From: Maritimibacter dapengensis
Lineage (GTDB): Bacteria; Pseudomonadota; Alphaproteobacteria; Rhodobacterales; Rhodobacteraceae
Reading direction: 5' to 3'
NCBI RefSeq assembly: GCF_019218265.1
Contig: NZ_JAHUZE010000002.1
Coordinates: 620,001-684,000 of the forward strand
Length of the DNA stretch: 64,000 bases
Positions 1 through 64,000 of this stretch are shown piece after piece (position 1 is the first letter of the stretch; the number at the start of each line of letters is the position of its first letter). The notes below the pieces were generated by a model, which saw only the letters and a program-made list of their open reading frames with translations, made no database searches and was not told the DNA's origin. The translations under genes were made by a program, and so were the position numbers.

Positions 1-53
1 CAGGGTGTTCCCGGCGAGCGTTGACGATCACATGCAACGGACAGGAGGACGAT

Positions 54-473
54 ATGATCCGCAAATACGGTACGGCGAACTGGCAAGGCGGCCTGCAGGA
101 CGGCACCGGCACGGTTTCGACTGAGAGCGGCGTTCTGGACAAGGTAAACTACGGGTTCAACAAGCGTTTCGAGGGTGAAGCTGGTTCGAACCCCGAGGAA
201 CTCATCGGTGCGGCCCATGCCGCGTGCTACGCAATGGCGCTATCGAATATTCTGGGTGAGGCCGGGATCACGGCAGACGACATCTCGGCAAAATCCACCA
301 TTTCGCTGGACATGTCGGACGGTCCCAAAATCGTCGGCGCTCATCTGGACGTCACGATCAAGGCCGACGGCGATAAAGATGCGATCGAGAAGGCGGCGAA
401 AGATGCGGAACAGGGGTGTCCCGTGAGCCAGCTGCTGAACTGCGAGATTACCAGCGACGTTACGATTACTTGA
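54..473 (+). CDS. OsmC/Ohr-family peroxiredoxin
   Basis: 139-residue OsmC-family protein, which in this family reduces organic hydroperoxides in the cytoplasm with a Cys pair. Peroxidatic Cys58 lies in the AAHAACYAMAL helix and the resolving Cys122 in GCPVSQ, both at the expected family positions; length is typical. The ATG at 54 was chosen over a TTG at 21 because AGGAGG (43-48) sits five bases upstream and the family N-terminus MIRKYGTANWQG begins here. It is a single gene with no operon partner visible inside the window. The exact peroxide substrate cannot be read from sequence. Confidence 0.9.
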   Translation: MIRKYGTANWQGGLQDGTGTVSTESGVLDKVNYGFNKRFEGEAGSNPEELIGAAHAACYAMALSNILGEAGITADDISAKSTISLDMSDGPKIVGAHLDVTIKADGDKDAIEKAAKDAEQGCPVSQLLNCEITSDVTIT

Positions 474-585
474 TTGTCGGGGTCTGGGGGGCAGTGATTT
501 CGGCGCGGACCGAAATTGCCGATCCCCCGGCGTCTCATTTTGAGTCCGCTGACCGGATTGGGCGGCGCGGAAGAAAACGAGACAT

Positions 586-1065
586 CTAAGTAAGCCCGTC
601 GGGAGGCGCGAGCTCATCCAGCGGCTTGGCAAGTGCGCTCAGGCGGGCGCGGAAGAGCGCACCGCCAGCCTCTGCGGGAAGCAGGGTTATTGCCTGTGCG
701 AACCGAGGAGCGGTGCGCGCAAGTTCCTCGATCTCGGTCAAAAGCGTCGTGCCCTGAAGCGCGAAAAGCTCGGTCAGCGGCCCTTCCGCGATCACCGCCA
801 GATCCTCGGCGTCTTGCGCCTCTGCCATCAGCCTGCATTGCAGGGAGAGAGACATGGACGGGTTGCGTTCGGCGATCCGCGTGGCAAGAAGTGCGGTCCA
901 GAGTTCGGGGTGACCTTCGACCGCCTCCTCGTCCTCGACTGTATCCCTGAGGAACATCAGCAATCGGGTGGCAAGCCGCGAAAGCGGGAGGTCGCCATCC
1001 GGAAGGCTCGCCTCGTCAACAGAAAGCGCCTGAGCGACGAGTGGGCGGGGAATGCATTGGGTCAT
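586..1065 (-). CDS. conserved hypothetical protein, coupled to upstream gene
   Basis: 159-residue mostly helical, acidic, cytoplasmic-looking protein with no signal peptide or membrane segment and no motif I recognise. The ATG at 1065 overlaps the stop of the upstream gene as ATGA (1062-1065), so the two are almost certainly translationally coupled; an upstream in-frame start would run far into that gene in the wrong frame and has no protein-like composition. Function unknown; its only contextual clue is the CxxC protein encoded just before it. Confidence 0.7.
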   Translation of the reverse strand: MTQCIPRPLVAQALSVDEASLPDGDLPLSRLATRLLMFLRDTVEDEEAVEGHPELWTALLATRIAERNPSMSLSLQCRLMAEAQDAEDLAVIAEGPLTELFALQGTTLLTEIEELARTAPRFAQAITLLPAEAGGALFRARLSALAKPLDELAPPDGLT

Positions 1066-1664
1066 GAAAATGCGCTTTCGTGGATTTCGGGACGGTAGCC
1101 TGTAACGAGGGCGTCGATTGTCGGGGCAGGCGTCAGTACTGTGACAATACCTTGGGGCCTCGGTTGGTTCTCGTCGTAACCTGCTGTCGTGAACCGGAAG
1201 ATCCGTCGACCGCGCACGAGCCATGGTTCATCCTGCCAGTGGATGAAGGCGCCGTCCGGCAGGGTCCCGGCCTCGGCTCGGACGGTAACCTTTTCGCGTC
1301 GGCGCGTGCACCGGGCGGCGTGAAGCCGTCGGTCGATCTCGTCGTGCCTGATATTGCCCGATGCCGCTTTGAATGCGGCATAGGAGTCACGGCGACAATA
1401 GGCGCAGGGCCGGTGGCCAGCGGCAAGCGCCACCGCTTCGTCGAGAAAGAACAGGGGGGTCCAACCGCGCGACGGTCTTGGCCCGTGATACCTGCCACGA
1501 GGATGGGTGAGCGAACAGATGATCCACGCTTTGTGCGTCCAGCGCGCGAGGCCAAGGCGGCCATCTGCGTCGAAGGGCAGGATGCCCCTGTTCCCGGTCC
1601 AGGCGCCGCGTTCTTTGTCCGCGACGATCTCTCCTGTCGGTATCACGCGGTTCTGAAGAGGCAT
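1062..1664 (-). CDS. conserved hypothetical protein with CxxC motif
   Basis: 200-residue protein, first gene of a two-gene leftward operon. A GHRPCAYCRRDSY segment around residues 83-95 gives a CxxC pair that could bind metal or be redox active. The rest is rich in Trp, Arg and Gly and has no transmembrane segment. It resembles a family of uncharacterised alphaproteobacterial proteins I know only as hypotheticals. The ATGA overlap with the next gene indicates coupled translation. I do not assign a function. Confidence 0.7.
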   Translation of the reverse strand: MPLQNRVIPTGEIVADKERGAWTGNRGILPFDADGRLGLARWTHKAWIICSLTHPRGRYHGPRPSRGWTPLFFLDEAVALAAGHRPCAYCRRDSYAAFKAASGNIRHDEIDRRLHAARCTRRREKVTVRAEAGTLPDGAFIHWQDEPWLVRGRRIFRFTTAGYDENQPRPQGIVTVLTPAPTIDALVTGYRPEIHESAFS

Positions 1665-1718
1665 GTCATCTCCTGAACGCGCGGGACGGGCGCAAGGGCG
1701 TGGCCTGCTGTCGGATCG

Positions 1719-1817
1719 TCACTCCAGATTGTAGAGCTGCTGACGCGCCGGCACAGCGTTTTCGAAATCGGGGTCGATTTCAAGTGCCCGTGTGAGCGCG
1801 TCCTGCGCTGATGGCCT
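1719..1817 (-). pseudogene. relic of a TPR protein C-terminus
   Basis: In the otherwise gene-free stretch 1665-2033, the minus-strand reading frame ending at 1719 finishes with about 32 residues, including ALTRALEIDPDFENA, that look like a last tetratricopeptide helix pair plus a short tail. Upstream of it the frame becomes Arg/Gly-rich and unlike any protein, and no start or ribosome site is convincing. I read it as the 3' end of a decayed TPR gene. The rest of the gap shows nothing recognisable. Confidence 0.35.
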
Positions 1818-2033
1818 AGCTTCCTTCGTAACATGGTCATACAGGCAAGGAAATGAACCTTCGCGCCTGCCTCGTCCGTCGCGGTGACCAAGCCTTTTAC
1901 CGGCGTCACCAAAGAGGGCGGACCCTTGACGTCGCTGTAAGTGCCTCAAGAGTAACGGGGAGTGGCGCGGCGTGCTCGGTTGATCTCTTCACGGTTCGCT
2001 GGGCTCGCGAAAGCCGGCCTCTTTTTCTTGGAT

Positions 2034-2453
2034 TCAAAGATCTCCGGGCAGGTTGTCACCGTCTTCGCGGATGCGTTTCAGCATTGTCGTGGACACGCCG
2101 GGCGTGCGAGGCAGGTAGAGCACGTCGCAAAACGCGCGTAGATCGTCGAACTTGCCGGCCCAGTCGTCGCCCATGGCGAAGACATCCGCACCTTCGCGTC
2201 GGATATCATCTGGTTTCTGTTCCCAGCATGTTTCGGCAAAGGCCCCATCGACATATCGGCAGGCCCGAAGGATTTCGATCCGGTCTTCGTATGGGATGAT
2301 GGTCTTCTTTCCCTTTTCGGCATTGAACTCGTCCGTCGACACGCCCACGACGACATGGTCGGCGATGTCGGACATACGGCGAAGGAGGTTCACATGACCG
2401 ATGTGAAACATGTCGAAGGTGCCATAGGTGATGAGCGTTCCGCGCCTGTTCAT
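2034..2453 (-). CDS. tagD: glycerol-3-phosphate cytidylyltransferase-like nucleotidyltransferase
   Basis: 139-residue cytidylyltransferase closely resembling TagD (CTP + glycerol 3-phosphate to CDP-glycerol). GTFDMFHIGH near residues 11-20 carries the HxGH nucleotide-binding motif, MGDDWAGKFD is the conserved mid-domain, and RTPGVSTT near residues 115-122 is the C-terminal signature. Its start overlaps the stop of the LicD gene as ATGA (2450-2453), so both are made together. This suggests a CDP-activated alditol or amino-alcohol phosphate that LicD attaches to a cell-surface glycan. The precise substrate (glycerol phosphate or a relative) is inferred from family similarity only. Confidence 0.85.
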   Translation of the reverse strand: MNRRGTLITYGTFDMFHIGHVNLLRRMSDIADHVVVGVSTDEFNAEKGKKTIIPYEDRIEILRACRYVDGAFAETCWEQKPDDIRREGADVFAMGDDWAGKFDDLRAFCDVLYLPRTPGVSTTMLKRIREDGDNLPGDL

Positions 2454-3814
2454 TGGCCGTCACGTCCCGAGATGGCGGCGTCTTCGTATGCGCGGGCATG
2501 CAAGTCTTTCGCAGACCGCAAGAAAGACGCGAAGCGTTTGTCGGCCCTTGGCCAGTCGAATTTCCACAACGGGTCCGGTCTGCGCCAACCTGTGCCATAG
2601 TTGACCGTGAGAACCGCGTCGATGTCTTTGGGTGTTCTGATGCGGGTGCCCAGCCATGAATGGTGCTCGAACGGCAGTGCGTCGGCTGCACCAATGTCAC
2701 CGTACGAATAGGGATACACGAAGAATTTCCCACCCTGCGTCCACGCGGGGAAGAAGTCGCTCATGGGGCCGTTCGGGGCGCGGAAGCCGAAAAAGGCGTA
2801 GTCTGATTTCCACTGCAGGTCGAATGTGGAGGAAAGCGTTTCAAAAAGCGCCTGCTGACGGGTGGCGATGTCTTGCGGATTGCCTTCGCCATAGTGAATG
2901 GCCAGGTCCACGTCGTCATCATGCGGTATCATCGCGCCGTCCCGATGGAATCCCAGCAGCGTTCCGGAATTGATCATGACGGGGTAGCCTTGTTTCTCGA
3001 TCGCGTCGATCAGAGGCGACAACCCGTTCAGCACCTCCTTCTGGTCCCGACCAGCCATCTGCACGGTGTAGCCATGTGCGCCGATCCCGCGCGGAGACAT
3101 CTGCGCGTTCAGATCCGTCATGAAAGCCGTGAACCGCTCTGGTTTTCCCGCCTTTTCACATTCCGCTTCGAGTTTCCCGACAAGGCGTTTGACATCGTCG
3201 AAGTTTCGGTTGGTCACGGCGAACAGGTAGATACGGCTTTCCAAGGCAAGTATCACGTCCTGGCACGTGCTTTCGGCCAGCAGGAGGCGGTGCAGGAAGC
3301 GTTCGAATTCGCCTTTGGAGGCGAGAGCATCTTTGGATTTCCCAGTGATTTCAGCGTGTAGGCGGCCCATGTCCGGCCGTTTCGTGCGCGGTTTGAAGCT
3401 GCGAAGGATCAAACGCTGCGCCGGCACTCTGGCGTTGGGCGCACGGGGGTCTTTGACCTCGAAATGCCGCGCGGATGCGCTTGTCGATGCGAAAAGCCAG
3501 AACCGGTAGGTGGTCGTCGTCCGCCGGGTCCGAATAAACGGCAGAGGGAATGGAAGACGTGAAGTTCCATAGCCGGCGAACGATATGCGCGGCTGTGGGT
3601 CGCCCGTCCAGGTGAATATCGGGCGGACACCGGCGTCGTGTGTGACACGGGTGGCAAGAAACACGCGCAACTTGGGGCGGTCCTGAAGAAACGCAAAGAT
3701 ATTGCGATGGCCGGACCGAATGCGCGTGACCGTATCGGGTTTGCCCGAGAACAGTGTCCGGGCGAAGATCTGGGCCTGAAACATGAAATCTGCGCCCCAA
3801 CCCGTTGCAAGCAT
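2450..3814 (-). CDS. LicD-family phosphotransferase with N-terminal extension
   Basis: 454-residue protein whose C-terminal half is a LicD/fukutin-type nucleotidyltransferase-fold domain: GTLLGFHRDGAMIPHDDDVD around residues 288-307 contains the HDDDVD metal-binding cluster. Such enzymes transfer phosphocholine or related phosphodiesters from CDP carriers to glycans. Residues 1-150 precede the usual domain, look protein-like and are rich in Arg/Thr; their role is unknown. The start is uncertain: ATG 3814 and ATG 3784 both lack a good Shine-Dalgarno site. It overlaps the tagD-like gene by ATGA, forming a two-gene operon. Confidence 0.75.
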   Translation of the reverse strand: MLATGWGADFMFQAQIFARTLFSGKPDTVTRIRSGHRNIFAFLQDRPKLRVFLATRVTHDAGVRPIFTWTGDPQPRISFAGYGTSRLPFPLPFIRTRRTTTTYRFWLFASTSASARHFEVKDPRAPNARVPAQRLILRSFKPRTKRPDMGRLHAEITGKSKDALASKGEFERFLHRLLLAESTCQDVILALESRIYLFAVTNRNFDDVKRLVGKLEAECEKAGKPERFTAFMTDLNAQMSPRGIGAHGYTVQMAGRDQKEVLNGLSPLIDAIEKQGYPVMINSGTLLGFHRDGAMIPHDDDVDLAIHYGEGNPQDIATRQQALFETLSSTFDLQWKSDYAFFGFRAPNGPMSDFFPAWTQGGKFFVYPYSYGDIGAADALPFEHHSWLGTRIRTPKDIDAVLTVNYGTGWRRPDPLWKFDWPRADKRFASFLRSAKDLHARAYEDAAISGRDGQ

Positions 3815-3921
3815 AGGACCAGGCCCGCGTGGTGCAGACCCGGCAAAGGTGTCATGGAACTGTCACAATGGTTTGGGCCGGTCAAGGTCGGGTCGGTTCG
3901 ACCGCGCGCCTGTGAGCAACG

Positions 3922-5535
3922 TCAGTCCCCGTGCAGTTCCTTGGTCGCCGACAGGGTCAACTCCGGGTAGTCACGCACCACCCGGTCGATGTCCCATTGC
4001 AGCCGTGTCAGGAACACCGGGTCTCCGTCGTTGTCGTAGCCAATATGCTGCTTGTTCGCCTCGACGAGCTTGTCGAGTTGCGCCTTCGGCCCCGTCACCC
4101 AGCGGGCCGAGGTGAACTGCGAGGCCTCGAAGCGCACGGGCAGGCCGTATTCCATCTCGATCCGGCTCGCCAGCACTTCGAACTGAAGCTGTCCGACGAC
4201 ACCGACGATGAACCCCGAGCCGATGTTCGGCTTGAACACCTTGGCCGCGCCTTCTTCGGCGAATTGCATCAGCGCCTTTTCCAGATGTTTCGCCTTCATC
4301 GGATCGCCCGCGCGCACGCCTTGAAGCAATTCGGGCGCGAAGGAGGGGATGCCGGTCACGCGCAGCGCTTCACCCTCGGTGAGCGTGTCCCCGATGCGAA
4401 GCTGGCCGTGGTTCGGGATGCCGATGATGTCGCCCGCCCAGGCCTCTTCGGCCAGTTCGCGGTCGGAGGCGAGGAACATGACCGGGTTGGAAATCGCCAT
4501 CGGTTTTTTCGAGCGCACATGGGTCAGCTTCATGCCGCGTTTGAAATGCCCTGAGGCCATGCGCACGAAGGCCACGCGGTCGCGGTGCTTGGCGTCCATG
4601 TTCGCCTGAACCTTGAAGACAAAGCCTGAAACCTTTGTTTCGTCAGGGGAAATCTGTCGTGGCTCGGCTGACTGCGGTTGCGGCTCGGGGCCGTAGTTGG
4701 CAATCCCGTCCATCAGTTCCTTCACCCCGAACGAGTTGATCGCGGAGCCGAACCAGATGGGCGTCATCTGCCCCGCCATGACCTCATCCGCGTCGAGCGC
4801 AGGCAAAAGCTCGCGCGCCATTTCGACCTCTTCGCGCAGTTGCTCCAAGAGGTGCGCGGGCACGTGATCGTCAAGCTTGGGGTCGTCGAGCCCGTCCATC
4901 TTTATGCTTTCGGCCACCTTGTTGCGGTCGGCGCGGTCCATCAGTTCCAGCCGGTTGTTCAGCATGTCGAAGCAGCCGAGGAAATCGCGGCCCACGCCGA
5001 TAGGCCAGCTTGCGGGCGTGACGTGAATCGCCAGCATTTCCTGTATCTCGTCGATGATCTCGAACGTGTCGCGGCTTTCCCGGTCCATTTTGTTACAGAA
5101 GGTCAGGATCGGCAGGTCGCGCATCCGGCAGACTTCGAAAAGCTTCTGAGTCTGGCTCTCCACGCCTTTCGCGCCGTCGATCACCATGACCGCGGCGTCC
5201 ACGGCGGTCAGTGTGCGGTAGGTGTCCTCGGAAAAGTCCGAGTGGCCGGGCGTGTCCACGAGGTTGAAGCGATAGGTGCCGAAGTCGAAGGACATGGCCG
5301 AGGCCGAAACCGAGATGCCCCGGTCCTGTTCCATCTTCATGAAGTCCGAGCGCGTGCGCCGTGCCTCGCCTTTCGCGCGCACCTGTCCGGCCATCTGGAT
5401 CGCGCCACCGTAGAGCAGGAACTTCTCGGTCAGCGTCGTCTTGCCCGCATCCGGGTGCGAGATGATGGCGAAGGTGCGCCGCCGAGCAATCTCGGCAGGC
5501 AATTCGGGTCGGTTGGGTTTCGCGGCGTCCAGCAT
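3922..5535 (-). CDS. prfC: peptide chain release factor 3
   Basis: 537-residue translational GTPase RF3, which recycles class I release factors from the ribosome after termination. GTPase motifs are SHPDAGKTT (G1, residues 26-34), VDTPGHSDF (G3, near 93) and NKMD (G4, near 147). Length and the closing domain are standard for RF3, and the start MLDAAKPNRPELPAEIARRRTFAIISHPD matches family N-termini. Single gene, transcribed leftward and divergent from the small Rho-N gene. Confidence 0.96.
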   Translation of the reverse strand: MLDAAKPNRPELPAEIARRRTFAIISHPDAGKTTLTEKFLLYGGAIQMAGQVRAKGEARRTRSDFMKMEQDRGISVSASAMSFDFGTYRFNLVDTPGHSDFSEDTYRTLTAVDAAVMVIDGAKGVESQTQKLFEVCRMRDLPILTFCNKMDRESRDTFEIIDEIQEMLAIHVTPASWPIGVGRDFLGCFDMLNNRLELMDRADRNKVAESIKMDGLDDPKLDDHVPAHLLEQLREEVEMARELLPALDADEVMAGQMTPIWFGSAINSFGVKELMDGIANYGPEPQPQSAEPRQISPDETKVSGFVFKVQANMDAKHRDRVAFVRMASGHFKRGMKLTHVRSKKPMAISNPVMFLASDRELAEEAWAGDIIGIPNHGQLRIGDTLTEGEALRVTGIPSFAPELLQGVRAGDPMKAKHLEKALMQFAEEGAAKVFKPNIGSGFIVGVVGQLQFEVLASRIEMEYGLPVRFEASQFTSARWVTGPKAQLDKLVEANKQHIGYDNDGDPVFLTRLQWDIDRVVRDYPELTLSATKELHGD

Positions 5536-5620
5536 GGGGGCGATATATTCGCGGGCGCGGGGCGGGGCAAGCGGAACGGCGCGGCTGGAAGGGGCGTTAT
5601 CGCCTCAAAGGAGACAAGCG

Positions 5621-5884
5621 ATGACCAAGGATCACGGACCGTCCATCAAGGATGATGAAGTCTATCAGGCGTTGCGCGACGACGGCGCCTCCAAGGAAAA
5701 GGCGGCGCGTATCGCGAATGCCAAAGCAAACAAGAACATGCATCCGTCGAAGAAAGGCGGAAAGGCAAGCCCGTATGAAGAATGGACCAAGGATGAGCTC
5801 TATGCGCGCGCCAAGGAGATTGGCATCGAGGGCCGGTCTGCCATGAACAAAGATGACCTTATTTCCGCGTTGCGGCGCCATTGA
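5621..5884 (+). CDS. small Rho N-terminal-domain (SAP-like) protein
   Basis: 87-residue basic protein. The C-terminal half (EEWTKDELYARAKEIGIEGRSAMNKDDLISALRRH, in segments) has the helix-extended-helix pattern of the Rho termination factor N-terminal domain, which binds nucleic acid. The N-terminal half is rich in Lys and Ala. AAAGGAG at 5607-5613 places the start at ATG 5621 rather than further upstream. Such proteins are common in Alphaproteobacteria and uncharacterised; nucleic-acid binding is inferred. It is convergent with the Hint-domain gene, 15 bases away. Confidence 0.85.
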   Translation: MTKDHGPSIKDDEVYQALRDDGASKEKAARIANAKANKNMHPSKKGGKASPYEEWTKDELYARAKEIGIEGRSAMNKDDLISALRRH

Positions 5885-5899
5885 CTGGCGCGCTCGGGT

Positions 5900-6922
5900 T
5901 CAGGTCGCAGAGACACGCTTCAGCATTTCGACCAGGTCCGGACGACGCTTAAGGTCGCCCTCCCGCAGTTCCAATGCGCCCAGCGGGTAGTCCGACGGCC
6001 GTTCCGGGCGGAGTTTGGCGGCGATTTCGGCTGGAAGGCCCGGACGGGTGGTGTGATCCACGAAATGGCTCTCGGCCGCGATGCCTTCGGCGTAGATGAT
6101 CTCGTGCTTGTCGAAGAGCACTTGGACATAATCGACGAATCCGCCGGGGCGTTGGGTGACGGTCTTGCCATTGACGAGGAGCCCGGCCTTCACCAGGAGT
6201 TCGCGCTGCCCGGTCATCATGGCGTCGACGCGTTGATAGATGAACAGTCTGTGGTTCGGGCTTACCGTGAGAGCATTGATATTGTTCAAGGCACCGGCTT
6301 CTATCACGATCGGTGCGAAAGCGCCTTCGGCGCGCATGGTTTGGATTCCGACCCAACGCACCTCCTGCACCCCGGAATCCCGCGTCAGCACGCGGTCGCC
6401 CGGGGTAAGGTTCTCGACCGGTACCTGCCGGCCATCACCCATCGTGATATGCGTCCCGCGCGTGAAGGCGACGGAGGCGCTTTCTGCGAGCCGTTTCGCA
6501 CCGCCGTCGCGGTCTATGGTGACGAGACTGTATTTCACTCCGGTCTCGATCTGTCCGAGCGGGTGGAGATACACGTTGGAAATCGTGCCGCCCTCGGGTT
6601 CGACCTCGACGAGGAGGAGGGCTTCGAGCATAGTGCGTGTCGGCGCCATGAAGGTCACGACGCTGTCGATGAAGAGCGGTGCACCGGGGCGTCCTATTCC
6701 GGTGTCGGACGCAATCGTGAGCGCGTCGGCCTTTTCCATCGCGACGGCGAGCCGGGTAGGCGCCGCACCTTTCGCCAGTTCATAAACGTCGTCATGTACG
6801 AGTTCGGCCGCGTCTGTGATCGCGTCGCCCTCATTCACGCCGTGTGTTACGCGAAAGCCATCGGCCGGATAGATCACGAGATGCCGGGTCGGCAGATATG
6901 CGCGCGTATCGATGTCTTTCAT
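5900..6922 (-). CDS. Hint-domain (intein/hedgehog-like) protein
   Basis: 340-residue protein whose central part (about residues 155-285) is a Hint_2 domain. It opens with FTRGTHITMGDGRQVPVENLTPGDRV and includes the NHRLF motif near residue 230. Typical Rhodobacterales Hint_2 proteins carry Cys/Ser/Thr at the splice-like junction; here the residue before GTHI is Arg-Thr context without a Cys, so self-cleavage is doubtful. The start at 6922 is preceded by AAGGGA. There is no signal peptide. Function of these stand-alone Hint proteins is unknown; secretion-associated proteolysis has been suggested for relatives. Confidence 0.8.
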   Translation of the reverse strand: MKDIDTRAYLPTRHLVIYPADGFRVTHGVNEGDAITDAAELVHDDVYELAKGAAPTRLAVAMEKADALTIASDTGIGRPGAPLFIDSVVTFMAPTRTMLEALLLVEVEPEGGTISNVYLHPLGQIETGVKYSLVTIDRDGGAKRLAESASVAFTRGTHITMGDGRQVPVENLTPGDRVLTRDSGVQEVRWVGIQTMRAEGAFAPIVIEAGALNNINALTVSPNHRLFIYQRVDAMMTGQRELLVKAGLLVNGKTVTQRPGGFVDYVQVLFDKHEIIYAEGIAAESHFVDHTTRPGLPAEIAAKLRPERPSDYPLGALELREGDLKRRPDLVEMLKRVSAT

Positions 6923-7175
6923 GGCAGCTTCCCTTGCCGTCCGATCCGACGCGCCCCCGCACGTGACCTGAACTGCGAAAAACAATCTACCGCGCGGCCC
7001 AAGACAGGGTCAATCTCGCTTTGGTTTCCGCTGGGTTTCTTATGGATAAATCGCTTCATTGTGCACGGTGCGCGCACAGCGCGACGCTCGCCCCGATATT
7101 GGTTCCACGACCCTCGTATGGGCGAATCGTTCGGGCAGTGCTAGCGAAGAGATCGAACGGACTGGAGGACCCGGT

Positions 7176-7955
7176 ATGGATTTCGGTATCAAGGGCAAGC
7201 GCGCGCTCGTGTGCGCAAGTTCCAAAGGCCTGGGGCGCGGCTGCGCCGAGGCTTTGGCGGAAGAGGGCGTTTCGCTCGTGATCAACAGCCGCTCGGCGGA
7301 TGAGCTTGAAAAGACGGCGCAGGAGATCCGCGACCAATACGGCGTCGATGTGGTGGCCGTGGCCGCCGATGTGACCACCGAGGAGGGGCGCGCCAAGATC
7401 CTCGACGCGGCGGGCGACGTCGATATCCTCGTGAACAACGCGGGTGGGCCGCCGCCGGGCGTCTGGACCGACTGGGACCGCGAGGATTTCATCAAGGCGC
7501 TGGACGCGAACATGCTCGCGCCCATCGCGCTCATCAAGGCGCTGGTGCCGGGGATGATGGAGCGCGGCTGGGGCCGCGTCGTCAACATCACCTCCCGTGC
7601 GGTGAAAGCGCCGATCCCGGCGCTCGGCCTGTCCAACTCGGCCCGCGCTGGGCTGACAGGCTATGTCGCGGGCACGTCGCGCCAGATCGCCCGCTCGGGT
7701 GTGACCATGAACAACCTGCTGCCTGGGATGCACGACACCGACCGTGTCGTCGGGCTCGACACCAACGCCGCGAAGCAGCAGGGGATAACTTTCGACGAGG
7801 CGCGCGAGAAACGCCGCGCGAACTCGATCATGGGACGCGACGGCACTGCCGAAGAATTCGGCGCCGCCTGCGCCTTTCTGTGCTCGCGGCAGGCCGCCTT
7901 TATCACCGGGCAGAACCTTCTCGCCGACGGCGGCGAGGTGAACGTCACGATGTAA
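7176..7955 (+). CDS. SDR-family oxidoreductase with altered catalytic motif
   Basis: 259-residue short-chain dehydrogenase/reductase homologue. The cofactor loop ASSKGLGRG (residues 14-22) and NNAGG (near 87) are present, and NITSRA supplies the Ser. However, the YxxxK catalytic motif aligns with SNSAR, so both Tyr and Lys are replaced. This pattern marks an atypical SDR branch often annotated as 3-oxoacyl-ACP reductase. GGAGG at 7164-7168 fixes ATG 7176. It lies 94 bases upstream of an ABC ATPase. The reaction is unknown and may not be a standard carbonyl reduction. Confidence 0.85.
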   Translation: MDFGIKGKRALVCASSKGLGRGCAEALAEEGVSLVINSRSADELEKTAQEIRDQYGVDVVAVAADVTTEEGRAKILDAAGDVDILVNNAGGPPPGVWTDWDREDFIKALDANMLAPIALIKALVPGMMERGWGRVVNITSRAVKAPIPALGLSNSARAGLTGYVAGTSRQIARSGVTMNNLLPGMHDTDRVVGLDTNAAKQQGITFDEAREKRRANSIMGRDGTAEEFGAACAFLCSRQAAFITGQNLLADGGEVNVTM

Positions 7956-8049
7956 GCGCGACGACCCGCGCACTTGTGCGGGGGCAGGGCGCTTGCTATC
8001 TGCCGCCGCAAGCCCGATTGTTTTCATCGGGTATCGGGAAGGGCATCGA

Positions 8050-9141
8050 GTGACCGAAGCACCACGGCTGGAAGTGCGATCCATTACACGGGCGTTCGGC
8101 GGACGCCCGGTGGTGAATGACGTCTCCTTCACGGTCGAGCCGGGGCAGGTGACCTGTCTTCTCGGTCCGTCCGGCTGCGGCAAGTCCACGACGCTTCGGA
8201 TCATCGCCGGTGTCGATCGTCCCGATACCGGCGTCATCCTGATGGACGGCAAGCCGATTGCAGGACCCGACGTGATGGTGCCGCCTGAGAGCCGCGGAAC
8301 CGGCCTCATGTTCCAGGATTTTGCGCTGTTTCCGCACCTGTCCGTTGCCGACAACGTGGCCTTCGGCCTGAAAGGCACCCGCACCGAGAAACGCCTGCGT
8401 GTGCGTGACCTGCTCGGCCGTGTCGGGCTGGCCCGCTACCTCGACAGCTTCCCGCACGAGCTTTCGGGCGGTGAGCAGCAGCGCGTGGCGCTCGCCCGCG
8501 CGCTCGCCCCGAACCCGCGAATCATGCTGATGGACGAGCCGTTTTCCGGCCTCGACAATCGTCTGCGCGACGGCATCCGCGACGAGACGCTCGAGCTTCT
8601 GAAGGAAGAAGGCACCGCCGTCGTTCTTGTGACCCATGAGCCGGAAGAAGCCATGCGCATGGGCGACGAGATCCTGCTGATGCGACAGGGGCGGATCGTT
8701 CAGGCGGGCGCGCCATATAATATCTACAACGCCCCGATGGATCGTGAGGCGGCGGCGTTCTTCTCCGATATCAACGTGATCCGGGGCAGGGTGGAAGGCG
8801 CGCTCACCCGAACGGCGTTCGGGCAATTCCTCGCTCCGGGCCATCCGGACGGGGCGGACGTCGAGATCGTGATCCGCCCTCAGCACCTTTCCATTGATTT
8901 TGACCGCGACGGCCATGGCCCGGCTCCAACCGAGGAGCACGGCACCTGGGCACGTGCGCGTGTCGTCCGGGCGCGGTTCGTCGGCAATGAAAGCATCGTA
9001 GAATTCGAGCTGGACGACGGAACACCGCTAAAGGCTTCGGTGCCCGGTGTGTTTCTTCCCAAGACCGACCGGGTGCTCTGGGTGGCCCTCCGGCGAGACC
9101 GCTGTTTCGTCTTTCCGGCGCCCCGGAAGGCCGCCGAATAG
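8050..9141 (+). CDS. ABC transporter ATP-binding protein (CUT1/Fe3+-type with TOBE region)
   Basis: 363-residue importer ATPase. Walker A is GPSGCGKST (near residues 38-46), the ABC signature LSGGEQQR (near 138) and Walker B IMLMDEP (near 160), followed by a C-terminal TOBE-like regulatory region (about 235-355) as in FbpC/PotA-type ATPases. GTG 8050 was chosen because GGGAAGGG lies six bases upstream; an in-frame ATG at 7993 lacks a site. No permease or binding protein is adjacent, so it is an orphan subunit. The substrate (iron, polyamine, sugar or other) cannot be told. Confidence 0.85.
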   Translation: MTEAPRLEVRSITRAFGGRPVVNDVSFTVEPGQVTCLLGPSGCGKSTTLRIIAGVDRPDTGVILMDGKPIAGPDVMVPPESRGTGLMFQDFALFPHLSVADNVAFGLKGTRTEKRLRVRDLLGRVGLARYLDSFPHELSGGEQQRVALARALAPNPRIMLMDEPFSGLDNRLRDGIRDETLELLKEEGTAVVLVTHEPEEAMRMGDEILLMRQGRIVQAGAPYNIYNAPMDREAAAFFSDINVIRGRVEGALTRTAFGQFLAPGHPDGADVEIVIRPQHLSIDFDRDGHGPAPTEEHGTWARARVVRARFVGNESIVEFELDDGTPLKASVPGVFLPKTDRVLWVALRRDRCFVFPAPRKAAE

Positions 9142-9265
9142 CGCTCACACATGCATTTTATTGCTGATGTGATCCCTTTGGGGGTTTGATCTTTGCCCGA
9201 GAACCAATAAATACCGGGGACGAAATTGCGGGACGGGGCGCCCCCGTCCATGAGGGAGAACTCCA

Positions 9266-9481
9266 ATGCTGAACAACATCGGCCTTCCCGGCCTTATCCT
9301 GATCGCCGTCGTGGTGCTCGTGCTCTTCGGGCGTGGCAAGATCTCGTCGCTGATGGGTGAAGTGGGTAAAGGCATCACCTCGTTCAAGAAGGGCATCGAG
9401 GACGGCAAGAGCGAGATCGAAGAACAGAACGCCGAGAATGCCAAGGACGTCACGCCGGAAGGCGAGAAGGACAAGGCGTAA
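9266..9481 (+). CDS. tatA: Sec-independent translocase subunit TatA
   Basis: 71-residue TatA: a single N-terminal transmembrane helix ([19 protein letters not shown]), the FGRGKI hinge, then an amphipathic helix and a short acidic tail. TatA oligomerises to form the passage for folded proteins with twin-arginine signals. GGGAG at 9253-9257 precedes ATG 9266. It is first of tatA-tatB-tatC-DUF815. Clients within this window include SoxY, SoxB, SoxC and SoxF, all with RR signals. Confidence 0.95.
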
Positions 9482-9512
9482 ACGCCGCCACACCGTCTGA
9501 GAAAGATCGTTC

Positions 9513-10289
9513 ATGTTCGACATCGGTATGACCGAGCTCTTGCTGATCGGCATCGTCGCGCTGATCGTGGTGGGGCCGAAGGACTTGCCGGGCCTGTTCC
9601 GGACCCTTGGACGCTTCACGGCCAAGGCTCGGTCGCTGGGCCGGGAATTCACCCGTGCCATGAACGACGCGGCGGACCAATCGGGCGTGAAAGACGTGGC
9701 CGAAGGCCTCAAGGGCGTGTCGAATCCGCGAAAATACGGCATGGACAAGCTCTCCGAAGCTGCTGACAGTTTCGAGAAATGGGACCCTAACAAGCGCTCC
9801 GGCAAGGCCAAGGAAGACGCGCCGAAGGTCGCGGACCCTGAACGCGAAGCGGATGCTGCAAAAATACGCGAAGCCGCGAAAAAGACCGGCGAAGCGCGCC
9901 TTGCCAAGGAACGCGAAGCGGCCCAAGCGGCGGATACGCCAAAAAAAGCGGTGAAAGGCAAGCCGCCTGAGCGGCCAAAGCCGAAACCGAAGGAGCCGTC
10001 TCCCAAAGCCGCCAAGGCTGAAACTGCGGCAAAAGACGCCACCGCCAAGAAACCGGCCGCCAAATCCACCGCCGCGAAAAAGACGACAACAGCGTCCGGC
10101 TCGAAATCGACGTCCGCCAAAAAGCCCGCCGCGAAGTCCACTGCCGCGAAATCGACGTCGTCCAAGTCGACCGGGTCCAAGCCCGCGGCCTCCAAGCCGG
10201 CCGCGAAGAAGGCCACGGCAACAAAGACCACCACCGCGAAAAAACCGGCGACCCGGAAAGCTCCCGCCAAGAAGGCTGCCTCTGAATGA
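9513..10289 (+). CDS. tatB: Sec-independent translocase subunit TatB with long Lys/Ala tail
   Basis: 258-residue TatB. Residues 1-95 are canonical: MFDIGMTELLLIGIVALIVVGP membrane helix with Glu8, then the LFRTLGRFTAKARSLGREF amphipathic helix. TatB forms the substrate-receptor complex with TatC. From about residue 145 to the end the protein is almost only Lys, Ala, Thr, Ser and Pro in a degenerate histone-H1-like repeat, making it far longer and more basic than E. coli TatB (171 residues). The tatC start overlaps its stop as ATGA. The tail is probably disordered and cytoplasmic. Confidence 0.93.
   Translation: MFDIGMTELLLIGIVALIVVGPKDLPGLFRTLGRFTAKARSLGREFTRAMNDAADQSGVKDVAEGLKGVSNPRKYGMDKLSEAADSFEKWDPNKRSGKAKEDAPKVADPEREADAAKIREAAKKTGEARLAKEREAAQAADTPKKAVKGKPPERPKPKPKEPSPKAAKAETAAKDATAKKPAAKSTAAKKTTTASGSKSTSAKKPAAKSTAAKSTSSKSTGSKPAASKPAAKKATATKTTTAKKPATRKAPAKKAASE
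9940..10286 (+). repeat. degenerate Lys-Ala-Thr coding repeat in tatB tail
   Basis: The 3' part of tatB is an imperfect tandem of short units encoding motifs such as KKPAAKSTAAKK, KSTSAKKPAAKS, KPAASKPAAKK and KKPATRKAPAKK. Codon choice varies between copies, so selection appears to act on composition (basic and low in complexity) rather than on exact DNA repeats. It is a likely site of length variation between strains. Confidence 0.8.
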
Positions 10290-11251
10290 GCAACACCGAC
10301 GAGATCGAGGATAGCGCCGCGCCGCTGATCGAACATCTGGCCGAGCTGCGCACGCGTCTGATCTATTCGGTGATCGCGTTCCTTGTCGCCATGATCCTCG
10401 TGTTCACCGTCGGCGGGCAGGTGCTCGACTTCCTGTTGGTGCCGATCGAGAACACGATGCGGAACCTCGGCAACCCGAACCCGGTGATGCAGTTCACCGC
10501 GCCGCAGGAATATTTCTTTACCCTGATCCGCATTTCCATGGTTGGCGGCCTGATGCTCGCCTTCCCTGTTATCGCGTTCCAGATGTGGCGCTTTGTGGCG
10601 CCGGGGCTCTACAAGAACGAGAAAGACGCCTTTCTCCCCTTCATCATCGCCTCGCCGCTTCTGTTCATCGCAGGCGCGGCTTTCGCGCAATACGTGGTCG
10701 TGCCGCTGGCGATGAATTTCTTTCTCGGTTTCGCTGACCTTCCGTCCGTGGTCGCCGCTTATCTCTCGGGCGAAGAGCCCACGGACGCGACCGGCAAAGG
10801 TATCGACATCGTCTTTCAGGGTAAGGTGAACGAAAGCCTCGACATCACGCTCAAGATGATCGTGGCCTTCGGTCTCTGTTTCCAGCTTCCGGTGCTGCTC
10901 ACCCTGATGGGCAAGGCGGGTCTGGCCTCGGCCAACGGCCTGCGCTCGACCCGGAAATACGCCGTCGTCGGCATCCTGACCGTCGCCGCATTGGTGACAC
11001 CGCCGGATGTGACGACGCAGATCATCCTCTTCACGGTCGTCTATGGTCTCTATGAAATCTCGATCTTCCTCGTCGCCCGCGTCGAGAAACAGCGCGAGGA
11101 GCGTCTGCGGGCCGAAGGGCTTTGGTTCGAAGACGACGACGAAGACGAAGCCGAAGATCCGATGATGGCCGAATTCGACGAGGACGAAGAAGACCTTGGC
11201 GATGACGAGCCGGAGGATGACGAAGATCCCGGCGCGGTGAACAAGGACTGA
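10286..11251 (+). CDS. tatC: Sec-independent translocase subunit TatC with acidic tail
   Basis: 321-residue TatC, the six-helix membrane receptor for twin-arginine signals. The cytoplasmic N-terminus has the conserved HLAELRTRL, followed by periplasmic and helix motifs such as FAPQEYFFTLIRIS-like residues and the VTPPDVTTQ loop near residue 235. After the last helix the C-terminus (about residues 282-318) is extraordinarily acidic, with runs of Asp/Glu, and longer than in E. coli TatC. ATG 10286 overlaps the tatB stop; its own stop overlaps the next start (TGATG at 11249-11253). Confidence 0.95.
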   Translation: MSNTDEIEDSAAPLIEHLAELRTRLIYSVIAFLVAMILVFTVGGQVLDFLLVPIENTMRNLGNPNPVMQFTAPQEYFFTLIRISMVGGLMLAFPVIAFQMWRFVAPGLYKNEKDAFLPFIIASPLLFIAGAAFAQYVVVPLAMNFFLGFADLPSVVAAYLSGEEPTDATGKGIDIVFQGKVNESLDITLKMIVAFGLCFQLPVLLTLMGKAGLASANGLRSTRKYAVVGILTVAALVTPPDVTTQIILFTVVYGLYEISIFLVARVEKQREERLRAEGLWFEDDDEDEAEDPMMAEFDEDEEDLGDDEPEDDEDPGAVNKD

Positions 11252-12096
11252 TGTCCGACGACGCTCTGACACGGATCGCCGAAGCGCTGGAACGGCTTTC
11301 GCCTGCACCCGCGCCCAGCCCGGATTTCGACGCGGCGGAAGCGTTCGTCTGGCAGGTGGACCCGGATCGGCTTGTCCCGGTGGAGCGCGTGTCGCGCGTC
11401 GACATCTCGCTCCTCGTCGGGATCGAGCGCGCCCGCGATACGCTCCTGCAAAACACCCGCCAATTCGCGAAGGGGCTGCCCGCGAATAACGCGCTTCTTT
11501 GGGGCGCGCGCGGTATGGGGAAATCCTCGCTCGTCAAAGCCGTCCACGCGGCTGTGAACGCAGAAGGCGCACCGCTCAAGATCGTCGAGCTTCACCGCGA
11601 GGACCTGCCAAGCGTCGGACGTTTGCTGGATCGTCTGCGGGGGAGTGACGCGCGGTTCCTTCTGTTCTGCGACGACCTGTCGTTTTCCCATGACGACCAG
11701 CACTACAAGAGCCTCAAGGCGGTGCTGGATGGAGGTATCGAAGGCCGTCCCGACAACGTGGTACTCTATGCGACCTCGAACCGTCGCCACCTCATGCCGC
11801 GTGACATGATCGAGAACGAGCGCTCCACCGCCATCAGCCCGTCGGAGGCGACCGAGGAAAAGGTGTCGCTGTCCGACCGTTTCGGGCTCTGGCTCGGGTT
11901 CCATCCGTGTTCGCAGGACGAATACCTCGCCATGATCCGAGGCTATTGCGACGCACATGGCGTAACCATCTCGGATGACGACCTGCGCGCCCAGGCGATC
12001 GAGTGGCAGGCGACGCGCGGCGGACGTTCGGGCCGCGTGGCATGGCAATTCTTCCTCGACCTCGCGGGGCGGATGGGCGTGAACCTGCACAGATGA
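11251..12096 (+). CDS. DUF815-family AAA-like ATP-binding protein
   Basis: 281-residue predicted cytoplasmic ATPase. Walker A is GARGMGKSS near residues 88-96 and Walker B LLFCDDLSF near 138-146, with a sensor-like YATSNRRHL near 170. The family (DUF815) is widespread beside tat genes in Alphaproteobacteria but has no established role. Its start overlaps the tatC stop by one base (TGATG), so translation is coupled. Whether it acts on Tat transport is inference from position only. Confidence 0.88.
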   Translation: MSDDALTRIAEALERLSPAPAPSPDFDAAEAFVWQVDPDRLVPVERVSRVDISLLVGIERARDTLLQNTRQFAKGLPANNALLWGARGMGKSSLVKAVHAAVNAEGAPLKIVELHREDLPSVGRLLDRLRGSDARFLLFCDDLSFSHDDQHYKSLKAVLDGGIEGRPDNVVLYATSNRRHLMPRDMIENERSTAISPSEATEEKVSLSDRFGLWLGFHPCSQDEYLAMIRGYCDAHGVTISDDDLRAQAIEWQATRGGRSGRVAWQFFLDLAGRMGVNLHR

Positions 12097-12219
12097 CACC
12101 CTGCGGTTTTCCGCCATCTTGCAAATTTTGCACCTGACTCTAACTTGTTACGTAATGTCGTTAACGACAGCCGAGGCCGCAGCCGGAATGCCAGCGGCCC
12201 AACGATATTGGGGGTCAAT

Positions 12220-13215
12220 ATGAGCGTTCGGTCCGCATCCCGCCGCTTCAACGACAAGGACAATGCGCTCGCATTGGTCAGTCTCATCGGCAATTTCGCC
12301 GTCTATTTCCTGAGCCTCTGGGCTGCCGTGCAGGCCGCGCGGATGGAACTCTGGATCGCGTATGTGCCACTGGTCGTGGTGCTCGCCGTCTCGGCGGGCC
12401 GTCTCTACGTGCTGGAACACGATTTCGGCCACCTGAGCTTTTTCAAGAAAAAGAGCCACAACATCCTCGCGGGCCATGCGGTGTCGCCCTTCACGCTCGC
12501 CGAATTCTACACGATGCAATACAACCACGATGAGCATCATCGGCAGATCGGCAATCTCGAACACCGCGAAGCGGGCGAGATTAACACCATGACGCTCGCT
12601 GAGTGGAACGAGGCCGGGTTCTGGAAACGGCTTCACTACAGACTGTATCGAAACCCCTTCGTGCTGATCCCGCTGGGGGCGTTCTACACGTATTTCATCG
12701 TCTGGCGGTTCCCGAAGAACACAATGAAAGTCGCGCCGATCTCGGTGCTTATGCACAATGTCTCGCTGCTCGTCTGGTGGGGCATCGTCTTTGCGCTCGC
12801 CGGTTGGACCGGGGTGCTCACGATATGGCTTTCGATATTCGTGGCCGGGATGCTGGGCGTTTTCCTCGTCTACCTTCAGCACAATTTCGAAGACACCTAC
12901 TGGGACCGTCGCCCGGACCTGTCCTTCGATCAGGCGGCGCTTCAGGGTGCATCCTGCCTGAACTTCGGCTGGTGGTTCGATGAAGCCGTGGCCAACATCA
13001 CAAAGCACGACATTCACCATCTGAATGCGTCGATCCCCTGCTACAAGCTGCGGCAGGCCCATCGGGAACTGGAAGACGAGTTTCCTCTTCGCCTGATTTC
13101 GTTCCGCGAGGCGCTTCATGCCTTCACGCTGAAGCTCTGGGACGAGGAGACCGGGCAATTGGTTCCGTTCCCGAAGGAACGGCAGGTTGCGGCACAGGCG
13201 ACACCGGCAGAGTGA
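12220..13215 (+). CDS. membrane fatty acid desaturase
   Basis: 331-residue integral-membrane desaturase with the three histidine boxes that bind the di-iron centre: HDFGH (near residues 65-69), HDEHH (near 104-108) and HDIHH (near 267-271). About four hydrophobic segments lie between them. Members introduce double bonds into acyl chains or act on related lipids or carotenoids. Start ATG 12220 follows a GGGGGT stretch; a more upstream start reads into non-conserved sequence. It is convergent with the flavin reductase gene, not in an obvious operon. The lipid substrate is unknown. Confidence 0.88.
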   Translation: MSVRSASRRFNDKDNALALVSLIGNFAVYFLSLWAAVQAARMELWIAYVPLVVVLAVSAGRLYVLEHDFGHLSFFKKKSHNILAGHAVSPFTLAEFYTMQYNHDEHHRQIGNLEHREAGEINTMTLAEWNEAGFWKRLHYRLYRNPFVLIPLGAFYTYFIVWRFPKNTMKVAPISVLMHNVSLLVWWGIVFALAGWTGVLTIWLSIFVAGMLGVFLVYLQHNFEDTYWDRRPDLSFDQAALQGASCLNFGWWFDEAVANITKHDIHHLNASIPCYKLRQAHRELEDEFPLRLISFREALHAFTLKLWDEETGQLVPFPKERQVAAQATPAE

Positions 13216-13235
13216 ATTGATCGTCCGAGATGCCG

Positions 13236-13739
13236 TCAGTTGTCGTCGGCGTGTAGGAATTGGCCCCAATTGCCGGCGAGAAAGACCCGCGGAATGGCTG
13301 GCGATGTCGTCACCCGGTCGACGTGGCCGATGATGACCGTGTGATCGCCCGCGTCGATGCGATCGCGGATGTGACATTCGAAACGCGCCGGGCAGCCTTC
13401 GATCAGGGGGACGTCGTGTTCCGACACGTCCCAATCGCATGTGTCGAAAGCTTCGCCTGTGCGGGCGAACGCCCTCGTCACGTCATCTTGTTCCTCGCCC
13501 ATAACGTGAAGCGCGAACCTGTGGGCCGACGCGAGCGCGTCGTGGCGTCGGGACTTCTTGGCGGGGCACCACAGGATCAGCGGCGGGTCCATAGAGACCG
13601 AAGTAAAGCTGTTCACGGTGATCCCGAGCGGCCCGCGCGGAGTCTGGCACGTCACAACAGTCACGCCGGTCGCGAACAGGCCGAGCGCGTCACGCATTTC
13701 GCGGGCCGTGTCGGGGGCGGGGATGAAGCTGTCGGTCAT
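13236..13739 (-). CDS. flavin reductase domain protein
   Basis: 167-residue FMN-binding split-barrel reductase of the HpaC/RutF type. FATGVTVVTC near residue 25 and GITVNSFTSVSMDPPL near 40-55 are the family signatures, and the C-terminal HVDRV...FLAGNWGQF also fits. These enzymes supply reduced flavin to a partner monooxygenase or act as small oxidoreductases; no monooxygenase lies nearby. The start is set at 13739, where MTDSFIPAPDTAREMRDALG begins, rather than 36 bases upstream. Single leftward gene. Confidence 0.87.
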   Translation of the reverse strand: MTDSFIPAPDTAREMRDALGLFATGVTVVTCQTPRGPLGITVNSFTSVSMDPPLILWCPAKKSRRHDALASAHRFALHVMGEEQDDVTRAFARTGEAFDTCDWDVSEHDVPLIEGCPARFECHIRDRIDAGDHTVIIGHVDRVTTSPAIPRVFLAGNWGQFLHADDN

Positions 13740-13802
13740 ATCTCTCTCGCGCGTTTCACCGAGGGGTAAACGCAATACGAGGTGAGCGAAAGGGTGGACC
13801 GA

Positions 13803-14864
13803 TCATTCCGCCGGAGCGAAGCCCGAAATGAGGTGACGCAGGCCGAGCGCGGCCCCGGCCATGATGGCAAGGAAGGTGACGGGTGCGCCGTAATAGATCA
13901 GCGAAAACGCGGTCAGCCCCTGGCCGATCGAGCAGCCGAAGGCGATGACGCCACCGAAGCCCATGAGCACCGCGCCGCCGATCTGGCGTTTCAGTTCGCG
14001 CGGGTCTTCGCAGGCTTCCCATCGGAAATGCCCTTTGAGCGCCGAGCCGATGAAGGCACCGGCGAGCACGCCCGCGACCGAGCCGACGCCGAAGTTGAGC
14101 GTATTCCCCGAAGCCGTCATCAGGTAGAGGATCGTGTCGCCAAGGGGCGCGGAATAGGTGTGGCTTTCGACCGCGATCGGTGTGAAGCCATTGTCGAGCA
14201 CCCATTGCGTTCCGGCCCAGCCGACCACGACGGCGAGGCCCGCGATGGCGGCCCAGAAGATTTCCTTGCGCGCCGCGCGCATCTCGGCGCTGGTCAGCAT
14301 GGCGGCGATCAGGACGACGCCTACAGCGATGCCCAGGAGGGGTGCGGACACTCCGGTGAGGGATTCGATCAGGTGCGGCAGGGTGGGGAGCGTTTCGCCC
14401 GCATCCAGGGCACGTTCGGGAAAGGCCGTGATCCGGGCGCGCGCCAATGGCCCCGAGATCGCGACATAGGCGGCGAGGCCCATGACGAGCACGATCACGA
14501 ACGACCGAAGATCGCCGCCGCCCAGCCGGGCCAGCGCGCCGAAGCCGCAATTGCCGGCGAGCGCCATGCCGTAGCCGAAGATCAGCCCGCCCGAGACCGA
14601 CGCCCAAGGCACCCATGCCGATTGCAGGTAGATCGTGTCGGGCGCGTTCAAAAGGCCGAACTGCATGAGCGTGAAGGCGCCAGCGATAGCCGTGCCGATG
14701 GCGATGCCCCACATCCGCATGCGCACGGAAGACCCGGCGTAGAGCAGGTCCTCGATCGCGCCCAGCGTGCAAAATCGGCCAAGCCGCGCCGCGAGGCCCA
14801 GCATGATACCACCCACAAGCCCTACAAGGGCCGCAGCATTGTGGTCGCCCAGAACGTCGAGCAT
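13803..14864 (-). CDS. soxT: SoxT-like YeeE/YedE (TsuA-type) thiosulfate permease
   Basis: 353-residue polytopic membrane protein of the YeeE/YedE family, with about nine to ten hydrophobic helices and paired Cys motifs (GRFCTLGAIED near residue 30, GNCGFGALARLGGG near 103, AFGCSIGQG near 310) at positions used for thiosulfate transfer in TsuA. As third gene of soxSRT it probably imports thiosulfate or a sulfur compound, perhaps as inducer for SoxR. GGGAGGA upstream fixes ATG 14864. An ATTC-N8-GAAT operator lies about 100 bases upstream, so it may have its own regulated promoter. Confidence 0.85.
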   Translation of the reverse strand: MLDVLGDHNAAALVGLVGGIMLGLAARLGRFCTLGAIEDLLYAGSSVRMRMWGIAIGTAIAGAFTLMQFGLLNAPDTIYLQSAWVPWASVSGGLIFGYGMALAGNCGFGALARLGGGDLRSFVIVLVMGLAAYVAISGPLARARITAFPERALDAGETLPTLPHLIESLTGVSAPLLGIAVGVVLIAAMLTSAEMRAARKEIFWAAIAGLAVVVGWAGTQWVLDNGFTPIAVESHTYSAPLGDTILYLMTASGNTLNFGVGSVAGVLAGAFIGSALKGHFRWEACEDPRELKRQIGGAVLMGFGGVIAFGCSIGQGLTAFSLIYYGAPVTFLAIMAGAALGLRHLISGFAPAE

Positions 14865-14966
14865 GACTTTGTCCTCCCGACCGCTGACTCCTCCCATGCA
14901 CAGGGCGCGGACGATCCCCGTTGCGGGGACCAGTTCAGCGTATTCGGGGAGTGAAAATCAAGTGCA

Positions 14967-14982
14967 ATTCGCGACTGCGAAT
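14967..14982. promoter_or_regulatory. ATTC-N8-GAAT operator upstream of soxT
   Basis: An exact ATTC-N8-GAAT palindrome between soxR and soxT. Its flanks extend the symmetry (CA on the left, TG on the right). The same motif recurs upstream of five other sulfur genes here, and it has the form described for ArsR-family (per)sulfide sensors such as SqrR. SoxR, encoded next to it, is the obvious candidate binder. Confidence 0.7.
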
Positions 14983-15004
14983 GTGTCGATACGTTAGGAA
15001 GTGC

Positions 15005-15364
15005 TTATTCGGCAGCTTTCGTCGTGCCGTCCCCGACCGAACAGAACATGTCGTAGATCACTTCGAGCACGCGTTTGGGGCGGTCGTCGGCCAACGAATA
15101 GTAAATTGCCTTTCCGTCGCGGCGGGGTGTGACCAGACCCTCCAACCGAAGTCGGGCGAGCTGTTGGGAAACAGCGGCCTGTCGCGCGGACAGGAGTTCT
15201 TCCAGCTCGGTCACGGATTTCTCGCCAGTGACCAGGTGGCACAGGATCATGAGTCGACCTTCATGGCTGATCGCCTTCAGAAACGCCGAAGCGTCGCAGG
15301 CGGATTCAACCATCTTGTCCATTTCCTCGTCGGTCATGTCTTCGGTAATGACAGGGATGTTCAT
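15005..15364 (-). CDS. soxR: SoxR, ArsR-family thiol-sensing repressor
   Basis: 119-residue winged-helix repressor. The recognition helix is ARQAAVSQQLARLRLEGLV (near residues 60-78) and the wing RRDGKAIYYSL (81-91). Cys42 in LMILCHL and Cys108 in DMFCSVG match the Cys41/Cys107 pair that forms a tetrasulfide in SqrR of Rhodobacter capsulatus; a third Cys23 is present. It therefore likely derepresses sox genes when reactive sulfur accumulates. Middle gene of leftward soxS-soxR-soxT. Six copies of a matching operator are spread over the island. Confidence 0.93.
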   Translation of the reverse strand: MNIPVITEDMTDEEMDKMVESACDASAFLKAISHEGRLMILCHLVTGEKSVTELEELLSARQAAVSQQLARLRLEGLVTPRRDGKAIYYSLADDRPKRVLEVIYDMFCSVGDGTTKAAE

Positions 15365-15437
15365 CCGCAGATCCAGTTCAGTTTCGTTTCAATACATTTA
15401 GTGGCATGGCCGGTTCCATGCAAATTCTTCGATACTT

Positions 15438-15456
15438 GAAGGGTAAATTACCCTTC
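15438..15456. terminator. 9-bp inverted repeat at the soxS stop codon
   Basis: GAAGGGTAA and TTACCCTTC flank a single A, giving a perfect 9+1+9 inverted repeat that contains the soxS stop codon. There is no U tract, so it is a weak terminator candidate. It may instead stabilise the soxS mRNA end or set the soxS:soxR expression ratio. Confidence 0.4.
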
Positions 15457-15837
15457 GTTCTGTGACGTTGACGCCGCGACCGGATCGAACCCGGTTTGCG
15501 CCTTGAGCATCATGCCCAGAAGACCCCAGAAGAAATCCTCGCCCGGATAACCTTCTATCCGTGCCAGTTCGATCCCGTCCTCAACCAGCACGAACGTCGG
15601 TGTGTAATTCACCGGACGAGCCAGATCGTAGCCGCTGTCCTCGACCTCGCGCAATTGCACCCGCACCAGAGGCGCAGCGCGCCCTTCAGCGGTTTTGGGA
15701 TATTCTACAGATACTTCTCGGTCCCATTGGCGGCAATAGGCGCAACCGGGTTGCTCGACCATGACCAGCTCCACCGCGAAGGCGGGGAGTGTGGCGACCC
15801 ACAATAGAGCCGCAGCGAGGGCAGGGGCGAGACGCAT
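15448..15837 (-). CDS. soxS: SoxS, periplasmic thioredoxin-like protein
   Basis: 129-residue exported thioredoxin-fold protein. Residues 1-21 are a Sec signal peptide ending AFA, and the redox motif is CAYC (Cys32/Cys35) in EQPGCAYCRQWD. In Paracoccus, SoxS keeps SoxYZ in its active reduced form. ATG 15837 was chosen because the signal peptide begins there; an upstream in-frame start would add a non-signal extension. First gene of soxSRT, divergent from soxV with 83 bases between starts. Confidence 0.92.
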   Translation of the reverse strand: MRLAPALAAALLWVATLPAFAVELVMVEQPGCAYCRQWDREVSVEYPKTAEGRAAPLVRVQLREVEDSGYDLARPVNYTPTFVLVEDGIELARIEGYPGEDFFWGLLGMMLKAQTGFDPVAASTSQNEG

Positions 15838-15870
15838 CTTTTTTCCAATTGACCGAACGCTTGCAAAAAA

Positions 15871-15885
15871 CATAATGCGTTTATG
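15871..15885. promoter_or_regulatory. inverted repeat in the soxS-soxV divergent promoter
   Basis: CATAA-N5-TTATG lies midway between the divergent soxS and soxV starts, inside a wider GAACGC...GCGTTC symmetry (about 15855-15890). The region lacks the ATTC-N8-GAAT motif seen at other sulfur genes here, so it may be a variant SoxR site or a site for another regulator. Confidence 0.4.
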
Positions 15886-15920
15886 CGTTCCGTGCAAGAA
15901 ACGGGATGCCGGGAGGATGT

Positions 15921-16661
15921 ATGTTCGGTGAAATTTCCTATTGGGGGGCGGTTTCGGCTGGTGTCGTGGCGTTCTTCACGCCCTGTATCCTGCCGATGGT
16001 GCCATTCTACCTGAGCTACATGGCCGGTATTTCGATGACCGAACTGCGCGGCGAGGACGAGATCGCGCCAGGGGCGCAGCGACGGCTGGTCGTCTCGGCG
16101 CTGTTCTTTGCGCTGGGTGTCACGACGATTTTCGGGCTTCTTGGGCTGGGAGCCACCGCGGCGGGGCAGGCGTTTGCCCAATGGAAGCAGGAACTGTCCT
16201 ATATCGCGGCAGCGGTGATCTTCATCTTCGGGCTCCATTTCCTGCATGTCATCCGCATCCCATTCCTGATGCGCGAGGCGCGGATGGAATCGAAGATGGA
16301 CCCTTCGACGGTGCTTGGCGCCTATGTCATGGGGCTGGCATTCGGGTTCGGCTGGACCGCCTGCGTCGGCCCTGTCCTCGCAACGATCCTGATGGTTGCG
16401 GCGATGAAGGACACGCTCTGGCAGGGCGGGAGCCTGCTTATCACCTTCGGTCTCGGGATGACCGCGCCCTTCGTGATCGCCGCGGTTTTTGCCAAGCCGT
16501 TCCTTGGCTTCATGGCGCGCAACCGCAGATACATGCCTTACGTGGAAAAGGTCATGGGGGTCATGCTCATCCTGTTCGCTGTGCTGATCGCCACTGGCTC
16601 GGTCAACGCGATTTCAAACTGGCTTATCGAGACCTTCCCCGTGTTTTCGAACCTGGGGTGA
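15921..16661 (+). CDS. soxV: SoxV, CcdA/DsbD-type thiol electron transporter
   Basis: 246-residue membrane protein of the CcdA family with six hydrophobic helices. Cys22 in FFTPCILP and Cys148 in GWTACVGP are the conserved pair that passes electrons from cytoplasmic thioredoxin across the membrane to SoxW. GGGAGG at 15911-15916 sets ATG 15921. It is followed 14 bases later by soxW. Known in Paracoccus pantotrophus to be required for thiosulfate oxidation. Confidence 0.94.
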   Translation: MFGEISYWGAVSAGVVAFFTPCILPMVPFYLSYMAGISMTELRGEDEIAPGAQRRLVVSALFFALGVTTIFGLLGLGATAAGQAFAQWKQELSYIAAAVIFIFGLHFLHVIRIPFLMREARMESKMDPSTVLGAYVMGLAFGFGWTACVGPVLATILMVAAMKDTLWQGGSLLITFGLGMTAPFVIAAVFAKPFLGFMARNRRYMPYVEKVMGVMLILFAVLIATGSVNAISNWLIETFPVFSNLG

Positions 16662-16675
16662 AAAAGGAGTTCAAC

Positions 16676-17272
16676 ATGCGTTTTCTGACAATCCTCATCA
16701 CCGCGCTCGTCTTCGGCCTGCCTGCGCTGGCCGAAATACCGCTTGGCGATGACGGTCTCCACAAGCCAGACTGGCTGCGTGACACGTTCAAGGACATGTC
16801 CGAGGATCTGGCAGAGGCCGAAGACGAGGGCCGGAGGCTTCTTGTCATCTGGGAGCAGCGCGGCTGCATCTACTGTGACAAGATGTACAAGGAGGTCTTC
16901 CCGCGCGACGAGATCAAGGCGCTGATCGAAGAAAACTACTACGTCGTGCAGATGAACCTCTTTGGCGATGTCGAAGTCACGGATTTCGATGGCGAGGCGA
17001 TGTCCGAGAAAGACATGGCGCTCAAATGGGGTGTGATGTTCACGCCGACCATGATGTTCTTCCCACATGCCGACGAGATCGAAGACGGGGAAACCGCGCG
17101 CGATGCAGCGCAGGACGTAGCGATGATGCCGGGCGCGTTCGGGTTCCACACGACCAAGAACCTGCTCACATGGGTTCTGGAAGAAGGCTACAAAGGCGAC
17201 GAGAATTTCCAGAAATACCATGCGCGGAAGTTCAACGAGGAACAGGCCGCAGATCCGGGGACGACGGATTAA
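16676..17272 (+). CDS. soxW: SoxW, periplasmic thioredoxin
   Basis: 198-residue exported thioredoxin-fold protein: signal peptide residues 1-19 (cleavage after ALA), redox motif CIYC (Cys64/Cys67), and the cis-Pro segment MFTPTMMFF near residue 125. It is reduced by SoxV and feeds reductant to the Sox system. AAAAAGGAG precedes ATG 16676. Its stop is one base from the convergent HxlR gene, so the soxV-soxW transcript must end within or against that gene, and soxX starts 2.6 kb further on. Confidence 0.93.
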   Translation: MRFLTILITALVFGLPALAEIPLGDDGLHKPDWLRDTFKDMSEDLAEAEDEGRRLLVIWEQRGCIYCDKMYKEVFPRDEIKALIEENYYVVQMNLFGDVEVTDFDGEAMSEKDMALKWGVMFTPTMMFFPHADEIEDGETARDAAQDVAMMPGAFGFHTTKNLLTWVLEEGYKGDENFQKYHARKFNEEQAADPGTTD

Positions 17273-17273
17273 G

Positions 17274-17975
17274 TCAGCGCATGGCCCCGGTTTCCGGGCG
17301 TCGTGAACCGACCCGTGTAAGGGGGCCGAGATTGAGCCAGTTGGTGAAGGCCTCACGCGCCCAGGCATCACCGATGACCTCGAGCCGCCCGGTCTCGATC
17401 GCCGTGCCAGGTGTCAGGTCGCCACGCACGACGTAGATCGCATCGGGCAGCGTGCAGGCGAGATAGAGGTTCACCTCGCCGCCCGGATCTTCGACGCAGA
17501 GTTCGCAACGGCCTTTCTGGTTCAAGAACCACCAGTCGCGTTTTGACGCGATTTGGTCGGTGAGCTCGAGCTTGATCAGGCATCGCGCGCCACCGAACGC
17601 ATTGGGATCGGTCGCACTTTCAAGGCTCCAGACAAGAAGGCCGAGGTCGATTTCGTGGTCCTTGAGGGCGCGCCGGGTCCAGCGCTGGCCCCAGACGCCA
17701 AGGGCTTCGACGAGCGGGACGAATTCGCGGCCCGCGTCGGTCAGCATGTATCCCGAATTGCGGTCCGCCGGGTCGGGGCGCGTCACGATGTCTTCGTCGA
17801 TCAGCCATTTCAGGCGCGCGGACAGGAGCGAGGGCGACAACAGGGGAACGCCGCGTTGCAATTCGGAAAACCGGCGCGGGCCGTGCGCGAGGTCGCGAAT
17901 GATGAGCGCGTTCCAGCGCTCGCAGAAGAGCTCGGCGGCCTTCGCAACGGGGCAGAATTGTCCGTAGGATTTCAC
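17274..17975 (-). CDS. HxlR-family transcriptional regulator
   Basis: 233-residue regulator. Residues 1-100 form an HxlR winged helix (CPVAKAAELFCERWNALIIRDL start, GPRRFSELQRGVP and a LSARLKWLIDEDIV recognition region). The C-terminal 120 residues resemble an SCP2-like ligand pocket found in longer HxlR proteins. Cys8, Cys18 and further Cys residues near 170 could sense redox state. It is divergent from the methyltransferase gene (91 bases apart), its most likely target. Not a known sox component although it lies inside the sox cluster. Confidence 0.88.
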   Translation of the reverse strand: MKSYGQFCPVAKAAELFCERWNALIIRDLAHGPRRFSELQRGVPLLSPSLLSARLKWLIDEDIVTRPDPADRNSGYMLTDAGREFVPLVEALGVWGQRWTRRALKDHEIDLGLLVWSLESATDPNAFGGARCLIKLELTDQIASKRDWWFLNQKGRCELCVEDPGGEVNLYLACTLPDAIYVVRGDLTPGTAIETGRLEVIGDAWAREAFTNWLNLGPLTRVGSRRPETGAMR

Positions 17976-18066
17976 CTCTCGGCCCTCTCGCTACAGATCT
18001 AGAACTATATCCGAAATCGCGCCTCGAGTCATTGTTCGCGCAGGAAGGCACAATGGAGGGCTAGAG

Positions 18067-18870
18067 ATGGGACGGGACGCGAAAGCAGGGCAGGTCAGCG
18101 GATCGGCTGCGGAAATCTACGATGCGTTTTTCGTGCCGGCGCTGTTCGGGGCGTGGGCAGGACAGCTGTGTGACGCGGCGGGCGTGTCATCCGGCGAGAA
18201 GGTGCTCGACGTGGCTTGCGGAACGGGGGCGACGGCACGGGAGGCGCTGGCGCAGGTCGGGGCACGCGGTCATGTCACGGGTTTGGACCGAAACGACGGG
18301 ATGCTCGCGGTGGCGGCGGCGCGGACGCCGGATGTCGATTGGGTCGAAGGGATGGCCGAGGATCTGCCGTTCGAGGATGCATGCTTTGACCGGGTGCTCT
18401 GCCAATTCGGGCTGATGTTCTTCGATGACCGGGCCGCGGCCTTGCGCGAGATGCGCCGCGTGTTGCGACCCGGCGGGCGGCTTGGCCTTTCCGTTTGGGA
18501 CAGAGCGGAGGCGTCTCCCGGCTACGCGCGCATGATCGGGTTGATCGGCGACATGTTCGGGGCCGAGGCCGCGGATGCGCTTCGTGCGCCTTTCGTGTTG
18601 GGCGACCGCGACGCGCTGCGTAGAGTTCTGGCCGATGGCAGGCTTGGCGACGCGCGGGTTGAGACGGTCGCGGGAGAGGCGCGATTTTCGTCGATCCGGG
18701 AATGGGTTCGGATGGATGTGCGCGGCTGGACGCTGTCGGACTTGATCGACGATGCGGGGTTCGAGGCGCTCGTCGCGGCGGCTGAAGGCGCATGCGCAGA
18801 TTTCGTGGGGGACGGCGGCGTGGTGCGATTTGCGGCGCCCGCACATCTGGTCACATGGCCGGGGCGTTGA
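18067..18870 (+). CDS. class I SAM-dependent methyltransferase
   Basis: 267-residue Rossmann-fold methyltransferase of the UbiE/Methyltransf_11 type. VLDVACGTGATA near residues 42-53 is motif I, LDRNDGML near 75 the acidic loop, and the AEDLPFEDACFDRVLCQFGLMFF segment near 96-120 is typical. No signal peptide. It is divergent from and probably controlled by the HxlR gene. The substrate is unknown; the location between soxW and soxX makes a link to sulfur chemistry possible but unsupported. Confidence 0.88.
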   Translation: MGRDAKAGQVSGSAAEIYDAFFVPALFGAWAGQLCDAAGVSSGEKVLDVACGTGATAREALAQVGARGHVTGLDRNDGMLAVAAARTPDVDWVEGMAEDLPFEDACFDRVLCQFGLMFFDDRAAALREMRRVLRPGGRLGLSVWDRAEASPGYARMIGLIGDMFGAEAADALRAPFVLGDRDALRRVLADGRLGDARVETVAGEARFSSIREWVRMDVRGWTLSDLIDDAGFEALVAAAEGACADFVGDGGVVRFAAPAHLVTWPGR

Positions 18871-18908
18871 CGGGGGAGGTGGGCTGGGTCGGACGAGACG
18901 CTTCCCCA

Positions 18909-18943
18909 TAAAAAAACACCGGCCGGGGCGAACCCGGCCGGTG
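18909..18943 (-). terminator. rho-independent terminator of the VPLPA-CTERM gene
   Basis: A perfect 11-bp GC-rich stem (18917-18927 with 18933-18943) closes a GCGAA loop and, read leftward, is followed by a run of U (A tract at 18910-18916). It sits 20 bases past the stop of the leftward CTERM gene and may also block rightward transcripts. Confidence 0.88.
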
Positions 18944-18963
18944 CATGTTTTACGCCTTTTGGA

Positions 18964-19581
18964 TCAGGCTTGCTGCTTGCGACGCAGAGCTGCAAGTCCG
19001 CCGAGACCTGCAAGAAGCAGGAAACCAGCGGCCGGAAGCGGCACTGCGGCGATATCCATCGACGCCACCTTGAAGCTGTCGTCCCAGGCGTCAGCGCCGA
19101 AGCTGATCGAAGACCCGGTCAGACCCGCAAAGGTGAAGGTCGGGTTCGGGCCCGAACGCTCTTCCGGTGCAACCAGAACACCATCGACGAACAGGTCGAA
19201 GCTGTCAGAGCTACCCCAGCTTGCGAAGGTCACGGACTTGAACTTCATGACCGAGCTGAACGACAGGGTCAGCAGGTCGTCGCCCGCGGAACCATCGATA
19301 TACGGGCCGTCGAGCACACCGCTCACGCCAAGGCCGATGGACGTATCAGCGACCCAACGCAAAGGCGAATCTGAGTCGATGATGTAGTCCTCGTCGGAAC
19401 TGCAGGAGAACCATACACAGTCGCTGTAAAGGCCCGCAGTTGCGGTCATGGTAACACCGCCCTGTTCCATCTGGTCAGACGAATCGAGCGCATCGCCGGT
19501 GAAGTCCCACATGGCGGCGGACGCGGAACCCGCAACCCCCGTCAGCAGAGCCGCTGCCAGCAACGTTTTGAAAGGTTTCAT
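18964..19581 (-). CDS. exported VPLPA-CTERM protein
   Basis: 205-residue secreted protein: signal peptide residues 1-22 (ASA cleavage), a beta-rich middle with few basic residues, and the C-terminal sorting signal VPLPAAGFLLLAGLGGLAALRRKQQA (in parts: VPLPA motif, hydrophobic helix, Arg/Lys end). Such tails are processed by an exosortase system in Roseobacter-group bacteria. Two Cys near residue 55 (DCVWFSC) may form a disulfide. Start ATG 19581 matches the signal peptide. Divergent from soxX with a 354-base intergenic region. Ligand and role unknown. Confidence 0.85.
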   Translation of the reverse strand: MKPFKTLLAAALLTGVAGSASAAMWDFTGDALDSSDQMEQGGVTMTATAGLYSDCVWFSCSSDEDYIIDSDSPLRWVADTSIGLGVSGVLDGPYIDGSAGDDLLTLSFSSVMKFKSVTFASWGSSDSFDLFVDGVLVAPEERSGPNPTFTFAGLTGSSISFGADAWDDSFKVASMDIAAVPLPAAGFLLLAGLGGLAALRRKQQA

Positions 19582-19935
19582 CAAATTACCCCCAATGTTT
19601 GCAAACATACGAGGCCCCCCGACCGGCTTTTCCGGCCGAACTCCTCGCAAGTGATATCTTAAACATCATTAAGTCTTTTTCCATTGTTCTTTTTGATAAC
19701 CATTGAATTTTTGATGGAAACAATCTGTTTCCGAACCTGCGCGAAAGCACGGGTGAGAATCAGCCGCCAGCGGGTGCGGGAGGCGGCACGTAACGACGAA
19801 GAATGACCCAGTGCATTGTTTGGAATACGATTTTTCCTTCACCACCAACCTAAAAATTCAAATAGTAGAATTTGTGATTGGCAAAGTGTCGCACCGCGTA
19901 TACGTTCGTATTCACAAAACGTGATGGGAGGAATC
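19582..19935. promoter_or_regulatory. divergent CTERM-gene/soxX intergenic region
   Basis: 354 AT-richer bases without a gene. It holds a perfect 14-nt palindrome ATGTTTGCAAACAT (19595-19608) just upstream of the CTERM gene. Two imperfect direct repeats starting CCATTG and ending TTTTTGAT lie at about 19681-19714. The sox operator is at 19856-19871, and a degenerate second copy (ATTC-N8-TGAT, 19910-19925) abuts the soxX ribosome site. I cannot place -35/-10 elements with confidence. Confidence 0.5.
19856..19871. promoter_or_regulatory. ATTC-N8-GAAT operator upstream of soxX
   Basis: Exact ATTC-N8-GAAT palindrome 64 bases before the soxX start, positioned to control soxXYZA. An imperfect second site, ATTC-N8-TGAT, lies at 19910-19925. 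Together they could allow cooperative SoxR binding. Confidence 0.72.
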
Positions 19936-20415
19936 ATGAAGCGTACGATACTTGCGCTGGCCGCGGTGTCGCTGACCGCAGGCGCGGCTCAGGCGGCGGA
20001 GATCGCCCCCGGTGAAGTGGAATTCGACGGCTATGAAGTGACCGCGTCCTTGACGGAAACGCCGGGAGACCCCGAGAAGGGCCGCGAAATCGTCACCAAC
20101 AAATCCATGGGCAACTGCGTGTCCTGCCACGCCGCCGAGGCGTATTCGGACGTGCCGTTCCACGGCGAAGTCGGACCGATCCTCGACGGGGCAGGGGACC
20201 GCTGGACCGAGGCGGAACTGCGCGGGATCGTGTCGAACGCGAAAATGGCGTTCGAGGGCACCGTGATGCCGGCCTTCTACAAGGTCGACGGATTCACCCG
20301 GCTCGGCGACGCCTTTACTGGCAAGGCTTGGCCCGAAGGCGAGCCGGTGACGCCGCTGCTCACGGCCCAGGAAATCGAAGATGTCGTGGCCTACCTGCTC
20401 ACTCTGAAAGAGTGA
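19936..20415 (+). CDS. soxX: SoxX, cytochrome c subunit of SoxXA
   Basis: 159-residue monoheme cytochrome c: signal peptide residues 1-20 (AQA), heme motif CVSCH (Cys61, Cys64, His65) and probable Met ligand Met111 in VMPAF. With SoxA it couples thiosulfate oxidatively to the SoxY cysteine. GGGAGGA at 19926-19932 places the start at ATG 19936. First gene of soxXYZA, 35 bases ahead of soxY. Confidence 0.95.
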   Translation: MKRTILALAAVSLTAGAAQAAEIAPGEVEFDGYEVTASLTETPGDPEKGREIVTNKSMGNCVSCHAAEAYSDVPFHGEVGPILDGAGDRWTEAELRGIVSNAKMAFEGTVMPAFYKVDGFTRLGDAFTGKAWPEGEPVTPLLTAQEIEDVVAYLLTLKE

Positions 20416-20450
20416 CCCGGGCCGCAATCCAGACAAATCAGGAGAGACAC

Positions 20451-20867
20451 ATGAAACTCAATCGACGCGATGCGCTCGCAATGGGTCTCGGCGCCACCGC
20501 CGTCGCCATGTTGCCGATGCGCGCTTTCGCTGCCGCTGACGAGGCGATTGCGACATTCACCGGCGGTGCCGAGGCGGGCTCGGGCGATCTGACGCTCGAC
20601 GCACCGGAAATCGCAGAGAACGGCAACACCGTTCCGATCAGCGTTTCCGCCCCCGGCGCGGCTGCAATCGCGGTTTTCGCCGCAGGCAACCCGACGCCCG
20701 GCGTGGCGACATTCAACTTCGGCCCTGCTTCTGGCAGCCAGTCAGCCTCGACCCGCATCCGGCTTGCCGGAACGCAGGACGTGGTCGCTGTCGCGCAGAT
20801 GGCGGACGGGTCGTTCATTCAGACCGCCAAGACCGTGAAGGTCACCATCGGCGGCTGCGGCGGCTAA
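20451..20867 (+). CDS. soxY: SoxY, sulfur-carrier subunit
   Basis: 138-residue carrier protein. Twin-arginine signal NRRDALAMG opens residues 1-28 and the C-terminus ends in GGCGG, whose Cys carries the thiosulfate and sulfane sulfur through the Sox cycle. SoxZ, which lacks its own signal, is exported bound to it. GGAGAG precedes ATG 20451. The tail is exactly the canonical swinging arm, so the system is predicted functional. Confidence 0.96.
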   Translation: MKLNRRDALAMGLGATAVAMLPMRAFAAADEAIATFTGGAEAGSGDLTLDAPEIAENGNTVPISVSAPGAAAIAVFAAGNPTPGVATFNFGPASGSQSASTRIRLAGTQDVVAVAQMADGSFIQTAKTVKVTIGGCGG

Positions 20868-20889
20868 GCGAGATAGAGGAGAAAAAACA

Positions 20890-21219
20890 ATGGCAACTGG
20901 TGTCAAACCCCGCGTCAAGGCTCCGAAATCCGCATCTGCGGGTGAGGTGGTCACCATCAAGACGCTCATCAGCCACCCGATGGAATCGGGTCAGCGCAAA
21001 GACAGCGACGGCAACACGATCCCGCGCTCGATCATCAACCGTTTCACCTGCGAGCTGAACGGCAACATGGTCGTCGACGTGACGCTGGAACCGGCGATCT
21101 CGACCAACCCGTATCTCGAATTCGAGGCGAAAGTCGACGAAGCCGGCGAGTTCAAGTTCACGTGGTACGACGACGACGGCTCGGTCTACGAGGACGCGAA
21201 GCCGATCGAAATTGCCTAA
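20890..21219 (+). CDS. soxZ: SoxZ, SoxY partner
   Basis: 109-residue immunoglobulin-like protein without signal peptide, consistent with piggy-back Tat export with SoxY. Characteristic segments are KTLISHPMESGQRKDSDG (residues 24-41) and FKFTWYDDDGSVYE near 95. AGGAG precedes ATG 20890. It lies 22 bases after soxY and 24 before soxA, inside the soxXYZA transcript. Confidence 0.96.
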   Translation: MATGVKPRVKAPKSASAGEVVTIKTLISHPMESGQRKDSDGNTIPRSIINRFTCELNGNMVVDVTLEPAISTNPYLEFEAKVDEAGEFKFTWYDDDGSVYEDAKPIEIA

Positions 21220-21243
21220 GCGAAGCGGTCAGGGAGGAAATCA

Positions 21244-22095
21244 ATGAAAACGAAACTGCTTCAAGGCATTGCCGCCGTCGCCCTCGCCGCAAGCGCGGGC
21301 ACGGCCCAGGCCGAAGACGTGATCGGCTTCGAGCTGAACGGGGAAACCCCGATCGTGGTCGAAACCGATGCGCCGGCGCATCTCGACGGGGCGCTCTCGA
21401 CAATCCGTTCTGGCTGGACTTTCCGTGACCCTGCGACGCAGGCGATGGAAATGGACGATTTCGACAACCCGGGCATGCTTGCCGTCGAAGACGCTATGGT
21501 GGCTTGGGAAACGGCGGAAGGATCCGAAGGCAAGTCTTGCATGGACTGCCACGGTGCGGCCGAGGATATGGCGGGCGTCAAGCCGGTCTACCCGAAATAC
21601 GTCGAATCCGCCGGAGAAGTTCGGACGCTGCAAATGCAGATGAACGATTGCCGCGAAAACCGCATGGGGGCCGAGCCGTGGAAATACGACGCGACCGAAG
21701 CCGTGTCGATGGAGGCGCTCCTGTCTTCCGTCTCGCGCGGTATGCCGGTCAACGTCGCCATCGACGGCCCAGGTGCCGAGACTTGGGAAATGGGCAAAGA
21801 GCTTTACTACACCCGCACGGGTCAACTCGACCTATCCTGCGCCAATTGTCACGAAGACAATTACGACAACTTGATCCGCGCTGACCACCTCAGCCAGGGG
21901 CAGGTGAACGGCTTCCCGACCTATCGTCTGAAGAACACGAAGCTCAACGGCATTCACAGCCGCTTCAAGGGCTGCGTGCGGGATACCCGCGCCGAGACGT
22001 TCAGTGCTGGCAGCCCGGAGTTCGTGGCGCTGGAAATGTATGTCGCGTCGCGTGGCAACGGATTGTCGGTCGAAGGCCCGTCTGTCCGCAACTGA
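21244..22095 (+). CDS. soxA: SoxA, diheme cytochrome c subunit of SoxXA
   Basis: 283-residue exported cytochrome with signal peptide residues 1-23. Heme sites are CMDCH (Cys99, Cys102, His103) and CANCH (Cys199, Cys202, His203), so this is the diheme form. The active-site Cys244 lies in GCVRDTRAE. SoxXA joins thiosulfate to SoxY. A strong terminator follows at 22105, ending the soxXYZA unit before soxB. Confidence 0.96.
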   Translation: MKTKLLQGIAAVALAASAGTAQAEDVIGFELNGETPIVVETDAPAHLDGALSTIRSGWTFRDPATQAMEMDDFDNPGMLAVEDAMVAWETAEGSEGKSCMDCHGAAEDMAGVKPVYPKYVESAGEVRTLQMQMNDCRENRMGAEPWKYDATEAVSMEALLSSVSRGMPVNVAIDGPGAETWEMGKELYYTRTGQLDLSCANCHEDNYDNLIRADHLSQGQVNGFPTYRLKNTKLNGIHSRFKGCVRDTRAETFSAGSPEFVALEMYVASRGNGLSVEGPSVRN

Positions 22096-22104
22096 TCTGA
22101 TCGA

Positions 22105-22138
22105 CCCCGCCCGGCGCGATCCGGGCGGGGTTTTCTTT
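22105..22138 (+). terminator. terminator between soxA and soxB
   Basis: A 10-bp GC-only stem (22105-22114 with 22121-22130) and six-base loop, followed by TTTTCTTT. It splits sox transcription into soxXYZA and a separate soxB-started unit. Confidence 0.9.
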
Positions 22139-22148
22139 CACCAAACAC

Positions 22149-22164
22149 ATTCCGTTTTCCGAAT
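22149..22164. promoter_or_regulatory. ATTC-N8-GAAT operator upstream of soxB
   Basis: Exact ATTC-N8-GAAT palindrome between the soxA terminator and the soxB start, 33 bases before ATG 22198. Its position right after a terminator indicates that soxB has its own regulated promoter. Confidence 0.72.
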
Positions 22165-22197
22165 GGATGGCGGAGAATGACAAAAACGGAGCGACGC

Positions 22198-23895
22198 ATG
22201 ATCTCTCGCCGCGATTTCTTGCAGGTCGGCATGGCCGCGAGCGCCATGGTCGGAGCCTCGGGCTTCGGCAATTGGGCGAAACTGGCCGCGCAGCAGACGC
22301 TGACACAGGACCAGCTTCTGGAGTTCGACACGTTCGGAAACGTGTCGCTGATCCACGTGACCGACATCCACGCGCAGTTGAAGCCGATCTATTTCCGCGA
22401 GCCGGAGATCAATCTCGGTGTAGGCGACAACAAGGGCGAGGTGCCGCATGTCACCGGGGCCGAGTTCAAGGCGCGCTACGGAATCGCGGATGGCTCGCCC
22501 TCTGCTTACGCTTTGACCTACAACGATTTTTCGTCTCTAGCGAAGGAATACGGCAAGGTCGGCGGGCTGGACCGTGTGGCCACTGTCATCAATTCGATCC
22601 GCGCGGCGCGCCCGGATGCGTTGCTGCTTGACGGTGGCGACACCTGGCATGGCTCTTACACCTGCTACCACACCGAGGGGCAGGACATGGTCAACGTCAT
22701 GAACGCGTTGAAGCCCGATGCCATGACGTTCCACTGGGAATTCACGCTCGGATCGGACCGTGTGCGCGAATTGGTCGAGGGGCTGCCTTTCGCCGCGCTC
22801 GGTCAGAACATCTTCGACGCCGAATGGGATGAACCCGCCGAGACATTCGAGAGCTACAAGTTCTTCGAGCGGGGCGGAGTGAAGATTGCCGTGATCGGCC
22901 AGGCCTTCCCCTACATGCCGATTGCCAACCCGGGGTGGATGTTCCCCGAATACTCCTTCGGGATCCGTGACGAGCGGATGCAGGAGATGGTGGACGAGGT
23001 GCGCGGGCAGGGGGCCGAGCTGGTCGTCTGTCTCAGCCATAACGGCTTCGACGTGGACAAGAAGATGGCCTCGCGCGTGACCGGCATCGACGTGATCCTG
23101 TCGGGGCACACCCATGACGCGCTGCCCGAGCCGGTGTTGATCGGAGAGACGATCATCATCGCGTCGGGGTCTAACGGCAAGTTCGTGAGCCGTGTCGATC
23201 TCGACGTGCGCGACGGACGCATGATGGGCTTCCGGCACAAGCTGATCCCGATCTTCTCGGACGTGATCGAGCCGGACGCCGAAGTGAGCGCGTTGATCGA
23301 CGAACAGCGGGCGCCGCATGAGGACGCCATGTCGGAGGTGATCGGCACGACCGACGAAGAGCTCTACCGCCGCGGCAATTTCAACGGGACGTGGGACGAT
23401 CTGATCTGCGACGCGCTGATTTCCGAGCGCGAGGCCGACATCGCGATGTCGCCCGGCGTGCGCTGGGGGCCGAGCCTTCTGCCCGGCGACGACATCACCC
23501 GCGAGGATATCTGGAACGTGACCTCGATGACCTATGGCAAGGCTTATCGCACGGAGATGACGGGGGAGTTCATTCACACGATCCTCGAGGACGTGGCGGA
23601 CAACCTGTTCAACCCCGACCCCTATTACCAGCAGGGCGGCGACATGGTGCGCATCGGTGGCATGGGCTACCGCATCGACGTCACCAAGCCGCAGGGCGAC
23701 CGGATCACCGAGATGACGCTGCTCAAGACCGGAGAGGCCATCGATCCCGCCAAGACATACAACGTCGCGGGCTGGGCCAGCGTCAACGAGGGAACCGAAG
23801 GCCCGCAGATCTGGGACGTGGTGGAGAGCCACATCAAGAAACTCGGCACGGTCACGCTCGACCCGAATACTTCGGTCGAAGTGGTGCAGGGCTGA
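22198..23895 (+). CDS. soxB: SoxB, thiosulfohydrolase
   Basis: 565-residue Tat-exported dimanganese hydrolase (5'-nucleotidase-like fold) that removes sulfate from SoxY-bound sulfonate groups. It has the RR signal SRRDFLQ at residues 3-9, metal ligands in TDIHAQ (Asp56, His58) and GGDTWHGS, the HWEFT motif replacing the nucleotidase NHE, LSHNGFD, and SGHTHD. I prefer ATG 22198, with GGAG six bases upstream, over ATG 22177 whose GGAG is only one base away. It leads soxBCD. Confidence 0.95.
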   Translation: MISRRDFLQVGMAASAMVGASGFGNWAKLAAQQTLTQDQLLEFDTFGNVSLIHVTDIHAQLKPIYFREPEINLGVGDNKGEVPHVTGAEFKARYGIADGSPSAYALTYNDFSSLAKEYGKVGGLDRVATVINSIRAARPDALLLDGGDTWHGSYTCYHTEGQDMVNVMNALKPDAMTFHWEFTLGSDRVRELVEGLPFAALGQNIFDAEWDEPAETFESYKFFERGGVKIAVIGQAFPYMPIANPGWMFPEYSFGIRDERMQEMVDEVRGQGAELVVCLSHNGFDVDKKMASRVTGIDVILSGHTHDALPEPVLIGETIIIASGSNGKFVSRVDLDVRDGRMMGFRHKLIPIFSDVIEPDAEVSALIDEQRAPHEDAMSEVIGTTDEELYRRGNFNGTWDDLICDALISEREADIAMSPGVRWGPSLLPGDDITREDIWNVTSMTYGKAYRTEMTGEFIHTILEDVADNLFNPDPYYQQGGDMVRIGGMGYRIDVTKPQGDRITEMTLLKTGEAIDPAKTYNVAGWASVNEGTEGPQIWDVVESHIKKLGTVTLDPNTSVEVVQG

Positions 23896-23921
23896 TGGAC
23901 GAACTAAGCAGGAGGATCCCG

Positions 23922-25208
23922 ATGTCGAACGAGGATGACACCGCGCTGACCCCGTCGCGCCGCGCCTTTCTGAAGGGCTCGGCCGCCGCTGGTGGCGCAT
24001 TGATGGCAGCTGGTGCGGCGCAGGCGCAGGAGGCCGATCCGCTTATCACCGAAGTGCAGGACTGGGCGACCGGGCTAGGCGACGGGGTGGACGCGACGCC
24101 CTATGGCTTGCCGATCGAGTACGAGGACGATGTGGTGCGGCGGAATGTCCCGTGGCTGACCGCTGATCCGATCAGCTCGATCAACTTCACGCCGATCCAT
24201 GCGCTCGACGGCACGATTACCCCGCAGGGCTGTGCGTTCGAGCGTCACCATTCCGGCGCGATCTCTATGCGGAAAGAGGATTTCCGGCTGATGATCAACG
24301 GGTTGGTCGACAAACCTCTGGTGTTCACCTACGCCGATCTCGAACGGTTCCCGCGCGAGAACCATGTCTATTTCTGCGAATGTGCGGCGAATACCGGCAT
24401 GGAATGGGCGGGGGCGCAGCTTAACGGTGCGCAGTTCACGCACGGCATGATCCATAACATGGAATACACCGGCGTGCCGCTAAGGACCCTCTTGCAGGAA
24501 GCTGGTCTCGATGCGGTGGGCGAATTGTCAGACAAATGGGTCTATGTCGAAGGCGCTGATGCCTCGTCCAACGGTCGGTCTATCCCGATGGAAAAGGCGC
24601 TGGACGACGTGCTCGTCGCGTTCAAGGCCAACGGTGAGGCGCTGCGCATGGAGCATGGCTACCCCGTGCGGCTCGTGGTGCCGGGCTGGGAAGGCAACAT
24701 GTGGGTCAAGTGGTTGCGTCGGATCGAAGTGACCGATCAGGCGGTCGAGAGCCGCGAGGAAACCTCGAAATACACCGACACGCTGGCCGACGGCACGTCG
24801 CGCAAGTGGACATGGGTGATGGACGCCAAGTCGGTCGTCACCAGCCCCAGCCCGCAATCGCCGATCACGCACGGGCAGGGGCCGCTGGTCATCACGGGAC
24901 TTGCTTGGTCCGGCAACGGTGCGATCACCGGAGTGGACGTGACCACCGATGGTGGCATGACCTGGCAGAAAGCCCGCCTCGCCAAGCCTGGTGAGAAGAT
25001 GGCGTTGACACGCTTTTACCTCGATATCGACTGGGACGGTTCCGAGATGCTCCTGCAAAGCCGGGCGCATGACGAGACCGGATATGTTCAGCCGACCAAG
25101 ACGCAACTGCGCGAGGTCCGCGGCGAGAACTCGGTCTATCACAACAACTGCATCCAGACCTGGCACGTCAAGGAAAACGGGGAGGCGGAAAATGTCGAGA
25201 TTTCTTAA
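23922..25208 (+). CDS. soxC: SoxC, molybdenum subunit of sulfane dehydrogenase
   Basis: 428-residue sulfite-oxidase-fold molybdoprotein. Tat signal SRRAFLKG (residues 12-19); the Mo-ligating Cys lies in FCECAANTG near residue 150; a C-terminal dimerisation domain starts near 300. With SoxD it oxidises SoxY-bound sulfane sulfur, releasing six electrons, so presence of soxCD predicts complete oxidation to sulfate without sulfur globules. GGAGGA at 23911-23916 selects ATG 23922 over ATG 23895, which overlaps the soxB stop. Confidence 0.95.
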   Translation: MSNEDDTALTPSRRAFLKGSAAAGGALMAAGAAQAQEADPLITEVQDWATGLGDGVDATPYGLPIEYEDDVVRRNVPWLTADPISSINFTPIHALDGTITPQGCAFERHHSGAISMRKEDFRLMINGLVDKPLVFTYADLERFPRENHVYFCECAANTGMEWAGAQLNGAQFTHGMIHNMEYTGVPLRTLLQEAGLDAVGELSDKWVYVEGADASSNGRSIPMEKALDDVLVAFKANGEALRMEHGYPVRLVVPGWEGNMWVKWLRRIEVTDQAVESREETSKYTDTLADGTSRKWTWVMDAKSVVTSPSPQSPITHGQGPLVITGLAWSGNGAITGVDVTTDGGMTWQKARLAKPGEKMALTRFYLDIDWDGSEMLLQSRAHDETGYVQPTKTQLREVRGENSVYHNNCIQTWHVKENGEAENVEIS

Positions 25209-26265
25209 GGGCACAGCGCTTGCAGCGCTGACACTGACCGCTGCCGCCCCCGCGTTCGCGGACGGATACGGGCTTGGGCGCGAAGCGCTCCCCGAAGAGA
25301 TTGCCGCATGGAACCTGGACATCGCGCCGGACGGCACCGGGCTTCCCGACGGGTCCGGATCGGTCGAAGACGGCGAGTGGATCTTTTCCGAGAACTGCGC
25401 GGTCTGCCATGGCGAATTCGCCGAGGGCGTTGACAACTGGCCCAAGCTCGCAGGCGGCGAAGACACCCTTGCGGACAAGGATCCGCTGAAAACCGTGGGT
25501 TCTTATTGGCCTTACCTGTCCACCGTGTTCGACTACGTGCGTCGTTCGATGCCGTTTGGTGCCGCGCAGACGCTGTCGGATGACGATATCTACGCGATCA
25601 CGGCTTATATCCTTTACTCCAACTACCTCGTCGAAGACGACTTCGTCCTGTCGAAGGACAACTTCCTCGACGTCGAGATGCCCAATGCCGAAGGCTTCAT
25701 CGTCGACGACCGGGCCAAGACGGAGTATCCGATCTTCACCGAGGCGAACGCCTGCTATGAGAACTGCAAGGACGATGTGGAAATCACCATGCGGGCCACG
25801 GTTCTGGACGTGACGCCGGAGGAAACCGCGGAGGAAGAGGCGGCATTGCAGGAAGCGGCGGCGGAAACCGTTGTCGAGCCTGACACCACCGACAAGGCCG
25901 AAAGCGCGGTCGATGCGGCCGCGGAACCCGCAATGGAGGCTCCGGACCCGGAGCTCGTCGCGGCGGGCGAGAACGTCTTCAAGAAATGCAAAGCCTGTCA
26001 CAAGGTGGGCGAGGATGCGAAGAACGGCACTGGCCCGTTGCTGAACGGCGTCGTCGGGCATCCAGCCGCACAGAATGCGGATTTCAAATATTCGAACGGG
26101 ATGAAGGATGCGGCTGCCGGTGGTCTCGTCTGGGATCACGAGGCACTGACCGGTTATCTCACCAAGCCGCGGGATTACATAAAGGGCACGAAAATGTCGT
26201 TTGCGGGCCTCAAGAAGCAGGACGATATCGATGCGGTGATCGCCTATCTGTCGACGTTCGACTAG
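25192..26265 (+). CDS. soxD: SoxD, diheme cytochrome c subunit of sulfane dehydrogenase
   Basis: 357-residue exported cytochrome: signal peptide residues 1-23, first heme CAVCH (69-73) in the SoxD domain, an Ala/Glu-rich linker (208-252), then a cytochrome c2-like domain with CKACH (266-270). A CYENC pair near 188-192 is probably a disulfide. It takes electrons from SoxC to cytochrome c. The start overlaps soxC by 17 bases and is preceded by GGGAGG, indicating coupled expression. Confidence 0.95.
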   Translation: MSRFLKGTALAALTLTAAAPAFADGYGLGREALPEEIAAWNLDIAPDGTGLPDGSGSVEDGEWIFSENCAVCHGEFAEGVDNWPKLAGGEDTLADKDPLKTVGSYWPYLSTVFDYVRRSMPFGAAQTLSDDDIYAITAYILYSNYLVEDDFVLSKDNFLDVEMPNAEGFIVDDRAKTEYPIFTEANACYENCKDDVEITMRATVLDVTPEETAEEEAALQEAAAETVVEPDTTDKAESAVDAAAEPAMEAPDPELVAAGENVFKKCKACHKVGEDAKNGTGPLLNGVVGHPAAQNADFKYSNGMKDAAAGGLVWDHEALTGYLTKPRDYIKGTKMSFAGLKKQDDIDAVIAYLSTFD

Positions 26266-26445
26266 GCGAGAAACCTGCATCGACTGCCGGCGCTACCGCA
26301 TCCCCATGCCTTGCGCCACACCATTCCGGGGCATTAGCCTCGGGATGGCTCTTTCTTTAAATAAGTTAATATAATCAATTCCTTAATAGTTGACCGCGGC
26401 GCGATTTTTCTTGTGCGATCTTTCGTCGCAGACTAACATTCAGAC

Positions 26446-27153
26446 ATGAAAACGCTTAGATTTTTCGCTGCCCTCATGCTCTGCGCTTCGCAGGGTGTCG
26501 CGCCTGCGGGCGCGGCGGAGTTCGTTGATCCAGAGGACGGGGCGCAGGTGTTCAAGAAGTGCCGCGCCTGTCACGCGGTCGGGGCCGACGCCTTTAACCG
26601 CACTGGGCCGCACCTGAATGAGATTTTCGGGCGTAGGGCCGGCAGCGTGGAGGAGTTTCGCTATTCTGACGGGCTGACCCGGATGGGCAATGACGGGCTG
26701 GTCTGGGATATCGACAGCCTCGACGCCTATATCGAGAACCCGAAGGCGTTCGCCAGCGACACGCGGATGAATTTTCCGGGTATCAAGGATGAAGGGGAGC
26801 GCGGCGATTTGCTCGCCTTCCTGCGCCAATATTCGGACAGTCCGGCCAACATTCCGGGTGCCGCGCCGACTGCGACGCCGCACGAGGTGGCGTTGTCGGA
26901 CGACATCCTCGCGATCGTTGGGGACCCGGACTACGGTGAATACTTGAGCTCGGAATGTACGACCTGTCACCAGTTGGACGGCGACAACGACGGGATTCCG
27001 GGTATCGTGGGGTGGCCGGAGGAAGATTTCGTGGTCGCGATGCACGCCTACAAGGAAAAGGTCCGTCCGCATCCCGTGATGCAGATGATGGCCGGACGGC
27101 TTGCCAACGACGAAATCGCCGCGCTCGCGGCTTATTTCGGGGGGCTTGAGTAG
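26446..27153 (+). CDS. soxE: SoxE, diheme cytochrome c
   Basis: 235-residue exported cytochrome with two domains: signal peptide residues 1-23, CRACH (39-43) and CTTCH (171-175). With SoxF it forms a flavocytochrome c-sulfide-dehydrogenase-like pair in Paracoccus. It begins 180 bases after soxD; that gap is AT-richer, contains no exact ATTC-N8-GAAT motif, and shows no clear terminator. soxF follows 32 bases later. Confidence 0.93.
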   Translation: MKTLRFFAALMLCASQGVAPAGAAEFVDPEDGAQVFKKCRACHAVGADAFNRTGPHLNEIFGRRAGSVEEFRYSDGLTRMGNDGLVWDIDSLDAYIENPKAFASDTRMNFPGIKDEGERGDLLAFLRQYSDSPANIPGAAPTATPHEVALSDDILAIVGDPDYGEYLSSECTTCHQLDGDNDGIPGIVGWPEEDFVVAMHAYKEKVRPHPVMQMMAGRLANDEIAALAAYFGGLE

Positions 27154-27185
27154 CCCCGAGACATTTTTTGCAGGGAGGACACAAC

Positions 27186-28457
27186 ATGAAACTGAACAGA
27201 CGCCAATTCGTGGGCGCATCGGCGGGGATTGCCGCCTCAACGCTCGCAGCGCCGTCGCTTTATGCGGCAAGTCACGGTGGCAAGCCCAAGGTCGTCGTGA
27301 TCGGCGGCGGGGCCGGTGGCGCGACGACGGCGCGCTATATCAACAAGGACAGTGACGGGGCGATCGACGTGACGCTCGTCGAGCCGACGCGCACCTATTA
27401 CACCTGTTTCTTCTCGAACCTCTACATCGGCGGCTTCCGCACCATAGAGAGCCTTGCGCACAGCTATGGCGGTATCGCTTCCGAAGGGGTGAACGTGGTG
27501 CATGATTATGCCGTTGGGGTGGACCGGGACGCCAAGACCGTGACGCTCGCATCGGGTGATACGCTCATGTACGACCGGCTTGTGATGTCGCCCGGGATCG
27601 ACTTTGTCGATGGTGCGGTGCCGGGTTGGGACGTGACCGCGCAGAACAAGATGCCTCATGCCTACAAGGCCGGGAGCCAGTCGGAGCTGCTCAAGGCGCA
27701 GATCGAGGCGATGCCTGAAGGCGGCACTTTCGCCATGGTCGCGCCGCCCAATCCGTATCGCTGCCCGCCGGGGCCGTATGAGCGGATTTCGATGGTCGCG
27801 CATTTGCTCAAGGAAACCAATCCGACCGCCAAGATCCTGATCGCGGACCCGAAGGAGAAATTCTCGAAACAGGGGCTCTTCGAGGAAGGCTGGAATACGC
27901 ATTATTCGGGCATGATCGAGCGGATCGGCCCGGATTTCGGCGGCAACAATGTCGAGGTGAACCCGGATGAGATGACGCTGACCATCGACGGGACGGTCGA
28001 GAACGTCGATGTCTGCAACGTGATCCCGGCGATGAAGGCCGGGGTGATCTGCGAGCGGGCCGGGCTGACCGACGGCAACTGGGCGCCGGTCGACGGGCGC
28101 ACCATGGTCAGCCGCATGGACGAGAACGTGCATATCCTCGGCGATGCCTGTGCGCAGGGCGACATGCCCAAATCGGGCTTCTCGGCCAACAGCCAGGCCA
28201 AGGTCGCGGCGATGGCGGTCCGGGGCGCGCTTACCGACAGCAAGGTGTTCCCGGCCAAGTTCTCGAACACCTGCTGGTCGCTGATCGCGCCGGATGACGG
28301 CGTCAAGGTCGGCGCCGCGTACGAGGCGAACGAAGAGAAGATCGCCAGCGTCGACAGCTTCATCAGCCAGACCGGCGAAGATGCGGCTCTGCGAAAAGCC
28401 ACCTACGAGGAATCTGTGGGGTGGTATGAAGGGATCACTTCGGATATATTCGGATAA
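27186..28457 (+). CDS. soxF: SoxF, FCSD-type flavoprotein
   Basis: 423-residue flavoprotein of the flavocytochrome c sulfide dehydrogenase family. Tat signal NRRQFVGAS (residues 4-12), FAD motif VIGGGAGG (38-45), and redox cysteines Cys74 in YYTCFF and Cys363 in NTCWS. Oxidises sulfide, passing electrons to SoxE, and enhances Sox activity in Paracoccus. GGGAGGA precedes ATG 27186. Its stop codon lies inside an ATTC-N8-GAAT operator for the next gene. Confidence 0.94.
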   Translation: MKLNRRQFVGASAGIAASTLAAPSLYAASHGGKPKVVVIGGGAGGATTARYINKDSDGAIDVTLVEPTRTYYTCFFSNLYIGGFRTIESLAHSYGGIASEGVNVVHDYAVGVDRDAKTVTLASGDTLMYDRLVMSPGIDFVDGAVPGWDVTAQNKMPHAYKAGSQSELLKAQIEAMPEGGTFAMVAPPNPYRCPPGPYERISMVAHLLKETNPTAKILIADPKEKFSKQGLFEEGWNTHYSGMIERIGPDFGGNNVEVNPDEMTLTIDGTVENVDVCNVIPAMKAGVICERAGLTDGNWAPVDGRTMVSRMDENVHILGDACAQGDMPKSGFSANSQAKVAAMAVRGALTDSKVFPAKFSNTCWSLIAPDDGVKVGAAYEANEEKIASVDSFISQTGEDAALRKATYEESVGWYEGITSDIFG

Positions 28458-28463
28458 CAGAAT
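28448..28463. promoter_or_regulatory. ATTC-N8-GAAT operator overlapping the soxF stop
   Basis: Exact ATTC-N8-GAAT palindrome whose spacer contains the soxF TAA (28455-28457). It ends 52 bases before the DUF302 start, so that gene probably has its own regulated promoter in addition to read-through from soxEF. Confidence 0.65.
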
Positions 28464-28514
28464 ATGTGTGGCCGCCGGGCAAAGATTCGGCGACCCAGAT
28501 CCGGGAGGTTCAAA

Positions 28515-28961
28515 ATGCTGAAACCAATCATCACGGCTGCGGCGCTTGCCGTGGCATCGCCGGTGCTGGCTGAAAGCCACGGCGGCGAGTTGTCCGTCAC
28601 TTACCCCTACGATGGCAGTTTCGACGACGCGACGTTCGCGGTGGAGACCGCGATCGTCGGGGCCGGGCTGGTCATCGACCATGTGAGCCACGTCGGCGAT
28701 ATGCTGGCGCGGACCGGGGTCGATGTCGGCTCGGAGGTGACAGTGTTCGACGGTGCCGACATCTTCAGCTTCTGCTCCGCGGTGGTGAGCCGCGAGGTGA
28801 TGGAAGCAGATCCCGCGAACATTGCGTTCTGTCCTTACGGTATCTTCGTGACGTCGCGCGACGGCACGGTCGAGATCGGCTATCGCGCGTTCCCGGAAGG
28901 CGAGATGCAAAAGGTCCAGTCGCTGCTGGACGGTATCGTTCAGGACGCTCTCGGGAACTGA
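28515..28961 (+). CDS. exported DUF302-family protein
   Basis: 148-residue protein with a signal peptide (residues 1-19, VLA) followed by a DUF302 fold: the central DIFSFCSAVVSREVMEADPANIAFCPYGIFV segment (in parts: FSFCS, ADPANIAFCPYG) is diagnostic and carries two Cys. DUF302 proteins have no settled function. They often accompany sulfur-oxidation or heavy-metal genes, and here the gene follows soxF under a sox-type operator. I infer a periplasmic accessory role in sulfur metabolism. Confidence 0.88.
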   Translation: MLKPIITAAALAVASPVLAESHGGELSVTYPYDGSFDDATFAVETAIVGAGLVIDHVSHVGDMLARTGVDVGSEVTVFDGADIFSFCSAVVSREVMEADPANIAFCPYGIFVTSRDGTVEIGYRAFPEGEMQKVQSLLDGIVQDALGN

Positions 28962-29079
28962 TCCCAAAGAACACCGTTCTAATGGCGGGGCTGACATCGG
29001 CCACCGCTAGGGAAGCTGTTGCAAAAACGCCCTGCGAGAGGGGAAAGATTTTCTGAACTGCGCAACTTCGCAGAAAGAT

Positions 29080-29095
29080 AATCGTTTTTTTGAAT
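29080..29095. promoter_or_regulatory. one-mismatch copy of the sulfur operator upstream of pmpAB
   Basis: AATC-N8-GAAT with a poly-T spacer, one base off the consensus. It is nearly identical (15 of 16) to the reverse complement of the site upstream of the persulfide-dioxygenase gene, and both continue with GTGA. It lies 74 bases before the first YeeE/YedE gene. Confidence 0.6.
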
Positions 29096-29169
29096 GTGAC
29101 CTTGAGGCCTTCTCCGCGGCTGATTATGTCGGGCCTTCAAGTCAATCGGACGTGAGAGAGTGAGGCTCC

Positions 29170-29610
29170 ATGACTGTCATCGAAACTGCATTCACGCCCT
29201 GGGCGTCTCTGATCGGCGGGCTGCTGATCGGGTTCGCCACGGTGCTTCTGATGCTCGTGCGCGGCAACGTGTTCGGGGCGACCGGCGTTCTGGCCGGGTT
29301 CATGACGCCTTCGTCCTCGTCGGACTGGGCGTGGCGTGCCACGCTCATCGCGGGGATGCTGACCGGCCCCTTCGCCATCCTGTTGTTTACGGGGGGATTT
29401 CCCGTGATCGAAGTGCCGATGTCCCGGCTCGCCATGATCGTCGGCGGGTTCATCGTCGGGATCGGGGTGACATACGGTTCAGGCTGTACCTCCGGGCACG
29501 GCGTCTGCGGGCTGGCGCGCCTTTCGCCGCGCTCCATAGCCGCCACAGCGACCTTCATGCTGTTCTCGTTCATCACCGTCTATGTCATCCGCCACGTGAT
29601 CGGAGGGTAA
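29170..29610 (+). CDS. pmpA: YeeE/YedE-family half-permease (PmpA-like)
   Basis: 146-residue membrane protein, half the length of full YeeE/YedE permeases, with four hydrophobic helices. The YGSGCTSGHGVCGLARLSPRS motif (near residues 104-124, spelled here in parts YGSGCTSGHG and VCGLARLS) carries the Cys pair thought to handle thiosulfate or sulfane sulfur. It pairs with the next gene, four bases downstream, as PmpAB-type modules do. Probably moves a sulfur compound across the inner membrane. Confidence 0.85.
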   Translation: MTVIETAFTPWASLIGGLLIGFATVLLMLVRGNVFGATGVLAGFMTPSSSSDWAWRATLIAGMLTGPFAILLFTGGFPVIEVPMSRLAMIVGGFIVGIGVTYGSGCTSGHGVCGLARLSPRSIAATATFMLFSFITVYVIRHVIGG

Positions 29611-29614
29611 GACC

Positions 29615-30061
29615 ATGCAGAAACTATTGATCTATATCTCCGGCCTGATGTTCGGCGTGGGCGTGTCCATGGGGGGTATGGCCAACCCGGCGAAGGTTCA
29701 GAACTTCTTCGACGTGTTCGGCGTGTGGGACCCGTCGCTTGCCCTCGTCATGGGTGGGGCGCTTCTCGTGACCGCGCCCGGCTACTGGCTGATCTTCAAG
29801 CGCGGCAAACCGTTGTTCGCTGGCGGGTTCTCGGTACCCACCAATCGGACCATCGACGCCAAGCTGATCTTCGGCTCTGCCACGTTCGGGATCGGCTGGG
29901 GGATTGCAGGGTTCTGCCCCGGTGCCTCGATCCCGGTCATGTCGACGCTGAACCCCGACGTGCTGATTTTCTCCGGCGCCATGATCGCCGGGATCTTCGC
30001 CGCGAAGGGCATGATGCACCTCGCCGCGCAGCGCAGCGCCAAGGCGGGGCAAGCCGCCTGA
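29615..30061 (+). CDS. pmpB: YeeE/YedE-family half-permease (PmpB-like)
   Basis: 148-residue partner of the preceding half-permease. Features are GVSMGGMANPAKVQNFFD near residue 15-32 and GIAGFCPGASI near 100-110, which contains the conserved Cys. About four membrane helices. Two genes together equal one full YeeE/YedE transporter such as SoxT, also present in this window. A terminator follows. Confidence 0.85.
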   Translation: MQKLLIYISGLMFGVGVSMGGMANPAKVQNFFDVFGVWDPSLALVMGGALLVTAPGYWLIFKRGKPLFAGGFSVPTNRTIDAKLIFGSATFGIGWGIAGFCPGASIPVMSTLNPDVLIFSGAMIAGIFAAKGMMHLAAQRSAKAGQAA

Positions 30062-30086
30062 GACGAAACTCAATCTCCCTGAGACT

Positions 30087-30116
30087 GGCCGCATCCGCGA
30101 GGGTGCGGCCTTTTTT
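30087..30116 (+). terminator. rho-independent terminator after pmpB
   Basis: GGCCGCA (30087-30093) pairs with TGCGGCC (30104-30110) across a ten-base loop and is followed by six T. It lies 26 bases past the pmpB stop. Confidence 0.87.
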
Positions 30117-30272
30117 GTTGTGAAATCCAGCGGTTCGGCACAGTTGTCGGATGACGGCTCTGCGGACAGAGCTGCCATTCGTAGCAGGCTTATCAATGTC
30201 TGCTTTCGTAACCCAGATGGAAGTTGTTTATTGGTGCTCACAGTGGCCGTTTGAACAAGGAGGGAGAGAGCA

Positions 30273-30809
30273 ATGATTGATTGGGTCAAATCTCTTTTTG
30301 GAAAGCGAAAGACGGAAATTTCTTCAACAGACACGGTGCAAGACGATCAGCTGCTAAAGCAGTTTAAGGTTGTTCTCGCCAATCGGATGGACGACTTTTA
30401 TCCCGAGGTCAGAGATGCTTTCGCAACCCTGCTGGACGCTGACCTTCCCGATAGCATCAAAGGGCTTCACATTGAGGTATTTCTAGATGATCCCGCTTTT
30501 TCTTTTCGGCTCTTTAGCAAAGGAAAAAACGATGTTTGGTCAGATGATCCAGAAGCAGTTGAGAAGTTTAACGATACCATAAATCGTATTTGGCCTATCG
30601 TGAAAGAGGACGAACTGGATCAATACACGATCTGGGAAGACGATCCAAAATGGGGGCGTCAAGTGGCCTTGGAGCAACCGCTCGACAAGCTAAACGTTCC
30701 TAGAATTGTCTTCCCTTGGTTCAAGAAAATTGTGTCAGAGACCAGAGGGGATTTCTCACATCCCATCACAGCGTCGGTCCACGACATAACCTTACCGGAA
30801 GAGCTTTGA
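30273..30809 (+). CDS. low-GC hypothetical protein
   Basis: 178-residue soluble acidic protein with no motif I recognise. It has many Trp/Asp/Lys residues and segments such as FLDDPAFSFRLFSKGKNDVW and QYTIWEDDPKWGRQV. AAGGAGGGAG ahead of ATG 30273 is a strong ribosome site. The gene and its flanks are clearly AT-richer and use different codons (for example many TTT, AAA, GAT) than all neighbours, suggesting recent acquisition. It splits pmpAB from the persulfide-dioxygenase operon. Confidence 0.75.
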   Translation: MIDWVKSLFGKRKTEISSTDTVQDDQLLKQFKVVLANRMDDFYPEVRDAFATLLDADLPDSIKGLHIEVFLDDPAFSFRLFSKGKNDVWSDDPEAVEKFNDTINRIWPIVKEDELDQYTIWEDDPKWGRQVALEQPLDKLNVPRIVFPWFKKIVSETRGDFSHPITASVHDITLPEEL

Positions 30810-31113
30810 GCGTAGCACCCAACAGCCACCGTTCATGCACTGCGCAGCATCAGTCAGATTGGGCTCAAAGCAGACCAATGCTTTCGCGGAAACGTGGCGC
30901 CTGCCATTTGTTGCACAAACCGGGGAAGGCCGGGTGATCGCCCTGGATTTCAGGGTGCCGGGCAAATAAATTCAAAAAAACGAATGTGAGGGGTTTACGG
31001 AGCCGATCCTGACCCCTATCTCGGTTCAAACGGTTCTGAATACGTGCATTTGTTAGCGGTTCAGGGCAAAGTCACATCAGGGCCGGCGAAAAGGCCGGCA
31101 AAGGAGTGGAGAG
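30810..31113. other. intergenic region upstream of the persulfide-dioxygenase gene
   Basis: 304 bases without a convincing gene. The first half continues the lower-GC character of the preceding orphan gene. The second half carries the ATTC-N8-GAAT operator (30970-30985) and the ribosome site AAGGAG (31101-31106). I see no terminator after the orphan gene. Confidence 0.5.
30970..30985. promoter_or_regulatory. ATTC-N8-GAAT operator upstream of the persulfide-dioxygenase operon
   Basis: Exact ATTC-N8-GAAT palindrome with an A-tract spacer, followed by GTGA. It sits 128 bases before the MBL gene and would control MBL-DUF442-sulP. BigR/SqrR-type repressors are known to control the equivalent operon in other bacteria. 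Confidence 0.7.
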
Positions 31114-32013
31114 ATGAAAGACATGACCGAGACCTACCCCGTGGATACCTCCGTCAAACCCGACGTCACGATGTTCTTCGACCCGCAGTCGAACACGTTT
31201 TCCTACGTGGTGAAGGACCCGAACTCCAACGCCTGCGCGATCGTCGACAGCGTCATGGACATCGACTACGCCGCAGGGCGCATCAGCTATGAGCATGCTG
31301 ACGAGATCATCAAATACGTCCAGGACAACGACCTGAATGTCGAATGGCTGATCGAGACGCATGTGCATGCCGACCACCTCTCTGCCGCGCCCTATATTCA
31401 GGAGAAGGTGGGCGGCAAACTCGGGATCGGCGAGAACATCGTCGTCGTTCAAGAGACCTTCGGCAAGGTGTTCAACGAGGGCACCGAGTTCCAGCGCGAC
31501 GGGTCGCAGTTCGACAAGCTCTTCAAAGAAGGCGATACCTACCAGATCGGCGGCATGACCGCTTTCGCCATGCACACGCCGGGTCATACGCCGGCCTGCA
31601 TGACGCATGTGATCGGCGATGCCGGTTTCGTGGGCGATACGCTGTTCATGCCCGATGGTGGTTCGGCACGCGCCGACTTCCCGGGCGGTGATGCGGGCGT
31701 GCTTTACGACTCGATCCAGAAGGTTCTGAGCCTGCCCGACGAAACGCGCCTCTTCATGTGCCACGATTACGGCCCCAACGGGCGTGACATCGAGCACCTG
31801 ACCAGCGTGAAGGAAGAGAAAGAGAACAACATCCATGTCGGCGGTGGTAAGACCCGCGAGGAATTCGTGAAGTTCCGTACCGAGCGCGATGCGCAGCTCG
31901 ACATGCCGAAGTTGATCATCCCGTCTTTGCAGGTCAACATGCGCGCGGGCAGCTTGCCCCCGGCGGACGATCAGGGAGACGTGTTCTTCAAAGTGCCGGT
32001 CAACAAGCTCTGA
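31114..32013 (+). CDS. MBL-fold persulfide dioxygenase-like protein
   Basis: 299-residue metallo-beta-lactamase-fold protein of the ETHE1/Blh type. Metal motif THVHADHLSA (near residues 82-91), HTPGHTPACM near 151-160, GDTLF near 175, and MCHDYGP near 212. Such enzymes oxidise glutathione persulfide to sulfite with mononuclear iron. It heads an operon with DUF442 and SulP genes. In Xylella the DUF442 and MBL parts are fused as Blh; here they are separate. ATG 31114 is chosen for its AAGGAG; MTETYP at 31123 is an alternative. Confidence 0.88.
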   Translation: MKDMTETYPVDTSVKPDVTMFFDPQSNTFSYVVKDPNSNACAIVDSVMDIDYAAGRISYEHADEIIKYVQDNDLNVEWLIETHVHADHLSAAPYIQEKVGGKLGIGENIVVVQETFGKVFNEGTEFQRDGSQFDKLFKEGDTYQIGGMTAFAMHTPGHTPACMTHVIGDAGFVGDTLFMPDGGSARADFPGGDAGVLYDSIQKVLSLPDETRLFMCHDYGPNGRDIEHLTSVKEEKENNIHVGGGKTREEFVKFRTERDAQLDMPKLIIPSLQVNMRAGSLPPADDQGDVFFKVPVNKL

Positions 32014-32033
32014 GGCAGGCGAGGGAACGCGCG

Positions 32034-32366
32034 ATGAACATTACTCAACTCGACGATCAGGTGAGCGTCAGCCCCCAGATCGCGGTCGAAGACGTGGCCG
32101 AGATCAAGGCGATGGGTTTTACCGCGATCATGTGCAACCGACCGGACGGCGAAGATCCCGGTCAGCCCACATGGGCCGAGATCGAAGCGGCGGCCAAGGC
32201 GCAGGGGCTTGCGACCTATTTCCTTCCCGTGCAGTCCCGGCCCGAGGCCGAAGGTGCGGCGGAGGGTTTCGCCAAGGCATTGTCCGAGACCGACAGGCTA
32301 TTCGCCTATTGCCGGTCCGGCACCCGCTGTCAGCTCATCTACCAGGCGGCCAAGGCGCGAGCGTAA
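32034..32366 (+). CDS. DUF442/TIGR01244-family sulfurtransferase-like protein
   Basis: 110-residue protein-tyrosine-phosphatase-like fold with the loop YCRSGTRC near residues 94-101, in which Cys is the candidate sulfur acceptor or nucleophile. This is the N-terminal domain of Blh in other species and a partner of persulfide dioxygenases. It lies 20 bases after the MBL gene and 43 before sulP, all in one direction. Sulfurtransferase activity is inferred from family and context. Confidence 0.88.
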   Translation: MNITQLDDQVSVSPQIAVEDVAEIKAMGFTAIMCNRPDGEDPGQPTWAEIEAAAKAQGLATYFLPVQSRPEAEGAAEGFAKALSETDRLFAYCRSGTRCQLIYQAAKARA

Positions 32367-32409
32367 GCCCCGCCGGCCCCACTGGGCATAACCCACAAAG
32401 GAGCGGCGC

Positions 32410-34176
32410 ATGGCGTCAGGTAAAGCGCGGGCGCGGTCGATCCGGCAATTCGTTCCCATTCTCGAATGGGGGTCGGACTACCGCAAGGATACGCTCATTT
32501 CCGATCTCGTGGCGGCCCTGATCGTCACGATCATGCTCATCCCGCAATCGCTGGCCTATGCGCTGCTCGCGGGGCTTCCGGCGGAGATGGGCCTTTACGC
32601 CTCGATCCTGCCGCTGGTCGCATACGCGATCTTCGGTACGTCGCGCGCGTTGGCCGTGGGGCCGGTTGCGGTCGTGTCGCTGATGACGGCGGCGGCGATC
32701 GGCAATCTCGGGCTGGAGCAGGGCACCTCGGATTATGCGTTGGCGGCGATTACCTTGGCGTTCCTCTCCGGTGCGATCCTTCTGGTCATGGGTGTATTCC
32801 GGCTGGGCTTCCTTGCGAATTTCCTGTCGCACCCCGTCATCGCGGGGTTCATCACCGCTTCGGGCCTGCTCATTGCCGCGTCTCAGATGAAGCATATCCT
32901 GGGCGTCGACGCGCATGGTCATGCGCTTTTCGACAGGTTGGCGACGCTGATCGGCAATGTGGGCGAAACCAACCTCATCACGCTCGCGGTTGGCGCTGCC
33001 TCGATCGCGTTCCTGTTCTGGGTCCGAAAGGGGCTCAAGCCCCTGCTTCTGTCCCTCGGGCTGGCACCGAGGCTTGCCGACATCCTTGCCAAAGCGGGTC
33101 CGGTTCTGGCGGTCGCGGTTACGACGCTTCTGTCGGTCGCGTTCGACTTTCAGGGCAAGGGCGTGTCCATCGTCGGTGACGTGCCGCAGGGACTTCCGCC
33201 GCTCACCGCGCCGAGCTTCGATCTTGAGATCTGGGGGCAGCTTCTGGGCTCCGCGCTCCTGATTTCGATCATCGGGTTCGTCGAGTCGATTTCGGTTGCG
33301 CAAACGCTTGCCGCGAAGAAGAAACAGCGGATCACACCGGATCAGGAGCTTGTCGGGCTGGGTGCGTCGAACATCGCGGCGGCGATGTCGGGCGGTTATC
33401 CGGTGACCGGCGGCTTCGCGCGTTCGGTGGTCAATTTCGACGCAGGTGCCGAAACTCCTGCGGCGGGGGCATTCACAGCCGTAGGCATCGCGCTCGCCGC
33501 GCTTCTGCTGACGCCGCTCCTCTACTTCCTGCCCACGGCGACCCTCGCCGCGACGATTATCGTCGCTGTTCTGAGCCTTGTCGATTTCGGTATCCTCAAA
33601 CGCACCTGGACCTATTCAAAGGCCGATTTCGCAGCCGTGGCCGCGACCATCTTGCTCACCCTGACCTTCGGGGTCGAGCTGGGCGTGTCGGCGGGCGTGG
33701 TTCTGTCGATCGTGCTATTTCTCTACAAGACGTCGCGTCCTCATATCGCGGAAATCGGGCTGGTTCCCGGCACCGAGCATTTCCGCAATATCGACCGGCA
33801 CAAGGTGCTCACCCACCCGCAGCTTCTGTCGCTGCGTCTCGACGAGAACCTGTATTTCGCCAATGCGCGGTTCATCGAGGACTACATCCTCGACCGGCTC
33901 GCCCATGACCAGCCGATCAAGCATGTCGTGCTCAACTGCCCCGCGGTGAACGCCATCGACCTTTCGGCTCTGGAAAGCCTCGAGGAGCTCAATCGGCGGC
34001 TGTTCGACATGGGGATCAAGCTGCACCTCTCGGAGGTGAAAGGGCCGGTGATGGACCGTCTGCAACGCACGCATTTCCTCGACGAATTGCACGGCCAGGT
34101 CTTCTTGTCGCATTACGGCGCGATGCGGGCATTGGGGCCTGTGGACGGAACGAAGCCGAAGCTTGCCGCCGAGTGA
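32410..34176 (+). CDS. SulP-family anion permease with STAS domain
   Basis: 588-residue permease with about 10-14 membrane helices (residues 30-440). PQSLAYALLAGLPAEMGLY near 38-56 is the SulP signature, and the cytoplasmic STAS domain (about 455-560) contains VLNCPAVNAIDLSALESLE. Given the operon (persulfide dioxygenase, DUF442), it is likely to export or exchange sulfite or sulfate made by sulfur oxidation, although SulP proteins also carry bicarbonate. AAAGGAGCGG precedes ATG 32410. Confidence 0.9.
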   Translation: MASGKARARSIRQFVPILEWGSDYRKDTLISDLVAALIVTIMLIPQSLAYALLAGLPAEMGLYASILPLVAYAIFGTSRALAVGPVAVVSLMTAAAIGNLGLEQGTSDYALAAITLAFLSGAILLVMGVFRLGFLANFLSHPVIAGFITASGLLIAASQMKHILGVDAHGHALFDRLATLIGNVGETNLITLAVGAASIAFLFWVRKGLKPLLLSLGLAPRLADILAKAGPVLAVAVTTLLSVAFDFQGKGVSIVGDVPQGLPPLTAPSFDLEIWGQLLGSALLISIIGFVESISVAQTLAAKKKQRITPDQELVGLGASNIAAAMSGGYPVTGGFARSVVNFDAGAETPAAGAFTAVGIALAALLLTPLLYFLPTATLAATIIVAVLSLVDFGILKRTWTYSKADFAAVAATILLTLTFGVELGVSAGVVLSIVLFLYKTSRPHIAEIGLVPGTEHFRNIDRHKVLTHPQLLSLRLDENLYFANARFIEDYILDRLAHDQPIKHVVLNCPAVNAIDLSALESLEELNRRLFDMGIKLHLSEVKGPVMDRLQRTHFLDELHGQVFLSHYGAMRALGPVDGTKPKLAAE

Positions 34177-34261
34177 GACGGTTGGCTCAAAGAAACTCCG
34201 CGACGTCGAAATACTTTGGCTCTCGCCAAAACAGCGTATCCGGCACCGGCTCAGACAGGAT

Positions 34262-34291
34262 TCCGGGATTCTAGAATTCTAGAATCCCGGA
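34262..34291. repeat. perfect 30-nt palindrome
   Basis: A 30-base sequence identical to its own reverse complement, with CCGGGA/TCCCGG outer arms and an AT-rich core made of two overlapping TTCTAGAA units. It lies 85 bases after sulP and about 100 before the SDR gene, followed by GTCGTTTTC. It could act as an operator for a dimeric protein or, as a 13-bp stem with small loop, as a weak terminator of the sulP operon. Confidence 0.8.
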
Positions 34292-34392
34292 GTCGTTTTC
34301 GACCCGTCCCGTGCTCATGACACCGGCACTGTAGCAATTGCTATGGGCTGCATCGGCTGCTACCTCTTCATGCAAATCGTGAGGAGAACAGA

Positions 34393-35160
34393 ATGCAGAT
34401 TTCCAAGGATACGCCGGTTATCGTGACGGGCGGGGCGTCGGGTCTTGGCCGCGCCGTGGTCGAGGCGCTGGCCGAAGCAGGCGCGCCGGTAGGGATTTTC
34501 GATCTTCAGGAGGACGCGGGCGAGGCGTTGGCCTCGGAGCTTGGAGGTGCATTCGCCAAGGTCGACGTGTCCGACCCGGACAGCGTCGCCAAGGGTTTTG
34601 AGGCAATCCGCGCGAAGAACGGTCAGGAGCGCATCATGGTGAACTGCGCCGGGATCGGCACGATCGGCAAGACCGTGTCGCGCGGCGAGGCGCTTGACCC
34701 TAACCAGTTCATCAAGACGCTGATGGTGAACACCGCCGGCACGTTCAACTGCGCCTCGCAATCCGCGCTCGGCATGACCGGGGCGGACCCGCTGACCGAC
34801 GACGGCGAGCGCGGGGTGATCATCAACACGGCCTCCGTCGCTGCCTATGATGGCCAGATCGGGCAGGTGTCCTATTCGGCCTCGAAAGGTGCGGTCGTGG
34901 GCATGACGCTCCCCATGGCGCGCGACCTGTCCAAGAACGGCATCCGTGTCATGACCATCGCGCCGGGCCTGTTCTTTACCCCGATGATGGAAGGTTTGCC
35001 GGAAGAGGCGCAGCAGAGCCTCGGTGCGCAGGTGCCGTTCCCGTCGCGCCTTGGCAAACCGGCGGAATACGCGGCGATGGCCAGACATATCGTCGAAAAC
35101 TCGATGCTGAACGGCGAGGTGATCCGCCTCGACGGGGCGATCCGCATGGCGCCGAAATAG
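34393..35160 (+). CDS. 3-hydroxyacyl-CoA dehydrogenase (HSD17B10-type SDR)
   Basis: 255-residue classical SDR: cofactor motif TGGASGLGRA (residues 12-21), NCAGIG near 81, INTASVAAYDG near 136, and intact catalytic YSASKGA near 157. The overall pattern, including PGLFFTPMMEGLPEEAQQSL, matches type-2 3-hydroxyacyl-CoA dehydrogenases acting in beta-oxidation and branched-chain amino-acid breakdown. GAGGAGA precedes ATG 34393. Monocistronic, with a strong hairpin 50 bases downstream. Confidence 0.88.
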   Translation: MQISKDTPVIVTGGASGLGRAVVEALAEAGAPVGIFDLQEDAGEALASELGGAFAKVDVSDPDSVAKGFEAIRAKNGQERIMVNCAGIGTIGKTVSRGEALDPNQFIKTLMVNTAGTFNCASQSALGMTGADPLTDDGERGVIINTASVAAYDGQIGQVSYSASKGAVVGMTLPMARDLSKNGIRVMTIAPGLFFTPMMEGLPEEAQQSLGAQVPFPSRLGKPAEYAAMARHIVENSMLNGEVIRLDGAIRMAPK

Positions 35161-35211
35161 GCCGGCGCAGAATCACGACGGCACTGCTCGGCGGTGTTCC
35201 GCCAACATTTG

Positions 35212-35250
35212 AATATGAACCCGCGCGGGCGCACCGCGCGGGTTCATATT
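35212..35250. terminator. 17-bp inverted repeat downstream of the SDR gene
   Basis: Arms 35212-35228 and 35234-35250 pair perfectly around GCGCA. The inner part is GC-only and the outer part AT-rich, so U-rich bases flank the stem on both strands. Probably a bidirectional terminator of the SDR transcript. Confidence 0.75.
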
Positions 35251-35348
35251 GGTCTTGCGAAGGGCTCGAAAAAAACAATCGTTCAAGGCGAACCGTTCGG
35301 GCATTTCGCGCGTTTACTCCGGTTCGACCGCAGCGGGACTTTTCGATC

Positions 35349-37130
35349 ATGGATTTGCTCTTCGGGTTTAGTCCTGCCTATGTCGCTTTGGGCCTCCTGG
35401 TCCTGTTGTTCGCGGCGTTCACCCTTGAACGCTATCCGCCAGAAGTAACGGCGGCGGGCGGGGCCGCATTATTCATCGTGCTCGGCCTGGTGCCCACGGA
35501 TCGCGTAATGGAGGTGTTTTCCAGCTCTGCGCCGATAACGATCGCGGCGATGTTCGTGGTGTCGGGGGCGTTGGTCAGGACGGGCGTGCTCGATGGCTTG
35601 GCAGATCTCGTGATCGGGCGCGCGAAGACACGGCCCGGTCTCGCGGTACTGATCTTCGTATTCGCGACGATCGTGGCCTCGGCTTTCATGAACAACACAC
35701 CGGTTGTTCTGGTTCTCATTCCCGTCGTTGTCCGGCTTGCCGCCAGTCTAAATCTTGCCCCGACGCGACTATTGATCCCGTTGTCCTATGCCGCAATCCT
35801 TGGGGGCACCTGCACACTCATCGGAACATCGACCAACATCCTTGTCGATGGCGTGGCGCGGGAAGCGGGGCTCGAGGCGTTCTCGATTTTCGAGATCGCC
35901 CCGGTGGGGATCGTCGTTGCAGTCGTAGGTGGACTCTCGATGCTCGCTTTGGGGCGATTTCTTCTTCCAGACCGGGCATCTGCGGATGTCGACAGCACAC
36001 GCGAGACTGCATTCCTGTCGGAAATCACCATTCTTGGGACCTACCCGCAGATCGGTCAGGCTCTTGGGGAGATCGCTGATCTCCAAAGGTCCGGCATCCG
36101 CGTCACCGGTGTCCGGCGCGGCAGCCAGATTGAACGCAGGTCGCTCCCGGACCTCGTGCTTCAGAAGGGCGATGTGGTCATCCTCTTTGCGCCAACATCC
36201 GAGCTTCTGACCCTTGCCGAGCAGGAAGGATTGCGGGTCGGGATGCGCAGGTCGCTTGAACTCGATCCCGCTGCGCAGGTCAGGGTGGCCGAGGCGATCG
36301 TCACGCCGTCGCGCCGCAGCTCCGGGGTGCGGATCGCGGATCTCGCTCTGGGCCGACGGGCAGGGATGCGGGTTCTGGGCGCCCATAGACCGAACCATAT
36401 CGCCGGCGCCGACCTGTCCAGCGTGCGTCTGCGCCCGGCGGACAAGCTCTTGCTCGAGGGCACACCCGAAGGGTTTGAGGAACTGACGCGAGCGGGCGAC
36501 GTCGTGTCGGTCAGCGAACCGGGCGGGCGGGCGTTTCGGCGCAGGCAAGCCCCGGTCGCCCTTCTGACCCTTGTCGGGATCGTCGGGCTTGCGGCTTTCG
36601 ACGTTATGCCCATCGGTATTCTCGCGCTACTCGGCGTGGCGCTCATCCTCGTCCTGCGTTGCATCGACAACGACGAAGCCTGGAATTCTATCGACGCCTC
36701 TATCCTCGTTCTTATCTTTTCGATGCTGATCGTGGGCATCGGGTTGGAACATACCGGCGCCGTCGAAATGATCGTCGGCCTGATTGCGCCTCTTCTGTCG
36801 AATCTGTCGCCCTTCGTCGCTTTGCTCGCCGTGTATTTCGTCGGGTCCATCCTAACCGAAATCGTTACGAACAACGCGGTCGCAGTGATTTTCACGCCTA
36901 TCGCGATTGGGCTTGCTAGCCAGATCGGCGTCGATCCGCGCCCGTTTGTCGTGGCCGTCATGTTTTCCGCGAGTGCCAGTTTCGCGACACCAATCGGATA
37001 TCAGACCAACACTCTGGTTTATGGCGCAGGCAACTATCGGTTCGCGGATTTTCTCAAGATGGGGATACCGATGAACCTGATCGTAGGGTTTGCGGCTGTA
37101 TTGGCGATAGCCCTGTTCTTTCCGCTCTAG
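35349..37130 (+). CDS. SLC13/DASS-type permease with two RCK_C domains
   Basis: 593-residue membrane transporter. Two hydrophobic halves (residues 1-205 and 400-593) carry the paired SLC13 signatures GTSTNILVDG (near 158-167) and ILTEIVTNNAVAV (near 500-512). Between them lie two TrkA-C (RCK_C) regulatory domains (about 205-295 and 305-390). Relatives are sodium-coupled dicarboxylate, phosphate or sulfate transporters (SAC1/YfbS-like). Position near the sulfur island makes sulfate or sulfite plausible but unproven. It converges on the next gene with a 4-base overlap of stops. Confidence 0.87.
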   Translation: MDLLFGFSPAYVALGLLVLLFAAFTLERYPPEVTAAGGAALFIVLGLVPTDRVMEVFSSSAPITIAAMFVVSGALVRTGVLDGLADLVIGRAKTRPGLAVLIFVFATIVASAFMNNTPVVLVLIPVVVRLAASLNLAPTRLLIPLSYAAILGGTCTLIGTSTNILVDGVAREAGLEAFSIFEIAPVGIVVAVVGGLSMLALGRFLLPDRASADVDSTRETAFLSEITILGTYPQIGQALGEIADLQRSGIRVTGVRRGSQIERRSLPDLVLQKGDVVILFAPTSELLTLAEQEGLRVGMRRSLELDPAAQVRVAEAIVTPSRRSSGVRIADLALGRRAGMRVLGAHRPNHIAGADLSSVRLRPADKLLLEGTPEGFEELTRAGDVVSVSEPGGRAFRRRQAPVALLTLVGIVGLAAFDVMPIGILALLGVALILVLRCIDNDEAWNSIDASILVLIFSMLIVGIGLEHTGAVEMIVGLIAPLLSNLSPFVALLAVYFVGSILTEIVTNNAVAVIFTPIAIGLASQIGVDPRPFVVAVMFSASASFATPIGYQTNTLVYGAGNYRFADFLKMGIPMNLIVGFAAVLAIALFFPL

Positions 37131-37705
37131 CGCGTGAGGATCAGCATGTCGTCCGCAATCTCGATCCGCTCGAACCTGCGCAGATAGGACATGCCGAGCA
37201 GCGACCGGTTCATATCCCCCTCGTTCACGTAGACCTTCACATCGCGCATGGCGATGTCGCCCAACGTGATTTCATCGACACGCGCCGGCGCCGTGCGGAC
37301 CTGGCCATTGGCAGTCATGGCGGCGCCGATAAAGGCAAGATCGTCAGGCTCTATCCCGACCTTTCGCGCGTCCTGCTTCGTGAGCACCACGTCCGTCGCC
37401 CCGGTATCGACGACGAACTGCACGTTTTCCCCATTCACCTGAAGCGTCAGGTAGAAATGCCCGTCCGGGCGACGCGGCACTTCGACAACGCCAGTGGACA
37501 CGACCGACTGCCGAGGCAGGACATCGCGTTGAATGTCGTTCCAGAGTCCATAGGCCCCGATCGCGCCAATGAAGATCAGCACCCAGATAGCGAGTTGTTG
37601 CAGTGATTTACCCAGGTTCGCCCGGTTCATCATGAAGAACGACCCGATCACGGCCGCGCCGAGCAGGACGAGGTAGGTCAGGCGTGCGAAGTCGAAACTG
37701 TCCAT
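37127..37705 (-). CDS. TIGR02281-type clan AA aspartic protease, membrane anchored
   Basis: 192-residue protein with two N-terminal membrane helices (about residues 10-28 and 35-55) and a single-domain retroviral-type aspartic protease. The active motif is FVVDTGATDVVL near residues 98-109, and the closing hydrophobic segment LLGMSYLRRFERIEI fits. Substrate unknown; periplasmic by topology. The stop overlaps that of the convergent SLC13 gene (37127-37130). Confidence 0.88.
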   Translation of the reverse strand: MDSFDFARLTYLVLLGAAVIGSFFMMNRANLGKSLQQLAIWVLIFIGAIGAYGLWNDIQRDVLPRQSVVSTGVVEVPRRPDGHFYLTLQVNGENVQFVVDTGATDVVLTKQDARKVGIEPDDLAFIGAAMTANGQVRTAPARVDEITLGDIAMRDVKVYVNEGDMNRSLLGMSYLRRFERIEIADDMLILTR

Positions 37706-37744
37706 CCGTCAGAGATAGGTATCGCGGTGGGCGAATACCATGCT

Positions 37745-38371
37745 TCAGCCAAAGAGCCCGCTGTCCATCAGGCCGTCGATCATGAACTGGATCGCCAGTG
37801 CTGCAAGTAGCATCCCGAGGAGCCGGGTGATGACGGAAATCCCGGTCTCCTTCAGGTGCCGACCTAACGCCCCGGCGGCGAGGAAAAAACCAACCGCGAC
37901 CACCAGCACGCTCAGCATCACGCCGAGGATGGTGAGCTTGCCCACGACGTCCGATGTCTCCCCCATGAGCAGGATCATCGTCGCCATCGCGCCGGGGCCG
38001 GACAAGAGCGGCATGGCGAGCGGGAAGACGGACGGATCGTCGGCGGGGTCGAGGACCGAGGCCTCGCTTTGATCCTCGCGCCGCTGCTTGCGCCGCTCGA
38101 ACAGCATGTCGAGCGCGGTGAGGAACAGGAGCGCACCTCCGGCGATGCGGAAGGCGGCCATGGAAATTCCGAACAGATCGAGCACGGCCTGACCCGCCAG
38201 TCCGAAGACGGTAAGGATCACCCCCGCGACGATCGCGGCCCTGAGCGCCACGATCCGGCGATGTCCCGCGCCCATGTCCTTGGTTAAGGCAAGGAAGATC
38301 GGGGCGAGACCGATCGGGTCGATAATCACGAAAAGGGTCACGAAAGCGGGGAGAAGTTGATCTAAAGTCAT
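37745..38371 (-). CDS. MarC-family integral membrane protein
   Basis: 208-residue six-helix membrane protein of the MarC family. FVIIDPIGLAPIFLALT near residues 14-30 is the family signature, and MPLLSGPGAMATMILLMGE near 118-136 is the second half-repeat. Function of MarC proteins is unknown; the former link with multiple antibiotic resistance is not upheld. It lies 16 bases after the ABC-F gene on the same strand and is probably cotranscribed. Confidence 0.9.
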   Translation of the reverse strand: MTLDQLLPAFVTLFVIIDPIGLAPIFLALTKDMGAGHRRIVALRAAIVAGVILTVFGLAGQAVLDLFGISMAAFRIAGGALLFLTALDMLFERRKQRREDQSEASVLDPADDPSVFPLAMPLLSGPGAMATMILLMGETSDVVGKLTILGVMLSVLVVAVGFFLAAGALGRHLKETGISVITRLLGMLLAALAIQFMIDGLMDSGLFG

Positions 38372-38387
38372 GGATAAAGGTCCCGCC

Positions 38388-40226
38388 CTAACTCGCCGCC
38401 TTGTCGAGTTTTTCCTGTGCAGACAGCCAAAGACCTTCGGCGCGTTCCAGCCCGTCCATCACTTCCGCGTATTTCTTCTGCCAGACTTCCATTTCGCCCA
38501 GCTTGTCCTTTTCATAGAGGTCCGGACTTGCAAGCTTGGCGGCGAGTTTCTCGCGCATGTCCTCGAGCTTGGCGACCCGTTCTTCGCATTTGCGCACCTC
38601 GGCCCGAAGCGCCAGCACCTCGTCACGGCTCGCTCGTTTCGGCGCGGGCTTGGCCGGTTTCGGCTTGTCGTTGTCGGTGGCGAGGAGCAGGCGGCGATAG
38701 GCTTCCAGGTCCTCGTCAAACGCCGAAACGCGCCCGCCCTTGACCAGCCAGAGCCGGTCGGCGACGAGCGACAGCAGATGCATGTCGTGGCTGACGAGGA
38801 TCACCGCGCCGGTATAGCCCGTCAGCGCTTCGACCAGCGCCTCGCGGCTTTCGATGTCGAGGTGGTTGGTCGGTTCGTCGAGGATGAGGAGGTGAGGCGC
38901 GTCGATCGTGGCGATCAGAAGCGTCAGCCGAGCCTTCTGTCCACCTGAAAGCCGCGCCACCACGGTGTCTGCCTGTTCCGCCATCAGGCCGAAGCCGGAC
39001 AACCTAGCGCGCAGTTTCGCGGGCGTCTCGCCCGGTCGCTGCCGGCGCAGGTGGTCGATAGGGGTCTCGTCCGGATAAAGCTCGTCCATCTGGTGCTGGG
39101 CGAAATAGCCGATGCGCAGCTTCGACGCACTGTGGACCCGGCCTTGCAGCGGCGCGAGACGGCCGGCGATCAGCTTGGACAGCGTGGATTTGCCTTCACC
39201 GTTCTTGCCGAGGAGCGCGATGCGGTCGTCCTGGTCGATCCTGAGCGTCAATCTCGACAGGACCGGGGTTCCGTCATAGCCGACCGAGGTGCCTTCCATG
39301 TTGACGATGGGGGGTGACAGCTCTTCGGGTTCGGGGAAAGTGAACTTGCGCAGCGCGGCTTCCTGCGGGGTCGCGGCGAAGCTCATCTTCTCGATCATCT
39401 TGATCCGGCTCTGCGCCTGTTTCGCCTTGTCGGCCTTGTACCGGAAGCGGTCGACGTAGCTTTGCAGATGGGCACGCCGGGCTTCGGCCTTGCGGTTCTC
39501 GGCCTCGGCCGCAGCGAGGCGCGCGGCGCGGGTTTCGGCGAAGGTGTCATAGGGGCCGCGGTAAAACGTGAGCTTGCGGTCCTCGAGATGCAGGATGCCG
39601 CCAACGGCCCGGTTCAGAAGCCCCCGGTCGTGGGAGATGACGATGACCGTATGCGGGTAGCGCGCGAGGTAGCTTTCCAGCCAGAGCGCGCCTTCGAGAT
39701 CGAGGTAGTTGGTCGGCTCGTCGAGGAGCAGCAGGTCCGGCTGTGCGAACAGCACGGCAGCGAGCGCCACGCGCATCCGCCAGCCGCCGGAAAAGTCCGA
39801 GCAGGGTCGGGTGTGATCCGGGTCGTCAAATCCAAGGCCCTTCAGGATCGAAGCCGCGCGCGCTTCCGCCGACCAGGCGTCGATGTCGGCCAGCCGCGTC
39901 TGGATCTCGGCGATCCGGCCTGCGTCCTCGGTTTCCTCTGCCATCAGAGCCGCGCGTTCCGTATCGGCGGCGAGCACGGTGTCGATCAAGGACACGTCGC
40001 TCGCCGGCGCTTCCTGCGCCACGCCACCGATTTTCGCGCCCTTCGGCACGGTGATCGACCCGGTCTCGAGCGTCAGTTCCCCCCGGATCAGCCGAAACAG
40101 CGTGGTCTTGCCGGTGCCGTTGCGTCCGACAAGCCCGACCTTGTGCCCCTCGGGGATCACCGCTGTGGCATGGTCGATCAGGGGCCGGCCCTCGACCGCG
40201 TAAGATATGTCGTCGATCCTCAACAT
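38388..40226 (-). CDS. ABC-F family ATPase (Uup/YheS-like)
   Basis: 612-residue soluble protein with two ABC domains and no membrane domain. The first Walker A is GRNGTGKTT (near residues 36-44) and signature DFSGGWRMR; the second Walker A is GKNGEGKST and signature RLSGGQKAR. A linker lies near 240-310 and a C-terminal coiled coil at about 540-610. ABC-F proteins act on ribosomes or DNA. ATG 40226 (MLRIDDISYAVEG) was chosen over an in-frame ATG 36 bases upstream by family N-termini. Confidence 0.9.
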   Translation of the reverse strand: MLRIDDISYAVEGRPLIDHATAVIPEGHKVGLVGRNGTGKTTLFRLIRGELTLETGSITVPKGAKIGGVAQEAPASDVSLIDTVLAADTERAALMAEETEDAGRIAEIQTRLADIDAWSAEARAASILKGLGFDDPDHTRPCSDFSGGWRMRVALAAVLFAQPDLLLLDEPTNYLDLEGALWLESYLARYPHTVIVISHDRGLLNRAVGGILHLEDRKLTFYRGPYDTFAETRAARLAAAEAENRKAEARRAHLQSYVDRFRYKADKAKQAQSRIKMIEKMSFAATPQEAALRKFTFPEPEELSPPIVNMEGTSVGYDGTPVLSRLTLRIDQDDRIALLGKNGEGKSTLSKLIAGRLAPLQGRVHSASKLRIGYFAQHQMDELYPDETPIDHLRRQRPGETPAKLRARLSGFGLMAEQADTVVARLSGGQKARLTLLIATIDAPHLLILDEPTNHLDIESREALVEALTGYTGAVILVSHDMHLLSLVADRLWLVKGGRVSAFDEDLEAYRRLLLATDNDKPKPAKPAPKRASRDEVLALRAEVRKCEERVAKLEDMREKLAAKLASPDLYEKDKLGEMEVWQKKYAEVMDGLERAEGLWLSAQEKLDKAAS

Positions 40227-40441
40227 GAGCGTCTGACTGCCCGATCCGTCCCGAACAATCAATCACCCCTTCATCGTTTCGGAAATACTTTCGGGGGTGG
40301 TTCGGAGGGGGCAGACGGCCCCCTCCCATCGGTCGTGGCGCGTCCGCGCCGCGAAACCCCTTTCCCCCCGTGCAAGGCCATGCTATCCGCGCCGCGACAT
40401 CTTCAACCGGGCGCCGCCCGACGGGAAAAAGAGGGACCGAC

Positions 40442-40864
40442 ATGGCCATTCAACGCACCTTCAGCATCATCAAACCCGATGCCACCAAGCGCAACCTGAC
40501 CGGCGCGATCAACGCCAAGCTTGAGGCCGCTGGCCTTCGGATCGTGGCGCAGAAGCGCATCCACCTGTCCAAGGCGCAGGCCGGCGTCTTCTATGCCGTG
40601 CACAAAGAGCGTCCGTTTTATGACGAGCTGTGCGAGTTCATGTCGTCCGAGCCGATCGTGGTTCAGGTGCTGGAAGGTGAGAACGCCATCGCCAAGAACC
40701 GCGAAGTCATGGGCGCGACGAACCCCGAAGAAGCCGACGAAGGCACAATCCGCAAGGAATTCGCTCTGTCGATCGGCGAAAACTCGGTCCACGGCTCCGA
40801 TGGCGAAGACACCGCCGCCGTTGAGATCGCTTACTTCTTCTCAGGTCTTGAACTGGTCGGCTAA
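40442..40864 (+). CDS. ndk: nucleoside diphosphate kinase
   Basis: 140-residue enzyme that equilibrates nucleoside tri- and diphosphates. Start [17 protein letters not shown] and the active-site NSVHGSD, with His near residue 117, are canonical; length is standard. The ATG at 40442 follows AGAGGGA. Monocistronic, closed by a terminator 27 bases later. Confidence 0.97.
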
Positions 40865-40890
40865 ATCGCCGGACATAAGACTATTACGAA

Positions 40891-40917
40891 GGCCGCGCCG
40901 TCAGGTGCGGCCTTTTT
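40891..40917 (+). terminator. terminator after ndk
   Basis: A 9-bp stem (40891-40899 with 40904-40912, one G-T pair) and GTCA loop, followed by TTTTT. Confidence 0.9.
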
Positions 40918-40994
40918 CGTTTCGAGGCGGTCCGACATTAACCAATTTTTAAGATACAGGTTTCACGCTCTTACACATGGATAGGAGAAACCCG

Positions 40995-41297
40995 ATGCGT
41001 GAAGTCGATGCGATTGCCGTGGCCAGCGAACACTTTCTGGACGACCTTGCGGCCCTTTTCGAGTTGGTTCATCGCGCGGTGGAGTTTCACGAACAACTCG
41101 TGTTCCTGAAGGCACCATTGCCGTTTGATCGGGTGCTCGCCATGCTTGAACAGATCGGGCTCGAGGTCGTCGGGGCCGCCACGCTCTTGGGTGAGGCGGG
41201 GGAACCATCGGGCCCAGTCCGCACGGTTTTCGCGCAGTCCGAAGTGCCGCTTGCGGTGCCGGACATACCCGCGCAGCCCGTCGCACGGGCTGGTTAG
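40995..41297 (+). CDS. small hypothetical protein
   Basis: 100-residue acidic soluble protein, mostly helical over residues 1-60 (EVDAIAVASEHFLDDLAALF and onward), with a Pro/Ala-rich end. No family recognised. AGGAG at 40983-40987, seven bases before ATG 40995, supports this start. It is a single gene between the ndk terminator and the small leftward genes; codon usage matches neighbours. Confidence 0.55.
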   Translation: MREVDAIAVASEHFLDDLAALFELVHRAVEFHEQLVFLKAPLPFDRVLAMLEQIGLEVVGAATLLGEAGEPSGPVRTVFAQSEVPLAVPDIPAQPVARAG

Positions 41298-41356
41298 AAC
41301 CCCGGCCCGGCATCGGTTTGCCAATCTTTATGGAGTGACGACGAGGTCACGCTCGC

Positions 41357-41497
41357 CTAGATCGCGGCCCAGTCGGTGAACTGCACGCGCGGGGTGGCGG
41401 CGCGGTCGTCACGCGCGGCCTTGGCGCGCGCCTTGCGAGAGTCGTCGGTGCGGTTGTCTTTCAGCTTTTCTCCCTGCGGAGTCTTGGCGCGGGCCAT
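41357..41497 (-). CDS. 46-residue basic protein, FTDWAAI family
   Basis: Short basic protein starting MARAKTPQGEKLKDN and ending VQFTDWAAI. GGGAAGGA lies just upstream of ATG 41497, and the rest of the longer frame beyond it has no coding character. A second gene 480 bases away encodes a 43-residue homologue starting MAQAKNPR and ending PVFTDWAAI; conservation of both ends at the protein level shows this is a real gene. The middle is hydrophilic, Lys/Arg/Asp-rich and likely disordered. Function unknown. Confidence 0.7.
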   Translation of the reverse strand: MARAKTPQGEKLKDNRTDDSRKARAKAARDDRAATPRVQFTDWAAI

Positions 41498-41598
41498 GGG
41501 GTCCTTCCCTTTTTTGCGTTCAATGACCAACGCGCGTCGCTGCGGAAAGGTTCGAAAAAAGTCTGGAAAAACAATGCGCCTGTGCTGCGTTGGACGTC

Positions 41599-41919
41599 TC
41601 AGAGCCTGATACCGATTTCGTTCATCTCCGCTTCGAAGCCTTTTGGCGCCTTTGAATGCGCCGCTTTCAGCGTGTCGAACTTCTTGCGGAGCGTCATCTT
41701 CTCGTCGCCCTGACAATCGTTCCACGGTCGCCCCATCAACCCCATGACGAGCGCGTAATAGCCGATGAAATGCGCCGGTTCGCCGGCAGCGAGCCAGCGA
41801 CGATATGCTTCATCGGCCCCAAGGCTGCGAAGCTGACCAGCGCCCGTGATCCCCGCGCGCGCGAAGCCCGCGGCCGTGGTCGGGCCGAGATTGGGAATCG
41901 ATGCGATATCGTCAGACAT
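41599..41919 (-). CDS. TfoX C-terminal-domain protein
   Basis: 106-residue protein consisting of a TfoX/Sxy C-terminal (helix-hairpin-helix-like) domain. IASIPNLGPTTAAGFARAGI near residues 5-24 is the signature, and FIGYYALVMGLMGRPWND follows near 70-88. The N-terminal TfoX domain is absent, as in many stand-alone homologues. DNA binding is plausible from the HhH-like motif; a role in competence is not supported. It lies between the two tiny FTDWAAI genes on the same strand. Confidence 0.87.
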   Translation of the reverse strand: MSDDIASIPNLGPTTAAGFARAGITGAGQLRSLGADEAYRRWLAAGEPAHFIGYYALVMGLMGRPWNDCQGDEKMTLRKKFDTLKAAHSKAPKGFEAEMNEIGIRL

Positions 41920-41976
41920 GCGGGCGAGCTTGCGCCCGCATGTCTAAACGGTCAATCGCGAGGTCGGCTTGGGGGC

Positions 41977-42108
41977 TCAGATCGCGGCCCAGTCCGTGAA
42001 CACCGGCTTGGGCGCGGGCTTTTCCGCTTCGGCCTTGCGTTCGGTCTTTTTCGATTTCGGCGTGTCGCTGTCGCGCTTGGTTGCGCGCGGGTTCTTGGCT
42101 TGTGCCAT
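41977..42108 (-). CDS. 43-residue basic protein, FTDWAAI family
   Basis: Homologue of the 46-residue protein encoded at 41357-41497. It starts MAQAKNPRATKRDS, has a Lys/Glu/Pro-rich middle, and ends PVFTDWAAI. An AAGGACGAGG ribosome site precedes ATG 42108. The pair brackets the TfoX-domain gene, in the order 43-mer, TfoX, 46-mer, all leftward. The two share their first and last residues but not the middle, suggesting that the C-terminal FTDWAAI peptide is the functional part. Confidence 0.68.
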   Translation of the reverse strand: MAQAKNPRATKRDSDTPKSKKTERKAEAEKPAPKPVFTDWAAI

Positions 42109-42452
42109 CTGCCTCGTCCTTCGTGTCGGGCGACGTTGCGCCCATTTGGGTTGCTCCCCTGGGGATGTCCCGTTGCCCCGATTCTGTCGCAGGGCTTCGG
42201 GCGAATCTGCGCCTTTTGCGTGGCAGAGACGCGGCGGAAATAAGGCGATAATGTGGCGCGTCTCAAGACTTTTATGGATGACCAGAGCGCAGCATTACGC
42301 AGATCAGGAGATGATCGGCCATCGGTCGCTCATTCGCGCCGTAACGTCATGGATGCGGCCTGCGTTTGACCTAACGTCATCCGCGTTGACCGATACAATT
42401 TCGAGGCCGTAGCCTTCTGCGACACCGCGCGGTGCGGGACAGGGAGGACGAG
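42109..42452. other. gene-free region before the acyl-CoA ligase gene
   Basis: 344 bases with no convincing gene. TAACGTCAT occurs twice as a direct repeat (42342-42350 and 42372-42380), starts 30 bases apart, about three helical turns, ending 73 bases before the ligase start. It could be a tandem operator. No clear promoter boxes or terminator were found. Confidence 0.4.
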
Positions 42453-44102
42453 ATGATTGAGGCCGACAGGCACCCGTGGCTGGTGCATTACCCCGAACGG
42501 ACACCTCACGATCTTCGGCCTGAACCGTCGACCTGGTGCCGGGAGTTGTCGAAGGCTTTCGCGGAATTCGAGGACCAGCTGATGCTCGAATACTACGGGC
42601 AGACCTGGACATATGCAGAGATGCGGCAAGACGTGGCGCGGATGGCAGCCGCCCTTCGTGCGTCGGGCATCGGCAAAGGGGACCGGATCGCGCTGCACCT
42701 TCCGAATTGTCCCTGGCACCCGATTTTCTTCTACGCCGCACTGGCGACGGGCGCGGCGGTCACGCATCTGTCGCCGCTCGACGCAGCCGAGGAGATCGCG
42801 CACAAGCTCGAAGACAGCGGCGCGAAGCTGGTCGTGACATTGAAGACCCCGGAATTGTGCCACCAGTTCAATGCGTTGATCGGGCGCGAGGGTTTACCTG
42901 TAATCGTGCAATGCTCCGATCCGGTCTCGGCCGCCGGGCGTGACTGTCCGCTTCTCGAAGGGGCGCAGGCGGTCGAGGATTTCTGGGACGGCCACGAGGG
43001 CGCGCGGTTCGATCCGGTTGATGTGAGACCCGACGACATCGCGCTGCTGCAATACACGGGTGGGACCACCGGTCTTCCGAAAGCCGCGGTTCTGACCCAT
43101 GCGAACCTTTGCGCTTCGGTTGAGATGTTTCACGCCTTTTCGCTCGATGAACCGGCGGCGGATCGCGGCAAACCGGCGCTCGTCTATTCGCCCCTGTTTC
43201 ACATCATGGGGCTGGTCACGGCGTTGATGAAACGCACGCGCGAAGGGGGCGTTATTCACCTGCGCCTGCGGTTCGACGCGGCGCAGGCGGTGGAAGAAAT
43301 CGCTCGGCACAAGATCGCGTCGTTCGGCGGGGTTCCGACCACCTGGATCGGCATTCTCCAAGCGCCCGGCGTGACAAGAGAAAAGCTCGCGTCGCTGGAA
43401 TACGCGTCGTCCGGCGGCGCACCGATGCCGACGGAGGTGCGCCGGAGGGTGCGTGAGATGACGGGGCTCGACGTGCGCGGCGGTTGGGGCATGACGGAAA
43501 CGAGCGCTGCGGGGACACTCATCCCGAAAGGCGCTTGGGACGACAAGGCCGCCTCGATCGGAGTTCCCATCGCTGGCGCGGAGCTGAAGATCGTCGATGT
43601 GGAGGATCCGGCAAAGACTCTTCCGACAGGCGAAACCGGTGAGATCGCCATTCGCGGCCCGAATGTGATGCGTGAGTATTGGAACAAACCCGAGGAAACC
43701 CGGACCGCGTTTCACGACGGTTGGCTACTCACGGGAGACGTTGGGTATATGGACGACGACGGGTTTTTCTACATCGTCGACCGGAAGAAAGATCTGATCC
43801 TCTCAGGGGGCTTCAATGTCTATCCACTGGTCATCGAAAAGGCCGTCCATCAGCACCCGAACGTCGCCGAAGCGATGGTGGTCGGTGTGCCAGACGATTA
43901 TCGGGGCGAAAGCGCGAAGGTCTACGTCACGCTGAACGTCGGGGCCAAGCCGTTTTCCTTGACGGAGTTGCAGGCGTTCTTGGCCGACAAGCTCGGGCGC
44001 CATGAAATTCCCCGGCATCTGGAATTCCGCGCCACTCTCCCTCATACACCTGTCGGGAAGGCCGACCGAAAGGCCTTGCGCAGGGAGACACGAGACACAT
44101 GA
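42453..44102 (+). CDS. AMP-forming acyl-CoA synthetase
   Basis: 549-residue ANL-superfamily ligase. P-loop-like YTGGTTGLPKAAVLTH near residues 205-220, GGWGMTET near 340 (A5), GWLLTGDVGYMDDDGF near 422 (A7), DRKKDLILSGGFNVYP near 443 (A8), and the catalytic Lys in GKADRKAL near 537. Likely activates a fatty or aromatic acid to its CoA ester. GGGAGGA sets ATG 42453. The following tesB-like gene overlaps by ATGA, linking CoA activation with thioester hydrolysis. Substrate not determinable. Confidence 0.9.
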   Translation: MIEADRHPWLVHYPERTPHDLRPEPSTWCRELSKAFAEFEDQLMLEYYGQTWTYAEMRQDVARMAAALRASGIGKGDRIALHLPNCPWHPIFFYAALATGAAVTHLSPLDAAEEIAHKLEDSGAKLVVTLKTPELCHQFNALIGREGLPVIVQCSDPVSAAGRDCPLLEGAQAVEDFWDGHEGARFDPVDVRPDDIALLQYTGGTTGLPKAAVLTHANLCASVEMFHAFSLDEPAADRGKPALVYSPLFHIMGLVTALMKRTREGGVIHLRLRFDAAQAVEEIARHKIASFGGVPTTWIGILQAPGVTREKLASLEYASSGGAPMPTEVRRRVREMTGLDVRGGWGMTETSAAGTLIPKGAWDDKAASIGVPIAGAELKIVDVEDPAKTLPTGETGEIAIRGPNVMREYWNKPEETRTAFHDGWLLTGDVGYMDDDGFFYIVDRKKDLILSGGFNVYPLVIEKAVHQHPNVAEAMVVGVPDDYRGESAKVYVTLNVGAKPFSLTELQAFLADKLGRHEIPRHLEFRATLPHTPVGKADRKALRRETRDT

Positions 44103-44992
44103 GCGACGAGACGCCCCAAGTGGATATTGGCGACGGCAACAACCTCGCGGACCTGTTCGTAAAACTGCTGGAGGTCGAAGTGATCGACCGCGACATCTTT
44201 CGCGGCATGGCCACACCGGGTGGGCGCGGCCGCGTGTTTGGTGGTCAGGTGATCGGTCAGGCCCTGCGCGCTGCGATGCGCACCGTTGACGATGCGCGCC
44301 TGGCCCACTCGCTCCACGCCTATTTCATTCGTGCAGGCAACAGCGAGAAACCGATCGTTTACCTCGTGTCGCGCGACCGGGACGGGCGCAGCTTCAACAC
44401 ACGGCGTGTCGTGGCGATGCAGGACGGCGAAGTGATCTTGAACATGTCGTGCTCTTTCCACGTCGAAGAGGGCGGGCTTTCGCATCAATCTTCGATGCCC
44501 GACGTGCCTGCGCCCGAAGACCTCCCGACCGAAGCGGAGCTGATCGAAGCGCATCGCGACGCGTTACCGGACGAACTGCTGCGGTTGGCCGCGAAGCGCC
44601 CGCTGGAACTTCGGTTTTGCGACCCGCGAGCGCCGTTTGACCGCAGCGACCGCAGCCCATCTTCGAACTTCTGGTTCCGCACGCGATGCGGAATGCCAGA
44701 AAACGAGAGCCTGAACCGCGCCGCGCTTGCCTTTGCATCCGACATGGGGCTTTTGGGCGCTTCCATGATGCCGCATGGAAAAAGCTTCACCGATCATGAC
44801 ATGCAGGTCGCCTCGCTCGATCACGCGATGTGGTTCCACGCCCCGGTGCGTGCCGACGACTGGCTTCTGTATGTCACCGACAGCCCTTGGGCAGCAGGCG
44901 GGCGCGGCTTCACGCGTGGGCAGATCTTCGACCGATCCGGCGTCATGGTGGCCGAAACCGCGCAGGAAGGCCTTATTCGCGTCCGGTCCTGA
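44099..44992 (+). CDS. tesB: acyl-CoA thioesterase II
   Basis: 297-residue double-hotdog thioesterase of the TesB family, which hydrolyses acyl-CoA to acid and CoA. FRGMATPGGRGRVFGGQVIGQAL near residues 35-57 and HSLHAYFIRAG near 70-80 belong to the first hotdog; MGLLGASMMPHG, HDMQVASLDHAMWFH and the closing GRGFTRGQIFDRSG belong to the second, with the usual Asp/Gln/Thr catalytic set. Start overlaps the ligase stop (44099-44102). Confidence 0.92.
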   Translation: MSDETPQVDIGDGNNLADLFVKLLEVEVIDRDIFRGMATPGGRGRVFGGQVIGQALRAAMRTVDDARLAHSLHAYFIRAGNSEKPIVYLVSRDRDGRSFNTRRVVAMQDGEVILNMSCSFHVEEGGLSHQSSMPDVPAPEDLPTEAELIEAHRDALPDELLRLAAKRPLELRFCDPRAPFDRSDRSPSSNFWFRTRCGMPENESLNRAALAFASDMGLLGASMMPHGKSFTDHDMQVASLDHAMWFHAPVRADDWLLYVTDSPWAAGGRGFTRGQIFDRSGVMVAETAQEGLIRVRS

Positions 44993-45063
44993 CACGAGGT
45001 CATGCCGCTTAGCACTGATTTCGGCGCTACGCTCTGGTCGCCTAAGATTTCCTTTGGTTTTCG

Positions 45064-45216
45064 ATGCTGCTTCGCGGGGCGGGCGGCGGTTCGATAATCA
45101 AAGTGGCATCGGCGATTGCGTTCGCGGCCCCGCCTGAATGGTGGCATCACGTCACCTCCAAGGGTGCCGTCATCGCAATGAGCCGGGTCCTGGCCAACAC
45201 GTTTGGTGGTCAGGAC
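45064..45216 (+). pseudogene. relic of an SDR gene
   Basis: About 51 codons that read as the mid-section of a short-chain dehydrogenase: GGGSIIKVASAIAFAAPP, then a segment ending HHVTSKGAVIAMSRVLANTFGG. The catalytic Tyr of YxxSK is His, the N-terminal cofactor domain is missing, and the C-terminus runs into the convergent acetoacetyl-CoA synthetase. No ribosome site. A truncated, mutated remnant. Confidence 0.6.
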
Positions 45217-47210
45217 TTTCGTTTCCTCGCGAAATCCGCGAACCAATCGACGGCCGCCGGGTTTTTCGTCGCGTCTTTCGAAGCCACCTTGTCGGCCTCC
45301 TCACCCAGCAGCATCCGCCGGACCGGCACTTCCATCTTCTTGCCGGTGAGCGTGGTCGGAATTTCCGGCGCTTCCACGATCACGTCGGGCACGTGGCGGG
45401 GGGAGCGTTCGGTCCGCAAGCGTCGCACGATCTCTTTCTCTAGGTCGTCGGTCATGCGCTGGCCTTTGGCCATCTGGATGAAAAGCGGCATGTAATATCC
45501 ACCGTCCGGCTCTTCGATGCAGACAATGAGGCTGTCGGCGACCTCGGCGAACCCTTCGATGGTGCGATAGATCTCGGCGGACCCTATCCGAACACCGAAC
45601 CGGTTGAGTGTCGCGTCGGACCGACCAAGCACATAAGAGCCACCGGTCTCTGTAAAGCGCACCCTGTCACCGTGCCGCCAGATCCCGGGGAAGGTGTCGA
45701 AATAGCTGTCTATGTAGCGTGAGAAATCGTCATCGCCCCAGAAGAATAGTGGCATAGAGGGCATGGGTTGCCGGATCACCAATTCGCCCACGTCTCCCAC
45801 GACCGGCTTCCCGACCTCGTTGAATGCCACGGTGTCCGTGCCAAGCGCGGGAGCTTGTATCTCGCCCGCGTTGGCGGGGAGCAGGCAGGACCCGGCGAGA
45901 ATGCCGGAACAGACCTCGGTCCCGCCCGATTGCGATGTCGCGTATATGTCGGCTTTCACCGCGTCATGAATCCACGCAAGGATTTCCGGGGTCGAGGGAG
46001 ATCCCGTCAGAAGGATCGTCTCCAACGCGGACATATCGAAATCTTCGCCCGGCCTGATACCCTGACTGCGCACGAGTCCCATGAAAGTCGGCGACACACC
46101 GAAGGTGGTGACGCCGGTCTTCGACATGAGATCCCAGAGATAGGCCGCGTCGGGGTAGGTCGGATGCCCGTCATAGAGTACGACACGCCCGTTCAGCATC
46201 GGCCCCTGCATGAGCGTGTTCCACACCATCCAGCCAGTGGTCGAGTAACAGAACTGCACCGCGTTTTCGTGCATGTCGAGGTGAAACGCCCCGGATTTCA
46301 GATGCTCGACGACAATCCCGTGGTGCCCGTGAACGATGGGTTTCGGAAGGCCCGTCGTCCCTGACGAGAATAGAATCCAGAGCGGGTGATCGGATGGAAC
46401 ACGCGTGAAGTCGAAGTCTTCTCGCGCCACGTCTGGACCAGACACCATGTCATCCCATGGTATGATCTCGCCCGCAAAATCCGGTGCGCCCGCGTCGGGT
46501 AGATAATCGAGCATCACGACCTGTTCCGCGCTCGGCAGTTTGCCGAGGATATGTGCCAGTTCCCCCGTGCGGTCGAAGTCCTTTCCGCCGTAGCGGTATC
46601 CGTTCACGGCGAAAACCAGCTTTGGTTCGATCTGGCTGAAGCGGTCGATCACCGTCTGAGAGCCGAATTCCGGTGCCGCCGAAGACCACGTCGCGCCGAT
46701 GGCGGTGGTTGCAAGCATGGCGATGAACGTCTCGGGGATGTTCGGCATGTAAGCGACGATCCGATCCCCTGGCTCGATGCCCATGTCGCGCAGCCGGGTC
46801 GCAAGCTTGCGCACCGCGCCACCCAGTTCGCCCCAGCTCATATGTGCAAGCTCGGGGCGCGCCTCGGAGGTATGCGAGATCACCGTCCGAGACGGATCGC
46901 CATTCGTTTCCTGCCGCAGAACGTGTTCGGCGTAGTTGAGCTGCGTTCCGGTGAACCAACGTGTGCGCGGCATCGGATCGTCGGTCAGGATTTTCTCGAT
47001 TTCACCGTTATGGATGATCTCGAAATAATCCCAGATCGCCTGCCAGAATCCCGGAATATCATCGACCGACCAGCGCCAGAGCCCCCAGTAGTCAGAGAAA
47101 TTCTTTCCCCGGTTCCGTGCCAGCCAATCTATGAAATGCGCGGTCTGCGAGCCAGATTTGCGCGCCTCGGTCGCGCGCCAGAGTTCTTGGCCTTCAGTGA
47201 CGTTGATCAT
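45210..47210 (-). CDS. acsA: acetoacetyl-CoA synthetase
   Basis: 666-residue AMP-forming acetoacetate-CoA ligase. The long N-terminus with LWRATEARKSGSQTAHFIDWL and FWQAIWDYFEI is typical. SSGTTGLPKPIVHGHHG near residues 272-288 is the AMP motif, SQSGGTEVCSG near 425 follows, and VRFTETGGSYVLGRSDATLNRFGVRIGS lies near 540. Converts acetoacetate to acetoacetyl-CoA in ketone-body or poly-hydroxybutyrate metabolism. Its ATG overlaps the stop of a decayed upstream gene (47207-47210), a leftover of an earlier coupled operon. Confidence 0.92.
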   Translation of the reverse strand: MINVTEGQELWRATEARKSGSQTAHFIDWLARNRGKNFSDYWGLWRWSVDDIPGFWQAIWDYFEIIHNGEIEKILTDDPMPRTRWFTGTQLNYAEHVLRQETNGDPSRTVISHTSEARPELAHMSWGELGGAVRKLATRLRDMGIEPGDRIVAYMPNIPETFIAMLATTAIGATWSSAAPEFGSQTVIDRFSQIEPKLVFAVNGYRYGGKDFDRTGELAHILGKLPSAEQVVMLDYLPDAGAPDFAGEIIPWDDMVSGPDVAREDFDFTRVPSDHPLWILFSSGTTGLPKPIVHGHHGIVVEHLKSGAFHLDMHENAVQFCYSTTGWMVWNTLMQGPMLNGRVVLYDGHPTYPDAAYLWDLMSKTGVTTFGVSPTFMGLVRSQGIRPGEDFDMSALETILLTGSPSTPEILAWIHDAVKADIYATSQSGGTEVCSGILAGSCLLPANAGEIQAPALGTDTVAFNEVGKPVVGDVGELVIRQPMPSMPLFFWGDDDFSRYIDSYFDTFPGIWRHGDRVRFTETGGSYVLGRSDATLNRFGVRIGSAEIYRTIEGFAEVADSLIVCIEEPDGGYYMPLFIQMAKGQRMTDDLEKEIVRRLRTERSPRHVPDVIVEAPEIPTTLTGKKMEVPVRRMLLGEEADKVASKDATKNPAAVDWFADFARKRKS

Positions 47211-47670
47211 TCAGCGGGCTCCGTGATGTCCAGGGTGAAGTCTTCGAGCGTATTTAGCACCATATGCGCCCGCTCGCCCGGTTCAACCGCGTTGAAAGCG
47301 GCACGGTCCCCTGTGCCGGTCGTGACACCCACTGCCAATGCTCCGTCGCGCTGTGTCAGAGCGACGTTACCGCCACCTCGAGCATCTCTACGTTGGAAAC
47401 GCGGTTGCACCCGACCAGCGCCATGTGCGGCTCGGCCTCCAGCGCCTCCGTATGTGTCGGGCGCGGCACGGCGAGGACTGAAGGCCATTCGATCTCGTTC
47501 GTCAGGCGGGTCAGCACGGGCGCCGCCGGCTCGACCAACGCTTGCTCACGGTCCATCAGGCCCGACATTCCTACAAGTGGATGGGACGGCGGGTATGCCC
47601 CGTCGAAAATGCGTCAGTACACCGCGCCGTGCATGTTCAACGTCTTGGGGATGTTGAGGAGCGTGGCCAT
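47207..47670 (-). pseudogene. decayed HAD-hydrolase-like gene (stop + frameshift)
   Basis: A protein-like frame starts at ATG 47670 (MATLLNIPKTLNMHGAVY), meets TGA at 47614-47616, and resumes in the same frame as RIFDGAYPPSHPLVG and onward to ALVGCNRVSNVEMLEVA near 47370. Coding sense then shifts to another frame: GALAVGVTTGTGDRAAF and HMVLNTLEDF, ending at 47207. The VG.NRVSNVEM and VGVTTG segments resemble the C-terminal motifs of HAD phosphatases. Its stop overlaps the acetoacetyl-CoA synthetase start. Two lesions make it a pseudogene; a sequencing error is an alternative. Confidence 0.6.
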
Positions 47671-47884
47671 TGGAATTTCGGTACTTTGGTGCAAGTCGTG
47701 CAGTCGCATCGTCCCCGATCGTGCGGCATTCGCAAAACGTCGATCCCACGCGCGAGCGTACGAATGGTCTTGGCCTGTGTCTCTGGCATGCCCGCTTTCT
47801 TGGGCCTCGGCCAACCTGGCGCTGACGGATTCTCGTTGCCAGCCTATGCACGGCGAGGTCAGGGTGGAAGGCGAGGAGAATGGC

Positions 47885-48349
47885 ATGAACGAGATACATG
47901 AAGGCGGCTGTTCCTGCGGCGCAGTGCGCTACTGTACCCGCGGCATACCGCAGAGGACCGGCGTCTGCCACTGTCGGTATTGCCAGACCCGCACCGGGAG
48001 CGCTTTCGGCATCTCGGTGTATTTCGATGCATCACAGGTAGACATCCTGTCAGGCGATCTCGCCGACTACAGTTTCACGACGGAAAGCGGCCGTAACTTC
48101 ACGACCCGATTCTGCAAGATCTGCGGAACGACACTATTCTGGAGCCTCGACCTCTTCGAAGGCGCAATCGCGATCGCCGGTGGCACATTCGATCCGCCGA
48201 CCTTCTGGTACGACGTCGATCGCGAGGTTTTCACCCGATCTCAAGCACCGTTCGTGTCCCTCTCCGTTTCGCACAGCCACGAAACGACACAAGCTTACGC
48301 CCCGAAACGGCCAGAAAGCCACTGGCTACGCACCAGTCAAGATGAATGA
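47885..48349 (+). CDS. GFA-family (CENP-V/GFA) zinc protein
   Basis: 154-residue protein of the glutathione-dependent formaldehyde-activating (GFA) fold. Zinc-ligand motifs are GGCSCGAVRY (residues 7-16), CHCRYCQ (28-34) and FCKICGTTLFW near 76-86. Members bind zinc; catalytic formaldehyde activation is disputed and most are of unknown function. GAGGAG at 47871-47876 supports ATG 47885. Single gene, upstream of the tRNA-Asn gene on the opposite strand. Confidence 0.88.
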   Translation: MNEIHEGGCSCGAVRYCTRGIPQRTGVCHCRYCQTRTGSAFGISVYFDASQVDILSGDLADYSFTTESGRNFTTRFCKICGTTLFWSLDLFEGAIAIAGGTFDPPTFWYDVDREVFTRSQAPFVSLSVSHSHETTQAYAPKRPESHWLRTSQDE

Positions 48350-48362
48350 AGAAAGTGAATTT

Positions 48363-48437
48363 TGGCTCCGGCGGTAGGGATCGAACCTACGACCAATTGA
48401 TTAACAGTCAACTGCTCTACCGCTGAGCTACGCCGGA
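48363..48437 (-). tRNA. tRNA-Asn (GTT), CCA encoded
   Basis: 75-nt cloverleaf on the minus strand: 7-bp acceptor stem TCCGGCG/CGCCGGA, TAGCTCAGCGG D arm, anticodon loop CTGTTAA with GTT, GGTTCGATCC T arm, discriminator G and encoded CCA. Confidence 0.96.
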
Positions 48438-48487
48438 ACACCGCAGCGCGTATAGCAATGCGCAATTGTCTCGTCCAGAGGTATTCG

Positions 48488-49408
48488 TCACATTTTTTCC
48501 GCCTCATTCCGCATAAAGCGGGCATCCGGAGTCAGGGCCGGGCTGGAGGTGACGAAACCCCTTGTATGCAAGTCTATGAGATGCGCAAAGACATTGCGTT
48601 CGGCGGCGGGGATCAGTGTATCAGGCGTGTCGGTATAGATCGCGCGCGTCAGCTGGGCCACGTCGCGCGGGCCGGATGTGAGAACGGCGAGAATCTCCGA
48701 CTCGCGGCTTTTTCGGTGCGCGATAAGCCAGTCGAGCCGCGCGGTGGGGTCGGTGATGGCGGGACCATGGGCCGGGTAGTGCACCCTGTCATGCCGCGCT
48801 CGCAGTTTTTCGCAGCTCGCCATGAATGCCGTCAGATCCCCATCAGGCGGCGACACGAGCGACGAGGCCCAGGCCATCACGTGATCTCCAACGAGGACGG
48901 CGTCGCCAATCGCAAAGCTCAGGTGGTTTGCGAAATGGCCAGGCGTCCAGATCGCGCCTATCGAAAGCCCGCCCACGTCGATCTCGTCGCCGTCTTCCAA
49001 CGTTTCGTCCGGCCTGAACCCCTGGTCTACACCTTCGCCGCCTGACGCCATTCCACCGGACACGAGATCGCACATCACCTTGCTGCGCCCTGCGAGGGCA
49101 TTTCCGAATGCCATGACCGGGGCACCTGTGCGGTCGGACAAGAGCCGCGCACCTGGTGAATGGTCGACATGAGCGTGCGTGACGAGAATTTTGGCGATCC
49201 TTTCGCCGGTGGCGACGCCCGCAAGGATCGCGTCGAGGTGTCCCGGCATGTCCGGCCCCGGGTCGACGACCGCCACCGAGCCTTCGCCCAGAATGAACGT
49301 GTTGGTGCCCCAATACGTCATGGGCGAGGGGTTCGGGCAGAGGATGCGGCGAATACCTGGTTCGAGGAATTCCATCTCGCCGGGAACGGGTGCGTTGGTC
49401 TTGTCCAT
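48488..49408 (-). CDS. MBL-fold metallohydrolase (LACTB2-like)
   Basis: 306-residue metallo-beta-lactamase-fold protein. Metal motif VTHAHVDHSPG near residues 76-86, TPGHFANHL near 156-164, and YPAHGPAI near 210-217. A C-terminal winged-helix-like region (about 230-305) is typical of LACTB2 and related hydrolases. Substrate unknown (RNA and thioesters are known for relatives). ATG 49408 is used; the frame stays open into the upstream tRNA gene, which cannot be coding. Leftward, between two tRNA genes. Confidence 0.88.
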   Translation of the reverse strand: MDKTNAPVPGEMEFLEPGIRRILCPNPSPMTYWGTNTFILGEGSVAVVDPGPDMPGHLDAILAGVATGERIAKILVTHAHVDHSPGARLLSDRTGAPVMAFGNALAGRSKVMCDLVSGGMASGGEGVDQGFRPDETLEDGDEIDVGGLSIGAIWTPGHFANHLSFAIGDAVLVGDHVMAWASSLVSPPDGDLTAFMASCEKLRARHDRVHYPAHGPAITDPTARLDWLIAHRKSRESEILAVLTSGPRDVAQLTRAIYTDTPDTLIPAAERNVFAHLIDLHTRGFVTSSPALTPDARFMRNEAEKM

Positions 49409-49476
49409 GTCCTGACACAACCCCGCATCGACGCGCAAGGCAACCCGGATCCGGTGATCGGCGTGAAAAGGTGGAT

Positions 49477-49553
49477 TGGTAGGCCCGGCAGGACTTGAAC
49501 CCGCAACCAAAGCGTTATGAGCGCTCTGCTCTAACCAATTGAGCTACAGGCCC
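49477..49553 (-). tRNA. tRNA with CAT anticodon (Ile2 or Met), CCA encoded
   Basis: 77-nt cloverleaf: acceptor GGGCCTG pairs with CGGGCCT (G1-T72 and T6-G67 wobbles), TAGCTCAATTGGTTAGAGC D arm, anticodon stem GAGCG/CGCTT with loop CTCATAA (CAT), GGTTCAAGTCC T arm, A73, CCA. The anticodon-arm and T-arm sequence look more like the lysidine-modified tRNA-Ile2 than elongator Met, but sequence alone cannot decide. Confidence 0.9.
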
Positions 49554-49702
49554 ACCTTAGGTATGCACGATATGCGCACCTGTCGATCTACCCCGTGGGA
49601 CGGATCGTGCGGCTCTAGGTAGCACGACCGACAGAGGGGTCAAGCGCCGTTGCATATCTCGGCGGGCTGGGCTACGCCCTCGCCAACACTCTGGGGGCCG
49701 CC

Positions 49703-50749
49703 ATGACCGAGAAAAACAACGGAATCACCTATGCCGACGCGGGCGTCGATATCGACGCTGGCAACGAACTTGTCGAACGGATCAAACCGGCCGCGAAGCG
49801 GACGAACCGGCCGGGCGTCATGGCCGGTCTTGGTGGTTTCGGCGGGCTGTTCGATCTCAAGGCGGCGGGATACACCGACCCGGTTCTGGTCGCGGCAACC
49901 GATGGCGTGGGCACCAAGCTCAAGATCGCGATCGACACTGGCAACGTGGGCACGGTCGGGATCGATCTTGTCGCCATGTGCGTCAACGACCTTGTCTGCC
50001 AAGGGGCTGAGCCGTTGTTTTTCCTCGATTATTTCGCGACGGGCAAGCTTGCGGTGGACGATGCGGCGACGATTGTCGAAGGCATTGCCGAGGGATGTCT
50101 CACTTCCGGCTGCGCGCTGATCGGTGGGGAAACGGCAGAGATGCCGGGGATGTATGCCGACGGTGACTTCGACCTTGCGGGTTTCGCCGTGGGCGCGATG
50201 GAGCGGGGCACGGCACTTCCCGCTGGCGTGGCCGAGGGAGACGTCCTGCTGGGCCTGTCTTCATCTGGCGTGCATTCGAACGGCTACTCGCTCGTCCGCA
50301 AACTGGTCGAGGTCTCAGGGCTTGGCTGGGATGCAGATTGTCCTTGGGGCGAGGGAACGCTGGGCGAGGCGCTTCTGGCCCCGACGCGTCTTTATGTCAA
50401 ACCCGCGCTCGCTGCGATTGCGGCCGGGGGCGTTCATGCATTCGCACATATCACCGGCGGCGGGTTGACGGAAAACATACCGCGGATCCTGCCGAAAGGT
50501 GGTCAGGCGCTGATCGACCTCGATGAATGGGCGCTGCCGCCTGTGTTCGATTGGTTGGCCGAAACCGGCAAGATGGACCAGGCCGAGATGCTGAAGACGT
50601 TCAACTGCGGCATCGGCATGGTGATCGTGGTCGACGCGAAGTCGGTTCGCGAGGTCACGCAGGCGCTCGAGGAGGCCGGGGAGACGGTCACGCAGATTGG
50701 CCGCATTAATCCGGGCGATGGCGTGCAGTACCTGGGCTCGCTCCTGTGA
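49703..50749 (+). CDS. purM: phosphoribosylformylglycinamidine cyclo-ligase (AIR synthetase)
   Basis: 348-residue PurM, which closes FGAM to AIR with ATP in purine synthesis. [13 protein letters not shown] near residues 9-21, [12 protein letters not shown] near 66-77, and [11 protein letters not shown] near 143-153 are hallmark segments; [15 protein letters not shown] near 250 completes the active site. Translationally coupled to purN through GTGA (50746-50749). Expected cytoplasmic. Confidence 0.97.
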
Positions 50750-51336
50750 AACGGGTCGCGATCCTGATTTCCGGGTCAGGCTCGAACATGGTCGCTCTTG
50801 CTGAAAGCATGGTGGGCTATCATCCGGCGCGACCCTGCCTCGTTCTGTCGAATGTACCGGGGGCTGGGGGATTGGCCAAGGCCGAGGCGATGGGCATCGA
50901 CACCGCAGTCGTGGATCACAGGCCATTTGGAAAGGACCGCGAGGCGTTCGAAGCGGCCCTGATCGAGCGGATTGACCGGGCGGCGCCGGATATTATTTGC
51001 CTCGCAGGGTTCATGCGGATCCTGACGCCGGTTTTCATCACGCATTATGCGGGCCGGATGCTCAATATCCATCCCTCGCTCCTTCCAAAGTACAAGGGCT
51101 TGAACACCCACGCCCGCGCGATCGCGGCGGGGGATGAGGAGGCGGGCTGCTCGGTACACGAAGTCACGGCGGAACTCGACGGGGGCCCTGTATTGGGACA
51201 GGCGCGGGTGTCGATTGCGCCGGATGACACGGCCGAGACGCTGGCTAAGCGCGTCCTTCCAATGGAACACCGACTGTATCCGGAGGTGCTCGCACGCTTC
51301 GCGACTGGGGACAGGACACCGATCTCTCTGCGCTGA
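50746..51336 (+). CDS. purN: phosphoribosylglycinamide formyltransferase
   Basis: 196-residue 10-formyl-THF-dependent GAR transformylase. [10 protein letters not shown] near residues 5-14, LAGFMRIL near 86-93, [12 protein letters not shown] near 106-117 with the catalytic Asn and His, and a late Asp in [10 protein letters not shown]. Starts with GTG overlapping the purM stop by four bases, so PurM and PurN are co-produced. Confidence 0.96.
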
Positions 51337-51399
51337 CCCCTTTCTCTCTCGCCCGATTGCCGATAAACGGGACTGCGAACAGGCTGAAGACAAAGCAGT

Positions 51400-52563
51400 A
51401 TGAAAACGATAACGACGACCGATGCGCTGGCAGAATACTGTGCCCGCGCGGCAACCTTTCCTTACGTCACCGTGGATACGGAATTTCTCCGAGAGCGCAC
51501 GTATTATTCCAAGCTGTGCCTCGTGCAACTCGCGGTCGCGGGTGACGACGATGCAGAGGATGCCGTCCTGGTCGATCCGCTGGCCGAAGACCTTTCGCTC
51601 GAACCGCTCTATGACCTCTTTCGCGATGAAGGTGTGGTGAAGGTCTTCCATGCTGCGCGTCAGGATCTCGAGATATTCTTCGTCGATGCCGGGCTGATCC
51701 CGTCGCCCATGTTCGATACGCAGGTGGCGGCAATGGTCTGTGGCTTCGGGGATCAGGCAGGGTATGAAACGCTCGTGCGCAAGATCGCGAAAGCGCAACT
51801 CGACAAGTCTTCGCGCTTCACTGATTGGTCGCGCAGGCCTCTAACGGAGGCCCAGAAAACCTATGCGATCGGCGATGTCACCCATCTGCGCGAGATTTAC
51901 GAATACCTGAAGGCCGAACTGGAAAAGACGGGTCGCGCCAAATGGGTGAAGGAAGAGCTGTCGGTTCTGACCGATCCGGACACCTACGTGATCGAACCGT
52001 CCGAGGCCTGGAAACGCGTCAAGACCCGGACCCAGTCGGGCCGCTTCCTCGCAATCGTGCGCGAACTCGCTCGGTTTCGTGAAGGATACGCCCAGTCCCG
52101 CAACATTCCACGCAACCGGGTGTTCAAGGACGATGCCTTGATGGAATTGGCGTCGACCAAGCCGCGGGATGCGAAAGACCTGAACCGGTCGAGGCTTTTG
52201 CTTCGTGAAGCGCGGCGCGGCGAGATCGCCGACGGCATCCTTGCCGCAATTCAGGTGGGGCTGGAAACGGCGCCCGAAGACATGCCGACGCCGGACAAGA
52301 ACGGACGCGAAAAGTTGCAGGTCAACCCGGCACTGGCCGATCTTCTGCGGGTCCTATTGAAGGCACGGTGCGAAGACACCGGCGTCGCGCAGAAGCTGAT
52401 CGCATCAGCAGCCGATCTCGATCTGCTCGCGGCTGGCAAACGCGGCATTCCGGCGCTCAAGGGCTGGCGCGCAGACGTTTTCGGCAATGATGCATTGCGC
52501 TTGTGCGACGGCGAATTGGCCCTTGGAGTCAAAGGTTCGTCCGTGCAGGTGATCGAAACCTAG
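51400..52563 (+). CDS. rnd: ribonuclease D
   Basis: 387-residue DEDD 3'-5' exoribonuclease for tRNA maturation. Exo I is VDTEFLRE near residues 26-33, Exo II VFHAARQDLEIFF near 86-98, Exo III YAIGDVTHL near 155-163 (DEDDy Tyr), followed by HRDC domain(s) from about residue 205. Length matches alphaproteobacterial RNase D. It starts 63 bases after purN and its stop overlaps the convergent lipoprotein gene by 4 bases. Confidence 0.95.
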   Translation: MKTITTTDALAEYCARAATFPYVTVDTEFLRERTYYSKLCLVQLAVAGDDDAEDAVLVDPLAEDLSLEPLYDLFRDEGVVKVFHAARQDLEIFFVDAGLIPSPMFDTQVAAMVCGFGDQAGYETLVRKIAKAQLDKSSRFTDWSRRPLTEAQKTYAIGDVTHLREIYEYLKAELEKTGRAKWVKEELSVLTDPDTYVIEPSEAWKRVKTRTQSGRFLAIVRELARFREGYAQSRNIPRNRVFKDDALMELASTKPRDAKDLNRSRLLLREARRGEIADGILAAIQVGLETAPEDMPTPDKNGREKLQVNPALADLLRVLLKARCEDTGVAQKLIASAADLDLLAAGKRGIPALKGWRADVFGNDALRLCDGELALGVKGSSVQVIET

Positions 52564-53036
52564 CGGCCCGCCGTTAAACTGTTGTTCGCGCCAATGACGC
52601 GGATGCGATTGGCACTCCCAAGCGTCAGATCCGAGACGAAATGGGCGATGTGAACGGTCCGCGCGGGAACGCTCGATTGCCGCGTGCGCCACGGCGGCGG
52701 TGCAATTCGGAACGTGTAGCTCATGACGCCGTCTACGGGCGTTTCGCGGTTTTCCGGCACGAGTTCCGCATCCCAGTATCCAAGACGTGGCGGGAGACCC
52801 GTCGCCCGGATGAGGTATCCACCGGATGCGCGTTCGATCTGGAGGCTGGTCACTTGAGCGACCGGTCCCCGGTAGTCGCCCTGCTGCGTCGCAGCCCAGC
52901 CCTCTTCGGGCTCCAATGTCACGAGTTCTATGTCGTCCTTCGGTCCGAACCAATCGGTCGGATTGAGGCTGAGACCTGTATCGCAGCCAGCTAGGGCCAC
53001 CAATAGTGCAAGCGCGCCGAAGATGCGGAAAATCAT
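52560..53036 (-). CDS. lipoprotein of unknown function
   Basis: 158-residue protein with a type II signal peptide: MIFRIFGALALLVALAGC ends in the lipobox LAGC with Cys18. The rest is beta-rich with Trp and Pro, including GYLIRATGLPPRLGYWDAELVPE and AHFVSDLTLGSANRIRVIG, common in small Rhodobacterales lipoproteins. The second residue after Cys is Thr, so outer-membrane sorting is possible. GGGGGAC precedes ATG 53036. Divergent from sufE. Confidence 0.85.
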   Translation of the reverse strand: MIFRIFGALALLVALAGCDTGLSLNPTDWFGPKDDIELVTLEPEEGWAATQQGDYRGPVAQVTSLQIERASGGYLIRATGLPPRLGYWDAELVPENRETPVDGVMSYTFRIAPPPWRTRQSSVPARTVHIAHFVSDLTLGSANRIRVIGANNSLTAGR

Positions 53037-53153
53037 GTGCGTCCCCCGTTTGTTGTCTTTGCCTAGCCGAAAGCGCGGGACTTGAAAACCCGGGAGTTGC
53101 AGGTCTGGACCTTTTGCCTCGTCGCGCCTAGGTGGGGAGCAAAGGAGACACGC

Positions 53154-53564
53154 ATGGCCACGCAAGCATTTGAGGGTATCGTCGAGGATTTCGAGTTTCT
53201 GGACGATTGGGAAACGCGCTATGCCCACGTGATCGACCTGGGCAAGGCGATGCCACCGTTGGAAGACGCGCTCAAAGTCCCCGCGACCAAGGTCGAGGGA
53301 TGCGCAAGCCAGGTCTGGCTGATGCCCGAAATCGACGGCGCAACCTTCCATTTTCGTGGCGATTCCGATGCACTTATCGTGCGGGGGATCATTGCGGTGC
53401 TGGTCGCGCTTTATGACGGTGTTCCGGTCGATGAAGTGCCGAAAATCGACGCGCGGTCCGAGCTTGGGCGGCTGAGCCTTGAAGAACATCTCTCCGCCCA
53501 ACGCTCGAACGGCCTCAAGGCGATGATCCAGCGGATCAACAAGCTGGCGGTCGAAGCTGCCTGA
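53154..53564 (+). CDS. sufE: SufE-family sulfur acceptor
   Basis: 136-residue SufE, which accepts persulfide from the SufS cysteine desulfurase for Fe-S cluster assembly. The acceptor Cys lies in KVEGCASQVWL near residue 50, DWETRYAHVIDLGK near 18-31 is the usual start, and LSAQRSNGLKAMIQRI the end. AAAGGAG at 53141-53147 fixes ATG 53154. No other suf genes are adjacent. Confidence 0.94.
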   Translation: MATQAFEGIVEDFEFLDDWETRYAHVIDLGKAMPPLEDALKVPATKVEGCASQVWLMPEIDGATFHFRGDSDALIVRGIIAVLVALYDGVPVDEVPKIDARSELGRLSLEEHLSAQRSNGLKAMIQRINKLAVEAA

Positions 53565-53583
53565 CGACGCGCGATCCGCAGAG

Positions 53584-54210
53584 TCAGAGCGCGGTGATGG
53601 CGGGGGCGAGATCGCCGTACCCCGTCTCCCGCCGCTCGTAAGCAAGTCCCAGTTTTTTGGCCGCGGCGCGCGCTTTCGCGTCGAGATGCGGATCGTCGGT
53701 CTGGGCGAGATAGACGAGCTTTTCATAATTTCCGAAATAGGCGTCGCGAAGCTCGGGATGCCGGTCAAGGCCAAGGGGCCGCGTGACGAACGCATCGAAC
53801 TGCCGCGCGAGGAAATCGGTCAGGTAGAAGGCCGTGACCTCGTCTCGTGCTGAAAAAGCCGCGGTGCCTTCGAAAAAGCTGTAGCAATGGGGGCCGTCGA
53901 GCATCTCGACACCATGTTTTGCGCAGATTTTGGCAATGGCGCCGCCTGACCCGCAATCGGCATAGGCCACGAAAATCGTCTCGTATCTCCCGCGACACGC
54001 ATTGATCGTCGCCTCGAGCGCCGGGGCGATCCGCTCCGGGCGATTGTGCAGGATGGCAGGTAGGCAGGTGACATCGACATGGTCGAGACCGGAGGTGGAA
54101 CGAATGGCGAGGATTTCGCGGGCGAGGGCGCCGCACCCTATGACGAGAACGCGTCCGTTGCCATCGGCCGCTAGTCCTTCCTCACGCAATGCCTCGTCGG
54201 ACAGGCTCAT
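53584..54210 (-). CDS. DUF1638-family protein
   Basis: 208-residue protein with a Rossmann-like start VLVIGCGALAREI (residues 21-33), a Cys-rich centre (VTCLPAILHNRPE, VAYADCGSGG), and GPHCYSFFEG near 107-116. DUF1638 proteins frequently sit with corrinoid methyltransferase genes and may bind metal or corrinoid, but no activity is proven. Its start overlaps the YbjQ stop as ATGA (54207-54210), and it is last of a five-gene leftward operon begun by a corrinoid protein. Confidence 0.87.
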   Translation of the reverse strand: MSLSDEALREEGLAADGNGRVLVIGCGALAREILAIRSTSGLDHVDVTCLPAILHNRPERIAPALEATINACRGRYETIFVAYADCGSGGAIAKICAKHGVEMLDGPHCYSFFEGTAAFSARDEVTAFYLTDFLARQFDAFVTRPLGLDRHPELRDAYFGNYEKLVYLAQTDDPHLDAKARAAAKKLGLAYERRETGYGDLAPAITAL

Positions 54211-54518
54211 TTGAACCGGATCGCGGTGCCGTAGGCGAGGATTTCGGAAGCCCCTTGGGCGATGGTCGAAGTTTCGAACCGCGCCGAGATCACTGCATCT
54301 GCCCCCATCGCGCGGGCTTCGGCGATCATGCGGTCCAGCGCCTGTTCGCGTGCACCAGCCATGAGCGCGGCGTATTCCTTCACCTCGCCGCCGACGAGGT
54401 TTCGCAGCGAGGCGACGATATCGCTTCCGATATGCTTCGCGCGAACGGTGGAGCCGCGCACGAGGCCGAGCGCTTCGATCTCGCGCCCGGGCACATGATC
54501 GGTCGTCAGAACCTGCAT
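54207..54518 (-). CDS. YbjQ-family (DUF74) protein
   Basis: 103-residue YbjQ/UPF0145 protein, forming pentameric rings in structures of relatives. TTDHVPGREIEALGLVRGSTVRAKHIG (in parts: VPGREI, GLVRGSTVRAKHIG) and ARAMGADAVISARFETS are diagnostic. Often annotated heavy-metal-binding, without proof. ATG 54518 shares its first base with the upstream stop (TGATG) and its stop overlaps the DUF1638 start, so all three are coupled. Confidence 0.9.
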   Translation of the reverse strand: MQVLTTDHVPGREIEALGLVRGSTVRAKHIGSDIVASLRNLVGGEVKEYAALMAGAREQALDRMIAEARAMGADAVISARFETSTIAQGASEILAYGTAIRFK

Positions 54519-54733
54519 CACTTTTCGATCCTGTCGTAATGGTCGTCTTCGGAATTGCCGATACGGTCGGCAATCACCCGCCAGACCACGTAGGCAATGA
54601 GCGCCGCAGGGATAAGGACGAGCCAACCCGCCGGCATCTGTAGCGAGGCCGCGACGAGCGTGCCGATCCAGACAGTGAGGCCGGCGGCTGCGATGACGGC
54701 GACGAGAATAAGAACGAATTTGTCGAGGGGCAT
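54518..54733 (-). CDS. small membrane protein
   Basis: 71-residue protein with two hydrophobic helices (about residues 5-30 and 35-55) and a charged C-terminal tail (NSEDDHYDRIEK). Stop and the YbjQ start overlap (TGATG). GGGAAAGGA lies upstream of ATG 54733. No known family. It probably anchors or accompanies the YbjQ/DUF1638 proteins. Confidence 0.78.
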   Translation of the reverse strand: MPLDKFVLILVAVIAAAGLTVWIGTLVAASLQMPAGWLVLIPAALIAYVVWRVIADRIGNSEDDHYDRIEK

Positions 54734-54784
54734 GGGCGTTCCTTTCCCTTATGAAATGGAGCAGGGCGCAGGGGGTTGCAAGGT

Positions 54785-54958
54785 TTAACGATCCCTGCGC
54801 GAAAGCCCGTTCCAGGCGAGCGAGAACATCATGACGAGCGGGAGAAGCGCGAAAAACACCTGACCCGTCAACTGGTCGGCGCGAAAGGCCGCGACAAGGA
54901 TCGCCCCGGCCCCACCGACGGAAATGAGCACGAGCCCCCAGAGGAGCGCCCGCCGCAT
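54785..54958 (-). CDS. small membrane protein
   Basis: 57-residue protein with two membrane helices (residues 3-24 and 32-50) and basic ends (MRRALL start, NGLSRRDR end). ATG 54958 overlaps the corrinoid-protein stop by one base (TGATG). It lies 51 bases before the next small membrane gene. No known family; probably part of the same operon. Confidence 0.72.
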   Translation of the reverse strand: MRRALLWGLVLISVGGAGAILVAAFRADQLTGQVFFALLPLVMMFSLAWNGLSRRDR

Positions 54959-55662
54959 CAGCCCGCGTGCGCCCGGTTGTGTTTGCGCGCCATCAGCTCT
55001 TTCGCGGTCTCGACCGCAACGGCTGCGTCCCGGCAATAAGCGTCGGCCCCAATGGATTTTCCGAATTCCTCGTTCAACGGTGCGCCGCCCACGAGAACGA
55101 TGTAATCGTCGCGAATACCCTGCGCGACCATCTCGTCGATCACGATCTTCATGTAAGGCATCGTCGTGGTCAGAAGCGCCGACATGCCGATGATGTCTGC
55201 TTTTTCCTCGGCGGCTTTGCCGAGGTAGTTCTCGACCGGGTTGTTGATCCCGATATCCACAACTTCGAACCCCGCGCCCTCCATCATCATGCCGACAAGG
55301 TTCTTGCCGATGTCGTGGATGTCGCCCTTGACCGTGCCAATCACCATCTTGCCAATGGTCGGAGCGCCGGTTTCGGCCAGAAGCGGCTTCAGGATCGCCA
55401 TGCCTGCCTTCATCGCGTTGGCCGCGAGCAGCACTTCAGGAACGAACAGGATGCCGTCTCGGAAGTCGTGGCCGACGATGGTCATGCCCGCGACGAGCGC
55501 TTTGGTCAGAACGTCATACGGTTGCCACCCACGTTCGAGGAGGATGTTGGTGCCTTCCTCGATTTCCTCCTTCAGACCGTCATAGAGGTCGTCCATCATC
55601 TGGGCGACAAGCTCTTCGTCGTCGAGCTCGGAGAGGATGATATCGTCTTCTTCGTCAGACAT
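54958..55662 (-). CDS. cobalamin-binding (corrinoid) protein, split methionine synthase type
   Basis: 234-residue protein with a B12-binding cap (residues 15-100) and Rossmann cobalamin domain. The histidine ligand is in GDIHDIGKNL near residues 114-123 and the loop GMSALLTTTMPYM near 158-170. It resembles MtbC/MetH B12 modules. In Rhodobacterales, methionine synthase is split into separate homocysteine-methyltransferase and B12 proteins; the matching homocysteine enzyme is encoded 1.2 kb away. Heads an overlapping five-gene operon. Confidence 0.9.
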   Translation of the reverse strand: MSDEEDDIILSELDDEELVAQMMDDLYDGLKEEIEEGTNILLERGWQPYDVLTKALVAGMTIVGHDFRDGILFVPEVLLAANAMKAGMAILKPLLAETGAPTIGKMVIGTVKGDIHDIGKNLVGMMMEGAGFEVVDIGINNPVENYLGKAAEEKADIIGMSALLTTTMPYMKIVIDEMVAQGIRDDYIVLVGGAPLNEEFGKSIGADAYCRDAAVAVETAKELMARKHNRAHAG

Positions 55663-55782
55663 TGCCTTACCTTTCAGGCGGTTCGCGCTTCTTCCCCCTT
55701 ATATGCGAGATCGCGCCCGGGCAATCACGACCGTTTGCGACATGGCGAAATGTAACTGCGACCTTTGCAGGGAAGTATGAAT

Positions 55783-55797
55783 GTTCTACTAATGTTC
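55783..55797 (+). promoter_or_regulatory. LexA-type SOS box (GTTC-N7-GTTC)
   Basis: An exact GTTC-TACTAAT-GTTC direct repeat, the consensus LexA site of Alphaproteobacteria. It ends two bases before the start codon of the radical SAM gene, so LexA binding would block transcription or elongation. Confidence 0.75.
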
Positions 55798-55799
55798 TC

Positions 55800-56879
55800 A
55801 TGAGCGAAGAGATTCTTCATATTGATCATGAGCGGCGTCGCGGTCGCGGGGCGACCAGCAATGCCTCGGGGCGTTACGAATCGCTCGCGCGCGTCGAGAT
55901 CGACGACGGTTGGGGGCAGGGACATGGCGAGGCGTTTCGCACGGACGTGCGGATCGAACGTCCGCGGTCTGCGATCACCAGGAACAGTTCGCCCGACGTG
56001 CCGTTCAACCGGTCGCTGAACCCATATCGCGGATGCGAACACGGCTGCATCTACTGCTTCGCCCGGCCCAGCCACGCCTGGCTCGGCATGTCACCGGGGC
56101 TGGATTTCGAAACCCGCCTTGTGGCGCGTCCGGGGATCGGTTCGGTGCTGGCCCGCGAATTCGCGCGCCGACGGTATCAACCCGAAACCATCGCGATCGG
56201 CACGAACACGGACCCATATCAACCGGTCGAAGCCAAAATGAAGGTGATGCGCGAGATTCTCGAGGTGCTTCGCGCCCATCGTCACCCCGTCGGGATCGTC
56301 ACCAAAGGCACCTTGATCGAGCGCGATCTCGATATTCTGTCCGACCTAGCAAAGGACGGGCTGGTGCATGTCGGGGTGTCCGTGACCTCACTTGACCGTA
56401 CCCTGTCGCGCCGCATGGAGCCGCGCGCGCCCGCTCCGGCCCGCCGCATCGCGACGATACGGGCGCTCGCGCAGGCCGGGGTGCCGGTGCGTGTCATGGC
56501 TGCGCCAATGATTCCGGCTCTGACCGACCCGGAACTCGAAGCGATCCTCAAGGCAGGGTGCGAGGCGGGGGCACAGGCGGCGAGCTGGATCATGCTGCGC
56601 CTGCCGCTTGAAGTGTCGCCGCTTTTTCGCGACTGGCTCGAAGCGCATTATCCCGGCCGGGCGTCTCGCGTCATGGGCCATGTGCGCGACATGCATGGCG
56701 GGCAGGATTACGATCCGCGTTGGGGGCATCGGATGCGGGGCGAAGGGGCCTATGCCGAGGTCGTCGCCAAGAGGTTCGAGATCGCGGCAAAGAGGCTCGG
56801 ATTTCGGGACCTGCCAACTCTTCGCACCGACTTGTTCGAGGTGCCGCGGAAACCGTCCGCGCAGTTGGAATTGTTCTGA
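55800..56879 (+). CDS. PA0069-family radical SAM protein (SplB-like)
   Basis: 359-residue radical SAM enzyme. The 4Fe-4S motif is CEHGCIYC (CX3CX2C) near residues 79-86, and GTNTDPYQPVE near 141-151 and GIVTKGTLIERD near 175-186 are typical of the spore-photoproduct-lyase-like PA0069 group. Function is not established, but DNA repair has been considered for this group. A LexA box immediately upstream supports a DNA-damage role. ATG 55800 was chosen because the LexA box would otherwise lie inside the gene and the upstream sequence is not protein-like. Confidence 0.88.
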   Translation: MSEEILHIDHERRRGRGATSNASGRYESLARVEIDDGWGQGHGEAFRTDVRIERPRSAITRNSSPDVPFNRSLNPYRGCEHGCIYCFARPSHAWLGMSPGLDFETRLVARPGIGSVLAREFARRRYQPETIAIGTNTDPYQPVEAKMKVMREILEVLRAHRHPVGIVTKGTLIERDLDILSDLAKDGLVHVGVSVTSLDRTLSRRMEPRAPAPARRIATIRALAQAGVPVRVMAAPMIPALTDPELEAILKAGCEAGAQAASWIMLRLPLEVSPLFRDWLEAHYPGRASRVMGHVRDMHGGQDYDPRWGHRMRGEGAYAEVVAKRFEIAAKRLGFRDLPTLRTDLFEVPRKPSAQLELF

Positions 56880-56897
56880 ATGCGCCCTGTCAGGCGA

Positions 56898-57917
56898 TCA
56901 CCCCTTGCGGCGTCGCCCCTTGCGCTCGCGGCGGGCGGGTCCTTCGCCATCCGTGCCGTCCGAAGGAGACGAGAACCCACCAAGCGCCTGCGTGATCTTG
57001 TCGAGCGTCGGCGTCTCGCCGCGGGGCCGGGTTTCCAAAGCCTCGCGCATCCGCACCAGGTGTTCGGTCGTGGTGCCGCAGCAACCGCCGATGATCGTCG
57101 CGCCGCTGTCACGGGCGAGGACCGCGTAGTCGGCCATCAAGTCCGGCGTGCCGTCGTAATGGATGTGACCGTCGACATACTTCGGGATGCCCGCATTCCC
57201 CTTGGCGATGATCGGGCGTTCGCTGCCCGAAGCCTGAAACCCCAATACGGTGCGCAGAAGGTCGGAGGCGCCGACGCCGCAATTTGCGCCATAGGCGAGG
57301 GGTGGGTTCGGTAGCGTCTCGACCATCTTGGCGAGGTCGGCGGAGGTGAAGCCCATCATCGTGCGCCCGGCAGTGTCGAAGCTCATCGTGCCGCACCACG
57401 GCATTTCGGCCAGCTCGGCGGCGCGCGCGGCGGCCTTGTATTCATCGGGGGCCGAGATGGTTTCGACCCAGAGCACATCCGCGCCGCCGTCTTTCAGTGC
57501 TTCGGCCTGTTCGTGGAACATCTCGACGGCGGAGTCGTAGGAGAGCGGGCCCATCGGCTCCATGATTTCACCGGTCGGGCCCATCGAACCGGCGACCACG
57601 ACCTTCCGTCCCGAAGCATCGGCGATTTCGCGACCCAGCTCGGCAGCGGCACGGTTCAGTTCGCCCACCCGGTCCTGCGCGTTGTGGAGTTTCAGGCGCG
57701 AGGCGGTTCCGCCGAAACTGTTGGTCAAGAACAGGTCCGAACCCGCGTCCACGGGACCCTGGTAAAGCGCGCGAATGCGATCAGGGTGCTCGACGTTCCA
57801 CAATTCCGGTGCATCGCCCGAAACCAACCCCATGTTGAACAGCGTGGTGCCGGTGGCACCGTCGGTCAAAAGCCAATCACGTTGGGACAATAGCTCCGAG
57901 AGCGCATTGGTGGTCAT
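56898..57917 (-). CDS. homocysteine S-methyltransferase (split methionine synthase, catalytic part)
   Basis: 339-residue zinc methyltransferase barrel, equivalent to the N-terminal domain of MetH. LLTDGATGTTLFNMG near residues 16-30, GANCGVGASDL near 213-223 (first Zn Cys) and GGCCGTT near 281-287 (Zn Cys pair). It would methylate homocysteine using a methylcorrinoid protein, probably the one encoded at 54958-55662. The Arg/Lys-rich C-terminal tail (KGRRRKG) is an extra. AAAGGA eight bases upstream supports ATG 57917. A potentially structured leader lies upstream. Confidence 0.88.
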   Translation of the reverse strand: MTTNALSELLSQRDWLLTDGATGTTLFNMGLVSGDAPELWNVEHPDRIRALYQGPVDAGSDLFLTNSFGGTASRLKLHNAQDRVGELNRAAAELGREIADASGRKVVVAGSMGPTGEIMEPMGPLSYDSAVEMFHEQAEALKDGGADVLWVETISAPDEYKAAARAAELAEMPWCGTMSFDTAGRTMMGFTSADLAKMVETLPNPPLAYGANCGVGASDLLRTVLGFQASGSERPIIAKGNAGIPKYVDGHIHYDGTPDLMADYAVLARDSGATIIGGCCGTTTEHLVRMREALETRPRGETPTLDKITQALGGFSSPSDGTDGEGPARRERKGRRRKG

Positions 57918-57985
57918 GTGAAGCATCCTTTCGCTAACGAGCGTGGATGTGCCACGAAACCGATCAGGGTGCAAATCGGCTCATG
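57918..57985 (-). promoter_or_regulatory. candidate structured mRNA leader of the homocysteine methyltransferase gene
   Basis: The leader can form three hairpins: CCGAT/ATCGG (57960-57979), CGTGG/CCACG (57942-57956) and CGCT/AGCG (57932-57943). CATCC (57945-57949) could alternatively pair with GGATG (57924-57928), which overlaps the AAAGGA ribosome site. This resembles translational switches but matches no riboswitch consensus I can confirm. Confidence 0.25.
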
Positions 57986-57995
57986 TGTCGAAAAT

Positions 57996-59936
57996 TCAGG
58001 GATCGCGCGTGATTTCGCGCATGACATCGAGCGCACCGAGGACCAGAGCGGCGCGGCTCGGAGCGGCGATATAGAGCGTTTCCCAGAACGGATCGTAAGC
58101 GGACTTGAACTGGCGCAAACCTTCCGCGCCGGAAGTTCGGTCGAGCCAGCCGCGCAGTGTTGTGAACAGGAAGGGCTCGTCGTCGCGCGGACCAAAAGGC
58201 ACGGCGGCGAGTGAAAACCTCGACAGGTCCAGGTCGTGACAGGCTTTCACCGCGTGGTGAACCAGGAGGTGCATCATCCCGTCGGGCGGCATCTCGCACT
58301 GTCGCATGAGGTCCAATGTCGCCTCGCTTTGATTGACGTGGAGCGTAATGAAACCACAAAGCGCGCCACCGGAGTCCCGCGCCAGCACGATCATCGCGTG
58401 GCGCAACGTGGAAGGATCCCAGGTCCCCATCGAAAAGCCGCGCTCTCCTCCGCGTGCTCTTGCCCAGTCTTTGGCCAGGTCGTCCATTTCGTGGACCGGA
58501 AGCGGGACCGGGTCGCCCGGCGCGATCACCTCTATCCCGATACCTGCGCTTTTGGCCTTGCGCAGTTTTCGTCGCAATTGACGTTTGCGAGGCCCGTCGG
58601 GGCTATATTGCGAGGGATCCAGATAGCCTTCACGCGCGATCGGTAGCGTTAACCAGCCGGCGCGCCGCGCCTGTGCCGCGAGACGGCCTCCGCATTTGTA
58701 GATCACCGGCGCGCGAAGCGTTGCCTGCGCCCGGTCGATCAGGCCAGGAAACACCTCGTCTCCACCGCGATCAGGGGCGAGCGGGTCACCGAGCATGATC
58801 AGAGATTGTCCCGAACGTGCGACGAGCGCCGTGGGCCAGCATCGAGAGTTCGACAGGAGTTCGAACCGCCCGTGTCGCAGGAGCGCGGCCTCTGCGCGTG
58901 GGGCGGATGCAAGTGCTGCTTCGAGCACGAGCGGGAAGTGCGGGGGACGAACCCTTTCCAGCGCAGACCGCGCAGGTGCAGAACCTGACGGAGCTGTACC
59001 GGGCCGCAATACCATCACTCCGGCGATCACTGCGGGCACGGCGTAGTAAACGGCACGAAACGCAAGGATCGCTGCAAGAAGCGGTTCGTCCGGCACGTTG
59101 GGCAGAAGGGTGAGCAAGGCAATCTCGAAAGGCCCGACGCCTCCCGGTGTCGACAGGATCAACCCTGCGCCGAGGGCCATGAGATAGGCCGCGATGACCG
59201 GCCCGGGGGCGAGTGCAAACTCGGCCGGCATCATGGCCCAGAGCGCCCCCGCCGCAGCACAGGTGTCGATCACCGTGAAGACGAGGATCAGGCCCATCGC
59301 CTTTGCGGGCGGCAGGGGCAGGCGGGAAATGGGGCCGGGACGCAGAACGCTAACAATGACGAAACCAAGAGCGGCGAAGAGGACGAGAACAGAGATCGCC
59401 CCGGCATGGGGCACCGCCGCCCCGAACGACAAAACCGCGCAGGACAGAACGACAGCCCATGCGGTGAAGAAAGAGAATGTGACTATGGCGGAAATCTTGG
59501 TCGCGTCGAACAATCCCAGACCGGGAAGCATGCGCCAGCGCACGAACGAACCGGTCAGAGTTCCCATGCCGAGCGTCTGGCCAAGAGCGACCGCTGCCAT
59601 CCCCGTACGCGCGGCCCGGCGCGGGTCAGTATCGCGCCCGATCATCCTGTGAACGACCACGTCGTATTGCCCGAGCGCCCAGAAACTGATCGCGGTCAGG
59701 CCCAGGCCGAGCATCCATTGCTCCGGTCGCACAGTGGCAAAGGCCTGCCCGATACGGGCGACGTCCAGTTCCGTTAGGCGATCCCGCAGCAGCAATGCGA
59801 GAACCGCAACGACGGCCAACACCGGAACCTGCCGGAGGAGTGCGCGCCGCACGTCCAGAGACTGCGCATCAGACGAAAGCGCGACCGGACGGCTCGCGGG
59901 GTCGATCTGGCCCAAAGTGCTCTCCACCCGTTTCAT
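57996..59936 (-). CDS. MprF-like lysyl-PG synthetase/flippase family protein
   Basis: 646-residue protein. The N-terminal half is a membrane flippase-like domain of about eight helices (residues 30-310, with LSTPGGVGPFEIALL near 262). The C-terminal half is a DUF2156 GNAT-like aminoacyl-transferase domain (330-640) with RKRQLRRKLRKAKSAG near 455. MprF adds amino acids to phosphatidylglycerol and changes surface charge; the amino acid and lipid here are unknown. Some family members transfer to other lipids. Single leftward gene. Confidence 0.87.
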   Translation of the reverse strand: MKRVESTLGQIDPASRPVALSSDAQSLDVRRALLRQVPVLAVVAVLALLLRDRLTELDVARIGQAFATVRPEQWMLGLGLTAISFWALGQYDVVVHRMIGRDTDPRRAARTGMAAVALGQTLGMGTLTGSFVRWRMLPGLGLFDATKISAIVTFSFFTAWAVVLSCAVLSFGAAVPHAGAISVLVLFAALGFVIVSVLRPGPISRLPLPPAKAMGLILVFTVIDTCAAAGALWAMMPAEFALAPGPVIAAYLMALGAGLILSTPGGVGPFEIALLTLLPNVPDEPLLAAILAFRAVYYAVPAVIAGVMVLRPGTAPSGSAPARSALERVRPPHFPLVLEAALASAPRAEAALLRHGRFELLSNSRCWPTALVARSGQSLIMLGDPLAPDRGGDEVFPGLIDRAQATLRAPVIYKCGGRLAAQARRAGWLTLPIAREGYLDPSQYSPDGPRKRQLRRKLRKAKSAGIGIEVIAPGDPVPLPVHEMDDLAKDWARARGGERGFSMGTWDPSTLRHAMIVLARDSGGALCGFITLHVNQSEATLDLMRQCEMPPDGMMHLLVHHAVKACHDLDLSRFSLAAVPFGPRDDEPFLFTTLRGWLDRTSGAEGLRQFKSAYDPFWETLYIAAPSRAALVLGALDVMREITRDP

Positions 59937-60117
59937 GATTGCCCGTTATGAGCACTGGGCAATAAAGGTGGGTTAACATCTCGAAATGAACGCAATTCGG
60001 ATGCGGATTGGCAACTGCCGTCAGGTGTTTGACGCCCTGATCGCGACGCCTTCTACGCACAAAAAACGCGCCGGGGTCCGACGCATTTCGTGTTCTTTGC
60101 AATGTAAAGCGGGCGCT

Positions 60118-60432
60118 TCAGCTTTCGCTCATCAGCTGCGCCTTGGCTTCTGCGAGCATCGTGGCACGCTGGGCCCTGACTTCGTCTGCCGAGCTCTTGT
60201 CACCTAGGTCGCCGGCGACCTTGCGCACGACATCCTCATGTCCGGCCTCTTCGAAATCGGCCTTGATCACCTCGGTGATATAAACCTGCACCTCTTCCCC
60301 GGACTTGCCCAGAAGCCCAGCGGCCCAGATCGCCAGAAGCTTGTTCGCGCGGCTTTCGGCCTTGAACTGCATTTCCTGGTCATGGGCGTATTTGTTCTCA
60401 AAGGCGTTTTCGCGGTCGTCGAACGTGCTCAT
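60118..60432 (-). CDS. DUF1476, F1FO-ATPase inhibitor zeta subunit
   Basis: 104-residue protein matching the Paracoccus ATP-synthase zeta inhibitor: MSTFDDRENAFENKYAHDQE (N-terminal inhibitory region), a helical bundle with KLLAIWAAGLLG, and an EDVVRKVAGDLGDK segment. It blocks ATP hydrolysis by F1. GGAGGG upstream fixes ATG 60432. It is divergent from purC, an arrangement common in Rhodobacterales. Confidence 0.92.
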   Translation of the reverse strand: MSTFDDRENAFENKYAHDQEMQFKAESRANKLLAIWAAGLLGKSGEEVQVYITEVIKADFEEAGHEDVVRKVAGDLGDKSSADEVRAQRATMLAEAKAQLMSES

Positions 60433-60643
60433 GGATGTCGGTCCCTCCTGAAGTTGTTCTCCATATGCCTTCTCGCGTGTCAGCCCGCAAGCCCCGGTAG
60501 CGCGATCATGACCGTTTCGCCGCCAATTGTCGCGGGCCTGACATGTGCAACGTGGCATGGTGCCAACGCTTGCTCACCTCGCGGCCTTGGTCTAAGAGGG
60601 CGAAATCCCGTGCGGCTGTTCGCGCGACAAGGAGATTAGGTTC

Positions 60644-61405
60644 ATGGCACGTCGCAAGAAGCTCTACGAGGGCAAAGCGAAGGTTCTCTACGAAGGCCCG
60701 GAGCCGGGTACGATCGTCCAGTATTTCAAGGACGACGCCACCGCGTTCAACGCCGAGAAAAAGGACGTGATCGAAGGCAAGGGCGTGTTGAACAACCGCC
60801 TGTCGGAGTTCTTCATGACCGGGTTGACCCGGATCGGCGTGCCAAACCACTTCATCAAGCGCCTGAACATGCGCGAGCAGCTCGTTCGTCAGGTCGAGAT
60901 CGTGCCGCTCGAGGTGATCGTGCGCAATTTTGCAGCCGGGTCGATGTCCAAGCGGCTCGGGCTGGAAGAAGGCACGCCCCTGCCGCGCCCGATCATCGAG
61001 TTTTCATACAAGGATGACGCGCTCGGCGATCCGCTCGTGCCCGAGGAATACATCATCGCCTTCGGCTGGGCCTCGCAGCAGGATCTGGATGACATCGTCG
61101 CGCTGGCGCTCCGGGTGAACGACTTCATGTCTGGTGTGATGCATGGGGTCGGCATCAAGCTCATCGACTTCAAGATCGAAGTTGGCCGGGTCTGGGACGG
61201 CGATTTCATGCGCCTGATCGTGGCCGATGAGATCAGCCCGGACAGCTGCCGCCTTTGGGATATCGAAACCGGCCAGAAGCTCGACAAGGATGTGTTCCGT
61301 CACGATCTGGGTAACCTGTCTGATGCCTATACCGAAGTGGCGAAGCGTCTGGGCGTCCTGCCCACGAACGTGACCCACGCGACGAAGCCGACGCTCATCA
61401 ACTGA
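60644..61405 (+). CDS. purC: SAICAR synthetase
   Basis: 253-residue PurC, which joins CAIR and aspartate with [18 protein letters not shown] near residues 3-17, [11 protein letters not shown] near 31-41, and [15 protein letters not shown] near 177-191 with [12 protein letters not shown] near 197-208 are family signatures. AAGGAG precedes ATG 60644. Leads purC-(RraB-like)-purS-purQ, where the purL partner subunits PurS and PurQ follow. Confidence 0.97.
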
Positions 61406-61408
61406 TCC

Positions 61409-61774
61409 ATGTCGGACCCGAACCAGCCGCCCGTCGAACTCGTCGCCCGCCACGTGAACGGGAATGACGAATTGCGCGGGCTGTTGGCGAACAACGGAGA
61501 CGATGGAACGGGCGTGGCCGAGGTCCGGCATTTCCTGTCTCCTCTGACACCCGATCTCTGTCCCGCGCCGCGTGCAGACCTTGTTACGGCCCTGCGTGAA
61601 GGTGGATGGTTCGCTGAACCGTTCGGCGAGACCGGGGTGATGCTGACCGAAACGCGCGAGGTGGCCTCGGGTGCGTTCAACCGGCATACTGCGACGCTCG
61701 ATTGGATGGTGCAGGGCGCGGGTTGGATGTATGACGGCTGGGAACGGGCCGTTCAGGTGGAATCGAAGGAGTAG
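61409..61774 (+). CDS. RraB-like small protein in the pur operon
   Basis: 121-residue acidic protein starting three bases after purC. The second half (DLVTALREGGWFAEPF, then GVMLTETREV, and GAGWMYDGWERAVQ) has the pattern of the RraB/DUF1260 family, including a terminal YDGWE. RraB in E. coli binds and inhibits RNase E. Assignment rests on these short motifs only. It is tightly inserted between purC and purS with a 4-base gap to purS, so it is co-expressed with purine synthesis. Confidence 0.6.
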   Translation: MSDPNQPPVELVARHVNGNDELRGLLANNGDDGTGVAEVRHFLSPLTPDLCPAPRADLVTALREGGWFAEPFGETGVMLTETREVASGAFNRHTATLDWMVQGAGWMYDGWERAVQVESKE

Positions 61775-61778
61775 AGCG

Positions 61779-62009
61779 ATGAAAGTGCGCGTCGACGTGA
61801 TGCTGAAAAACGGTGTGCTGGACCCGCAGGGCGAAGCCGTGCGCCACGCCCTTGGGTCGCTTGGTTTCGACGGTGTCGAAGGTGTGCGCCAAGGTAAGGT
61901 GATCGAGCTCGACGTGGCCGACGGCACCGACGAGGCAACGATCAAGGATATGTGCGAGAAGTTGCTCGCCAACACGGTGATCGAAAGCTACGCGATCCAC
62001 ATGGACTGA
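61779..62009 (+). CDS. purS: FGAM synthase subunit PurS
   Basis: 76-residue PurS, the small subunit that bridges PurL and PurQ. The start KVRVDVMLKNGVLDPQGEAV (in parts: VRVDVMLK, GVLDPQGEAV) and DMCEKLLANTVIESYAI end are characteristic. AAGGAG precedes ATG 61779. Followed by a terminator; purQ lies 1.3 kb further with an opposite-strand kinase gene between. Confidence 0.95.
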   Translation: MKVRVDVMLKNGVLDPQGEAVRHALGSLGFDGVEGVRQGKVIELDVADGTDEATIKDMCEKLLANTVIESYAIHMD

Positions 62010-62032
62010 CGTCTGTCGGCGTGACAGGAACC

Positions 62033-62053
62033 GGGCCGCCTTCGGGGCGGCCC
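62033..62053 (+). terminator. terminator after purS
   Basis: GGGCCGCC (62033-62040) pairs with GGCGGCCC (62046-62053) around TTCGG and is followed by TTCGTGTTT. It could act in either direction, since the leftward kinase gene ends ten bases further. Confidence 0.8.
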
Positions 62054-62062
62054 TTCGTGTTT

Positions 62063-63193
62063 CTACTGGGCCGGGGCAATCGGAAAGGTCAGACGCGCGC
62101 CTGTTCCCGCGTCGCCGAGTTCCTGCAGTTCCCAACGGCCTTCGAGCTGCGCCGCCGACGCTTCGATAACCGCCAGTCCGATCCCGCCCGCGCTCGTATC
62201 CTTCGGCATCCCGATCCCGTTGTCCTTCATCTCGATCACGAGGCTCCCATCCGTGGCCGCTTCGCAGGAGAACCTAACCTGTCCGTTGCGGCCCTCCGGG
62301 AAGGCATGCTTGATGGAGTTCGTCGCGAATTCATTGACGATAACGCCGATCGCGCTGGCCTGAATCGCGTTCACCCGGGCGGGCCTGAAATCGCTTTCGA
62401 CATGGATATGGGGCGGGCTGGTCCCGTCGAGAATACGGGCCGTTTCGGTCATGAATGCCGCAAGATCCACATCTGCGCCGTCCGCTGACCGATAAAGCTG
62501 TTCATGCAGCGCGGCCGCCATCGCGATCCGCGCTTCGACCTGCCGCAGCGCGGTCTGCACCGACATATCGCGCGCCTTGCGGGCCTGAATACGGATCTGC
62601 GAAGAAATCGACTGCAGTGAGTTCTTGACCCGGTGGTCCACCTCCTTCTTGAGCACTTCGGCCTGTTCGAGCGCGCGGCGCAGCTCCATCTGGTTCACGA
62701 CCTGACCCGCCATGACCGTCAACGTCCGGCGTTGAAAATCGTTGAGCTTGCGCGGTTTCGTGTCCAGCACGCAGAGCGCACCCACGACTTCTCCGGAAGA
62801 CAAGCGAAGGGGTGCACCGGCGTAGAACCGCACGCCCCCCGGTGCGGTGACGAGCGGGTTCCGTTCGGTGCGCGGGTCGGTCGAGAGGTCTTCGATCTCC
62901 ACGAAGTTGTCATCGAACACCACATAGGCGCAGACCGAGCTCTCAAGACCGGTCTCGGGCTGGTCGAACCCTTTTGCCGATTTGAACCACTGCCGGTCCC
63001 GATCCACGAGTGAGACGAGCGCCGTGGGCGTGTCGCAGACCTCGGAGACGTATTGCGTCAGGTCGTCGTACCCGGCTTCCGGTTCCGTATCGAGAATGCA
63101 AAGGGATGCGAGCGCGTCGAGACGCGTTTCGTTGTCCGGCCGGGTTGGGGGAAGGGGCGGTGTCTTGGTCATTGAAATCGTATCTTTTTTCAT
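62063..63193 (-). CDS. GAF-domain sensor histidine kinase (HisKA_2/HWE-like)
   Basis: 376-residue cytoplasmic kinase. A GAF domain spans about residues 25-170 (Cys88 in SSVCAYVVF, ALCVLDTKPRKL near 139). The HisKA_2 phosphoacceptor is DHRVKNSLQ near 186-194, and the ATPase domain has VNEFATNSIKHAF (N box near 284) and DNGIGMP (G1 near 321). No membrane segment, so the signal is intracellular. No response regulator is adjacent. Start uncertain: ATG 63193 or ATG 63172; neither has a good ribosome site. Confidence 0.88.
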   Translation of the reverse strand: MKKDTISMTKTPPLPPTRPDNETRLDALASLCILDTEPEAGYDDLTQYVSEVCDTPTALVSLVDRDRQWFKSAKGFDQPETGLESSVCAYVVFDDNFVEIEDLSTDPRTERNPLVTAPGGVRFYAGAPLRLSSGEVVGALCVLDTKPRKLNDFQRRTLTVMAGQVVNQMELRRALEQAEVLKKEVDHRVKNSLQSISSQIRIQARKARDMSVQTALRQVEARIAMAAALHEQLYRSADGADVDLAAFMTETARILDGTSPPHIHVESDFRPARVNAIQASAIGVIVNEFATNSIKHAFPEGRNGQVRFSCEAATDGSLVIEMKDNGIGMPKDTSAGGIGLAVIEASAAQLEGRWELQELGDAGTGARLTFPIAPAQ

Positions 63194-63315
63194 GGCGCGA
63201 CGCTACTCTTGCACGAAGTCACCGACAAATTACAATTCCCGTAATCTGCCGTGGTTGACCGCTGACGTTACGAAAGCTATCAGCCCGGTAGTTTCATGCT
63301 CAGGAGAATACCCCG

Positions 63316-63984
63316 ATGAAAGCTGCCGTCATCGTCTTTCCCGGCTCCAACTGCGACCGTGACATGGCCGTCGCGTTCGAACGCGCGGGCGCCAGCGTGA
63401 CGATGGTCTGGCACAAGGACACTGAGTTTCCGAACGACGTAGACATCGTGGGCGTGCCGGGCGGGTTCTCTTTCGGCGACTACCTGCGTTGCGGCGCGAT
63501 TGCCGCCAAGTCTCCGATCTCGGCCTCGCTCAAGGCTCACGCAAAGCGGGGTGGCTACGTTCTCGGCGTGTGCAACGGGTTTCAGGTGCTGACCGAAACC
63601 GGGCTTCTTCCCGGCGCATTGATGCGTAATGCAAATCTGAAGTTCATCTGCAAACCCGTTGATCTGAAAGTGGAAACCTCGCGCTCAGACTTCACGTCGG
63701 GCTACAATGCAGGCGATGTCATTTCGGTGCCGGTCGCACACCACGATGGAAACTACTCGGTCGATGACGAGACACTTGCGACCTTGCGCGGCGAAGATCG
63801 GATCGCTTTCACCTACACGAGCAATCCCAATGGCTCGACCGCCGATATCGCAGGCGTCCTGTCGGAAAACCGCCGCGTCCTCGGCATGATGCCGCACCCG
63901 GAGCGCGCCGTTGATGTCGCGCATGGCGGCACTGACGGGGTGGCGATGTTCCGCTCGCTCGCCGATGGCCTCGTCTCGGCCTGA
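63316..63984 (+). CDS. purQ: FGAM synthase subunit PurQ (glutaminase)
   Basis: 222-residue class I glutamine amidotransferase providing ammonia to Pur[10 protein letters not shown] near residues 8-16, nucleophile Cys in GVCNGFQ near 87-93, and the His/Glu dyad in [10 protein letters not shown] near 193-202. AGGAG precedes ATG 63316. It is separated from purS by the leftward kinase gene, so it probably has its own promoter in the 122-base gap. Confidence 0.96.
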
Positions 63985-64000
63985 CTTGAGGGCGTCGTTG

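Follow-up and report, generated by a model that had tools for sequence, protein, structure and literature searches.

We consider it very likely that, as a whole explanation of the pattern described here, SoxR is an SqrR-type repressor of a dispersed sulfane-sulfur regulon and acts through the palindrome ATTC-N8-GAAT. The shared sites and their conservation in sister species point to a single repressor, of a known sulfur-sensing kind, that switches on these sulfur genes jointly, both within the window (the whole 64,000-nucleotide stretch of DNA that was analysed) and at promoters elsewhere in the genome.

Operator-like sites and genes of the window

Exact copies of ATTC-N8-GAAT occur at positions 14967, 19856, 22149, 28448 and 30970, with no further exact copy in the whole window, and the variant AATC-N8-GAAT lies at 29080. 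Our scan thus recovered all six positions reported in the first-pass annotation, which had also correctly placed them ahead of soxT, soxX, soxB, a DUF302 gene, the persulfide-dioxygenase run and pmpAB. The sites and the genes around them are as follows, with transcription units that we infer from gene order:

13803..14897, minus strand: soxT, YeeE/YedE-type sulfur transporter (PF04143 above cut-off)
14967..14982, no strand: putative operator ATTCGCGACTGCGAAT, about 69 bp before soxT (minus-strand gene)
15005..15364, minus strand: soxR, predicted SqrR-type ArsR repressor with Cys42 and Cys108 (PF01022)
15448..15897, minus strand: soxS-like thioredoxin-fold gene, before soxR (position and a sub-threshold PF13098 match)
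15906..16661, plus strand: soxV, with a degenerate site at its promoter
19856..19871, no strand: putative operator ATTCAAATAGTAGAAT, about 65 bp before soxX
19936..20415, plus strand: soxX, first gene of the soxXYZA block (PF00034; gene order)
22103..22132, plus strand: terminator-like hairpin 3' of soxA, just before the soxB operator (scan)
22149..22164, no strand: putative operator ATTCCGTTTTCCGAAT, about 13 bp before soxB
22177..23895, plus strand: soxB thiosulfohydrolase (TIGR04486, 838.5 bits, cut-off 550)
28448..28463, no strand: putative operator ATTCGGATAACAGAAT, about 52 bp before the DUF302 gene
28515..28961, plus strand: DUF302 gene a, or DUF302a (PF03625 above cut-off)
29080..29095, no strand: putative operator AATCGTTTTTTTGAAT, AATC-N8-GAAT, about 75 bp before pmpA
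29170..29610, plus strand: pmpA half-transporter (PF04143)
29615..30061, plus strand: pmpB half-transporter (PF20398)
30970..30985, no strand: putative operator ATTCAAAAAAACGAAT, about 129 bp before pdo
31114..32013, plus strand: pdo, persulfide dioxygenase, ETHE1-like (PF00753)
32034..32366, plus strand: DUF442-type sulfur transferase (PF04273; TIGR01244 above cut-off)
32410..34176, plus strand: SulP-family transporter, last of the pdo run (TIGR00815 above cut-off)

The site at 14967 is positioned between soxR and soxT, and the left half of the site at 28448 overlaps the last codons and stop region of soxF. Against the TsuA models, the soxT product scored below cut-off; the N-terminal stretch of DUF302a, judged by eye, reads like a signal peptide. 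The soxS-like gene has tblastn matches in 72 of the best 80 loci listed (hereafter the named relatives). The hairpin at 22103..22132 and its T tract align across six genomes of the genus; over the region as a whole, terminator-like matches show no excess (16 vs 15.4 in shuffles), and a promoter scan was uninformative (2 promoter-like sites vs 4.2 in shuffles).

The first-pass annotation had estimated that fewer than one exact copy would be expected by chance; the mean in dinucleotide shuffles of the window is slightly higher, at 1.19, and none of 100 shuffles held at least five. Since one-mismatch matches number 11 against 23.5 expected, the excess is confined to exact copies. The 3.96-Mb genome contains 32 exact sites, a density of roughly 0.5 per 64 kb, and five of them fall in this 16 kb; the reversed pattern, which differs in base composition, has two copies genome-wide. 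The Poisson probability of five exact sites in 16,019 bp is about 3e-7, for a stretch chosen after the fact.

SoxR as candidate binder

SoxR carries an ArsR winged-helix domain (PF01022, 37.6 bits, cut-off 22; NF033788, 82.7, cut-off 55), and its closest solved relative is SqrR of Rhodobacter capsulatus, to which it aligns without gaps and with 62 of 95 residues identical. Both cysteines are conserved in this alignment to the SqrR chains, bearing out the earlier suggestion that Cys42 and Cys108 occupy the SqrR sensing positions, and the recognition-helix stretch RQAAVSQQLARLRLEGLV is identical in the two proteins. It had also been proposed that a motif of this form is reported for SqrR-type repressors; the deduced SqrR recognition site in print is indeed ATTC-N8-GAAT. 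The gene itself adjoins soxS, soxV and soxT in gene order.

A search of the genome (E up to 0.01) returned two further ArsR proteins but no other Cys-pair homologue of SoxR. One of these, encoded at C1:1176796, matches SoxR at 48% identity across 91 residues, lacks the first cysteine and has PQPVVSSHLARMRYEGLV in place of the stretch common to SoxR and SqrR; the other (37% identity) lacks the Cys pair. With the Cys pair and recognition-helix stretch of SqrR, and with no other Cys-pair homologue detected in this genome, SoxR is the best candidate binder of the sites. At E up to 1e-10, the genus yielded no second Cys-pair regulator; at this threshold, the second match in G002 and the sole match in G006 are both 41% identical. 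G006, an assembly that is 81% complete, has operator-like sites and no strong SoxR match, which speaks against the proposed circuit.

We think it improbable that the regulon is real but has a different binder, such as the C1:1176796 paralogue or some unrelated regulator. The resemblance of the paralogue to SoxR speaks for such a reading, as does the fact that the case for SoxR as binder is built on homology; yet the missing cysteine and the altered helix, together with the lack of any paralogue-type second match (E up to 1e-10) in the seven operator-retaining congeners, led us to set the paralogue aside as an unlikely binder.

We also built a regulator tree from 40 of the regulator matches together with loci from the same search. 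SoxR falls inside a mostly sox-linked block, in a tree that is weakly resolved and does not separate the deep forks, with few columns and bootstrap support not settled; at this resolution, the sox-linked and other regulators require 10 label changes and do not form two clean clades, and R. capsulatus SqrR sits just outside the sox-linked block on a long branch. Since that SqrR itself branches near the sox-linked block in this tree, we gave up, for want of proof, the idea that SoxR had replaced an SqrR since lost.

Conservation and reach of the sites

For the 13 targets from this genome, 51 of 77 congener promoters carry an exact site and 75 of 77 a site with at most one mismatch, as compared to 1 and 3 of 73, respectively, for 12 control promoters. 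These counts, like those for the named relatives, accept a site anywhere in the 300 or 250 bp before the gene, with its position free, and rows were dropped when the gene start was unaligned or less than 200 bp lay upstream. We report the 13 first because soxC, soxV and PDO2 became targets only after the congeners had been inspected; with them, the 16 target rows give 57 exact and 83 within one mismatch out of 93 (shuffles, 0.8 and 10.95), and the spacing controls N6, N7, N9 and N10 produced one match in total over all target rows. Three other intergenic sites of this genome, before ccoG, ykuD and dnaJ, were tested apart from the 13 targets; including them changes the congener tally to 51/97 exact and 79/97 within one mismatch.

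Within the window, the pdo site is exact in 7/7 congeners, the DUF302a site in 6/7 (absent in G001), the soxX site in 5/6 and the soxB site in 3/6 (6/6 within one mismatch); at pmpA, AATC, ACTC or ATTC-N8-GAAT stands at the same place in all seven, with the exact form in one. The soxT site (2/6 exact, 6/6 within one mismatch) is weak even inside the genus and is the weakest member of the window set. Per-column conservation was computed on sites pre-selected at no more than one mismatch, which favours the arms.

Conserved sites also precede an SQR-like gene, thioredoxin-2 (trxC), two rhodaneses, a second DUF302 gene (DUF302b), a TsoY-family gene and a transporter-like gene; four of these seven promoters (SQR-like, thioredoxin-2 and the two rhodaneses) belong to gene types of known SqrR targets. 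The proposal of a regulon wider than sox is well supported by conservation among congeners, and the regulon extends past what the window could show. The genome-wide scan suggested alongside it uncovered these conserved sites. Speaking against the proposed circuit, 13 of the 27 sites outside the window lie inside predicted genes (as called by a simple in-house gene finder) and three are those before ccoG, ykuD and dnaJ. Two of those three were dropped as members, as sites within one mismatch occur in 0/7 congeners for ccoG and 0/6 for dnaJ; for ykuD, there is no exact site in seven congeners and a near-match in four, three of them at the same place. The genome has just two perfect extended operators, those of the two DUF302 genes, by a pattern drawn up after the sites were seen.

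Outside the genus, among the named relatives, only soxX and soxB and, to a lesser degree, soxV and soxC show sites well above shuffles. The soxX site is exact in 50/69 and within one mismatch in 60/69 (shuffles, 0.4 and 9.8), and the soxB site in 20/78 and 53/78 (shuffles, 0.3 and 10.4); at soxV, 36/71 come within one mismatch. The soxT site is exact in 0/60 of these same best 80 loci (2/60 within one mismatch) and the DUF302 site in 1/22. Conservation in relatives, also raised in the first-pass annotation, holds within the genus and for soxX and soxB beyond it, and fails among the named relatives for soxT and DUF302. Among the best 30 loci for pmpA and for pdo, eight of which are from the genus itself, other genera have an exact site in 1/22 and 2/22 and one within one mismatch in 3/22 and 4/22, respectively. 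That the soxT, DUF302a, pmpA and pdo operators are mostly not found outside the genus, among the best loci listed, counts against the proposed circuit, as does the degenerate motif here at soxS-soxV, a place where many of the named relatives have a near-match.

One could therefore suppose that SoxR is limited to an old core (soxX, soxB and perhaps soxV and soxC), the remaining sites being due to chance or to separate local repressors; thirteen genomes of the family do have a second, non-sox SqrR-like regulator. We regard this as unlikely: nearly every congener retains a site at the pdo, DUF302, pmpA, trxC, rhodanese, SQR-like and tsoY promoters, the trxC promoter has one within one mismatch in 8 of 13 other genera of the family (exact in 7), and the genus has no detected second Cys-pair regulator at the E-value given above. 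Chance clustering in AT-richer intergenic DNA, with 0.5 to 1.2 exact copies expected per 64 kb and no excess of one-mismatch matches in the window, can hardly account for the whole set and is rejected for it, given that congeners and named relatives keep the sites far more often than dinucleotide shuffles, altered spacings or control promoters would yield them, and that congeners do not keep the ccoG and dnaJ sites, even if individual sites, such as that of soxT, could be non-functional.

The proposed circuit and known systems

By analogy with its homologues, a reduced SoxR dimer would sit on the ATTC-N8-GAAT operators and block transcription; cytoplasmic sulfane sulfur (persulfide or polysulfide) would then join Cys42 and Cys108 through a sulfur bridge, and the bridged protein would leave the DNA. 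This would release soxT, soxXYZA, soxBCDEF, DUF302a, pmpAB and pdo-DUF442-sulP in the window and, elsewhere, the SQR-like gene, trxC, the two rhodaneses, DUF302b, the TsoY-family gene and the transporter-like gene, after which TrxC and rhodanese would reset the switch.

The repressor, the motif and most of the target types are already known; what is new is the proposed merged regulon under a sox-linked SoxR, together with its two DUF302 members. More tentatively, it may be that one sox-linked SoxR runs thiosulfate and sulfide oxidation, persulfide clearance and thioredoxin-2 reset in this genus, where other genera may split the task between SoxR and a second SqrR-like repressor, and that the two DUF302 proteins are unrecognised persulfide handlers. 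The proposal as a whole extends a local sox cluster to a regulon that spans the genome, can be tested and has one predicted sensor. It connects work on SoxR in thiosulfate oxidisers with work on SqrR in sulfide responders, and the DUF302 family, of unknown function, gains a conserved position in the predicted sulfane-sulfur response.

SoxR of Hyphomicrobium denitrificans likewise has two conserved cysteines and is an ArsR protein that represses sulfur oxidation genes and responds to sulfane sulfur; it binds promoter DNA, including several intergenic regions of its sulfur locus, and responds to polysulfide. It differs in being partnered by a second Cys-pair repressor, sHdrR, and a search of its two papers turned up no word beginning ATTC or GAAT. 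Its pmpAB is not thiosulfate-regulated, with neither pmpA nor pmpB responding, which is a further point against the circuit.

The BigR operon of Xylella and Agrobacterium also combines a related ArsR repressor with a DUF442/ETHE1 system, but there the two domains form one fused enzyme, Blh, whose operon also includes a TauE-related transporter, whereas PDO and DUF442 here are separate genes in a dispersed regulon. SoxR does not reach the BigR equivalog cut-off (NF040642, 92.6 bits against 155). Nor is the Blh fusion model NF040641 (cut-off 625) matched by these two proteins: the DUF442 protein scores 67 bits, and PDO, at 377 bits against the dioxygenase part, is by that score not Blh itself.

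SqrR of R. capsulatus, another close parallel, shares the Cys pair, the recognition-helix stretch, the operator form ATTC-N8-GAAT and the target types sqr, rhodanese and trxC. All three genes are SqrR-regulated there (trxC more than 20-fold), TrxC reduces the SqrR cross-link and, by our own reading, the published trxC primer contains ATTC-N8-GAAT beside the trxC start. The accessible text of its published accounts nowhere presents SqrR as regulating sox, and no word begins with "sox" in PMC9995734; unlike it, the regulator here is sox-linked, with putative sites at genes of the sox, pmpAB, pdo and DUF302 groups.

Sites and gene units of the sox locus

The five exact ATTC-N8-GAAT palindromes and the single AATC-N8-GAAT variant described in the first-pass annotation are all present in the window; its shuffled versions carried 1.19 exact copies on average, and five were reached in 0 of 100 shuffles. 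Each of the six sites precedes one unit, at a distance of about 13 to 129 bp. Gene families were assigned by profile matches; the names of the remaining sox genes follow from gene order and are presumed.

Leftward: soxT, soxR (15005..15364) and soxS
Rightward: soxVW; soxXYZA; soxBCDEF; the DUF302 gene; pmpAB; pdo (persulfide dioxygenase)-DUF442-sulP
Sites: 14967 (soxT), 19856 (soxX), 22149 (soxB), 28448 (DUF302), 29080 (pmpA), 30970 (pdo)

Downstream of soxA and ahead of the soxB site lies a terminator-like hairpin that aligns across six genus genomes; it fits a promoter of its own for soxB. The left half of the DUF302 site is the end of soxF; in congener G001 soxF was not found and the DUF302 site is absent, and in G002 soxF was likewise not found, yet the site is kept. 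For soxE, these two genomes gave a weak match only, at the soxD end.

Six congeners, with a soxW-soxX gap of about 140-290 bp, lack a counterpart of the roughly 2.6 kb present here (17273-19850); the genes of this stretch, named by eye, presumably encode an HxlR-like regulator, a methyltransferase-like protein and a VPLPA-CTERM-like protein. The pmpB-pdo interval holds an ORF of 178 aa (30273-30809) that matched nothing in Pfam or NCBIfam (E up to 0.001) and was not found in seven congener loci or the best 80 named loci. In the soxS-soxV gap, a degenerate ATGC-N8-GTTC (15875-15890) adjoins a promoter-like match and is in register with a one-mismatch site of G004; autoregulation may be weakened here in this genome. 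Directly before soxX (19910-19940), the stretch ATTCAcAAAaCGTgATGGGAGGAATCATG is nearly invariant across six genus genomes, with a motif match within one mismatch in G001, and is a possible second contact for SoxR.

Conservation in the genus and in named relatives

The sox locus was read in seven congeners, in one of them only from soxF onward, and the sites and their conservation were observed directly. The pdo site is exact in 7/7, the DUF302 site in 6/7 and the soxX site in 5/6; the soxB and soxT sites are exact in 3/6 and 2/6, respectively, and within one mismatch in 6/6 each, while the pmpA site keeps its place in 7/7 and is exact once. Three congeners (G002, G003, G005) have one more exact site, upstream of soxC, which is not present in the window.

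Named relatives were represented by the best 80 sox loci among the SoxB matches listed.

Motif matches in promoters of named relatives, usable among the best 80 loci (exact; within one mismatch; shuffles for each)
soxX: 50/69; 60/69; 0.4, 9.8
soxB: 20/78; 53/78; 0.3, 10.4
soxV: 1/71; 36/71; 0.3, 9.8
soxC: 7/73; 13/73; 0.3, 8.1
soxT: 0/60; 2/60; 0.4, 6.9
DUF302: 1/22; 3/22; 0.1, 2.5

Control spacings gave at most one locus per gene each in this set. These counts by gene point to soxX and soxB as the old core of the regulon, and to soxT and DUF302 as targets that are not widely shared.

The predicted regulon outside the window

The genome holds 32 exact sites in 3.96 Mb (20 contigs), and the seven congener genomes hold 21 to 32 each, with 0 to 4 copies of the reversed pattern, which differs in composition. 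Five of the 32 fall within 16 kb, a markedly non-random clustering (Poisson about 3e-7), though the stretch was selected after the fact. Thirteen of the 27 sites outside the cluster fall within predicted genes and 14 do not; seven of these 14 lie at most 140 bp before one of the following genes:

SQR-like flavoprotein gene (our label; the nearest NCBIfam model, the SQR type III selenoprotein subtype, gave 89 of 525 bits, far under the cut-off)
Thioredoxin-2 gene (trxC)
Two rhodanese genes, a site before each
Second DUF302 gene
TsoY-family gene
Transporter-like gene, without a Pfam match

Three more precede ccoG, ykuD and dnaJ; for the remaining four, either no start is called within 400 bp or the site falls inside an uncalled ORF. 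The seven target sites are mostly retained at the orthologue promoters of congeners. For the 13 targets of this genome, congener promoters are exact in 51/77 and within one mismatch in 75/77; at 12 control promoters taken from these loci the figures are 1/73 and 3/73. The suggestion of a regulon wider than sox is well supported by the congener promoters, and the predicted regulon extends past the window as well: the site set is real, well conserved and larger than first described. Inclusion of ccoG, ykuD and dnaJ gives 51/97 and 79/97; ccoG and dnaJ were rejected as targets, their sites not being retained in congeners, and ykuD membership is ambiguous, the site being exact here and present with one mismatch at the same place in 3/7 congeners.

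Second persulfide dioxygenase genes in congeners (42-44% identical) have an exact site in 3 of 4 examined, 24-26 bp before the aligned start in G001, G002 and G004 (L270, L271, L272); none precedes the gene in G006 (L273). Of 13 other family genera, 7 carry an exact site before trxC (six of these sites 38 to 56 bp upstream of the start and one 136 bp upstream); allowing one mismatch raises the number to 8, and the other 5 have none. For the SQR-like gene, five of six other genera have a site within one mismatch in the 400 bp scanned, one of them exact. The extended palindrome YAYATTC-N8-GAATRTR, formulated after inspection of the sites, is perfect at only two places in the genome, the two DUF302 members.

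SoxR and comparison with known systems

The SoxR sequence aligns without gaps to SqrR of Rhodobacter capsulatus (RcSqrR), with 62/95 residues identical, an identical recognition-helix stretch and both cysteines conserved, in agreement with the proposed sensing pair. A genome search for SoxR homologues returned SoxR and two weaker ArsR matches, the better lacking the first Cys and differing in the recognition helix, the other without the Cys pair. Among 40 regions fetched, 13 family genomes encode a second regulator that is not sox-linked and has RQAAVSQM in the corresponding helix; none was found in the genus at E up to 1e-10. At that threshold five congeners have one match each, G002 has SoxR and a 41% match, and G006 (an 81% complete assembly) a 41% match only. 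In the regulator tree SoxR falls inside a mostly sox-linked block, with RcSqrR just outside on a long branch; the tree has few columns and an unsettled bootstrap. A wide regulon under SoxR may be either a takeover or the older state.

We infer binding, repression and sensing by SoxR: in its reduced form it would occupy the operators, and a sulfane-sulfur bridge between Cys42 and Cys108 would release it. SQR would raise the sulfane-sulfur signal, PDO and DUF442 would drain it and, by analogy with R. capsulatus, TrxC and rhodanese would reset the switch.

ATTC-N8-GAAT appears in print as the deduced SqrR site (PMC9774250), in agreement with the first-pass annotation; sqr and a rhodanese are under SqrR control (PMC9995734), as is trxC, whose product reduces the SqrR cross-link (PMC10044876), and by our own reading a primer of that paper contains the motif beside trxC. 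SoxR of H. denitrificans responds to polysulfide and bound 4/5 of the probes tried (PMC10451225), and pmpAB of that organism is unaffected by thiosulfate (PMC11582611). Sulfitobacter sox clusters have DUF302 genes between soxF and soxH (PMC11034169), and BigR and Blh are covered in PMC5823870. The targets proposed for regulators of the SqrR/SoxR kind, on the basis of gene neighbourhoods, are sqr, sox, pdo, rhodanese, SoxT and PmpAB (PMC12423496). A joint sox and SqrR-type regulon for this group is absent from the titles and abstract openings of the papers listed in literature searches. Systems of this kind are known, and most of the gene set would be predicted from the SqrR/SoxR literature; the fresh points are the merged regulon and its two DUF302 members.
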